From: a virus
Reading direction: 5' to 3' (one strand)
IMG/VR virus record: IMGVR_UViG_3300043409_002988
Location: 1-32,311 of that record
Length of the DNA stretch: 32,311 nucleotides
Made by a program: the position numbers and the translations under genes. Within the stretch, counting starts at the first letter, position 1. The number at the start of each line of letters is the position of its first letter. Positions 1-32,311 of this stretch are shown here, piece by piece. The notes under the pieces were generated by a model, which was given only the letters and a program-made list of their open reading frames with translations, was not told where the DNA came from and searched no databases.

Positions 1-205
1 ACGCGGTGACCGATACACCGACCATCATCGTGTCGTTATAGACAACCGGCTGGAGCCATTCCCAGTTGGCCTTCCCGTCCTGACGCAGCAGCTGATCCAC
101 AGCCCACGACCAAGGCAGGTAGCCCAACCCGTTGCGCTTGGCGGCGAACTCGCTGACGTCGATGCGCGCCAGTTCGGTGTAGCGGTTGATGTTCATGTCG
201 CCCAT
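1..205 (-). CDS. Sak3-type (DUF1071) single-strand annealing protein, C-terminus cut off by window edge
   Basis: The reverse-strand product starts MGDMNINRYTELARIDVSEF and continues with a LGYLPWSWAVDQLL segment at about residues 32-45. That YLPWSWA signature is the hallmark of the DUF1071/Sak3 family of phage single-strand annealing recombinases, which pair complementary ssDNA during recombination-dependent replication and repair. The start at 205 is set by an AAGGAGAT ribosome binding site at 211-218, which overlaps the end of the upstream YqaJ exonuclease gene. An annealing protein next to an exonuclease is the classic two-component phage recombination module. Only about 68 residues are visible, so the call rests on this motif and the neighbour. 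Confidence 0.75.
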   Translation of the reverse strand, partial: MGDMNINRYTELARIDVSEFAAKRNGLGYLPWSWAVDQLLRQDGKANWEWLQPVVYNDTMMVGVSVTA

Positions 206-206
206 T

Positions 207-1115
207 TCAAATCTCCTTCAGTCGCAGCACCCGGGCACCCGGGGCGGTCTTCACAAACTTCTGGTACAGGTCAGGGTTGCTGGCCTCGAAGGCGTCAGCA
301 TCAAAGACCGTCTTGTCCTTGTTGTTCTTCCACGTTGCAATCGTTTTGCCGTCGAGCACAAGCCCTTCGTTGCTTCCGATTGCTTCTTTGATGGTGGCCT
401 CTGCCTTGCCGGCCTCCGTTTCAATTTCTTTCAATGCCTTTTTCAGTTCCTGCAACTTGCGACACGCTGCAACTACAGGCTGCGATGCTTCGACGAGCGC
501 GCCGGCTGTCGAACGAGGGTTCGCCATCAGGCATTCCTCGGCGGTCATCGGTGGCGGAATCTTCGGCAGGACATAGTCGTGCCAGAATGCGCGCTCCATC
601 TCGATCAGGTCGGCGATCAGTTCAGGGTCAGCCTCGACCCGGTACTGGCGATACTTGTTGCCGCCGATCAGCACCGCGAAATGCACCGCATCCCAGCCGC
701 GGACCGCGCAGTAGTGCATGCCCTGTGTCAGGTAATACTCGGGGACGGAGTCGCTGTCGCTGCCCCAGCCCTTGCCGGCGAACTCGGAGGCGGTCTTGAT
801 CTCCAGCCCTTCGTTCAGGCCTTCGATCTCGCCATCCACGTTGGCCAGCATCCAAGGGTAGTCCGGGTGGCGGTGCAGCTTGCCGTCGGCGATGACGGTC
901 AGGCCGGTGCGCTTGGCGAATTCTTGGCGAACCACATCTTCCAGCACGTTGCCCCAGTACATCGATTCGTTGGTGTCGTCCTCGTCGGAAACCGGATCGA
1001 CTTTCGACTTCCACACCGAGTAAGGCGTTGCCCAGTTTGACACGCCAAGGATGCCGGCAACGTCGCTGCCGCCGATCCCTGACTGTCGTTCAATTTTCTG
1101 CTGCTTCGTTAGCAT
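207..1115 (-). CDS. YqaJ-family viral recombinase / lambda-type exonuclease
   Basis: The 302-residue protein carries the YqaJ/lambda-exonuclease PD-(D/E)XK signatures: GIGGSDVAGILGVS near residue 13, WGNVLED near 54, an acidic D-G-E in the beta sheet (ANVDGEIEG) and the catalytic LEIKTA near 104, followed by Q-GMHYCAV. Such enzymes resect one strand of a duplex 5' to 3' and hand the ssDNA to an annealing protein, here the Sak3-like product encoded immediately downstream. Length fits the family. The start at 1115 has a GAGGT sequence 7-8 bases upstream. The C-terminal third is helical, consistent with family members. Recombination function is inferred from family and context. Confidence 0.92.
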   Translation of the reverse strand: MLTKQQKIERQSGIGGSDVAGILGVSNWATPYSVWKSKVDPVSDEDDTNESMYWGNVLEDVVRQEFAKRTGLTVIADGKLHRHPDYPWMLANVDGEIEGLNEGLEIKTASEFAGKGWGSDSDSVPEYYLTQGMHYCAVRGWDAVHFAVLIGGNKYRQYRVEADPELIADLIEMERAFWHDYVLPKIPPPMTAEECLMANPRSTAGALVEASQPVVAACRKLQELKKALKEIETEAGKAEATIKEAIGSNEGLVLDGKTIATWKNNKDKTVFDADAFEASNPDLYQKFVKTAPGARVLRLKEI

Positions 1116-1189
1116 GATGACCTCACTTGTTGGTACATCGTCATCCTACTGAAGCCGGCCCTGCCAATCAACGAATAGATACAGTTACT

Positions 1190-1214
1190 TACAGCTGTTT
1201 AGACTGTTGAGAAT
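1190..1214. promoter_or_regulatory. Motif copy TACAGCTGTT at the 3' end of the repressor gene
   Basis: The palindrome-family copy TACAGCTGTT (1190-1199) reaches the repressor stop codon, and ACTGTTGAGAAT follows at 1203-1214. The same 12-mer recurs at 2010-2021 on the other side of the repressor gene. Both lie in the short gap and tail between the repressor and exonuclease genes, where a bound protein could act as an operator or a transcription block for the leftward genes. Binding is inferred only. Confidence 0.45.
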
Positions 1215-1891
1215 ATGGCTGTTACCCGGCCGACCACCTTGTAGTCGTCGGTCGTCAGAGCAGGGTAGCCATCCCGGTTCGAGACGAACACCGGGCGCAT
1301 CTTTGCGTCGAACTCCACCCGGCGGATGATGTACCGGTTCAGCGTGTCCTGCTCCTTCGACTCGATCAGTACGTAGTCGCCCAGCCCGATGCCGGTGTCG
1401 CCGATTAGGCAAACGTCGCCGGCCTTGAACATGCGGAAGTTGCCGACCTCGATCTCGATCCCCAGCGGGTTGTCGATCTTGACCGCGAACTTCTCGTTGC
1501 GCAGACCGACGTCGATGTACTGGTCGGGATGGCCGGTGATGGTCTGGCTGCCGGTTCGATACACCGGGATGCCGACGCGCCGCGGCGTAAAGTCCTTCTG
1601 GTCCTCGTTGGTCTTGTCGCCGAAGGCCAGCCAGTCCGGATCAACGCCGAGCCAGCCGGCGATACGCTCGATGCGTTCGTAGCTGGGCTTGCCGCTGCCG
1701 ACGAGGTAGCGTCTGGCCATCTCGTAGGAGCAGCCGGCGACTGCCGCCAGTTCCCGGATGTCCTTGTGCTCCTTGGTGAGGAGCGGGCCTAGCCGGTTGG
1801 AGAACCGGGTCTTGTCGTTCGACGCGATGGACAGCTTTTTCGCTGACTCTAAGGTGGCGAACTTGTTGCTCTGGTTGGGTCGGTCTGTCAT
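1199..1891 (-). CDS. CI-like XRE-family repressor with degenerate S24 domain
   Basis: The 230-residue protein has an N-terminal XRE helix-turn-helix (ELAAVAGCSYEMARRYLVG, about residues 48-66, then PSYERIERIAGWLGVDPDWLAFG) and a C-terminal S24/LexA-like beta fold ending VGRVTAIFSTV. Family members repress lytic promoters and self-cleave after DNA damage. Here the position of the catalytic GDSM box reads KIDNPLG, and the catalytic lysine position reads YIIRRVEF, so both catalytic residues appear absent. The C-terminal half may therefore serve only for oligomerisation. The start at 1891 is set by GGGAG six bases upstream; a longer reading frame to 1960 has no such site. The gene diverges from the helicase operon, the usual place for a master repressor, and no Cro-like gene is visible. 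Confidence 0.88.
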   Translation of the reverse strand: MTDRPNQSNKFATLESAKKLSIASNDKTRFSNRLGPLLTKEHKDIRELAAVAGCSYEMARRYLVGSGKPSYERIERIAGWLGVDPDWLAFGDKTNEDQKDFTPRRVGIPVYRTGSQTITGHPDQYIDVGLRNEKFAVKIDNPLGIEIEVGNFRMFKAGDVCLIGDTGIGLGDYVLIESKEQDTLNRYIIRRVEFDAKMRPVFVSNRDGYPALTTDDYKVVGRVTAIFSTV

Positions 1892-2094
1892 GTCATTCTC
1901 CCTACAGCTGTAATTCAGTTGTTTGAAGTTGTTGCACCCGACCTGCGCCGGACGTAACATCTGTGATCGCTATATCGCTTTTCCGCAATCACTGATAACA
2001 GCATACACAACTGTTGAGAATGTTCAACAGGTTTTAACAGTTGTTACAACTGTCAGGTGGGTGTCGAGGGAAACTGTTGTTCCGGAGGAAGCAG
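1892..2094. promoter_or_regulatory. Divergent control region between repressor and helicase operon
   Basis: These 203 bases separate two divergent genes and are dense in related dyads: TACAGCTGTA (1903-1912), abutting the repressor's ribosome binding site; ACAACTGTTG (2007-2016); a perfect 7-bp inverted repeat CTGTTGA-N6-TCAACAG (2011-2030); AACAGTTGTT (2036-2045); and TACAACTGT (2045-2053). A weak rightward promoter may be TTCAAC 2023-2028 with TACAAC 2045-2050, which would put AACAGTTGTT between the two boxes. A weak leftward one may be TTATCA (complement of 1993-1998) with TATAGC (complement of 1969-1974). The dyads are seen directly; operator function and promoter assignments are inference. 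Confidence 0.6.
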
Positions 2095-3588
2095 ATGTCA
2101 TTCAAGCTACGCCAATACCAAGAAGACACCGTCGCCGAGGCCCGCCGCCGACTGGTCGATTTCAAGCGGGTGATCATCAAGGCCGCGACCGGGGCCGGCA
2201 AGACCGAGATGTCGATGGCCATCATCAAGATGGCGGTGGCCAAGGGCAAGCGGGTCGCCTTCATAGTCAATCGGGTTAAGTTGCTGGAGCAAACCAGCCG
2301 GCGGTTCTTCAAGGCCGGCATCCACCACGGCATCATCCAATCCACCAACACCAGAAACCCGGACGCCGCTGTGGTTGTATGTAGTATCCAGACAGTCGCC
2401 CGTCGCAGCCTACCCCCGGTCGATCTGATCATTGTTGATGAGGCGCACTGCGTCGCCGGCAGCAAGGACTACCGGGAACTGATTTTCTCCCGGGACAACG
2501 TGCCCTTGTTGGGAGTCACCGCAACCCCGTACTCCCGGGGCCTAGGCAAGTTCTACCCGGAGCTCAACGGCAAGCTCTTCGAGACGATGGTTGAGGCGGC
2601 AAGCATCGCCACCCTGACTGAGCAAGGGTTCCTCGTCGATTGCGACATCTACGCACCGAGCGAACCGGACCTGACCAACGTCCGCACCCAACGCAACAGC
2701 TTCGGCGAGATCGACTACAGCGAGACCGACTTGGCCAAGGCTGTGGATAAGCCGAACCTGATCGGCGACATCGTCGAACACTGGAAGCGCCTCGGCCGGG
2801 GCAAGCCAACCATCTGCTTCGCCACCAACATCCAGCACTCCAACCACATCGTCGCCGAGTTCAACGCGGCCGGCATCCCGGCCTGTCACATCGATTGCTA
2901 TATGGACGCCGAGGAGAGCGACCATCTGGTCGAGCAGTTCAAGGCAGGGGAATTCACGATCCTCTCCAACGTGGCGCTGTTGGCCGAAGGCTTCGACCAC
3001 CCGGAAACCGAGGTGATGATCCTTGCCAGACCGACGCGCTCCCTGATTCGCTACATCCAGATGGGTGGCCGCATCCTGCGCCCGGCCGACGGCAAGGAGC
3101 GGGGCCTGATCTTGGACCACTCCGGTTCGACCCTGCGCCTTGGCTATCCCAACGAGGATCGCGACATCCCGCTGTGCGACGGCCGTCCGCAGCAGACCAC
3201 CCAGCCGAAGAAGAAAGAGGAGCCGCTGCCGAAGAAGTGCCCCAGCTGCCACTTCCTCAAGCCGGCCCGGGTGCATGCCTGTCCGCGCTGTGGCTTTGCG
3301 CCGCAGAAGCCGCTGGGCATCGAGACCGATCGGCATGAGCAGCTGACCAAGCTGGACCGCAGCAAGGCGACGATGGCGGACAAGCAGAACTGGTACTCGC
3401 AGCTGGTCAAGGTGCGGATCGAGAAGAACTACAAGGAGCACTGGGCGGATCACGCCTACCGGGACAAGTTCGGGGTGTGGCCGCGCGGCATGAAGGATGT
3501 CCCGGCCAAAGAGGTGAGCAAGGAGGTGTCCGGCTGGCTGATCCACCGCAACATCAAGCGGGCCAAGAGCAGGGGGGCGCAAGCATGA
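2095..3588 (+). CDS. DEAD/DEAH-box SF2 helicase with C-terminal zinc finger
   Basis: The 497-residue protein shows the superfamily 2 motifs in order: Walker A ATGAGKT (31-37), DEAH (115-118), VTATP (141-145), and motif VI QMGGRILRP (322-330) in the second RecA domain. A C4 zinc finger follows (CPSC at 382-385, CPRC at 396-399). Phage proteins of this SSL2/Rad25-like type are ATP-driven DNA translocases or helicases thought to act in replication or recombination. The ATG at 2095 is preferred because GGAGGA lies six bases upstream; an in-frame start at 2041 would fall inside the operator dyads. It heads the rightward early operon and overlaps the next gene by ATGA. Confidence 0.93.
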   Translation: MSFKLRQYQEDTVAEARRRLVDFKRVIIKAATGAGKTEMSMAIIKMAVAKGKRVAFIVNRVKLLEQTSRRFFKAGIHHGIIQSTNTRNPDAAVVVCSIQTVARRSLPPVDLIIVDEAHCVAGSKDYRELIFSRDNVPLLGVTATPYSRGLGKFYPELNGKLFETMVEAASIATLTEQGFLVDCDIYAPSEPDLTNVRTQRNSFGEIDYSETDLAKAVDKPNLIGDIVEHWKRLGRGKPTICFATNIQHSNHIVAEFNAAGIPACHIDCYMDAEESDHLVEQFKAGEFTILSNVALLAEGFDHPETEVMILARPTRSLIRYIQMGGRILRPADGKERGLILDHSGSTLRLGYPNEDRDIPLCDGRPQQTTQPKKKEEPLPKKCPSCHFLKPARVHACPRCGFAPQKPLGIETDRHEQLTKLDRSKATMADKQNWYSQLVKVRIEKNYKEHWADHAYRDKFGVWPRGMKDVPAKEVSKEVSGWLIHRNIKRAKSRGAQA

Positions 3589-4517
3589 GGTACTCCACAT
3601 CTCGCGCACCATCCGCCGCCGAGGGCCGCTGGAAAGGGATCATGCAGCACTTGGGCGTCGAGTCCGCCCTGCTCACCGGCAAGTACGTCGATTGCCCGCT
3701 GTGCCAGAAGAGGAAGAAGTTCCGCTTCGACGACCTCGGGTGTGGCCGCTGGATTTGTGTGTGCGGTGCCGGCGACGGGTTCCAGCTGTTGCAACAGCTG
3801 TTTGGCTGGTCGTTCAAGGTGGCTGCCAGCAAGGTCGAGGAGGTGGCTGGCTCAGCACCTGTCCGGCCGGTCGATGCCGGTCCCAGCGACGAGTCGAAGC
3901 TGCGCATGTTGCGCCGGGCTTGGGCCGAGTCGATCGAGGTCAGGCGGGGCGACGTCGTGCATCGGTATATGGGTGGCCGCGGGCTGCGCGTGTCCGGACT
4001 TCAGAACATCCGGCTCCATCCGGGCATGACCTACCGGGACGTCGATGGGAAGGACTGCGGCAAGTTCCCGGTGATGCTGGCAAAAGTCATAGCCCCTTCT
4101 GGCACAGGCGTTTCGCTGCATCGCACCTACCTCAACACAGATGGCACCCGGCTGCAGGTTGATGACGCAAAGAAGCTGATGCCGGGCCTCGGCATAGCCG
4201 GTGCGGCGGTGCGTTTGTCCGGACTTGCGGAGGAAATCGGGGTGGCCGAGGGTATCGAAACAGCTGTTGCCGCCAGCCAGCTGTTCAACGTCCCGGTGTG
4301 GTCCTGCATCTCGGCCGGCGGGCTGGAGTCGTTCGTTCCCCCGGCCGGCGTCAAGCGGGTGGTGGTGTTCGGAGACAACGACGCGTCATTCACCGGGCAA
4401 GCCGCGGCCTACTCGCTGGCCAAGCGCATGACTCTCGCAGGTATCCCGGCCCGAGTGATGTTGCCCGAGGTGGTCGGGGCTGACTGGTGTGACGTATTGA
4501 AAGGAGCAAAGCAATGA
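3585..4517 (+). CDS. DNA primase/helicase-type protein: zinc ribbon plus Toprim domain
   Basis: The 310-residue protein begins with a zinc-ribbon primase motif (CPLCQKRKKFRFDD then WICVCGAGDGF, about residues 37-66) that reads template ssDNA in T7- and P4-type primases. A C-terminal Toprim domain follows, with the catalytic glutamate in VAEGIETAVAA (about 220-230) and acidic residues in VVVFGDNDASFTG (about 262-274). It probably makes RNA primers for phage replication. No helicase domain is fused, so the upstream SF2 protein or a host helicase may partner with it. The start overlaps the helicase stop (ATGA). Two copies of the genome-wide AACAGCTGTT motif lie within it, in different reading frames. 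Confidence 0.88.
   Translation: MRYSTSRAPSAAEGRWKGIMQHLGVESALLTGKYVDCPLCQKRKKFRFDDLGCGRWICVCGAGDGFQLLQQLFGWSFKVAASKVEEVAGSAPVRPVDAGPSDESKLRMLRRAWAESIEVRRGDVVHRYMGGRGLRVSGLQNIRLHPGMTYRDVDGKDCGKFPVMLAKVIAPSGTGVSLHRTYLNTDGTRLQVDDAKKLMPGLGIAGAAVRLSGLAEEIGVAEGIETAVAASQLFNVPVWSCISAGGLESFVPPAGVKRVVVFGDNDASFTGQAAAYSLAKRMTLAGIPARVMLPEVVGADWCDVLKGAKQ
3781..3802. repeat. Nested AACAGCTGTT motif pair forming an 18-bp perfect palindrome
   Basis: CAGCTGTTGCAACAGCTG (3783-3800) is its own reverse complement and contains two abutting members of the dispersed motif; the second is an exact AACAGCTGTT (3793-3802). It encodes QLLQQLF in the primase. The double dyad is the strongest intragenic instance of the motif. 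Confidence 0.7.
4259..4286. repeat. AACAGCTGTT copy plus a near copy in the primase gene
   Basis: An exact AACAGCTGTT (4259-4268) is read as E-T-A-V, a different frame from the copy at 3793. A partial copy CCAGCTGTTC follows at 4277-4286. The frame change within one gene argues that the DNA word, not the amino acids, is selected. Confidence 0.65.
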
Positions 4518-4891
4518 GCGGCGGTTACTGGCTATGGAAGCAGGGTGACCTGACGATCGCCTACGGGCAGCCGGTCCATCTAGAGGAGGTGGTCAAGCAC
4601 TACCCGGACGCGGTGCCGATCAAGCCCCGGTTCATCCGGCGCGGCGAGAAGGTGGTGCTGACCCGGCAGTTTCACGAAGACTTCAAGACGGTGATGGATT
4701 ACTACGGGGAGCCGGAACGGGACATCGAACAGCTGTGGAAGCCCTACGTTCGGGAGTACCCCAACGACGCGGTGCCGAAGTTCGCCTCGCTGGCGGCGGA
4801 CATTCGTCGCAGGTTGGAGTACGGGGTCAGTGAGAGAATACGCTCATCTGTGAAGGAGGCAGCAGATGCGGCCAATGTACGAGACCAGTGA
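4514..4891 (+). CDS. Hypothetical early protein, 125 aa
   Basis: I do not recognise the family. The product starts MSGGYWLWKQGDLTIAYGQP, is mixed alpha/beta and rich in charged and aromatic residues (VKHYPDAVPIKPRFIRRGEKVVL, then a helical C-terminus with RRRLEYGVSERIRSSVKEAADAA). No cysteine cluster, membrane segment or known catalytic motif is visible. The start overlaps the primase stop by ATGA and its 3' end overlaps the next gene by 26 bases, so it is clearly part of the replication operon. The motif variant AACAGCTGTG lies at 4728-4737. A replication accessory or inhibitor role would be only a guess from position. Confidence 0.75.
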   Translation: MSGGYWLWKQGDLTIAYGQPVHLEEVVKHYPDAVPIKPRFIRRGEKVVLTRQFHEDFKTVMDYYGEPERDIEQLWKPYVREYPNDAVPKFASLAADIRRRLEYGVSERIRSSVKEAADAANVRDQ

Positions 4892-5306
4892 CGATCTCGA
4901 CAACGAACGATCGGTGCTAACGGTTGTTGCAAATAGTTGGAGGTGCTCAGCCACCAAGCTGCCGCGCCGCTACGAGCTCGACTACGCACTGCATGAGCAG
5001 ATGGGTGCCCGGCGCATCAAGGCGTTCGCCGAGATCAAATGTCGCAACTTCCAGACCACCAAGTACGAGACCGTCGTCCTGTCGCTGATGAAGCTGGCGA
5101 AGGCAGAACAGCTGTCGCGGCTGTGCGGAGTCCCGTCGCTGTTGATTGTCCGCTTCGTTGATGAGGCCCGGTGGCTGAAGATCGCCGGGGATGGATCGGT
5201 GTCTCCGGTGAAGGTCGCGATTGGCGGGCGCACAGATCGCAACGACCCTGACGACATTGAGGTTGTTGCTCATTTCAAGATAGACCAGATGAGGTTGATC
5301 AATTGA
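4866..5306 (+). CDS. Putative PD-(D/E)XK nuclease-fold protein, 146 aa
   Basis: The protein has the layout of a small restriction-endonuclease-like fold: a leading acidic residue in LPRRYELDYALHEQ (about 32-45), then a beta strand carrying FAEIKCRN (E-x-K, about 54-61), then a helix beginning TTKYETVVLSLMKLAKAEQLSRL and a strand LLIVRFVD. This pattern matches the D...ExK catalytic core, so a DNA endonuclease is likely, though its substrate is unknown. The start has AAGGAGGCAGCAG immediately upstream and lies inside the end of the preceding gene. The motif variant AACAGCTGTC occurs at 5107-5116. The nuclease call is by pattern only. Confidence 0.6.
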   Translation: MRPMYETSDDLDNERSVLTVVANSWRCSATKLPRRYELDYALHEQMGARRIKAFAEIKCRNFQTTKYETVVLSLMKLAKAEQLSRLCGVPSLLIVRFVDEARWLKIAGDGSVSPVKVAIGGRTDRNDPDDIEVVAHFKIDQMRLIN

Positions 5307-5668
5307 GCCGGGTGCTGACCACCGAGGAGAAGATTCGCGAACGGCTGCGCGAGATTCGCGACTTCGCCCAACCCTACGCCGAGGCCAAGGCACAGGCCGG
5401 CTTCCTTGAGGACTTCAAGAAGTCGAAGCTGGCCATCCTGATGAAGAAGTACGAGGCGGCTGGCTACACCACAGCTGCCGCACAGGAGCGCGAGGCCCGG
5501 GCCGACCCGGAATACGTCGAGGTGCTGGAAGGGTTGCGCGCTGCCGTCGAGAAGGCAGAGCACCTTCGCTGGCAACTAATCACTGCCCAACTGGGCGCAG
5601 AGGTGTGGCGGTCCCTTGAGGCCAGCCGTCGCGCCGAGCTTCACTCAACTGGCTTCACCGGAGATTGA
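5303..5668 (+). CDS. Hypothetical helical protein, 121 aa, TTG start
   Basis: A mostly alpha-helical, charge-rich protein with likely coiled-coil stretches (EEKIRERLREIRDF near the start and LEGLRAAVEKAEHLRW around residues 74-89). No family is recognised. The TTG at 5303 is chosen because GAGGT sits about seven bases upstream and TTGA overlaps the preceding stop; the next in-frame start (GTG 5312) is less well placed. Small helical proteins at this place in phage replication operons are often binding partners of ssDNA-binding or recombination proteins, but nothing in the sequence demonstrates that. Confidence 0.7.
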   Translation: MSRVLTTEEKIRERLREIRDFAQPYAEAKAQAGFLEDFKKSKLAILMKKYEAAGYTTAAAQEREARADPEYVEVLEGLRAAVEKAEHLRWQLITAQLGAEVWRSLEASRRAELHSTGFTGD

Positions 5669-5670
5669 GA

Positions 5671-5937
5671 ATGAACCAGCAGGAACTCGTTGAAACCATT
5701 GCCAGCACCCAAAAGATCAGCAAGGCCAAGGCCCGCCGCATCCTGAAGGTGATCAATGGCTGTCTGCATGCCACCCTGAACCAGAAGGGGCGCATCCACG
5801 TTGCCGGTATGGGCACCTTCCGCGTCGTCCAGCGCGGCGAAATGCGCCGCTTCATCCCGAGCGTTGGCGAACACCGCATCCTGCCGCCGAGCAAGGCCAT
5901 CCGCTTCAAGGCATCGAGCAAGCTGTCGCTCGACTGA
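5671..5937 (+). CDS. HU/IHF-family nucleoid-like DNA-binding protein
   Basis: The 88-residue protein matches HU: N-terminal helices MNQQELVETIASTQKISKAKARRILKVING (MNK-ELVE-A plus the dimerisation helix), then the beta-saddle start GRIHVAGMGTFRVVQRG, which corresponds to the HU V-x-L-x-G-F-G-x-F segment. The DNA-wrapping arm is shorter and ends RFKASSKLSLD, close to the family's F-K-P-S-K-x-L-K end. It would bend DNA during replication, recombination or packaging. The start at 5671 follows GGAGA by seven bases. The gene joins the next by a TGATG overlap. Confidence 0.88.
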   Translation: MNQQELVETIASTQKISKAKARRILKVINGCLHATLNQKGRIHVAGMGTFRVVQRGEMRRFIPSVGEHRILPPSKAIRFKASSKLSLD

Positions 5938-6209
5938 TGAAATACACCCAGCGGGAACTGGCGCACATGATGGCTGTTAAACAGCTGTCGTGCGCTGTGT
6001 GCGGACACCCCGGCCCGAGCGATGCCCACCACGTTCTTGAGGGCAGAACCCCCGGCCGGAAGTCCTCGGCCTTTACCTGCATCCCCTTGTGTCGCGGTTG
6101 CCACACCGGTCCGAAGGGCATCCACGGTGACCGAGCAATGTGGAACATCTTCAAGGCCACAGAGCTTGGGTGCCTTTCCGAAACAATACAGAGGCTGTTT
6201 TATGAGTGA
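5937..6209 (+). CDS. Ref/DUF968-like HNH nuclease, small
   Basis: The 90-residue protein has the zinc-bound HNH layout CAVCG...DAHHVLEG...SAFTCIPLCRGCHTGPKGIHG: CxxC (about 19-22), the HH pair (about 31-32), then CxxCH (about 53-57). This resembles Ref, the RecA-dependent nuclease of phage P1, and related DUF968 proteins that cut at D-loops. An alternative is a structural HNH without nuclease activity. It lies among recombination genes, overlaps HU by TGATG at its start, and its last codons overlap the homing endonuclease start. The motif variant AACAGCTGTC lies at 5980-5989. Confidence 0.72.
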   Translation: MKYTQRELAHMMAVKQLSCAVCGHPGPSDAHHVLEGRTPGRKSSAFTCIPLCRGCHTGPKGIHGDRAMWNIFKATELGCLSETIQRLFYE

Positions 6210-6732
6210 AGAGTGGAGGCCCGTTCCCGGATACGGCGGGCACTACGAGGCGTCGTCGCTTGGCCAGATCAGGGTCAAGCCGCGGACCATCATCAAAAAG
6301 CACAGCAGGACAGGTAAGCTGGCTGAGTTTTCCTACCCGGGAAGGATTCTTCTGCAGTGCGATAACGGGTACGGCTATCCGCGCGTGACGCTTGGCGTCG
6401 AAGGCAAGACCATAAGCGTTGATGTCCATCGGATGGTGGCCAAGGCTTTCTACGGAGAGCCAGCGAAGGGGCTTGTCGTCTGCCACAACAACGGCGTGAA
6501 GACAGATAACCGGCCGGAAAACCTCCGCTGGGACACACAGAAGGCAAACAACGATGACAGGCGCAAGCACAAGACGCTGCCTGTCGGAGAGAACCATCCT
6601 ATGGCAAAGCTAAAACAGGCCGACATCGACTCGATCAGGAGCCGAGGCCTTCACTACACCGAGGTCATGCGTGAGTGCGGCATGTCTCGCACCCAATCCC
6701 ACCGCATCACCACCGGGAGGTCTTGGGTATGA
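6202..6732 (+). CDS. NUMOD4/HNH free-standing homing endonuclease
   Basis: The 176-residue protein starts with a NUMOD4-type motif (EEWRPVPGYGGHYEASSLGQIR, then the S-x-G-R-I-L element PGRILLQ) and continues with an HNH_3 nuclease core (VDVHRMVAKAFYG, VVCHNNGVKTDNRPENLRWDTQKANNDD, about 78-123). The C-terminal segment MAKLKQADIDSIRSRGLHYTEVMRECGMSRTQSHRI resembles a DNA-binding NUMOD helix-turn-helix. Such genes are selfish elements that cut phage genomes lacking them and spread by repair. Its base composition looks more AT-rich than its neighbours, and it interrupts a run of recombination genes, both consistent with insertion. The ribosome binding site is weak; the start overlaps the Ref-like gene end. 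Confidence 0.9.
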   Translation: MSEEWRPVPGYGGHYEASSLGQIRVKPRTIIKKHSRTGKLAEFSYPGRILLQCDNGYGYPRVTLGVEGKTISVDVHRMVAKAFYGEPAKGLVVCHNNGVKTDNRPENLRWDTQKANNDDRRKHKTLPVGENHPMAKLKQADIDSIRSRGLHYTEVMRECGMSRTQSHRITTGRSWV

Positions 6733-7064
6733 GCAAGCTGGCGAGAGATCGCGGCGCGCAGTTCGAGCGTGAGGTGTGCGCCCGGATCGAGGAGGTCATC
6801 GGCATCCAGACCAAGCGCAAGCTGGGTCAGGCCCGGGACTCGGGCAACGACATCGACCTCAAGCGGGAGAACGGGACGCACTTCCGGCTGGAGTGCAAGC
6901 GCCGCCGGGCGATCGGCAACCTGTACGAGTGGCTGCAACAGGCGCAGGACAGCTGTTCCACCCCGGGCGACACGCCTGTGGTGGTGTGCCGGGGCGACGG
7001 CGAGAAGCGGTTGGCGGTGATGTACCTCGACGACCTGCTGCCCTTGATCGCGGGTGACCTATGA
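6729..7064 (+). CDS. Putative PD-(D/E)XK Holliday-junction resolvase-like nuclease
   Basis: The 111-residue protein fits small phage PDDEXK resolvase-like enzymes: RDRGAQFEREVCARIEE (GxxFEReV, about 6-22), then D in DSGNDIDLKREN (about 37-48), and the catalytic strand FRLECKRRR (E-x-K, about 52-60), followed by LYEWLQQAQDSC, a helix that completes the fold. It would resolve branched recombination or replication intermediates before packaging. GGGAGG lies eight bases before the ATG, which overlaps the previous stop. A GACAGCTGTT motif copy is at 6948-6957. Exact substrate is inferred from the family. Confidence 0.75.
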   Translation: MSKLARDRGAQFEREVCARIEEVIGIQTKRKLGQARDSGNDIDLKRENGTHFRLECKRRRAIGNLYEWLQQAQDSCSTPGDTPVVVCRGDGEKRLAVMYLDDLLPLIAGDL

Positions 7065-7243
7065 GCACAGCCGACAACAGCGACCTGACCTGCAACAGCT
7101 GTTCCCACAGCTACGAGACCGAGGAGCTTGGCTGCATCAAGTTCCTGCGCTGCGACTTGGATGGCCGCGGCTGCTTCGGGCGTTGCGACCAGTTCAGCGA
7201 GAAGGCCCGGCCGGCAGAACAGGATGGAGGTCAGGGTGGCTGA
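7061..7243 (+). CDS. Small cysteine-rich protein, possible zinc ribbon, 60 aa
   Basis: The 60-residue product contains CNSCSHSY (about 11-18) and GCIKFLRCDLDGRGCFGRCDQF (cysteines near 25, 31, 38 and 42), enough to bind one or two zinc ions. No family is recognised. It overlaps the nuclease stop by ATGA. An exact AACAGCTGTT motif (7094-7103) encodes the first cysteine pair as N-S-C-S, a third reading frame for the motif. Confidence 0.65.
   Translation: MSTADNSDLTCNSCSHSYETEELGCIKFLRCDLDGRGCFGRCDQFSEKARPAEQDGGQGG
7094..7103. repeat. AACAGCTGTT copy inside a small zinc-protein gene
   Basis: Exact 10-bp palindrome read as N-S-C-S. It shows the motif in a frame different from both primase-gene copies. 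Confidence 0.65.
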
Positions 7244-7415
7244 CGAGGTTGATCAAACACAAGAGCGGCTGATGTACGAGCAGCAGCTGCGCGAGAGCAA
7301 GCGGTTCGAGCTCGAGCCCGGGGAGCCCGGCGACTGCGAGCTCTGCGGAGAATGGTTCAGTCGGCTGGTGGGTGGCGCCTGTGGCCGATGCCGGGATAGG
7401 TATCACCTACCTTGA
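7236..7415 (+). CDS. Small C4 zinc-finger protein, TraR/DksA-like
   Basis: The 59-residue protein has a helical N-terminus (DQTQERLMYEQQLRESKRF) and a C-terminal C4 finger CELCGEWFSRLVGGACGRC (about 34-52) ending RDRYHLP. This resembles the short phage and plasmid TraR/DksA-type zinc proteins, some of which bind the RNA polymerase secondary channel and alter transcription. The acidic DxxDxA tip of true DksA is not present, so this function is uncertain. GTG at 7236 is chosen for its GGAGGT site; an ATG at 7224 is the alternative. It is the last gene before an intergenic RNA region. Confidence 0.6.
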   Translation: MADEVDQTQERLMYEQQLRESKRFELEPGEPGDCELCGEWFSRLVGGACGRCRDRYHLP

Positions 7416-7440
7416 TTTCTCATTCATCCGTGGTTGTATG

Positions 7441-7468
7441 TTGTGAGGTATTCGGAATCGTGTAGTAT
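7441..7468 (+). promoter_or_regulatory. Sigma70-type promoter for the small RNA
   Basis: TTGTGA (7441-7446) and TAGTAT (7463-7468) are separated by 16 bases, in a locally AT-rich patch of an otherwise GC-rich genome. A start near 7475 would place a structured RNA directly downstream, ending at a strong terminator. Confidence 0.6.
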
Positions 7469-7474
7469 TCAGCT

Positions 7475-7638
7475 TCAGCCCGGGTGGTGCCGGGCAGGAC
7501 ACAAGAAGGCAAAGGGCGAAGGAAGATCGCCTGCGCCGTTAGGTTTTCTTGTGGCCTAACCAAGCGCGACCAAAGTTGCCTTCGAGACGTCCTGAAAAGA
7601 ACACCTCCCCGGCAGCTGACCCTGTCGGGGTTTTTTTT
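7475..7638 (+). ncRNA. Unclassified structured small RNA, about 164 nt
   Basis: Between a promoter and an intrinsic terminator lies a sequence without a credible ORF that folds well by eye. CCCGG 7479-7483 pairs with CCGGG 7490-7494. CAGGAC 7495-7500 pairs with GTCCTG 7589-7594. GAAGGCAA 7505-7512 pairs with TTGCCTTC 7576-7583. Inside that closing helix, GGCGA 7515-7519 pairs with TCGCC 7527-7531 and GTTAGG 7538-7543 with CCTAAC 7555-7560. All helices are perfect Watson-Crick. The result is a 5' hairpin, a long two-segment stem capped by two hairpins, and a terminator. I do not recognise an Rfam family. A phage regulatory RNA is the natural guess. Confidence 0.65.
7607..7638 (+). terminator. 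Rho-independent terminator of the small RNA
   Basis: CCCCGGCAG (7607-7615) pairs with CTGTCGGGG (7622-7630) with one G-U, around a six-base loop, followed by eight T residues (7631-7638). This is a canonical intrinsic terminator. Confidence 0.92.
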
Positions 7639-7944
7639 GGCCGCGCACCGGGGACAGGACCGAACCAGCCTGTCTTCAACGCGGAGGGTCAGCGCCGCGC
7701 CCGTGACACCCCAGCTGTTGGACAACAGCCGCTGCATCTGTGGGGGACTCAACCGCAGGGGTGCAGGGAAAGCCGAACTGTGGGATTAGCTCTGAGATCG
7801 GACAAGGGTGGCGAAGCTAGTGCCCTAGAGCGAACGACTGGCGGGTCAATCCATCCGACGGGTGAGGTTGTGAAGGAGACTCAGGATTGGCTGGGTCTTC
7901 TTCCTCGGGGTGAGAAGGTAATCAGTGGTTCTAAGGGGGAAGAG
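7639..7944 (+). other. Gene-free, hairpin-rich stretch; possible second ncRNA or leader
   Basis: No convincing ORF is seen in these 306 bases. Perfect stems occur in series: GACAGG 7653-7658 with CCTGTC 7669-7674; CGCGG 7680-7684 with CCGCG 7695-7699; GCTGTTG 7714-7720 with CAACAGC 7723-7729; GCTCT 7789-7793 with AGAGC 7827-7831, enclosing AGGG 7805-7808 with CCCT 7823-7826; CAATCC 7847-7852 with GGATTG 7884-7889. It could be a structured RNA or the 5' leader of the gene at 7945. Strand is assumed from the flanking genes. Confidence 0.4.
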
Positions 7945-8208
7945 ATGAGCAAAGAGAGCAAAGGGCTGGAAGTGAGGCGGGAGCGGGCGCTGAAGCTGGT
8001 GCATGCGGCCCTCGAATCGCGAGGCTACACCGGGCCCTGTCGGCTGGTGCCGGTGGCGGATCAGCTGGCGCGTCTGGCTAAGAGCGCGCCGCCGCGGACC
8101 ACCGAAGACCGCTGGGGTCTGGTGATCGCAGCCGCGGTCGAGTTCTTCAAACTGACGGCCGGCGCCAAGGCCTTCCTCGAACATCAAAGACAGGAGCTCA
8201 GCCAATGA
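7945..8208 (+). CDS. Hypothetical protein, 87 aa
   Basis: The product (MSKESKGLEVRRERALKLVH...) is helical, with a basic N-terminus, and ends LEHQRQELSQ. No domain is recognised and there are no membrane segments. A GGGGGAAGAG ribosome binding site lies just before the ATG at 7945, and a longer in-frame opening from 7549 would run through the small-RNA terminator, so it is rejected. It overlaps the next gene by ATGA. The pair is isolated between the structured RNA stretch and the convergent terminator. Confidence 0.7.
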   Translation: MSKESKGLEVRRERALKLVHAALESRGYTGPCRLVPVADQLARLAKSAPPRTTEDRWGLVIAAAVEFFKLTAGAKAFLEHQRQELSQ

Positions 8209-8393
8209 GCCAAGCAGAGAAAATCCAAGCGGTTCTGGTCGAGATCGCGAACGCTGCCGACGAGATTGCCACCCGGGCGGGAATGAAGGCCAACGGTTTC
8301 GAGATCGGCCTATCGGCGCCGGGCGTGTTCGAGGCCCGCTTCCTTTTGGAAGGCCAGCCCGTCATCGAAGGTTCGGCTCAGCAGGAAGGGTAG
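8205..8393 (+). CDS. Hypothetical protein, 62 aa
   Basis: A short protein with one N-terminal helix (SQAEKIQAVLVEIANAADEIATRAG) followed by a beta-rich half (FEIGLSAPGVFEARFLLEGQPVIEG). No family is recognised. It is coupled by ATGA to the upstream gene and is the last rightward gene before the convergent boundary with the leftward block. Confidence 0.65.
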   Translation: MSQAEKIQAVLVEIANAADEIATRAGMKANGFEIGLSAPGVFEARFLLEGQPVIEGSAQQEG

Positions 8394-8524
8394 CCACGGC
8401 TGCAGGCGCTGGCCGCTGGCGCACGATCGATGCTCTGGTGATGCCTCCGCCTTCCCGGGGCAGAAAATCGCTTAAAACGCGATAGAAGCGTTCATTCATT
8501 AGAAAACGCTGATGAAGTAGATAC

Positions 8525-8547
8525 AAAAAAACCCCGGTCGCCCGGGG
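8525..8547 (-). terminator. Rho-independent terminator of the leftward operon
   Basis: On the reverse strand CCCCGG-GCGA-CCGGGG is followed by seven T residues (A-run 8525-8531 on the given strand). It lies just past the last leftward gene, so it ends the 8561-13905 block. The segment 8394-8524 holds two further hairpins, ATCGC/GCGAT and AGCGTT/AACGCT, but no gene. Confidence 0.88.
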
Positions 8548-8560
8548 TCGGTGGCGGTGC

Positions 8561-8923
8561 CTAGTGTGGCTGGCTGGCCGGTTCGACGACCAACGAGCTC
8601 AGCACCTCGGCTGTCTCAGGAGACACAGCGAAGACGCCCTTCGGCGGCGGCGGCACGTTGAACAGCTTCGGCCACGCCGAGGCCTTGATCTTGACGATCT
8701 GCCCGGTGCGGCCGTCGAGGCGCTCATTGGCGCAGACGATGCCGAGGATGTAGCCACCCTCGATGTCGGCCAAGTGCTCCGGGCACAGCGACTGCCCGGT
8801 GACGGTGTATTGGTTGAAGCGTTCGGCGAGGCGGCGGTCGAGCAGGATGGCCCCGGTGTCGAAGACGGCACCGCAGACCGGGCACTGGTGCTGCTCGATG
8901 GTTACATGTGATTTCGATCCCAT
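8561..8923 (-). CDS. Hypothetical zinc-binding protein, 120 aa
   Basis: The protein begins MGSKSHVTIEQHQCPVCGAVFDTGAIL: a CPVC knuckle near residues 14-17, with a second site LCPEHLADI near residues 46-53, suggesting one bound zinc. The middle (GGYILGIVCANERLDGRTGQIVKI) is beta-rich. No function is recognised. The start at 8923 has GGAG eight bases upstream; the in-frame extension to 8959 has no such site. It is the last gene of the leftward operon. Confidence 0.72.
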   Translation of the reverse strand: MGSKSHVTIEQHQCPVCGAVFDTGAILLDRRLAERFNQYTVTGQSLCPEHLADIEGGYILGIVCANERLDGRTGQIVKIKASAWPKLFNVPPPPKGVFAVSPETAEVLSSLVVEPASQPH

Positions 8924-8925
8924 AG

Positions 8926-9138
8926 TCAATCTCCAGTCAGTTGGCCGAGCTCGACGCACAGATCGATCGCTTTCGATTGCGAGTCGCCGGTTACGTCCCA
9001 GCAGTTTCGGATGATCATCTCGGCCGCGATCAGGATGTTGCGACCGCGCCCGGTCAGGTCTCTGTTCCCATCGCGGATGTCATCGAGGCCTGTGCAGACC
9101 TCTTCAAGCGTCAGTTGCAGCGGGTTTTTGTCTGTCAT
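8926..9138 (-). CDS. Hypothetical protein, 70 aa
   Basis: A small acidic helical protein (MTDKNPLQLTLEEVCTGLDD..., then NILIAAEMIIRNCWDVTGDSQSKAIDLCVELGQL). No family is recognised. CTGGAGACTGAG immediately precedes the start codon. The gene ends two bases before the start of the zinc-protein gene, so the two are probably translationally coupled. Confidence 0.65.
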   Translation of the reverse strand: MTDKNPLQLTLEEVCTGLDDIRDGNRDLTGRGRNILIAAEMIIRNCWDVTGDSQSKAIDLCVELGQLTGD

Positions 9139-9150
9139 CTCAGTCTCCAG

Positions 9151-9249
9151 TCAGCACAGCACAAGGACGGTCAGGGCGAACCCGTAGGTCAGGCCCCACA
9201 GGAAGGCGTGGTCAAGTTTCACGCCGGACAGTCGGTCAAGGATTTTCAC
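9151..9249 (-). CDS. Micro-protein, 32 aa, single membrane segment
   Basis: A GTG-initiated frame (GTG at 9249-9247) preceded by GGAGG six bases upstream encodes VKILDRLSGVKLDHAFLWGL followed by TYGFALTVLVLC. The second half is hydrophobic enough for one membrane helix. It overlaps the upstream gene's stop and ends just before the ribosome binding site of the 70-residue gene, so it fills the operon exactly. No homologue is recognised. Confidence 0.5.
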   Translation of the reverse strand: MKILDRLSGVKLDHAFLWGLTYGFALTVLVLC

Positions 9250-9451
9250 AGCGGGCCTCCGGAAAGACAGCCACCCGGACGGTGGCCGGCGCACCGTTGC
9301 GCCAGTCGGTTACAGCATCCGGGAAACAGCTGTTCATCGTTTCAAAGGCAGCCTCCTTCGACAGGAAGCTGTAGGGCTCTTTGCCGCTCGGGTTCAGCCA
9401 GCACCAGCCGTCATCGAGCAGCATCTGGACACCGAAGCGGGGCTTGAGCAT
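9236..9451 (-). CDS. Hypothetical protein, 71 aa
   Basis: The product (MLKPRFGVQMLLDDGWCWLNPSG..., with FLSKEAAFETMNSCFPDAV) looks like a compact single-domain protein; the W-x-W and P-x-G spacing is typical of small phage proteins that display sequence-derived values, but no family is named. GGAGG lies six bases before the start at 9451. It overlaps the preceding gene by 41 bases. An exact AACAGCTGTT motif at 9325-9334 reads N-S-C-F. Confidence 0.65.
   Translation of the reverse strand: MLKPRFGVQMLLDDGWCWLNPSGKEPYSFLSKEAAFETMNSCFPDAVTDWRNGAPATVRVAVFPEARCENP
9325..9334. repeat. AACAGCTGTT copy in a leftward gene
   Basis: Exact palindrome inside the 71-residue leftward gene, read as N-S-C-F. 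The motif is thus present regardless of gene orientation. Confidence 0.65.
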
Positions 9452-9638
9452 GAGGAACCTCCAGATTGGTTGGGACGTTCAGGGGGAAGGCAGCCGGGCG
9501 CGGCTTCATCTGCCGGTCCGCGTAGGCAACAGCCCACTCGGCGCGCATCGCCCGGTTGGTCAGGTCAGGGTTGCGGAAGGCAAGCTCGTAACCCTCGCGC
9601 AACAGCTGTGATCTGCGGCTGTTGGCTGTGGGTTTCAT
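9411..9638 (-). CDS. Hypothetical basic protein, 75 aa
   Basis: The product starts MKPTANSRRSQLLREGYELAFRNPDLTNRAMRAEWAVAYADRQMKPRPAAFPL and is arginine-rich and mainly helical. No family is recognised. The start at 9638 overlaps the HD-protein stop by ATGA, while the 3' end overlaps the next gene by 41 bases. The motif variant AACAGCTGTG is at 9601-9610, near the N-terminus. Confidence 0.6.
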   Translation of the reverse strand: MKPTANSRRSQLLREGYELAFRNPDLTNRAMRAEWAVAYADRQMKPRPAAFPLNVPTNLEVPHAQAPLRCPDAAR

Positions 9639-10219
9639 GCCGCCACCCGACGCATTGCCAGCTTGGTGATCGAGCGGACGATCTCGTCGTAGAGCTCGTT
9701 GATCAGCGCGCGGTCGGCATTGACCAGCCCTTCGGCCAGCTTCACCGCCTCGTCGATGTACCGCTTGACCTTCCACTCAGGCCAGCCGATGTCTTCGCCG
9801 GGGACGAAGAAGGAGCGCAGGTTGTCGATGCGGTCGGCAGCCTTGACGTTCGACGCCACGCGCGACATCGTCGGGGCGGTCTCCAGCATCCACGCGACCT
9901 GCTCTTTGCGGGACAGGTGCGCTGGCTTGGTGAGCTCGGCAACGTAGCCGGCGACGTCTTCGCCGAAGAGCTCGGCCACCTCTTCCAGCGTGGCGTCGGT
10001 GTCTTCGACGACGTCGTGCAGCAGGGCGACGATGTAGGTTACGTCGCGCTTGACCGAGCGGTAGCAGGGGGCAGCCAGCCAGCCGACGCGGATCGGGTGG
10101 AGGACGTAGGGCACCTTGCCGGGGCCGGCGCGGAATTGGCCGTCATGCTTGGCCGCGGCATAGGCACCAGCGCGGCCGTTCTCATTGACGACCGAGTTAG
10201 GGTCGAGTTGATAGGGCAT
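9635..10219 (-). CDS. HD-domain (p)ppGpp hydrolase-like protein (RelA/SpoT HD, MESH1-like)
   Basis: The 194-residue protein matches the SpoT/MESH1 hydrolase domain: YVLHPIRVGWL (first metal histidine), then VALLHDVVEDTDATLEEVAELFGEDVAGYVAELTK with the HD pair and the ED-T motif, and KAADRIDNLRSFF with the later metal/substrate aspartate. Family members remove pyrophosphate from the alarmones ppGpp and pppGpp, and a phage copy could blunt host stringent response or alarmone-based defence. No synthetase domain is present. The start at 10219 follows GGAGACCCGAT; the longer frame to 10306 would include motif-rich intergenic DNA. It sits directly downstream of the CobT-like gene. Biochemical activity is inferred. 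Confidence 0.85.
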   Translation of the reverse strand: MPYQLDPNSVVNENGRAGAYAAAKHDGQFRAGPGKVPYVLHPIRVGWLAAPCYRSVKRDVTYIVALLHDVVEDTDATLEEVAELFGEDVAGYVAELTKPAHLSRKEQVAWMLETAPTMSRVASNVKAADRIDNLRSFFVPGEDIGWPEWKVKRYIDEAVKLAEGLVNADRALINELYDEIVRSITKLAMRRVAA

Positions 10220-10326
10220 ATCGGGTCTCCATAAAATCGCGGCACAACGCGCACCGCAGCGATTACAGCAATCAACAACTGTTCCAATTGAACCGGCTGT
10301 TGCCAACCGGTTCTCAGGACCAACTG
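10220..10326. promoter_or_regulatory. Intergenic gap with motif variant and hairpin
   Basis: The gap between the CobT-like and HD genes carries AACAACTGTT (10274-10283), a variant of the dispersed palindrome, and AACCGG 10291-10296 pairing with CCGGTT 10307-10312 around a CTGTTG-containing loop. No T-run follows on either strand, so a terminator is not supported. Confidence 0.4.
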
Positions 10327-12492
10327 TTACATCACGCGGCGACCGACCTGCTTCCGCTCAAGCGCCTCTTTGATCTGCTTGAACGACGCAGCAGAGAGCT
10401 CAGACACGCTATTCACAGTCACGCAGTAGTCGAAGACATCATCGACGTTGTATTCGATGCCGATGCCGATGACATCGATGCCGGCCTTTTGCAGGCACTC
10501 GACGCGGGCCCGGACGACATCGCGGTCGTCGCCTTGCCCGTCGCTGATGACGAACATGATCTTGCGGCGCTCGGGGCGCAGCAGCAGTTCGTTGCCGACG
10601 TAGTTGATGGCAGACAGGTCAGGGGTGCAACCACCAGCAGTCGTGAAGATCGCATCCATCGCTTCGCGGCAAGCAGACAACTTCTTGCCGTAGGGCTTGA
10701 AGTCGTACAGCACAGCCGGGTCGGACGTCTTGTCGCGACGGGGCATGTTGCTGCTGGCACTGTTGCCGTTGATGTCGGTCTCGGAGTACAGCTTGTAGTA
10801 GTTGCGACCTCCGCCAGAGGTGAAGCCATAGACACCGAACGAAACGCCGGCCCGGTCGAAAATCTCGGCCAGCATGTTGGTGACGTCGTGCGCAGCACCG
10901 ATCCGGGCATGAACCATCGAGCCCGAGCAGTCGATCAGGATCGAAACGGCAGTGTCGATGCCTTCGCTTTCCCAACGGCGCTCGAAGACGTTCTCGTTGC
11001 CAGCCATCATGCGGCTGACCGAGCGACGGTCGAAGCGACCAGAGGAAAAGCCGTTGTCCCAACCGCACATCTCGGGAGCAACCAGCAGGTTGGTGATGGC
11101 ACCACGCAGGGCAGCGTTGCGATTGACTTGCGGCTTGTGCCGGGCATAGACCGTCACGCGGTCTTCGGTGTAGTGGAAGACTTCAACCAACTCGTCGCCG
11201 CGGCGCTCGATCTTGCGACCACCACGCTGCAGACTGGTGACTTGGGCCTGACCCGGGGTGACCTTCGGGGCGTTGCCGGTCTCGCCAGCCTTTTTGTTGC
11301 GCTTGTTGATGCGCTTGGTCAGCTTGTCGATGTCGAGCTCGGGAGACATGACATCTTCGCCCGGGTCATCACCCCAGCCGGAGGCGTCGTAGGGGCGCTC
11401 GGAGAACGACTGGTCGCCAGCATCGCCGTCTTCGTCGCCGGCAGAGCCAGCGTCGTCACCGTCGTCACCGCCGGCCTCGTCGTCTTCGCCTTCGTCGTCA
11501 GCATCGCCGTCGCCGAAGAGGTCGTCGAGGTCTTCGTCGTCGAGGTCGTCGTCGCCAGCCTCGCCAGCCTCGCCGTCTTCGTCGTCGTCGGACTCTTCGC
11601 CGGCCTCGTCGCCGCCTTCCGAACCGTCGGCCTCGTCGGACTCTTCATCCTCGGAGAACTCAAGCTCGTAGTTGTCGGCGGACTCGGTGGAGGGCATCGG
11701 CTCGTCGTCGGCGTCGTTGAGCTCTTCCGGGCCCTCGGACGGTTGCGGAGCACCGGGCATGTCGGGCATTTCCGGCTCGGCGGGCATCGAGTTGCGCAGC
11801 ATCGCGGCAAGTTCGCGGGCCACACCCAGCAGGTATTTGGTGCCGGACAGGTCCAGAGGAGCGGCGGACAGCTTGTCCATCGCATAGCGGTAGAACTCGG
11901 CGATCTTCGCCGGCAGACGGTCATAGACGTTGCGCAGCAGGTCGTGCTCATAGCCCCACAGGTGGCAACGACCGAGCACCGCAAGGGCGAACGGGACACA
12001 GCGCGGATCGGCAGGGTTGAAGTCCCGGCCGGCATCTGCCAACAGCTTGGACAACAGCTGTTCAAAGCAGACACGCGCGCCGCCGACACCGGAGTTGATG
12101 ACCGCGGTCTCGATCCGGGGGTCTTCCAACCCGTTCCAGATCGCGTGGGTCAGCTTGTCGCGGCTGTTGAAGCGCAGGGCCTCGTAGTCGGTATAGAGCA
12201 AGTGCCCGATTTCGTGCAGCGTGTAGCCACCAAACAGGTCAGCTTCGGCCCGGGTCAGGACCGCGGCGTCGTCGATGAACGGGTAGTTGATCGTCGCAGA
12301 CATCGTGCGGAAACCGTCGATCTTCTGCTCTTGTTTGGACGCAAAGGCGGTTTTCCCTATCCAAGTCACATTGAACTGGTGGGGGCGACCTACGGGGTTG
12401 GTCGGCGTGGCACCGAGCGGAGCAACAGCGGACAACAGCTGTTTCTCGGCAGCAGCAGCAACGCCAGCCTTGACTTCAAAGGCTCTCGGCAT
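10327..12492 (-). CDS. CobT-like VWA-domain protein with HExxH motif
   Basis: The 721-residue protein has three parts. An N-terminal helical domain contains HEIGH (93-97) in TLHEIGHLLYTDYEAL, the zinc-metallopeptidase-like signature found in CobT-type proteins. A long Asp/Glu/Gly-rich linker (roughly 270-420) is encoded by trinucleotide-like GAC/GAG runs. A C-terminal von Willebrand A domain has the MIDAS DCSGS (521-525), a threonine in GGCTPD (about 604) and SDGQGD (about 631). Together with the adjacent CobS-like AAA+ ATPase it resembles the CobS/CobT pair, related to MoxR-VWA chaperone systems such as RavA-ViaA. No CobN or cobalamin gene is present, so remodelling of a protein complex is more likely than metal chelation. 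Start by GGAGTCCATC before ATG. Confidence 0.88.
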   Translation of the reverse strand: MPRAFEVKAGVAAAAEKQLLSAVAPLGATPTNPVGRPHQFNVTWIGKTAFASKQEQKIDGFRTMSATINYPFIDDAAVLTRAEADLFGGYTLHEIGHLLYTDYEALRFNSRDKLTHAIWNGLEDPRIETAVINSGVGGARVCFEQLLSKLLADAGRDFNPADPRCVPFALAVLGRCHLWGYEHDLLRNVYDRLPAKIAEFYRYAMDKLSAAPLDLSGTKYLLGVARELAAMLRNSMPAEPEMPDMPGAPQPSEGPEELNDADDEPMPSTESADNYELEFSEDEESDEADGSEGGDEAGEESDDDEDGEAGEAGDDDLDDEDLDDLFGDGDADDEGEDDEAGGDDGDDAGSAGDEDGDAGDQSFSERPYDASGWGDDPGEDVMSPELDIDKLTKRINKRNKKAGETGNAPKVTPGQAQVTSLQRGGRKIERRGDELVEVFHYTEDRVTVYARHKPQVNRNAALRGAITNLLVAPEMCGWDNGFSSGRFDRRSVSRMMAGNENVFERRWESEGIDTAVSILIDCSGSMVHARIGAAHDVTNMLAEIFDRAGVSFGVYGFTSGGGRNYYKLYSETDINGNSASSNMPRRDKTSDPAVLYDFKPYGKKLSACREAMDAIFTTAGGCTPDLSAINYVGNELLLRPERRKIMFVISDGQGDDRDVVRARVECLQKAGIDVIGIGIEYNVDDVFDYCVTVNSVSELSAASFKQIKEALERKQVGRRVM
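12053..12062. repeat. AACAGCTGTT copy in the CobT-like gene (1)
   Basis: Exact palindrome, read on the reverse strand as E-Q-L-L. Confidence 0.65.
12434..12443. repeat. AACAGCTGTT copy in the CobT-like gene (2)
   Basis: Exact palindrome near the CobT-like N-terminus (K-Q-L-L), about 50 bases inside the start codon. Confidence 0.65.
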
Positions 12493-12582
12493 GATGGACT
12501 CCAGAGGAAAGGAAAAATGGAACAGCGGGGAACAGGACTTCCACAACTGCCGGCTGTCACCCGGCAGCAATTGAGGCACTGG

Positions 12583-13905
12583 TCAGTAGGCAATGTCGTT
12601 CGCGAACGGATCAGCAGGGGCGGCAGCCTCGGCAGCAGCAACCGCGGCCTGTTTGGCAGCATCGGCCTTGGCGGCAACGTCAGCATCGAACAGGGCAAGT
12701 TCGCCCTTGGCCGCAGCAATCACGCGGACCGGGTCGATGTTTTGACGGAACAGCTGGAACAGTTCCTCGCGGGAATCGATGCCAGCCTTATTGACCACCG
12801 AGACCTCAAAGGCGGTCTTGACCGGGATGCCAGCGAGGATCGCGTCGGCGAACGCAAACAGGTTGCGCAGCCCGGGCGCATCTTCCAGATTGCCAGCCTC
12901 GGCACTGGTGCGGCAGACGCGGACGAACTTGACCAACTCGGCGGAGAGCTCGGGGTGGCAACCGGTGCGGTCGCAGACGATGCCAGCCTCGACTTCCGGG
13001 GCGGGATAGCCAACCTCGATGGTGAAACCGAAGCGGTCGATCAGGGAAGCGTCCAGCTTGCGGCAGACGTAGTTCCCGGAGGGGTCACCGGTCCCGTTGG
13101 AGTTGTCGGCGGCAATGAAGACCACGCCGGGGGCCTTGACGAAGGTCTCACCGGTCTCGGTGATGGTGACCTTGCCGCGCGGCTCCAGCAGGGGGTTCAT
13201 CGCGATCAGGTACTCGGGACGGGCCCGGGCGATCTCGTCCAACAGGATGATGCAGCCAGCGCGGCGCATGCCGAGCAGGACCGCGCCGTCTTGCCACACC
13301 GTCGAGCCACCACGCACCCGTTCGCCACCGAGGAACTCGTATTTCTCGGTGGAGGCGTCGAAATTGACGCGGCACAGGGCGCGGCCGAGGCGCGCAGCAA
13401 TCTGGATCACCAACTCGGTCTTGCCGGTCCCCTTCGGGCCAGCCAGCCAGCAGTTGGTCGCACCGTTCAGCGCAGCCAGCACCGGGCCGAGCGTGTCACG
13501 GTTGAAGCGGAAGGTCGGGTCAGCCTCGGGAGCGTCGGGGTCGTTCCAGACGTCACACATGACGCGGGAACCGTCGAGCAGCTTGAGGTCGATGCCGAAC
13601 AGGTCTTTGGCGGACTTGCGATCCACGACTTCGGGCTGTTCAGCCAAGGTCTTCGCAGCAGGGACAGCACCGATCAGAGCCGGCGCAGCAGCAGGGACAG
13701 CCACCGGAGCGGCGCAGGAATACACCGGGCGGACGATACCGAGGGCATTGACGACAGCCTCGACGGCAGCCGGATCAGCCGACGAAATGGCATTGACATA
13801 GTAGTCTTTGTCGTTTCGGGCAGTGTCACCGGTCTTGATGCCGAGTCTCCGGCATGCCTCGATCAGGGCGGACTTGGTGAGGGTTTGAATCGGGAAGGTG
13901 AGCAT
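12583..13905 (-). CDS. CobS-like MoxR-family AAA+ ATPase
   Basis: The 440-residue protein starts with a small SAP-like helical domain (LTKSALIEACRRLGIKTGDTARN), then an Ala/Pro-rich linker, then an AAA+ core: Walker A GPKGTGKT (156-163), Walker B IILLDE (219-224), and the MoxR/CobS features MNPLLEPRGKVTI and FIAADNSNGTGDPSGNY, with the sensor asparagine. Such ATPases form hexamers that act on or with a VWA partner, here the gene immediately downstream. Phage CobS-like proteins are known but their job is unsettled. The start at 13905 follows GGAGG by six bases. A hairpin CTGCCGG/CCGGCAG lies in the gap to the CobT-like gene. Confidence 0.92.
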   Translation of the reverse strand: MLTFPIQTLTKSALIEACRRLGIKTGDTARNDKDYYVNAISSADPAAVEAVVNALGIVRPVYSCAAPVAVPAAAPALIGAVPAAKTLAEQPEVVDRKSAKDLFGIDLKLLDGSRVMCDVWNDPDAPEADPTFRFNRDTLGPVLAALNGATNCWLAGPKGTGKTELVIQIAARLGRALCRVNFDASTEKYEFLGGERVRGGSTVWQDGAVLLGMRRAGCIILLDEIARARPEYLIAMNPLLEPRGKVTITETGETFVKAPGVVFIAADNSNGTGDPSGNYVCRKLDASLIDRFGFTIEVGYPAPEVEAGIVCDRTGCHPELSAELVKFVRVCRTSAEAGNLEDAPGLRNLFAFADAILAGIPVKTAFEVSVVNKAGIDSREELFQLFRQNIDPVRVIAAAKGELALFDADVAAKADAAKQAAVAAAEAAAPADPFANDIAY

Positions 13906-14591
13906 GACAGCCTCCAGAGAAGGAAACAGGGGAAGCACCCAACCGCACAACCGGCACAGGGTGCACTAGACGCAACAACAGGTCACAGCTGATAGCTGAC
14001 TGTTGCCGGCTGTAACAGCCAACCGGCAAGGATCAGGGGTCAGAGACCCGTCCGACACAAGGGAGGAAACCGCGGGCAACTCACGCGGCAAGCACTGTTT
14101 AGACGGGAACAGCCACCCGAAGCAGAGATTCTCAAGCCACACTCAGGCTTGCCGGAGCTTCATTCAACCGGGCGCTGGTTCTGCCAGCGGGGGGCCAATT
14201 CAACATCGAATCACTCGCAACATGCCCCTTCAGGGGAGAGCGTCACCCGGACGGTCCGCAGCATCATCACGACGCGGCTTCAAGAAGGCGGGAGCGAGGC
14301 CAGAACCAACAGGGAAAAAGAGCGCGGGGAGACCCCCGACCCCACCCGTTATCGATGAGGCATGAACAGATTAACAGTTGTTGTTCATCGCGGTCAAGCG
14401 TTGTCTGTTGCTGTAGGGCATTTGCCGTTGCATCGGCGCAACCGAACGGTCGCCCGGTACAATCCGGGGAACAGCTGGGAACAGCTGTATGACTGTATTT
14501 CAGCTGGGGCTCAGGGGATGAGCCAGCAGGAACACCGGGCGGGGATCAACAGCCGCCCCGGACAGCTGTAACCGATACCGGAGACTGTGGA
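13906..14591. other. Divergent gene-free region, 686 bases, strongly structured
   Basis: This region separates the leftward CobS/CobT operon from the rightward morphogenesis operon. No credible ORF is seen. Stems: TTGCCGG 14003-14009 with CCGGCAA 14023-14029 (alternatively GGCTGT/ACAGCC inside); GGGTC 14037-14041 with GACCC 14045-14049; CCGCG 14070-14074 with CGCGG 14084-14088; CGCTGG 14173-14178 with CCAGCG 14184-14189; CCCC-TTCA-GGGG 14225-14236; CGGGG 14325-14329 with CCCCG 14334-14338. CGGCAAGC 14086-14093 can pair with GCTTGCCG 14147-14154, competing with CAAGCC 14133-14138 with GGCTTG 14146-14151. AACAGTTGTT is at 14373-14382. It may hold leaders, an RNA or an origin; none is proven. 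Confidence 0.45.
14458..14489 (+). promoter_or_regulatory. Candidate terminase promoter overlapped by tandem AACAGCTG motifs
   Basis: TACAAT (14458-14463) is a good -10 box, although the -35 (GGCGCA region near 14435-14440) is poor. Starting at 14470, AACAGCTGGG and AACAGCTGTA follow in direct tandem with a 10-base period (14470-14489), and GACAGCTGTA lies at 14561-14570 before the small-terminase ribosome binding site. The tandem would cover the transcription start, the classic position for a repressor. The promoter call is tentative. Confidence 0.45.
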
Positions 14592-15350
14592 ATGGCCAAG
14601 TACCAGAGCAAGCCAGAGATCAACAACGGGGGCCGACTAACGCGGCTGGCCCGAGCAGGGAAGAAGCCCGGGGAGCGCGCCCGGGAGATCAGGACCAAAG
14701 AGGTGGGGCTGGATGTCGCCGGAAAGATCATCAACCCCGACGGCAGCCGGATGACCCCTGAACAGGTGGATACAGCGTTAATCAACACATACCAGCGAGC
14801 AGTCACCGGAAAGCCCGGCCGGGAAAGCAAGGGCGAGACTGCACCTGATGACGAGAACCCCGTATTAACCCAGTACCAGCTAAGACAAGCAGCCCGAGAG
14901 TGGATGCTCAAGGAGGCAGGCCTCAAGTTCCACCTTGGCAGAGGGCAAGTAGCCACCGAGCAGAACATCGCCGACATCATCGAGATGACCCGGAATGGCT
15001 ACACGATGGTTGAGTGTGCCGGGGCGCTGGATGTCAGCACTGGCGCGGTGTATTCCTACCTGCAACGGCATCCCGAGGCGAAGAAGGCAGTGGAAGCTGC
15101 ACGCTTGGACTACGCGCATGCTCGAGTCGCCCGGCTCTACGAGGACATCGCCAATGAGCCAGACCCGCAGCGGGCCCGCCTGCTGGCCGACGTCGTCAAG
15201 TGGGAAGTCTCGAAGGTGCTCCCGGCGTACTACGGGGATCGGCAGCCCGCAACGCCGGCCGGACAAGGCGTCGTCTTCCAGTTCAACCTTGGTGCGAAGC
15301 CCGTAGAGGGAACCGTCATCGAGGCCGAACAGCCCCTGTCTAACGAGTGA
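14592..15350 (+). CDS. Terminase small subunit-like protein
   Basis: The 252-residue protein has a basic N-terminus, a central segment with a helix-turn-helix look (VECAGALDVSTGAVYSYLQRHPEAKKAVEAARLDYAHARVARLYEDIANEPDP, about 137-190) and a short beta tail. This pattern matches phage small terminase subunits that recognise the pac or cos site and hand DNA to the large subunit. The large subunit lies about 1.8 kb downstream in the same direction, the expected order but with an unusually long, RNA-bearing gap. GGAG lies nine bases before the ATG. An alternative is a general HTH regulator. Confidence 0.75.
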   Translation: MAKYQSKPEINNGGRLTRLARAGKKPGERAREIRTKEVGLDVAGKIINPDGSRMTPEQVDTALINTYQRAVTGKPGRESKGETAPDDENPVLTQYQLRQAAREWMLKEAGLKFHLGRGQVATEQNIADIIEMTRNGYTMVECAGALDVSTGAVYSYLQRHPEAKKAVEAARLDYAHARVARLYEDIANEPDPQRARLLADVVKWEVSKVLPAYYGDRQPATPAGQGVVFQFNLGAKPVEGTVIEAEQPLSNE

Positions 15351-15883
15351 CAGCATAGACGGATCGGCGGAGATCGTTGCAGCGCAAGGATTCCCAGCTG
15401 GTGAGCGGCGGATTGATCATCCGCAGTGCTCGGCGTCGGAGGCCCTGCCAGCCCCGGGAAAAGGGGTCGGGACACCCCCCGGACACCCCCCGCTGGACCC
15501 AGCGCGACAACCGGCCGCCGCCTGAGCCTCTCCTCTCCCGTCCATCCGCGCACCAATCACCCCCCCCCTCGGACCACCGATTTCGACCCACCCCCACCAT
15601 CACCCCCCGAAAATATATTTTTTGTTGCGGCGCACAAGAAAACGCTGTCAATCCACTAAGCCATTGATTCGACGGGATAAAGGCTCGAAAACGGCGAGCC
15701 GATAGGCAGGGGTGCTGCCGGGTTGGTCTCAAAATTCCCGGGGTTATATCGACCACCGACCAGCCCCATTGCTGCACTGCACAACGCCGCCCGGCCCACT
15801 GTCGCTTCACTTCCACAGCCTGACTCGTCCGCAGTGCCGCCGCCAAGCTGCGGCAAGATAGCGCCACCACAAAGGAGAACAGC
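15351..15883. other. Gene-free C-rich/G-rich stretch with AT island
   Basis: No convincing gene is seen in 533 bases. GCGGAT 15408-15413 pairs with ATCCGC 15419-15424. GGACACCCCCC is repeated in exact tandem (15470-15480, 15481-15491). C-tracts follow at 15560-15568 (nine C), 15591-15595 and 15603-15608, giving G-tracts on the other strand with quadruplex potential. Directly after comes an AT island AAAATATATTTTTTG (around 15610-15624). The setting between the terminase subunits makes a packaging-related site possible. Promoter elements for the gene at 15884 are not clear. Confidence 0.4.
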
Positions 15884-16201
15884 ATGACAGCACCCAAGGT
15901 AACCCAGCAGGACATCGACGCCGCGATCGCCGGGGAGTTTTACTTCACCGCGCAGGAAGGCGTTCTCGCCGACAAGAAGGCCGGCTGGGAGAACTCGATC
16001 TTCTTCCCGGAGCTCGGCTTGCTGACCTTCTGCGTCCTCGTCCTGCAGAACGGCTTCACCGTGACCGGGGAGAGCGCCTGTGTCAGCCCGGAGAACTTCG
16101 ACTTCGAGCTCGGGAAAAAGATTGCCCGGCAGAAGGCGGTCGAGAAGGTCTGGCCGCTGCTCGGCTACGCCCTGAAGGACAGCCTGATTCGTCCCAAGTA
16201 A
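15884..16201 (+). CDS. Gp49-like (phage Sf6 gene 66 / N4 gp49 family) protein
   Basis: The 105-residue protein matches the Phage_gp49_66 family: DIDAAIAGEFYFTAQEGV at the start, a central VLQNGFTVTGESACVSPENFD, and the conserved tail ELGKKIARQKAVEKVWPLLGYALKDSL. The family is widespread in tailed phages but its role is unknown; members are expressed proteins of about 90-110 residues. AAAGGAGAACAGC precedes the ATG. Its stop codon is the first base pair of an exact AACAGCTGTT motif, followed by the RNA-operon promoter. Confidence 0.85.
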   Translation: MTAPKVTQQDIDAAIAGEFYFTAQEGVLADKKAGWENSIFFPELGLLTFCVLVLQNGFTVTGESACVSPENFDFELGKKIARQKAVEKVWPLLGYALKDSLIRPK

Positions 16202-16209
16202 CAGCTGTT
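16200..16209. promoter_or_regulatory. AACAGCTGTT copy at the head of the RNA operon
   Basis: Exact palindrome overlapping the Gp49-like stop codon and ending nine bases before the -35 box of the promoter at 16218-16245. A bound protein could affect that promoter. Confidence 0.55.
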
Positions 16210-16217
16210 GTTGGTTG

Positions 16218-16245
16218 TTGCCCGACGGTTGGAACTGAGTAGAAT
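16218..16245 (+). promoter_or_regulatory. Sigma70-type promoter of the tRNA/ncRNA block
   Basis: TTGCCC (16218-16223), 16-base spacer, TAGAAT (16240-16245). Downstream there is no protein gene for about 650 bases but there are tRNA-like folds and a tRNA, so this is the likely promoter of an RNA operon. Confidence 0.55.
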
Positions 16246-16335
16246 GACCCCTGCCTCTAGTACGAGGTAGCTTTAGTTTGGTTGTGTCATCTGCATGAGC
16301 GCATTGCACATACGCGCCGCCCAGCGGCAACTCCA

Positions 16336-16463
16336 CCACCTTGCGGTGAGACCCCGCCCCTCCGGGTAATGTGCTGAGAGGGTAATCCCCCCGGCGAGGA
16401 CTTGGCCGGGGAAGAACATGCCGAGAGGCGACAGGAAGGGCGGGTTCGATTCCCGCTAGGTGG
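16336..16463 (+). ncRNA. tRNA-like multibranch RNA, 128 nt, unclassified
   Basis: CCACCT 16336-16341 pairs perfectly with AGGTGG 16458-16463. This closing helix is separated by one base from a canonical T-arm (GCGGG-TTCGATT-CCCGC, 16440-16456), as in the acceptor/T stack of tRNA. Between lie four more perfect stems: GCGG/CCGC (16343-16346, 16354-16357), CCCTC/GAGGG (16358-16362, 16378-16382), CCCCGGC/GCCGGGG (16389-16395, 16405-16411) and GCC-GAGA-GGC with a GNRA loop (16420-16429). It is too long for a tRNA and no anticodon arm is clear. It could be a tRNA-like regulatory RNA, a heavily degenerated tRNA pair, or chance pairing. Confidence 0.4.
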
Positions 16464-16805
16464 CGACGACTGGTGTGAAGAGATGCGGTTCGATTCCGTG
16501 ATGGGGCCTTGGAAGCCAAATGCCCGACTGGCCAGCGTAACTGGCCGCAACAGGCGAGCGCCTTGCCGGAAATCCAACTCTCCCCTCCGGTTGTTTTTCT
16601 ATGAGACGGTAGGGCGCTCTCCTGTTGGTGCGGTGTCAGAGACATACCTAGCGACCGGACGCTGGGAGTTGCCGGCGGGCCAAAAGCCCCGAACCCGGCC
16701 ACCAACACCGAGCTCAATCGGTTGCCGGCCAGCTGGCACAGCAGGTCGAAGCCCGCTCCGGAAACAGGCGGGGGCAGCAACGCCGGATTATCGTCACCGG
16801 CACAT
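16464..16805. other. Gene-free part of the RNA block with tRNA-like fragments
   Basis: A second T-arm-like element, ATGCGG-TTCGATT-CCGTG, lies at 16483-16500 without a matching acceptor. GGCCAG 16530-16535 pairs with CTGGCC 16541-16546, and AGGCGAGCGCCT (16552-16563) is nearly self-complementary. A D-arm-like GAGACGGTAGGGCGCTC lies near 16603-16619. No complete tRNA can be built from these by eye, so remnants of a tRNA cluster or a structured RNA are the two options. No ORF here is credible. Confidence 0.35.
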
Positions 16806-16880
16806 GCGGGCTTGGCAGATTGGTGCATGCAACGGCCTTCCACGCCGTCGAGGTGGGTTCGATTCCCGCAGCCCGCTCCA
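16806..16880 (+). tRNA. tRNA-Gly (anticodon TCC)
   Basis: A complete 75-nt cloverleaf: acceptor GCGGGCT (16806-16812) pairs with AGCCCGC (16870-16876), a D-arm with GCA/TGC and a GG in the loop, anticodon stem ACGGC/GCCGT with loop CTTCCAC giving anticodon TCC (16839-16841), a four-base variable loop, and a T-arm GTGGG-TTCGATT-CCCGC. Discriminator T and an encoded CCA (16878-16880) follow. It reads GGA codons, which a GC-rich host is likely to supply poorly. The D-stem has only three good pairs. It is probably transcribed from the promoter at 16218-16245. Confidence 0.93.
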
Positions 16881-16902
16881 CAACGAACAGGAAGAGCAGG
16901 GC

Positions 16903-17112
16903 ATGAAGCCAATACGAAAATGGTGGGACGCAATCGAGGACGCGCTGGGACGGCCCGGCATTTTTGTCGTCTGCCTGATATGGTTCATCCTGTTCCTGCC
17001 GCGGCTGTTCTTGCTGCTCCTGATCCTCGCCTTCCCCGGAGCCTTGTCGGTCGGTCCGCGCTGGCTGCTGGCGGCGCACGACTTCCTGCGGTTCTCCAGC
17101 GACTGGGAGTGA
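16903..17112 (+). CDS. Small membrane protein, 69 aa
   Basis: MKPIRKWWDAIEDALGRPGI is followed by a strongly hydrophobic stretch (VVCLIWFILFLPRLFLLLLILAF, about 23-45) that would span the membrane once or as a hairpin, then a short amphipathic tail. No family is recognised. Its place before the large terminase gene, away from the lysis cassette, argues against a holin but does not exclude it. The ribosome binding site (GGAAGAGCAGGGC) is only moderate. The longer frame from 16402 would run through the tRNA and is rejected. Confidence 0.65.
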   Translation: MKPIRKWWDAIEDALGRPGIFVVCLIWFILFLPRLFLLLLILAFPGALSVGPRWLLAAHDFLRFSSDWE

Positions 17113-17117
17113 CTGGC

Positions 17118-17163
17118 CACAGCTGTTGCAGACGGTTGTTCGGGCTGTAGCCTGTGGTAAATT
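17118..17163 (+). promoter_or_regulatory. CACAGCTGTT motif and candidate promoter before the large terminase
   Basis: CACAGCTGTT (17118-17127) is followed by TTGTTC (17136-17141), a 16-base spacer and TAAATT (17158-17163). If used, this promoter would start transcription at about the terminase ATG (17172), giving a leaderless or nearly leaderless message. This fits the lack of a Shine-Dalgarno sequence there but is unproven. Confidence 0.4.
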
Positions 17164-17171
17164 CCGCGGCT

Positions 17172-18638
17172 ATGGAAATCGCCTACACCCCGCCCGGCCC
17201 AGTAGCGGCACAGTTCCACCAGCACGACGAGTTCGTCCGCGGCATCAAGGGCCCGATCGGCTCCGGCAAGTCATCCAGCTGCTGCTGGGAAATCGTCTAT
17301 CGCGCCCTCAAGCAGACCCCTGACCGCTGGGGTCGCCGCCGATCCCGCTGGGCGGTGGTGCGCAACACCTACCCGGAGCTGAAGAACACGACCATCAAGA
17401 CGTGGATGGAGTGGTTCGAGCGGGCAGGGAAGATGCGCTGGGACACGCCGCCGACCTTCCAGATGAAGATTCCCGACCTCGGCGACGGCACCATCCTCGA
17501 CCTTGAGGTGATCTTCTTGGCGCTGGACCGGCCCGAGGAAGTGGGCAAGCTGAAGTCCTTCGAGCTCACAGGCGGCTGGATCAACGAGGCGGTCGAAATC
17601 CCCAAGGACATCTTCGATGTTCTGACCGGCCGGGTGGCCCGTTTCCCGCCGAAGCGCGACTTCCACGAAATGCGGATCGAGGGGAAGCTCTACGACGCCA
17701 ACTCGGTGGATGCGCCGCCCCCGTACTGGACCGGGGTGATTATGGACACCAACCCCTGCGACGACGATCACTGGTGGTACAAGCTGGCCGAGGAGACGAA
17801 GCCCGAGGGCTACAAGTTCTTCGACCAGCCGGGCGGGCTGATGCTGAAGGGCAACGAGAACGTGCCCAACCCGGCAGCCGAGAACGTCCAGAACATCCCG
17901 GGCGGCTACCTCTACTACCTGCGCCAGATGGCCGGCAAGACCGAGGACTACATCAAGGTCTTCCTGCGCGGCGAGTATGGATCGTCGATGGCCGGCAAGC
18001 CGGTCTATCCGGAGTGGGACGAGAAGGTGCATCTGTCGCCGGTCCCGCTGCAGCCGATCCCCGGCCGGGCAATCGTGCTCGCTTTCGACTACGGGCTGAC
18101 GCCGGCCTGCCTCGCCGGGCAGCTGGACGCCAAGGGTCGGATGGTCGTGCTGCGCGAGTGGTGCGGCTACGATATGGGCATCCGCCAGTTCTACTCCGAG
18201 GTGGTCAAGCCGGAGGTCTTCAACGAGTTCAAGGGCTACCGCATCGAGGCCACCGGCGACCCGGCCGGGCGCCAGAAGGCGCAGACCGACGAGACCTCCT
18301 GTATGGAGGAACTGGCCTCGATGGGCCTCGCCGTCGATGCCGCGATCACCAACGATTTCCTCCCGCGCCGAGACGCCGTTGCGTTCTTCATGACCCGGGT
18401 GAATGGCTTCATCATCGACCCCTCCTGCACCTTGCTGCGAAAGGGATTTAACGGTGGATACAGGTATGATCGCATCCAAGTCAGCGGCTCCTCGGCGCGG
18501 TACAAGGATCGCCCGGTGAAGGACAAGTTCAGTCACCCGCAGGACGCTTTGCAGTATCTGGCGCTGTACATGCGTGAAGGTATGGAACCGGTCAGGGCCT
18601 TGCCGCTCTCGGACGGCAACATGAAGGGATGGACGTGA
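17172..18638 (+). CDS. Terminase large subunit (ATPase and nuclease)
   Basis: The 488-residue packaging motor has Walker A GPIGSGKS (27-34), a hydrophobic Walker-B-like strand LDLEVIFLALDRPEE (about 110-125), the LTGGWINEA coupling segment, and a C-terminal RNase-H-like nuclease beginning VLAFDYG (first aspartate about 306), with later acidic residues in EATGDPAGR and FSHPQDALQYLAL. It translocates DNA into the prohead and cuts it at headful or unit length. The start is uncertain: neither the ATG at 17172 nor a GTG at 17154 has a Shine-Dalgarno sequence. The portal gene follows one base after the stop. Confidence 0.95.
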   Translation: MEIAYTPPGPVAAQFHQHDEFVRGIKGPIGSGKSSSCCWEIVYRALKQTPDRWGRRRSRWAVVRNTYPELKNTTIKTWMEWFERAGKMRWDTPPTFQMKIPDLGDGTILDLEVIFLALDRPEEVGKLKSFELTGGWINEAVEIPKDIFDVLTGRVARFPPKRDFHEMRIEGKLYDANSVDAPPPYWTGVIMDTNPCDDDHWWYKLAEETKPEGYKFFDQPGGLMLKGNENVPNPAAENVQNIPGGYLYYLRQMAGKTEDYIKVFLRGEYGSSMAGKPVYPEWDEKVHLSPVPLQPIPGRAIVLAFDYGLTPACLAGQLDAKGRMVVLREWCGYDMGIRQFYSEVVKPEVFNEFKGYRIEATGDPAGRQKAQTDETSCMEELASMGLAVDAAITNDFLPRRDAVAFFMTRVNGFIIDPSCTLLRKGFNGGYRYDRIQVSGSSARYKDRPVKDKFSHPQDALQYLALYMREGMEPVRALPLSDGNMKGWT

Positions 18639-18639
18639 G

Positions 18640-21114
18640 ATGTTGAGATCACTTGCACGAATCGGTCAAGAGGAGCCGCAGCAGGCGATGAGCCAATACG
18701 TCATCTCTTCGCTGTCTGGCTACATCGAGACCTGCTACAGCCGGGCCAAGGACGCCGCCCAGCCGCTACAGGAGCGCCTGCTGAAATGCGAGCGCCAGCG
18801 CCGTGGCGAGTACGAGCCGGACAAGCTGGCCGCGATCCGCATGACCGGCGGCTCCGAGGTCTATCTGATGCTGACGGACATCAAGTGCCGGGCAGCCGAG
18901 TCGTGGATCAAGGACGTGATGCTCAGCGCCGGCGAGGAGCCGTTCAAGCTCGAGCCGACCGAGATTCCCGAGGTGCCGCAAGAAATCATGCGGCAGATCG
19001 AACAGCAGACACAGCAGGATGCACAGCTGTTGATGCAGATGGGCTACGACCTGACGCAGGACCTGATCAGCGAGCAGGTTGAGTTCGTCAAAAACCAGAC
19101 CCGCCGCACCGTAGCCGATATGGCCGAGCGCGCGATGCGCAACATGAACGCCAAGATTCTGGACACGCTGCAAGAAGCGCAGTGGGACCGGATGCTGGAA
19201 GACGTGATCTACGACTTCGTCACCTTCCCCTTCTGCGTCATCAAGGGTCCAGTGGTCAAGCGCCGCAAGACCCTGAAGTGGGGCAACAACTGGGAGCCGG
19301 TGGTCGGCGAAGAGCTCGTTTATGACTTCGAGCGCGTCTCACCCTACGACTGCTTCCCGTCGCCGGCCGCAACCACTACGCAGGATGGCTACTTCTGCCG
19401 CCGGCACCGGATGATGATCCCTGATCTGCAGGCGCTGATCGGCGTCCCGGGCTACAACGACGCCGAGATTCAGGCTGCCATCGACGACTACAAGATCGCC
19501 GGGCTGCGCAGCATGCAGTACGGTGACACCGAGCGGGATCGGCTTGCCGGCCGCAACAGCTTCTACCAAGACGGCGAGATCATCGAGGCGGTTGAGTTCT
19601 GGGGTGATGCCCACGGCTCGATGCTGGTCGAGTGGGGCCTCGGCGTCGAGCCGAACAAGGTCTATCAGATCACCGCTTGGAAGGTCGGCACCCACGTCAT
19701 TATGGCGCAGGTCAATCCGGACCCGCTGGGCAAGCGCCCGTACAGCAAGGCCTGCTGGGAGAAAATCCCCGGCGCCTTCGCTGGCAAGGCCCTCGCCGAG
19801 ACGATGTCGGACATTCAGGAGCTATGCAACAACTCGGGCCGCGCGCTGGCCAACAACATGAGCGTCGCCTCCGGCCCTCAGGTCGAGGTGACTATCGACC
19901 GACTGCCGCCGGGCACTGAGTTGTCGAAGATGCACCCGTGGAAAATCTGGCAGACCACATCCGACCGGACAGGGGGAGGGCAGCCAGCGATTCGCTTCTT
20001 CCAGCCAGACATGAATGCTGATGCGTTGTTGCAAGTTCTTCAGTATTTCACCCGGATTGCCGACGAGGTGACCGGCGTCCCGAACTACATCTACGGTTCG
20101 ACCAACGTCTCCGGGGCAGGGCGCACCGCATCAGGCCTGTCTATGCTGATGGACAACGCCTCGAAGGGCATCAAGCAGGCGATCCTGTCGCTCGACGGCG
20201 CCACCAACGAGGTGCTCACCCGGTTGTATTTCAAGCTGATGATCAATGACCCAGACCAGTCGATCAAGGGCGACATGAAGGTTGTCCCGTCCGGTGTGGT
20301 CGGCGCGCTGATCAAGGACCACATCCAAGAGAAGCGTCAGCTGTTCCTGCAGACGGTATCCAACCCGACCGATCAGGGCATCATCGGCATCAAGGGTCGC
20401 GTCGAACTGCTGCGCGAGATGGCCAAGGGCCTGCACCTCGACATCGACAAGGTGCTGCCGGCGCCGGACATGATCGAACAGATGCACCAGTCCGGGATGG
20501 TTCCGCCCGAGGTCCAGCAGCAGCTGCAGGAAATGCAGGGCATGCTCCAGCAGGCGCAGCAACAGCTGGCCGACAAGCAGGCCGAGATCGACGTGCGCAA
20601 CCGCGAGATCGAAGCCAAGGTCGAAGTGGCCCGTATCTCGGCGGCAGCCAACGTCGATTCCCGCATGCACGAGAACGAGGTGCGCGCCGCCACCGACCGC
20701 GATGCCCGGGTCACCGTCGCCCAGATTGACTCGCAGACCAAGAAGGAAATCGCCGCAATGAACGCCGAGTCCGAGGCCCGGCAGCAAGAGCGCGACCTGA
20801 TCGCCGAGCAGCGCAAGCACCAGATGCAGCTGGAGGCTGAAGCCAACGCCCAGCAGACCCAACAGGAGCTTCAACAGCTGTTGCAGCCTGTGCTGAAGAA
20901 GATCGAGGTGCTGGAGAAGCAGGAGCCGGAGGAGCCGAAGGAAGAGAAGGAGGTTCCGCCCCCGCAGCCGGTGATCGTCAATGTCTCGATCGACGCCAAG
21001 ACCGGCACCGTCAAGAAGCAGATCAAGGTGCAGCACGACGCCAACGGCAACATCATCGGCGCGACCGCCGTCGAGGAAGAAGCCAAGGAGCCGGAGGCGG
21101 GCGGTGAGGCTTGA
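18640..21114 (+). CDS. Portal protein (P22-like) with long coiled-coil C-terminus
   Basis: The 824-residue protein directly after the large terminase has the portal architecture: a helical stem and clip region (GYIETCYSRAKDAAQPLQERLLKCERQRRGEY; WIKDVML), a core with DEVTGVPNYIYGSTNVSGAGRTASGLSMLMDNASKGIKQAI (typical of podovirus portals), and a very long Q/E/K-rich helical tail (about 620-790) with repeated IDVRNREIEAKVEVAR-type heptads, probably a barrel-like coiled coil. It forms the dodecameric DNA entry vertex. ATG 18640 is close to the terminase stop; ATG 18688 is an alternative. AACAGCTGTT (20873-20882) encodes Q-Q-L-L in the coiled coil. Confidence 0.88.
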   Translation: MLRSLARIGQEEPQQAMSQYVISSLSGYIETCYSRAKDAAQPLQERLLKCERQRRGEYEPDKLAAIRMTGGSEVYLMLTDIKCRAAESWIKDVMLSAGEEPFKLEPTEIPEVPQEIMRQIEQQTQQDAQLLMQMGYDLTQDLISEQVEFVKNQTRRTVADMAERAMRNMNAKILDTLQEAQWDRMLEDVIYDFVTFPFCVIKGPVVKRRKTLKWGNNWEPVVGEELVYDFERVSPYDCFPSPAATTTQDGYFCRRHRMMIPDLQALIGVPGYNDAEIQAAIDDYKIAGLRSMQYGDTERDRLAGRNSFYQDGEIIEAVEFWGDAHGSMLVEWGLGVEPNKVYQITAWKVGTHVIMAQVNPDPLGKRPYSKACWEKIPGAFAGKALAETMSDIQELCNNSGRALANNMSVASGPQVEVTIDRLPPGTELSKMHPWKIWQTTSDRTGGGQPAIRFFQPDMNADALLQVLQYFTRIADEVTGVPNYIYGSTNVSGAGRTASGLSMLMDNASKGIKQAILSLDGATNEVLTRLYFKLMINDPDQSIKGDMKVVPSGVVGALIKDHIQEKRQLFLQTVSNPTDQGIIGIKGRVELLREMAKGLHLDIDKVLPAPDMIEQMHQSGMVPPEVQQQLQEMQGMLQQAQQQLADKQAEIDVRNREIEAKVEVARISAAANVDSRMHENEVRAATDRDARVTVAQIDSQTKKEIAAMNAESEARQQERDLIAEQRKHQMQLEAEANAQQTQQELQQLLQPVLKKIEVLEKQEPEEPKEEKEVPPPQPVIVNVSIDAKTGTVKKQIKVQHDANGNIIGATAVEEEAKEPEAGGEA
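20873..20882. repeat. AACAGCTGTT copy in the portal gene
   Basis: Exact palindrome encoding Q-Q-L-L. Because CAG-CTG is frequent in coiled coils, this copy is weaker evidence of DNA-level selection than the T-A-V and N-S-C copies. CACAGCTGTT at 19022-19031 is a near copy in the same gene. Confidence 0.5.
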
Positions 21115-21424
21115 GATTGAGGACGGCATCCTCTATGCCGACGGATTGCACTTCTGTAGAGCGAGGCCCGGAAATGGACGCACAGATTTTGCCGCTGGAT
21201 CAACTGAGGTCGAGGTACGAGCAGCGCCGCAGTTCGGCTATGAGCCCTTGGCGTTCGCCGACGGTGTTGGGTATTTTGGCGGCACCGTACAGCACGACAT
21301 CATCGTGGGTCGCACTATCAGTCGCGGCCTTGTCCTGCCAAATGAACTGGATGCTCGCCGCGTCGCGAATGCAGTCGAGGCTGCTCTCGATCGTGGCGAA
21401 CGAGTCACGCTGGTGATCAAATGA
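21104..21424 (+). CDS. Hypothetical protein, 106 aa, between portal and holin
   Basis: Beta-rich protein (VRLEIEDGILYADGLHFCRARP..., FGYEPLAFADGVGYFGG, then VLPNELDARRVANAVEAALDRGERVTLVIK). The family is not recognised. GTG 21104 is chosen for its GGAGGC ribosome binding site; the gene overlaps the portal stop by 11 bases and the holin gene by ATGA, so it is translated with both. It may be a minor virion or lysis-linked protein; nothing more can be said from sequence. Confidence 0.7.
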   Translation: MRLEIEDGILYADGLHFCRARPGNGRTDFAAGSTEVEVRAAPQFGYEPLAFADGVGYFGGTVQHDIIVGRTISRGLVLPNELDARRVANAVEAALDRGERVTLVIK

Positions 21425-21633
21425 AGCTGATCCCCAACTGGCGGAAGGTCTCGCGCAAGGCGTACTCGGTGCGGCTGATGTATGTCGCCGCGGTGATGAC
21501 CGGCGCGGAGGCCCTGCTGCCGCTCGTCAGCGACTACTTCAAGCGCGGCACCTTCGCCATCTTGACCTTCTTCGTCGTGGCTGGCGCGATTCTGGCGCGG
21601 TTCGTTGTGCAGCAGGAGCTCCACGATGAGTAA
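21421..21633 (+). CDS. Holin-like protein (DUF7940-type)
   Basis: The 70-residue protein reads MKLIPNWRKVSRKAYSVRLM, a transmembrane-like stretch YVAAVMTGAEALLPLVSDYF, and a second one GTFAILTFFVVAGAILARFVV, ending QQELHDE. The charged N-terminus WRKxxRKAYSVRLM with two hydrophobic segments is typical of small class II holin-like proteins found next to endolysins. It would form or trigger inner-membrane lesions that time lysis. ATGA overlap with the upstream gene; its stop overlaps the endolysin start. Confidence 0.8.
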   Translation: MKLIPNWRKVSRKAYSVRLMYVAAVMTGAEALLPLVSDYFKRGTFAILTFFVVAGAILARFVVQQELHDE

Positions 21634-22090
21634 GCGCAAGATCGCTGCCGGAGCCGCCGCGCTGGCCGTCTTCGCCAGTGGATTCGAGGGCATCCGCTAC
21701 GTCGCCTACAACGACCCGCCCGGGATTCTCACCGTCTGCGCCGGGCACACCGGCCCGGACGTCAAGCCGAACATCCGCTACACCAAGGAGCAGTGCGACA
21801 AGTTCCTTGAGGAAGACGCGAGCGACGCGCTGGACACCGTCGATCGGTGCGCGCCCGGGCTGCCGCCGAACACCCGGCTGGCCTTCGGGGACGCCGTCTT
21901 CAACCTCGGCGAGACGATCGTCTGTAATGAACAGCGCAGCACAGCCGCCCGGCTGTTGGCAGCTGGTGATGTTGTTGCAGCCTGTAAGGAGTTGCCGAAG
22001 TGGAACAAGGCCCGGGTTGCCGGCGTGTTGGTTCCACTGCCCGGCCTGACCCGCCGCCGCAATGAGGAGATGCAGCTATGCCTATCCTGA
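21626..22090 (+). CDS. SAR-type GH24 endolysin (lysozyme)
   Basis: The 154-residue protein has a signal-anchor-release N-terminus (KRK then IAAGAAALAVFASGF, 6-20) and the canonical lysozyme triad spacing E-X8-D-X5-T: E21, D30 and T36 in FEGIRYVAYND...GILTVCAGHTG. It cleaves the glycan strands of peptidoglycan. SAR endolysins are exported by Sec without a holin hole and activate on release from the membrane, so the adjacent holin-like protein probably acts as a pinholin. AGGAG lies seven bases before the ATG. Rz starts inside its last codons. Confidence 0.92.
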   Translation: MSKRKIAAGAAALAVFASGFEGIRYVAYNDPPGILTVCAGHTGPDVKPNIRYTKEQCDKFLEEDASDALDTVDRCAPGLPPNTRLAFGDAVFNLGETIVCNEQRSTAARLLAAGDVVAACKELPKWNKARVAGVLVPLPGLTRRRNEEMQLCLS

Positions 22091-22566
22091 CCATTCCCGG
22101 CCTCTGGCTGATCGTCCTGCTGCTCTGCACGAACGGGGTGGCCGGCGTCATGTGGTACGTCAAGTCAAACGACGCCGCCAGCTACAAGCAGCAGCTGGAG
22201 ACCTGCCAAGCTAATGCCGCCGCGTTCAAGAACCAAGTCGTCGCCGAGGGCCAGCTGGCTGCGGCGCGCGCCAAGGCCACCGAGGAACAGAACAGGAGAA
22301 CCGCAGATGAAACCGCTAAAGGCTGGGCTGCTGCCCTTGATGTTGTGCGTCGCAGTGCTGATAACCGGGTGCGCCTCGCCCTCGCCAACCGCGGTGCCGG
22401 TGGCAGTGGCGTGTCCGTCTATCCCGTCTCCGCCCCCGGAATTAATGCGCCCGCCCAAGGCGATCTACCTCCTCCCGAGCGAGTCCTTGCCGACTGCTCG
22501 GAAGACGTACTGACGCTGGCGTGGCTGCAGGACTTCGTAGCAAAGACATCGCACCCGGAGAGGTGA
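22078..22566 (+). CDS. i-spanin Rz-like protein
   Basis: The 162-residue protein has an N-terminal transmembrane helix (GLWLIVLLLCTNGVAGVMWYV, about 8-28) followed by a periplasmic coiled coil (SYKQQLETCQANAAAFKNQVVAEGQLAAARAKATEEQNRRTADETAK), the Rz layout. It spans the periplasm with the outer-membrane Rz1 lipoprotein, encoded in another frame within this gene, and fuses the two membranes in the last step of lysis. It overlaps the endolysin gene end by 13 bases. Confidence 0.87.
   Translation: MPILTIPGLWLIVLLLCTNGVAGVMWYVKSNDAASYKQQLETCQANAAAFKNQVVAEGQLAAARAKATEEQNRRTADETAKGWAAALDVVRRSADNRVRLALANRGAGGSGVSVYPVSAPGINAPAQGDLPPPERVLADCSEDVLTLAWLQDFVAKTSHPER
22307..22513 (+). CDS. o-spanin Rz1-like lipoprotein, nested in Rz
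   Basis: A 68-residue frame inside Rz, in a different register, starts MKPLKAGLLPLMLCVAVLITGC. The lipobox LITGC places the acylated cysteine at about residue 22, and the mature part is short and proline-rich (PSPTAVPVAVACPSIPSPPPELMRPP), exactly the Rz1 pattern. AGGAGAACCGCAG precedes its ATG (22307). A fully embedded Rz1 like this is a known arrangement in lambdoid-type lysis cassettes. Confidence 0.88.
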   Translation: MKPLKAGLLPLMLCVAVLITGCASPSPTAVPVAVACPSIPSPPPELMRPPKAIYLLPSESLPTARKTY

Positions 22567-22579
22567 GAAAGGAAAAGCA

Positions 22580-22900
22580 ATGATGCAACACCGGCCGGGA
22601 AGCGAACCGATTACCAAGGACGACCTCGACGAGGCACTGGCGATCCACTCCGCTGAAGAACAGAAGTGGTTCCACGAAGAGATCGGTCGCGTCCTGCGCG
22701 CCTTCCCGGATGGCGTTGAGGCGCACCGCACCGCGCACGAGGCGATGATCAAAGCAGCAGCCGCCGAAGAGGAGTTCTGGCGCGGGTTGAAGGCCGACAT
22801 CGCCCACAAGAGCATCTGGGGCATCTTGCAGATTTTGCTGATTCTCACCGCGGCCGGGTTGGCAGCCAAGTTTGGTCTGGCCCTGCCGCTGAGCAAATAG
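22580..22900 (+). CDS. Putative membrane protein, 106 aa, C-terminal anchor
   Basis: The soluble acidic N-terminus (SEPITKDDLDEALAIHSAEEQKWFHEEIGRVLRAFPDGVEAHRTAHEAMIKAAAAEEEFWRGL) is followed by one transmembrane helix (SIWGILQILLILTAAGLAAKFGLAL, about 78-102). Proteins of this type are common beside lysis genes in phages and may be antiholins or second holins. Here it is the last gene of the lysis cassette. AAGGAAAAGCA precedes the ATG. A terminator follows. Confidence 0.7.
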   Translation: MMQHRPGSEPITKDDLDEALAIHSAEEQKWFHEEIGRVLRAFPDGVEAHRTAHEAMIKAAAAEEEFWRGLKADIAHKSIWGILQILLILTAAGLAAKFGLALPLSK

Positions 22901-22910
22901 TTTTTTTACC

Positions 22911-22932
22911 GCCAGTTGCGGCTGGCTTTTTT
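22911..22932 (+). terminator. Rho-independent terminator after the lysis cassette
   Basis: GCCAG (22911-22915), loop TTGCGG, CTGGC (22922-22926), then six T residues (22927-22932). It lies directly before the AGGAG ribosome binding site of the next gene (22933-22937), so it may act as an attenuator rather than a full stop. Confidence 0.75.
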
Positions 22933-22945
22933 AGGAGCAGTAAGT

Positions 22946-23653
22946 ATGTCTGACCATAGCGAAAAGCTGAACGCCGCAGCTAATAACGGCGCATCCCTGT
23001 CGAAGGGCACTCAGGTAGCGGAAGCCGCCGAAGCCCACGGCACTTACCACTTCATCGCCTCCGGCCCGGTGGAAGAAAAGCGCGAGCAGTACGTCGCTCT
23101 TCGTGACCGCCTGAACCGCGGCGGCATCAAGGGCTTTGTCGATCGCCTGATCCACGGCAAGAAGATGTTGGCCGAGTTCCTAGCGATCCCGGTCGAACAG
23201 AAGTGGGCGGCTGACTGCCCGAACATCGTGGTCAACGTCGGCAAGAACCTCGCGCTGGACACCTACCTCGCAGGCTCGGCCTACACGGTCACCGGCCCGT
23301 ACATGTTCCTCGCGGGCGGCACCCCGGCCTCGGCCGCGGCAACCGACACGATGGCGACCAAGACCGGCTGGACCGAGGTCGGCGGCACCAACGCACCGCA
23401 ATACACCGCACCGCGCAAGACCTGCGCGTGGTCGGCTGCGTCGGCTGGCTCCAAGGCGCTGTCATCGGCCCTGTCGTTCGCCATCACCACCAGCGGCACC
23501 GTCGCCGGCTGCGGCATCGTCTTTGGCTCTGGCGCGGTGACGACCATCGACTCCACCGCTGGCACGCTGTACTCGGTTGGCGCATTCACTGGCGGATCGA
23601 AGACCGTGGCGAATGGTGACACATTGAATGTCAGTTATACCGCTTCGCTGTAG
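22946..23653 (+). CDS. Putative virion structural protein, 235 aa
   Basis: After an acidic/alanine N-terminus, a helical region (EEKREQYVALRDRLNRGGIKGFVDRLIHGKKML) leads to a beta-rich C-terminal half: NIVVNVGKNLALDTYLAGS, then GPYMFLAGGTPASAAATDTMATKTGWTEVGG, ending ALSFAITTSGTVAGCGIVFGSGA and NGDTLNVSYTASL. This second half resembles phage head-decoration or tail proteins of unassigned function. It begins right after a terminator that could lower its expression. AGGAG precedes ATG 22946. Not recognised beyond that. Confidence 0.7.
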   Translation: MSDHSEKLNAAANNGASLSKGTQVAEAAEAHGTYHFIASGPVEEKREQYVALRDRLNRGGIKGFVDRLIHGKKMLAEFLAIPVEQKWAADCPNIVVNVGKNLALDTYLAGSAYTVTGPYMFLAGGTPASAAATDTMATKTGWTEVGGTNAPQYTAPRKTCAWSAASAGSKALSSALSFAITTSGTVAGCGIVFGSGAVTTIDSTAGTLYSVGAFTGGSKTVANGDTLNVSYTASL

Positions 23654-23708
23654 CCAATCAGGCGGGCTCCAGACGGGGTCCGCCAACCAACTTTAAGGAG
23701 AAGTGAAA

Positions 23709-23900
23709 ATGGCAAGTCCTTTCAAAGCTGGCGACGCAGTTCGCCAAGTTGTCCCGGCCCCGATCGAGGGAACCGTGGATTCCGTGACCATCGACCCGAC
23801 CACCGGGGACCGTTTGTTCAAGGTCGTCTGGGGTGACACCGATGGCGACGGCGTCGAGGAGTCCCGCTACTTCCGCGAAGACGAAATCGAAGCCGCCTAA
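23709..23900 (+). CDS. Small SH3/KOW-like protein, 63 aa
   Basis: The sequence FKAGDAVRQVVPAPIEGTVDSVTIDPTTGDRLFKVVWGDTDGDGVEESRYFREDEIEAA looks like a KOW-type small beta barrel (GDxVRQxxPxPxxGTV, then VxWxD). It may bind protein or nucleic acid or be a structural component. GTG 23703 is possible, but ATG 23709 has a better distance to AGGAG (23695-23699). It lies between two structural genes. Confidence 0.7.
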   Translation: MASPFKAGDAVRQVVPAPIEGTVDSVTIDPTTGDRLFKVVWGDTDGDGVEESRYFREDEIEAA

Positions 23901-23910
23901 ATAGGCAACA

Positions 23911-23932
23911 AGGGCCACCCTCTGCGGTGGCC
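23911..23932 (+). other. Stable hairpin before the first repeat-protein gene
   Basis: GGCCACC (23913-23919), loop CTCTGC, GGTGGCC (23926-23932), with AAGG/CCTT flanks that can extend it. No T-run follows, so it is not a terminator; it sits just upstream of the ribosome binding site of the gene at 23950 and might affect translation. Confidence 0.4.
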
Positions 23933-23949
23933 AACCTTGGAGGTGAGCC

Positions 23950-25644
23950 GTGCCGGCTGGTGATTTCATAACAAGCGACGCCACAGAGAAGGTCACCGGC
24001 GGGGCGTCGCTTGTGAGCGGGAACTTAAGTTCCAGAGACGGCAACATGTTTGTCGCAGTCATTGGCGCCAAGCCGTACAGCGCGACAATCAACACGCCGT
24101 CAGGATTCACCGAGCTCGGGACGCAGCAAACCAACGGCAGCACCGCCAGCGGCGCTGATGCAGGGTCAGTAACGTGGAAGGCGTTTTATAAAATCTGGCA
24201 CACAGGTGACCCAACAACCGTTTCCGCTACAGTGACCGGCGCAAACACATCAGTGATGGTCGTCGAAAGTCTGGGACTGAGCAATAGCTTTGGGACGTCT
24301 TGGGCCACGCCGCAGGTATTTCACGCCAGCGATACGACAGCAGACGGAACTTTCCTGCTCGAATTTACCGGTTCAAACGGCTCGTTTATAGCCGGGAAGT
24401 CTGCCTGCGTTATGGGGGCAATCGCAAACACAGACGCCGGGACCTTCCAGAGCGGCTCCGCATCGTTAGTATGTAGCGGGATCACCAACGGCCCGGTGAA
24501 CCTGAACAGGCAAACTAACGTCACTGGAGACGATAGCGCGCTGATTAATGTGTTCCTTTCTGACGCAACTGGGACCCAAAGCGGGGACTTTTCTTTCTCT
24601 GTCCCTATGAGCGCCAACCCAACCGGTGGCGGCGCCCTTGTTGTTGTTACTGAGTACCAGACGTTTTCCGCAACGATAAGCCAAAGCGCCTCCGCCGGAT
24701 CGATCACAAACAGCGGATTCCTTCTATCAGGCAGCGCATCAGAGCCAGCGTCCGGATCAGATTCGTCCGACGAAACGATGACGTTCAACATGTCGCAAGG
24801 CGAGTCGTCTGCCGCCGCTCACAGCCAATCGACGCTGATGATCGCAGAGGTTTCAGCCGACGTTCCAGCATCATCGGCAACGTCACAAAACTCAGCAACG
24901 ACGGCTCCAGTGTCGCTGACTGACCCGGCGTCTTCTGGGTCGAGTCAGAACGGCGGCATCACCTTCACGGTCACAGACACCGAGCCTGCAACCTCCGGGT
25001 CGTCGCAATCGGCATCCGCGGCGTTCGCTTCATCCGCCACCGAGACGGCATCCGCCGCTGACTCGCCGGCAACCGTCGTCGTCTTCGTCCCAGCAGGAAC
25101 AGCTGTCGGCTCAGCGTCAGATGCGCCAGTCGTGGTTATGGTTGCCCAAGCCTCCCGGGACGAATCGGCATCTGGCGCAACAACCCAGTCCTCGACGCAG
25201 GTCTTCCAGCTTGCCGGGACCGAGCCGCTGTCCGCGCTCGACTCATCCAGCGTGGCCAAGCCGCAGGTCTTCCGGCCGGTGTCCGATCTTGCCCAGAACG
25301 ACTGGGCGCCCTCGAGCGGTCCCGATCTCTACGCGATGATCGACGAGGGTCAGGCCAGCGACGCCGACTACATCTACACCTTCGCGGTCTCGACCTGTGA
25401 GGTCAAGCTATCGACCGGCGGGGTCCCGCTGTCGCGCGACGACCACAACCTCCGCATCAGGCTACTGGCCGGCACCGGGGCAATTCTCATTGCCCTGAAG
25501 CAGGGGGCAACGACCATCCACAGCCAGCAATACGCGCTGACCGGCTCCGCGCAGGACATCGTGATGGCCATCCCCAGCCTGTCGGCTCAGAACATCACCG
25601 ACTACACCAATCTTAGCGTGGCCTTCTCGGCACTTGTGAGCTAA
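23950..25644 (+). CDS. Serine/alanine-rich repeat surface protein A, 564 aa
   Basis: The protein has an N-terminal beta-sandwich-like domain (about 1-235, with INTPSGFTELG and FYKIWHTGDPTTVSATVTGANTS). A run of Ser/Ala/Thr-rich repeats with a period of 20 residues and a [TS]-E-x-x-x-A-x-[DS]-x-x-x-V-x-x-x-F pattern follows (about 240-435; for instance units starting TEPATSGSS, TETASAADS, DESASGATT). A C-terminal domain ends VAFSALVS. Such repeats fit a beta-solenoid or fibrous shaft exposed on the virion. The 5' half appears more AT-rich than the rest. It is a paralogue of the next gene. A GTG start follows GGAGGTGAG. Function as decoration, fibre or adhesin is inferred. Confidence 0.72.
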   Translation: MPAGDFITSDATEKVTGGASLVSGNLSSRDGNMFVAVIGAKPYSATINTPSGFTELGTQQTNGSTASGADAGSVTWKAFYKIWHTGDPTTVSATVTGANTSVMVVESLGLSNSFGTSWATPQVFHASDTTADGTFLLEFTGSNGSFIAGKSACVMGAIANTDAGTFQSGSASLVCSGITNGPVNLNRQTNVTGDDSALINVFLSDATGTQSGDFSFSVPMSANPTGGGALVVVTEYQTFSATISQSASAGSITNSGFLLSGSASEPASGSDSSDETMTFNMSQGESSAAAHSQSTLMIAEVSADVPASSATSQNSATTAPVSLTDPASSGSSQNGGITFTVTDTEPATSGSSQSASAAFASSATETASAADSPATVVVFVPAGTAVGSASDAPVVVMVAQASRDESASGATTQSSTQVFQLAGTEPLSALDSSSVAKPQVFRPVSDLAQNDWAPSSGPDLYAMIDEGQASDADYIYTFAVSTCEVKLSTGGVPLSRDDHNLRIRLLAGTGAILIALKQGATTIHSQQYALTGSAQDIVMAIPSLSAQNITDYTNLSVAFSALVS

Positions 25645-25648
25645 CCAG

Positions 25649-27847
25649 ATGAGCGCGAGCTTCGTAGCCAAGGGGGCGTGGGGCGCGGGAACCACGTCGT
25701 TCTCGCCCGGCATTCCAGCAGGGATGGCGGCCGGGGACTTTATGGTCCTCGACGTCCATACCTGCAACCAAGCGGTCACTACCCCGTCCGGATGGACTCC
25801 CTTCACCGGGACGCCAATCAGCACCGGCACGGCAGGCGCGGCCGGCGGCACCCGCCTGACCCAGTTCTACCGCTGGTGGCAGAGCGGCGATACTGCGCCC
25901 ACCGTCTCGGTCTCCGGCGGCACGGTATCGAACGGCATCATCTCCGGCTACCGTGGCATTGACCAGACAACGCCGTTTGACCTGAACCCGGTCAGCACAA
26001 CGCTGGCAACCGCCAACACGACGCTGACAATGACTGGCCTAACGACGGTCACCGACGGCGCAATGATCCACATCGCCGCGGCGCGCGACGTCGATGCCAA
26101 CTCCACCACTGGCGTCTCGGCCTTCACCAACGCCAACCTGACCGGCCTGACGGAGATTCACGACCAAACCGTCAATACCGCGGTTGGCGGCGGCATCTTC
26201 AACGCCTACGGCATCAAGGACACAGCCGGCGCGATCGGCAACACGACGATCACCCAGTCGAGCTCGATCGCCGTCGGCACCGTCACTGCCTTGCGCCCGG
26301 CGCTGGGAACCACTTACAGCGACTCCACGACGGAAGACCTGACAGCCGCCGACACCAAGGACGCCGAGGCTTCATTCGAGACGGCGCGCAGCGAGTCGGC
26401 AACAGCCGGCAACACCCAGACCGGCATCCTGTTCTTTACGGGCGACGTCACCGAGGCGCTGACGCTCAGCGACACCACCGACGCCACCGTCGTTCATAGC
26501 GTGATGGCGTATGTGTCGTGGCTGCGCCTCGAAGTCCCGGAAAGCACCGGCACCGTCTATGACGTCAGCGCGTCAGCCAACGCATCAGCACTGGACACCA
26601 ACACGGCTGCCGGCACCTTGCCGGTGGCGAACGATGCCACCTCGAGCGCCGGCGACACCAACGCGGCCGCATCTTCGTTTCCCGCCGACAGGTCGGAGTC
26701 ATCTTCCGCCGCAGAAAGCAACACGGCATCTGCCGCCCGGCCGGCAGACAATGCGGAATCTGCCGCCGCCGCCGACACCGAGTCGGTGGTTGCCACGATG
26801 CTCGGAGCGGCCAGCGAGCCGGCAACCGGTGCTGAGTCGAGCTCGGTCGTCACGACATTCGTGTCCGCCAGCACTGAAGCTGGATCGGCCGCAGAGTCGG
26901 GCAGCGTCATCGCCGCCTTCCCGGTAGCAGGCACCGCGTCCGCTTCGGCGTCCGACGCCGGAACAGGCAGCGCGCTGTACCCAGACTCTGGAACAGCTGT
27001 TGCCAGCGCATCCGACACGACGTCAGGCCAGTCCCTGATCCCGGCCTCCGATACGGAGTCGGTTACCTCGGCTGACGCGCAGTCGGTTTTGGCCACCTTC
27101 GTCTCCGCCACAACCGAGGCAGCATCGGCAACGGAGTCCTCGGCCGGCGTTGCTGGCACAGCGTTCGTTGATATTACCGAGTCGGCCTTTGCCGCAACGA
27201 GTGGCACCGCCGCAGCCGTATTTGTCAGCAGCAACAGCGAACCCGGGACAGCGAACGACACCCAGACCGTCATCACCCAGTTCGTCGCGGCGATGAACGA
27301 GGCGGCAGCCGCCGGCCACGCCCAAAGTGTGCTTGCTGTCGCTGTCTCCGCGGCAACCGAGACCTTGTCTGCGCAGGACGCCAAGGACGCGACGATCCTA
27401 TTCCTCTCGGCCGGCACCGCAGCAGCCACAGCGACCGACGCATCAAGCGGCGCCTTCATCTACCTGAGCTCCACCAACGAAGCTGCGTCGTCCGCCGACC
27501 TGATCGACTCGATCAAGCTGATGGTTGGCGCCGTCGTCGAGTCCGGGTTGGCCGACACCACGCAAGTCAACGGCGGTGTGCTCAACGTCTCTGCCGAGGG
27601 CGTGGCCGTGGCGCTGGATGTGGTCACCGGCTACAACGTCCATCTCGGTTCGACCACCGACCAGATTTACAAGATTCTGGCCAACAAGCAAGAGCTCGAC
27701 CCGGTTGCCGGCAAGTATCGCATCTACGACGACGACGGCGTGACGGTGCTCTGGGAGGCCGGGGCTTGGGAAGATGTTGATGCAACGATCCCGTACTCCG
27801 GGAAGCGTTTGCGCCGGATCGACAAGCTGGTTACGCCGTGGCAATAG
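25649..27847 (+). CDS. Serine/alanine-rich repeat surface protein B, 732 aa
   Basis: The N-terminal domain (about 1-220) has the same layout as the neighbour: VTTPSGWTPFTG, FYRWWQSGDTAPTVSVSG, SGYRGIDQTTPFD. At least 12 tandem 20-residue units follow (about 310-620; for example units starting SEPATGAES, STEAGSAAE, DTESVTSAD, NSEPGTAND, ATETLSAQD), so the DNA has a 60-base period. The C-terminal domain (about 630-732) contains YRIYDDDGVTVLWEAGAWEDVD, unlike protein A. The whole suggests a long solenoid stalk with two end domains, a surface decoration or fibre. AACAGCTGTT (26992-27001) encodes T-A-V in a repeat. The ribosome binding site is weak. Confidence 0.72.
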   Translation: MSASFVAKGAWGAGTTSFSPGIPAGMAAGDFMVLDVHTCNQAVTTPSGWTPFTGTPISTGTAGAAGGTRLTQFYRWWQSGDTAPTVSVSGGTVSNGIISGYRGIDQTTPFDLNPVSTTLATANTTLTMTGLTTVTDGAMIHIAAARDVDANSTTGVSAFTNANLTGLTEIHDQTVNTAVGGGIFNAYGIKDTAGAIGNTTITQSSSIAVGTVTALRPALGTTYSDSTTEDLTAADTKDAEASFETARSESATAGNTQTGILFFTGDVTEALTLSDTTDATVVHSVMAYVSWLRLEVPESTGTVYDVSASANASALDTNTAAGTLPVANDATSSAGDTNAAASSFPADRSESSSAAESNTASAARPADNAESAAAADTESVVATMLGAASEPATGAESSSVVTTFVSASTEAGSAAESGSVIAAFPVAGTASASASDAGTGSALYPDSGTAVASASDTTSGQSLIPASDTESVTSADAQSVLATFVSATTEAASATESSAGVAGTAFVDITESAFAATSGTAAAVFVSSNSEPGTANDTQTVITQFVAAMNEAAAAGHAQSVLAVAVSAATETLSAQDAKDATILFLSAGTAAATATDASSGAFIYLSSTNEAASSADLIDSIKLMVGAVVESGLADTTQVNGGVLNVSAEGVAVALDVVTGYNVHLGSTTDQIYKILANKQELDPVAGKYRIYDDDGVTVLWEAGAWEDVDATIPYSGKRLRRIDKLVTPWQ
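26560..27520 (+). repeat. 60-bp-period tandem repeat array in protein B
   Basis: About 12-15 diverged units of 60 bases encode 20-residue blocks with conserved [TS]E, A.[DE], V..F positions. The units differ enough in DNA to show old duplication with selection for the protein pattern. Confidence 0.65.
26992..27001. repeat. AACAGCTGTT copy in repeat protein B
   Basis: Exact palindrome, read T-A-V. The matching spot in the paralogue carries AACAGCTGTC (25098-25107), also T-A-V. Confidence 0.6.
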
Positions 27848-28467
27848 AAGACGACATCCTCCGGCTGCTGCTTGGCCAGAAGATCAGGGGCGCAGATGCC
27901 GAGTGGCACATCTACGACGAGGACGGAAATCACCTCGCCGACCCGGGCGGCGTCATCTGGCGCGGCGTCATCGGCGTCCTTCTCATGTGGGCCAACATCG
28001 AGGAGGAAGAACTCACCGACGAGGAGATGCTCAGCGTCGGCGGCGCCGTCGGCAAGATGGTCTGGTCGCGCACTGAGGACCTGCTGCGCCGAGTCAATCA
28101 GCACTTCAGGACTAGGCTGTATCCGCGCGATCGGCCAAAGCAGAAGATCGCCTACCGCAGCAAGGCCGCCGGCACGGAGAAGGGTGTTGTCGCTGGTTTC
28201 CGCCGGCCGGCAGACAACAGGAAGATCGACTGGTCGCGCATCTTCGACCCACCGCAACAGCCAACAGCTGTTCCGCCTGTTGCTGTTGTCAACAAGATTC
28301 CGCGCATTCTTGACCAATACGACGGAGCCGGTGTTGCGCTGCGAACGGAAGCCGATACACTTTCGCAGCAACAGTTGTTGTCAGCTGTTGTTGGTCCCGA
28401 TCCGGTTGCGATTGTCCGGAAAAGGAATGAGCAGGCGCTGGCGATGATCCTGATGGAAATGATGTAG
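27838..28467 (+). CDS. Hypothetical structural-region protein, 209 aa
   Basis: N-terminal VAIEDDILRLLLGQKIRGADAEWHIYDEDGNHLADPGGVIWRGVIGVLLMWANIEEEELTDEEML is acidic with one hydrophobic stretch (GVIGVLLMWANI). The C-terminal half is basic then helical (LSQQQLLSAVVGPDPVAIVRKRNEQALAMILMEMM). No family is recognised. The GTG start overlaps protein B's stop. It holds an unusual cluster of three motif members within 127 bases (28263, 28370 and 28380). Confidence 0.7.
   Translation: MAIEDDILRLLLGQKIRGADAEWHIYDEDGNHLADPGGVIWRGVIGVLLMWANIEEEELTDEEMLSVGGAVGKMVWSRTEDLLRRVNQHFRTRLYPRDRPKQKIAYRSKAAGTEKGVVAGFRRPADNRKIDWSRIFDPPQQPTAVPPVAVVNKIPRILDQYDGAGVALRTEADTLSQQQLLSAVVGPDPVAIVRKRNEQALAMILMEMM
28263..28389. 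repeat. Cluster of three AACAGCTGTT-family sites
   Basis: AACAGCTGTT (28263-28272) is exact; AACAGTTGTT (28370-28379) is directly followed by GTCAGCTGTT (28380-28389); CTGTTGCTGTTGTCAACA lies between at 28278-28295. This is the densest intragenic cluster in the window. Confidence 0.6.
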
Positions 28468-28476
28468 GAGACCACG

Positions 28477-28668
28477 ATGGAAATCTACGCAGTTGGACTG
28501 ATGCCGGCCGAGCCGCCCGATCCGAATGTCCGCCACCGCAAGATGATGGACGGCGGTTTCGAGGGGAAGCTGGAGGGCGCTTTTCAGGAGCCGCGCGAGG
28601 GCGAGATGTGGGAGCCCTACGACCCGAACGGCAACACCGTCAAATGTCGTGACATGAAGAAGGGCTAA
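28477..28668 (+). CDS. Hypothetical protein, 63 aa
   Basis: The product (MEIYAVGLMPAEPPDPNVRH..., with EGKLEGAFQEPREGEMWEPYDPNGNTVKCRDMKKG) is hydrophilic and proline-rich, with no recognisable domain. TAGGAGACCACG precedes the ATG. It is part of the string of small genes between the repeat proteins and the scaffold gene. Confidence 0.65.
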   Translation: MEIYAVGLMPAEPPDPNVRHRKMMDGGFEGKLEGAFQEPREGEMWEPYDPNGNTVKCRDMKKG

Positions 28669-28671
28669 GAG

Positions 28672-28944
28672 ATGGCTGACAAAGTTAGCTACACCCCGAT
28701 CGGTTACCAGCAGATTTCCACGCTGACCGCCGCCGTCGGGCTGACCGCCCCCCGCGGCGCGCGCGGCGCAATCATCACCGTCGAGACGCAGGGCGTCCGC
28801 TGGCGCGATGACGGCACCAACCCGACCGCCGCCATCGGCATGCCGGTCGCTGCCGGCACGACGTTTGAATACAACGGCGACGTCACCAAGATCAAGTTTA
28901 TCGAGCAAGCGGCCAGCGCCAAGCTGAACGTCGCCTATTTCTGA
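28672..28944 (+). CDS. Small beta-rich structural-type protein, 90 aa
   Basis: The sequence YTPIGYQQISTLTAAVGLTAPRGARGAIITVETQGVRWRDDGTNPTAAIGMPVAAGTTFEYNGDVTKIKFIEQAASAKLNVAYF is a compact beta fold with the look of phage head or tail decoration proteins. The segment GVRWRDDGTNPTAAIGMPV recurs in many phages as a component of unknown location. The ATG follows AAGGGCTAAGAG. It is grouped with the two neighbouring small genes. Confidence 0.7.
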   Translation: MADKVSYTPIGYQQISTLTAAVGLTAPRGARGAIITVETQGVRWRDDGTNPTAAIGMPVAAGTTFEYNGDVTKIKFIEQAASAKLNVAYF

Positions 28945-28954
28945 GGAGAAGCAA

Positions 28955-29194
28955 ATGGCAAAGCGTGAACAACTGACCGTCGGCGAGATCGTACTTCCCG
29001 GTGGCCAATCCATTATCCAGAACCCGGCCAACACCGCCCCGTCCGCACAGGCAGTCTTTGCCCGTCGCGCGTTTATGAAGGGCGACGTTGCGATCTCGGC
29101 CTCCCCGGCTGCCTCGACCGCCGCCATCTGGATGTGCGTCACTGCCGGCGTCGGCGCTTCCTCTGTCTGGAAGTCCCTGACCCTGTCGGCCTAA
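28955..29194 (+). CDS. Small protein, 79 aa, decoration-like
   Basis: MAKREQLTVGEIVLPGGQSIIQNPANTAPSAQAVFARRAFMKGDVAISASPAASTAAIWMCVTAGVGASSVWKSLTLSA is a hydrophobic, beta-rich small domain; the pattern GDVAIS..P..STAAIWMCVTAG.G..SVWK resembles short phage tail-fibre or capsid-associated modules. Specific role not recognised. GAGGAGAAGCAA precedes the ATG; its stop overlaps the next start (TAATG). Confidence 0.65.
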   Translation: MAKREQLTVGEIVLPGGQSIIQNPANTAPSAQAVFARRAFMKGDVAISASPAASTAAIWMCVTAGVGASSVWKSLTLSA

Positions 29195-29427
29195 TGGTCG
29201 TCCCGGACAGAAAAACTCTCGTTGCCTTCGCAAACCTGCGGGGCAACCCAGATTTCGAGACCGTTCTGGCGTGGGTGGTCTCGTCAAGGCACGACCGTTA
29301 TGGGGACTTGGAATCCGCTGCGTTATCCGACGCGGCGCTTCACGTCCTCCGCGGGGAGGCCAGAGCGTTTGGAGAAATCCAGACTCACGCCGACCAAGCG
29401 CGAGCCATCATCGAAAGGACTGTGTGA
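29194..29427 (+). CDS. Hypothetical protein, 77 aa
   Basis: The product (MVVPDRKTLVAFANLRGNPD...) is helical and continues FETVLAWVVSSRHDRYGDLESAALSDAALHVLRGEARAFGEIQTHADQARAIIERTV. Its size and place before a scaffold gene recall small head-assembly helpers, without proof. The TAATG overlap with the preceding gene shows coupling. No motif for catalysis or membrane insertion is seen. Confidence 0.65.
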   Translation: MVVPDRKTLVAFANLRGNPDFETVLAWVVSSRHDRYGDLESAALSDAALHVLRGEARAFGEIQTHADQARAIIERTV

Positions 29428-29516
29428 TGGCTTGCAAAACCAGAATCCCAGCGACGGACTGTAGGAATCCCGAAAGGCTCCAGACAGAACGCTCGATGGC
29501 TCAAAGGAGAATTTGA
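29427..29516 (+). CDS. Possible micro-protein, 29 aa
   Basis: ATG 29427 overlaps the preceding stop (TGATG), AAGGA lies eight bases upstream, and the frame closes with TGA exactly on the scaffold start at 29516. The product MACKTRIPATDCRNPERLQT then ERSMAQRRI is basic with two cysteines. The perfect fit between neighbours supports translation, but it could also be an incidental frame over the scaffold's leader. Confidence 0.35.
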   Translation: MACKTRIPATDCRNPERLQTERSMAQRRI

Positions 29517-30412
29517 TGCTGCCAGAAGCAGTTGAGAAGCAAGCGCGCCTCGCCGAAGAACTTCACCGGCAAGCGTATGGCAACCCGTCCGAGCAGGGCG
29601 CTGCCAATGTTGAACAGGGAAACACCGCGACCAGCGAAGGTGTTCAGGACCAGTCGGCCCAGCAACAGCAGGAACAGCTGCAACAGCAGCAAGCGCCTGT
29701 TGAAGATGCGGCCTACTGGAAGAACCGCTTCGACGTACTGGAGGGCAAATACCGCGCCGAGGTTCCGCGTTACGCGGAGCAGGTCCGCACGTTGCAATCA
29801 CAGGTTGGCGAACTTCAGCGCAAGCTGGAAGACGCGGCCAAGGTGGTGCAACCAGCGGCCACCCCGGACGACTTGCTCCAGAAGTATGGCGATGAGTTCG
29901 TCCAAGACATCCGCCGCCTCGTGCCGCAGCAGGACGATGCACTGCGCTCGAAAGTTGAGACGATCGAGCGACTCACCGTTGAGCAGTTGAAAGACCGCTT
30001 CTACGGGGAGCTCGACAAGGCCGCGCCGAACTGGCGTGTGCTGAACGAGGACAAGGACTTCCTGACTTGGTTGTCCGGCATCGATTCGCTGAGCGGCCAA
30101 CCGCGCATGATCCTGTTCGATGACGCTGCCGACAAGAACGATGCGGCCCGCGTGGCGAACTTCTTCAACAATTACTCGCAGCCCAGCCAGTCCAAAGAGC
30201 GGCAGACGTCGACCAAGCCCGATCTGTCCCGAGAGGTCGTCCCGGAAACGGGTCGCATGACACCGCCTTCACCGGCAGCCAAAAAGCTGTGGTCACAGGC
30301 CGAGATCACGCGATTCTACGAGGATGTCCGCAAGGGCCTGATCAACAAGGACGACGCTGCCAACATTGAGCGAGACATCTTTGCCGCACAGCGCGAAGGA
30401 CGAATCCGCTAG
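29516..30412 (+). CDS. Scaffolding protein
   Basis: The 298-residue protein directly before the major capsid gene is highly charged and helical: a Gln-rich start (QDQSAQQQQEQLQQQQAPVED), coiled-coil stretches (YWKNRFDVLEGKYRAEVPRYAEQVRTLQSQVGELQRKLEDA), and a basic C-terminal helix-turn-helix-like end (SQAEITRFYEDVRKGLINKDDAANIERDIFAAQREGRI). The C-terminal basic hairpin is the usual coat-binding domain in P22-like scaffolds. It would direct procapsid assembly then leave. AAGGAGAATTTG precedes ATG 29516. Confidence 0.85.
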   Translation: MLPEAVEKQARLAEELHRQAYGNPSEQGAANVEQGNTATSEGVQDQSAQQQQEQLQQQQAPVEDAAYWKNRFDVLEGKYRAEVPRYAEQVRTLQSQVGELQRKLEDAAKVVQPAATPDDLLQKYGDEFVQDIRRLVPQQDDALRSKVETIERLTVEQLKDRFYGELDKAAPNWRVLNEDKDFLTWLSGIDSLSGQPRMILFDDAADKNDAARVANFFNNYSQPSQSKERQTSTKPDLSREVVPETGRMTPPSPAAKKLWSQAEITRFYEDVRKGLINKDDAANIERDIFAAQREGRIR

Positions 30413-30444
30413 GCGGGATGTCGCAGTATACGAAGGAGACTTAA

Positions 30445-31422
30445 ATGTCTGTTGCAGTCAGTGGTAACTATTATGGCGCCGGCGCCGGCGTCGACGGGTA
30501 CGCCGGCAAGTTCATTCCGGCGATCTGGTCCGGCAAGCTGCAGGAGAAGTTCTATCCTGCCACCTGCCTTTCCGAAATCGCAAACTCCGACTGGTCTGGC
30601 GAGATCAAGGATTCCGGCGACAAGGTGGAAATCCGCACTGTCCCGAACATCACGATCAACGACTACACCAAGGGCATGACCCTCGCGACGCAAGTCCCGG
30701 CGGCTGCGCTGATCGAACTCCTGATCGACAAGGGCAAGTATTTCAACCTCGTCGTCGATGATGTCGATGCCATCCAGTCCGACTTGCGTCTGATGGACAT
30801 GTTCTCGGGTGATGCCGCTGAACAGATGAAGATCAGCATCGAAACGATGGTTCTCGATGGCATCGTAGCCAAGCTGTCCTCGGCCACGACCCAGACCGGC
30901 AACGCCTCGTCCCAGAATATGGGCAACTCGGCTGGCGCCAAGTCTGCGAACATCGCCCTTGGTGCAACCGGTGCCCCGGTCGCCATCACCAAGGCCAACG
31001 TGCTGGACGTGATCGTCGATACCGGCCAAGTCCTCGACGAGCAGAACGCTCCCGAGGCCAGCCGCTGGATGGTCATCCCCCCGTGGATGGCTGCCCTGAT
31101 CAAGAAGTCGGACCTGAAGGACGCCTCGCTCTCCGGCGACGGCACCTCGCTCCTGCGCAACGGTCGCATCGGCTCGATCGACCGCTACACGCTGTACGTC
31201 AACAACAACCTGAAGGTCACCGCGACCGACGGCGCGTTCAGCAACGTGGCGCACATCCTCTTCGGTTGCAAGCAAGCGATCTGCTTTGCTTCGCAATTCA
31301 CGAAGCTGGAAACCCTGCGCGCGCAGACCACGTTCGGCAACATCATCCGCGGCGTTCAGGTCTTCGGTTACGAAGTGACCAAGGCTGACGCACTGGGCCG
31401 TCTCTACGCCTACAAGGGCTGA
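30445..31422 (+). CDS. Major capsid protein
   Basis: The 325-residue protein follows the scaffold gene and precedes a strong terminator, typical for the most abundant virion protein. The sequence AGKFIPAIWSGKLQEKFYPATCLSEIANSDWSGEIKDSGDKVEIRTVPNITINDYTKGM is the well-conserved N-terminal part of one HK97-fold capsid family; later parts (VDDVDAIQSDLRLMDMFSGDAAEQMKISIETMVLDGIV, ASRWMVIPPWMAALIKKSDLKDASLSGDG, VNNNLKVT) match the spine helix and P/A domains of that fold. GAAGGAGACTTAA precedes the ATG. The exact family name is not claimed. Confidence 0.9.
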   Translation: MSVAVSGNYYGAGAGVDGYAGKFIPAIWSGKLQEKFYPATCLSEIANSDWSGEIKDSGDKVEIRTVPNITINDYTKGMTLATQVPAAALIELLIDKGKYFNLVVDDVDAIQSDLRLMDMFSGDAAEQMKISIETMVLDGIVAKLSSATTQTGNASSQNMGNSAGAKSANIALGATGAPVAITKANVLDVIVDTGQVLDEQNAPEASRWMVIPPWMAALIKKSDLKDASLSGDGTSLLRNGRIGSIDRYTLYVNNNLKVTATDGAFSNVAHILFGCKQAICFASQFTKLETLRAQTTFGNIIRGVQVFGYEVTKADALGRLYAYKG

Positions 31423-31437
31423 TTGTTGTAAGTAGTG

Positions 31438-31472
31438 ACGGGTTGGCTGATACAATTCAGCCAACCCGTTTT
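31438..31472 (+). terminator. Strong terminator/attenuator after the capsid gene
   Basis: A 13-bp perfect stem, ACGGGTTGGCTGA (31438-31450) with TCAGCCAACCCGT (31457-31469), six-base loop, then TTT (31470-31472). It lies between the capsid gene and the next in-line gene, so it probably reduces read-through and keeps the capsid message most abundant. Confidence 0.85.
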
Positions 31473-31494
31473 CACATCAACCAAGGAGATTTTG

Positions 31495-31740
31495 ATGGCT
31501 AAATACTGGTGCACCAAGGATGGCGAAAAGGTGTTTCTTGGCAGCGACTACGACGACGTCCCGGGCCTTGTCCTGAAGGACTTCAGCGAAAACGAACAGC
31601 CGAAACAGCCGCAACAACCCGCCGCTGAGCCGGCCGGTATGGACATCGTCGAGGCCAGCAAGGCCTACGAAGCGAAGTTCGGCGCCAAGCCGCACCACGC
31701 GATGAAGCTGGAAACGATTCTGGCCAAGCTGGCGGAGTAA
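31495..31740 (+). CDS. Small protein after capsid gene, 81 aa
   Basis: MAKYWCTKDGEKVFLGSDYDDVPGLVLKDFSENEQPKQPQQPAAEPAGMDIVEASKAYEAKFGAKPHHAMKLETILAKLAE has a short folded start, a proline/glutamine linker and a helical C-terminus with FGAKPHHAMKLETILAKL, reminiscent of the head-tail or capsid-completion helper proteins that follow capsid genes in many phages. AGGAGATTTTG precedes the ATG. The family is not recognised. Confidence 0.65.
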   Translation: MAKYWCTKDGEKVFLGSDYDDVPGLVLKDFSENEQPKQPQQPAAEPAGMDIVEASKAYEAKFGAKPHHAMKLETILAKLAE

Positions 31741-31743
31741 CCA

Positions 31744-32311
31744 ATGACAACGGTCGCATACTCTACGCTGTTGCCGGAGGTGCTGCCGTTGTGCCCCGGC
31801 CTTCCCCAGCCGATCGCGATCAATGCGATCCGCAACTCCGCGATCGATTTCTGCCGCGAGACGATGATCTGGCAGGAAGACATCGACGTGGTCAATGAGG
31901 CCGCGGCGAACTTCCCGATCCCCTTTCCGGGCGACACCGACCGTATCGTTCGGGTGCTCTACGTCAGGTCTGGCGACCGCGTCCTATTTCCGACCAGCGA
32001 CGCCAACCTGAACCGCTGGTATCGTGGCCGCGAGTGGCGCGCAGACGAGGGCGACACGCCGACGTCCTTCTACCACCCGCTCCCAGAGACGCTGCAGTTT
32101 TACCCGAAGCCGTCAGCCGGTAGCTACGTCAGCTTCACCTACCGGGTGGCCAAGGAGCCGCTCCGGGACTCAACCGCCACCAACTCGCTGATCATTTCCG
32201 ACCACGCCGAGGATGTGGCTGCCGGTGCGCTGGCGCGGCTGATGATGATGCCGAGCGTCGAGTGGTCAAACCCGCAGCTGGCCCAGTATTACGGTGAGGT
32301 CTTCGGCGCCG
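31744..32311 (+). CDS. Head-tail adaptor / neck protein, 3' end beyond the window
   Basis: The 189 visible residues (MTTVAYSTLLPEVLPLCPGLPQPIAINAIRNSAIDFCRETMIWQED...) begin with two helices and continue with beta structure (FPIPFPGDTDRIVRVLYVRSGDRVLFPTS, YHPLPETLQFYPKPSAGSYVSFTYRVAKEP) and a helix (ISDHAEDVAAGALARLMMMP). This is the adaptor fold type (T7 gp11 / podovirus neck proteins) that binds the portal ring. The position after the capsid gene supports it. The gene continues past 32311. Confidence 0.75.
   Translation, partial: MTTVAYSTLLPEVLPLCPGLPQPIAINAIRNSAIDFCRETMIWQEDIDVVNEAAANFPIPFPGDTDRIVRVLYVRSGDRVLFPTSDANLNRWYRGREWRADEGDTPTSFYHPLPETLQFYPKPSAGSYVSFTYRVAKEPLRDSTATNSLIISDHAEDVAAGALARLMMMPSVEWSNPQLAQYYGEVFGA

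Follow-up and report, generated by a model that had tools for sequence, protein, structure and literature searches.

We analyzed IMGVR_UViG_3300043409_002988, positions 1-32,311 (hereafter "the window", meaning the whole 32,311-nucleotide stretch; the record is a fragment), and find that a palindrome, AACAGCTGTT, and its core, ACAGCTGT, are far more frequent than Markov and codon-shuffled models predict, with 10 exact copies and 22 cores counted within 32 kb. Sequence analysis of the window and its relatives establishes the enrichment, its sharp specificity and the phasing of additional half-sites with the DNA helix. The best explanation, which we hold with moderate confidence, is that the copies are recognition sites of one putative protein that would be sequence-specific, dimeric and cooperative, with a silencing or architectural function.

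Frequency and placement of the word in the window

The sequence-only reading had described the palindrome as hugely over-represented, and this is right, with a strong signal: the 10 exact copies, the 22 cores and the four AACARYTGTT variants all lie where it placed them. Counted on both strands, the most frequent 10-mers of the window are AACAGCTGTT and its neighbours shifted by one base, and the density of exact copies reaches 310 per Mb. Markov models of order 1-4 predict 0.0-0.3 exact copies and 0.35-2.3 cores. Synonymous-codon shuffling, which had been proposed as the check on this signal, also gives counts far below those observed (1000 shuffles): 0.36 intragenic exact copies (maximum 3) against 9, and 1.29 intragenic cores (maximum 6) against 15. 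When all 256 palindromic 8-mers were ranked in a first gene set, ACAGCTGT came top (18 vs 1.5 expected). Chance is rejected by the Markov models and the codon shuffling, and host composition is unsupported in the sampled bacterial genomes. Judged by title and abstract, the six papers of the open library matching AACAGCTGTT or ACAGCTGT as whole words concern human or Drosophila, and none ties them to bacteria or phages.

In the first gene set, QL-containing peptides are encoded by over half of the ACARYTGT sites within genes, as would be expected if the word were a by-product of codon use or of repeated Q-L-L peptides. The shuffle, which keeps both the proteins and the codon use, nevertheless yields 1.3 cores against 15, and all codon phases occur among the copies; this explanation is refuted, and we assign it next to no probability. 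The earlier argument that protein coding does not account for the copies holds on the same grounds, with an amendment to the strand on which two of them are read: those at 12053..12062 and 12434..12443 lie in a CobT-like gene on the - strand. The + strand ORF 10288-13992 is not the gene at this place; CobT-like and CobS-like genes occupy the - strand instead.

The remaining exact copies (all sites and arrays are given without strand) are found at 3793..3802 and 4259..4268, both inside the primase gene, at 7094..7103 and 9325..9334, at 16200..16209 on the stop codon of ORF 15884-16201, at 20873..20882 in the portal / head-tail adaptor gene, and at 26992..27001 and 28263..28272. Cores without the full palindrome occur at 1191..1198 (the gap between the exonuclease and repressor genes), 4729..4736, 5108..5115, 5981..5988, 6949..6956, 9602..9609, 17119..17126 (28 bp upstream of the large terminase start codon), 19023..19030 and 25099..25106, in addition to those in the two arrays described below. 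The variant AACAACTGTT lies where the HD hydrolase gene begins (10274..10283), and AACAGTTGTT at 28370..28379. Intragenic positions hold 17 of the 28 ACARYTGT sites in the window, and the other 11 fall in intergenic DNA, which makes up 11% of it (p = 1e-4).

Distribution among relatives and host genomes

Relatives from the same podovirus-like family also have the word, with up to 43 cores in 58.5 kb, and across the group it recurs roughly every 1.3 kb, mostly within genes. In blocks that align at 67-77% identity, the sites of relatives are mostly at non-orthologous positions, exceptions being the core at 19023, kept at the orthologous position of L001 (3120), and the exact copy at 20873, matched in the L001 portal gene (4958). 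Because sites mostly differ in position across aligned blocks, it is the word itself that is retained; as read from these alignments, selection acts on the word and not on the surrounding DNA. Sites are denser outside virion genes (1.03 vs 0.40 per kb in the window; 0.8-1.2 vs 0-0.3 per kb in G295, G017 and G294), with a weaker contrast in G018 (0.43-0.78 vs 0.19 per kb).

An unbiased scan of IMG/VR found dense loading in the podovirus-like carrier family alone, bar one artefact, L300, which was discarded as its copies form a 30-bp tandem repeat. Across the contigs scanned, the word is restricted to one phage family. The signal had been proposed to be phage-specific, and this is borne out: relatives are loaded, while the sampled bacterial genomes and other phage families are not. 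Among genome contigs, a terminase query gave no match, and none of the 43 loci recovered by capsid alignment carries the word. Some relatives have other words that are confined to the prophage, with 8/8 sites in the prophage of a 7.9 Mb Bradyrhizobium genome and 5/5 in that of a 3.0 Mb betaproteobacterial MAG; the prophage of Bradyrhizobium sp. 139 uses GTTACYN6RGTAAC. The G008 sequence TTAGTACCGGTACTAA may resemble a Xanthomonas LexA box, for which a literature search gave no confirmation.

These distributions bear on the possibility that the motif is determined by the host, either as a word comparable to HIP1 or to DNA uptake sequences, or as sites of a host nucleoid protein, and that the phages mirror their host. 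The sharp intragenic enrichment of one word recalls HIP1 (PMC4390886), and on a tree of capsid proteins the carriers are placed in at least three spots, a scatter that a host factor would explain equally well. However, across ~510 Pseudomonadota genomes, a sample that may not include the true host, the maximum is ~9 per Mb compared with 310 in the window. Dense copies occur in no other phage family, and the words of the related prophages are missing from the remainder of their host genome. Nor would a methylation-linked or uptake word be expected to show helical phasing. The proteins scanned in the window, itself a fragment of a genome, include no cognate DNA methyltransferase. We regard a host-determined motif as quite unlikely; of the earlier suggestion of a nucleoid or methylation site, the DNA-binding part is backed by the phasing, and no general host or methylation motif turned up in the genomes sampled, from which the true host may be missing.

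Site architecture and candidate binding proteins

Pooling 11 carrier contigs, we counted 163 cores against 6.8 expected, a ratio inflated by the choice of some contigs for their motif count. Strong enrichment is limited to the exact core ACAGCTGT; single substitutions occur at 0.1-2.3x expectation, mostly at about 1x. Additional CTGT half-sites are found at a distance of 9-13 bp from the CTGT within the core in 51 cases against 5.4 expected, CTGT being the best of the 256 tetramers at this spacing, and a second, weaker peak appears near 21-22 bp. The phasing is separately present in clade A (22 vs 2.2 expected) and clade B (29 vs 3.1 expected), and is absent or untestable in carriers G294 and L056. 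Half-sites one helical turn away support a DNA-binding role. Half-sites in phase with the helix, as in cooperative repressor operator arrays, are characteristic of a protein that binds DNA cooperatively, here a putative one.

The two strongest arrays of the window are control regions. The strongest (1892..2094) occupies the divergent region between the repressor (-) and helicase (+) genes and contains ACAGCTGT at 1904, ACAACTGT at 2007 and 2046, and ACAGTTGT at 2037, with half-sites 9-11 bp apart at 1908/1919/1929 and 2027/2037/2046. The second (14366..14588) lies between the CobS-like (-) and small terminase (+) genes and contains ACAGTTGT at 14374 and ACAGCTGT at 14481 and 14562, with half-sites 8-10 bp apart at 14471/14481 and 14485/14493.

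The first array makes the HTH_3 repressor-like protein (1199..1891, - strand) a candidate binder, in the window phage only. If the copies were stoperator-like operators, this repressor would bind the switch and all dispersed copies and block prophage transcription. The clustering noted earlier near the repressor gene is real, since 4 of the 28 ACARYTGT sites fall inside the 203-bp switch region (p = 3e-5), in the strongest array and with its half-site spacing; however, three of the four have an AC/GT centre, and the dispersed copies have GC. In G017, G295 and G292 the repressor is an unrelated S24 protein whose operators read AATACCN4GGTATT, and these carriers have no AACAGCTGTT between their switch genes, yet the word is still dispersed in their genomes, and kin of the window repressor show CTACTTAAAGTAG-type palindromes at their own switch. 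A direct search of viral contigs and the other carriers found no repressor homologues, and a profile search recovered only the different S24 repressor, in G017. An AlphaFold model of the repressor, made without an alignment, had a mean pLDDT of 33 and was unusable. We consider this explanation unlikely, and in the relatives the binder is probably a protein other than the immunity repressor.

A rival candidate is the Sf6-like small terminase subunit (14592..15350, + strand), and the word might accordingly mark packaging, replication or segregation sites, for this subunit or for a ParB-like protein. Immediately upstream of the small terminase gene or within it is a usual location for pac sites, and in the window, G017 and G295/G292 an array ranking among the strongest is found there. 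A site every kilobase is nonetheless unneeded for packaging, and no ParB-family or KorB-like protein was present among the window proteins and the part of the G295 set scanned. The terminase subunit as binder is further weakened by G025, L158 and L172, which lack the dense word despite close homologues of the clade B subunit. We judge such a role improbable.

A dispersed-site model and its known parallels

Under the preferred explanation, dispersed sites of one protein, the recognition site would be the 12-bp palindrome CAACAGCTGTTG, a rigid core ACAGCTGT flanked by A..T and then by C/G, which the putative protein would bind cooperatively as a dimer. It would occupy these temperate phage genomes at ~1 site per 0.8-1.5 kb. 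Helix-phased arrays would form at control regions (between repressor and helicase, and upstream of or within the small terminase gene), whereas genes would hold isolated dimers or short arrays, densest outside the virion-gene block. The binder is probably encoded by the phage, and may silence early transcription throughout the prophage or put up road-blocks to it, in a way that resembles the RK2 KorB operators or the stoperators of L5 while being neither; DNA compaction is a possible additional role. Comparison of the window with clade B, sensitive protein comparison included, found no transcription factor common to both. Many sites stand alone far within a gene, an observation that runs against this explanation. 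It is possible, though we consider it doubtful, that a genome-coating phage protein apart from the immunity repressor recognizes the word about once per kb in coding sequence and creates prophage-specific silenced chromatin, with related phages using other words.

KorB operators of plasmid RK2 are dispersed contiguous palindromes, an arrangement also found here, and HIP1 of cyanobacteria is located largely inside genes. The KorB sites serve a global, long-range silencer (PMC11790492), as the word may; the word differs in sequence and in the one-turn helical phasing of its half-sites. HIP1 likewise is a single exact 8-bp palindrome that is hugely over-represented, but it fills host chromosomes and accompanies methyltransferases (PMC4390886), whereas the word is phage-specific with phased half-sites. 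Mycobacteriophage L5 and its cluster A relatives share with the window >20 copies of one short site across a temperate phage genome, but the L5 site is 13 bp, asymmetric, orientation-dependent, placed in promoters and short intergenic gaps, and its binder is an immunity repressor acting as a monomer (PMC9283540). The word is a perfect palindrome and mostly intragenic (17/28 sites in the window; 41/43 within called ORFs in G295), and the immunity region, which has ACARYTGT variants in the window, is without it in G017, G295 and G292. The earlier comparison with L5 stoperators, as operators of the immunity repressor, fails in these relatives and is unsupported in the form proposed. The SPBRE of SPbeta, bound by MrpR, is also one repressor's site repeated around a prophage and first spotted by sequence alone (PMC10516654); its 15-bp motif recurs in roughly ten promoter regions, in contrast to the tens of mostly intragenic sites of the word.

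Dispersed repressor sites are already known in a few phages, within promoters or intergenic gaps. In the present phages a fixed word is kept intragenically at high density, shifts place quickly between relatives and carries helix-phased half-sites, in several carriers independently of their immunity repressor. Culturable systems for finding the matching protein are available among related prophages that use other words (e.g., in Bradyrhizobium). If the word is indeed a prophage-specific code for silencing or packing, it would add a new level to the control of lysogeny, one readable from sequence alone.

The word in the window and in sampled bacterial genomes

Copies of the 10-bp palindrome AACAGCTGTT (the word) and of its 8-bp core ACAGCTGT had been placed throughout the window by the sequence-only reading, in excess of what chance or coding would give. 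Every motif coordinate claimed is exact, and the excess is explained neither by Markov nulls (up to order 4) nor by synonymous-codon shuffles. With corrected gene calls, intergenic sequence makes up 11% of the window, yet 11 of the 28 sites of the looser form ACARYTGT lie there (p = 1e-4), four of them in the 203-bp repressor/helicase region (p = 3e-5).

The window, a 32,311-base IMG/VR record, covers part of the genome of a temperate podovirus-like phage. Its minus strand encodes a YqaJ/RecE-like exonuclease (207-1115), an HTH_3 repressor (1199-1891), an HD hydrolase (9635-10306), a CobT-like VWA protein (10327-12579) and a CobS-like AAA protein (12583-13950); its plus strand encodes a helicase (2095-3588), a primase (3585-4517), HU-like (5665-5937), HNH (6022-6732) and RusA-like (6675-7064) proteins, the small (14592-15350) and large (17154-18638) terminases, a portal/head-tail adaptor (18640-21114), a lysozyme (21605-22090) and the capsid (30445-31422). 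A tRNA-Gly (tcc) gene (16806-16880) sits between the two terminase genes. The longest plus-strand ORF (10288-13992, 1234 aa) was rejected as spurious because conservation and protein families indicate the minus-strand CobT-like and CobS-like genes, to which it is antisense. Megablast found no match in named phages to bases 1-25000, and a more sensitive search, run on the final 7.3 kb, matched Rhizobium phage capsid genes only (68-69% identity).

A dispersed host motif of the HIP1 type has no support in the sampled genomes. Across 249 + 274 Pseudomonadota genomes (~510 distinct), the density of AACAGCTGTT reached at most ~9 per Mb (28 in 3.1 Mb) versus 310 per Mb in the window, and it was low too in 14 genomes with related prophages; this makes a strong but not final case against a host motif.

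Spread, placement and anatomy of the sites

The word is a family trait. Relatives picked by protein similarity alone have it: the L001/L002 loci (6 cores in 9.7 kb; large terminase 80% identical), L051 (capsid 93%), L052 (capsid 68%) and L056 (capsid 59%), as do five family loci added afterwards (G015-G019). An IMG/VR motif-pair scan, blind to family, added G291-G299, including G295 (43 cores per 58.5 kb) and G294 (36 cores per 45.5 kb); all its contigs belong to the window's family bar one outlier, which is a tandem repeat and not a true carrier. On the capsid tree carriers occupy at least three places: the group of the window, L051, L052, L187, L155 and L156 (all carriers except the short L155, with two cores), L056, and G017/G018/L208. 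Some other family members compared are without the word.

The strongest arrays of the window lie at repressor/helicase (peak 1976), at CobS/small terminase (14419) and in the gene at 27838-28467 (28311). The arrays of G017 peak most strongly ahead of its small terminase gene, those of G295 and G292 within the first part of that gene. Core density outside versus inside the virion block is 1.03 versus 0.40 per kb in the window, 1.1-1.2 versus 0.32 in G295, 1.21 versus 0.29 in G294, 0.80 versus 0 in G017 and 0.43-0.78 versus 0.19 in G018.

In blocks 67-77% identical between the window and its relatives, the majority of sites are at non-matching positions. The core at 19023 is the only one whose aligned position is also a core in L001; position 20337 is a core in L001 and TCAGCTGT in the window, and the copy at 20873 is just beyond the aligned block, with AACAGCTGTT at the corresponding place in the L001 portal gene. 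Similar densities together with such turnover imply, from alignment, that selection acts at the DNA level and keeps the word itself, not its place.

Pooling 180 sites gave the core consensus ACAGCTGT, with GC at the centre in 162, A/T flanks in 64%, then C/G, and no signal further out. Exact cores are 24-fold enriched, a ratio inflated because some contigs were chosen for the motif, and single changes ~1-fold, except ACAACTGT (2.3) and CCAGCTGT (1.7). At 9-13 bp from the CTGT that the core itself contains, further CTGT is in surplus (10.2 per position versus ~0.8 far away) and tops all 256 tetramers in enrichment (51 versus 5.4); a second, smaller surplus occurs at 19-23 bp. Because these distances span codon phases, coding repeats do not explain them. 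The effect holds separately in clade A (the window's side), in clade B (which includes G017 and G295) and in the window alone; it is absent in G294, and L056 has too few sites. Such spaced CTGT half-sites would be the pattern by which cooperative DNA-binding proteins mark DNA.

Other dispersed words in relatives

All eight copies of GTTACYN6RGTAAC in a 7.9 Mb Bradyrhizobium genome are on two contigs with prophage sequence, one with the capsid gene and the other with copies confined to its opening 8 kb. In a betaproteobacterial MAG of 3.0 Mb, 5/5 copies of ACTACWGTAGT (L109/L225) are on the prophage contig, and G008 (L073-L075) has 19 copies (≤2 mismatches; 14 perfect) of the 16-bp palindrome TTAGTACCGGTACTAA over 59.5 kb. 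Dispersed palindromes therefore recur in the family with different words.

Several further features were seen in these relatives. The Bradyrhizobium sp. 139 prophage (L222-L224) has many half-versions, CTAACCCCRCGAGGTAAC, directly 5' of start codons; they overlap the Shine-Dalgarno sequence and resemble start-associated sequences. The ACTACWGTAGT copies are spaced ~2-3 kb. One G008 copy closely follows a strong sigma-70-like promoter, the palindrome may resemble a Xanthomonas LexA box, and a Ku-like protein is apparently encoded near 44766. In G015 (L212-L213), AACAGCTGTT is accompanied by another dispersed element, GGCGTGTACAG, in 7-8 copies, and a probable tail or fibre gene of G011 (L078 6354-6800) contains ~25 copies of an 18-bp tandem repeat of GGCATCAAGGCCGGCTCA type.

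Candidate binding proteins

The HTH_3 repressor of the window is the obvious candidate binder. In G017, G295, G292 and G294 the repressor is of another family, S24-type; the immunity switch of the first three has AATACCN4GGTATT palindromes, and AACAGCTGTT was not found between their switch genes. G294 showed no clear operator. Judged by position, the AATACCN4GGTATT palindromes probably serve clade B as immunity operators. They flank the S24 repressor gene in G017 (L214 3663-5140) and G295 (L320 4830, 5733), and further copies occur at 14135 and 15631 in G017 and at 52450 in G295. In named phages with relatives of the window repressor, the switch contains CTACTTAAAGTAG-like palindromes. In the window, the 12-bp repeat ACTGTTGAGAAT occurs at either end of the region that holds the repressor gene (2010-2031, 1205-1216), and its copy at 2010 belongs to the inverted repeat CTGTTGA-N6-TCAACAG, possibly the true repressor operator. 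Homologues of the small terminase, CobS, CobT and RusA are present also in phages without the word, and no other regulator common to carriers was found, the window side being covered as a fragment.

Some of the tests that define L5 stoperators failed for the word; it would work like dispersed operators, and both its binding protein and its function are inferred. The word is real and sharply defined, and reads as a binding-site code that is probably phage-specific.
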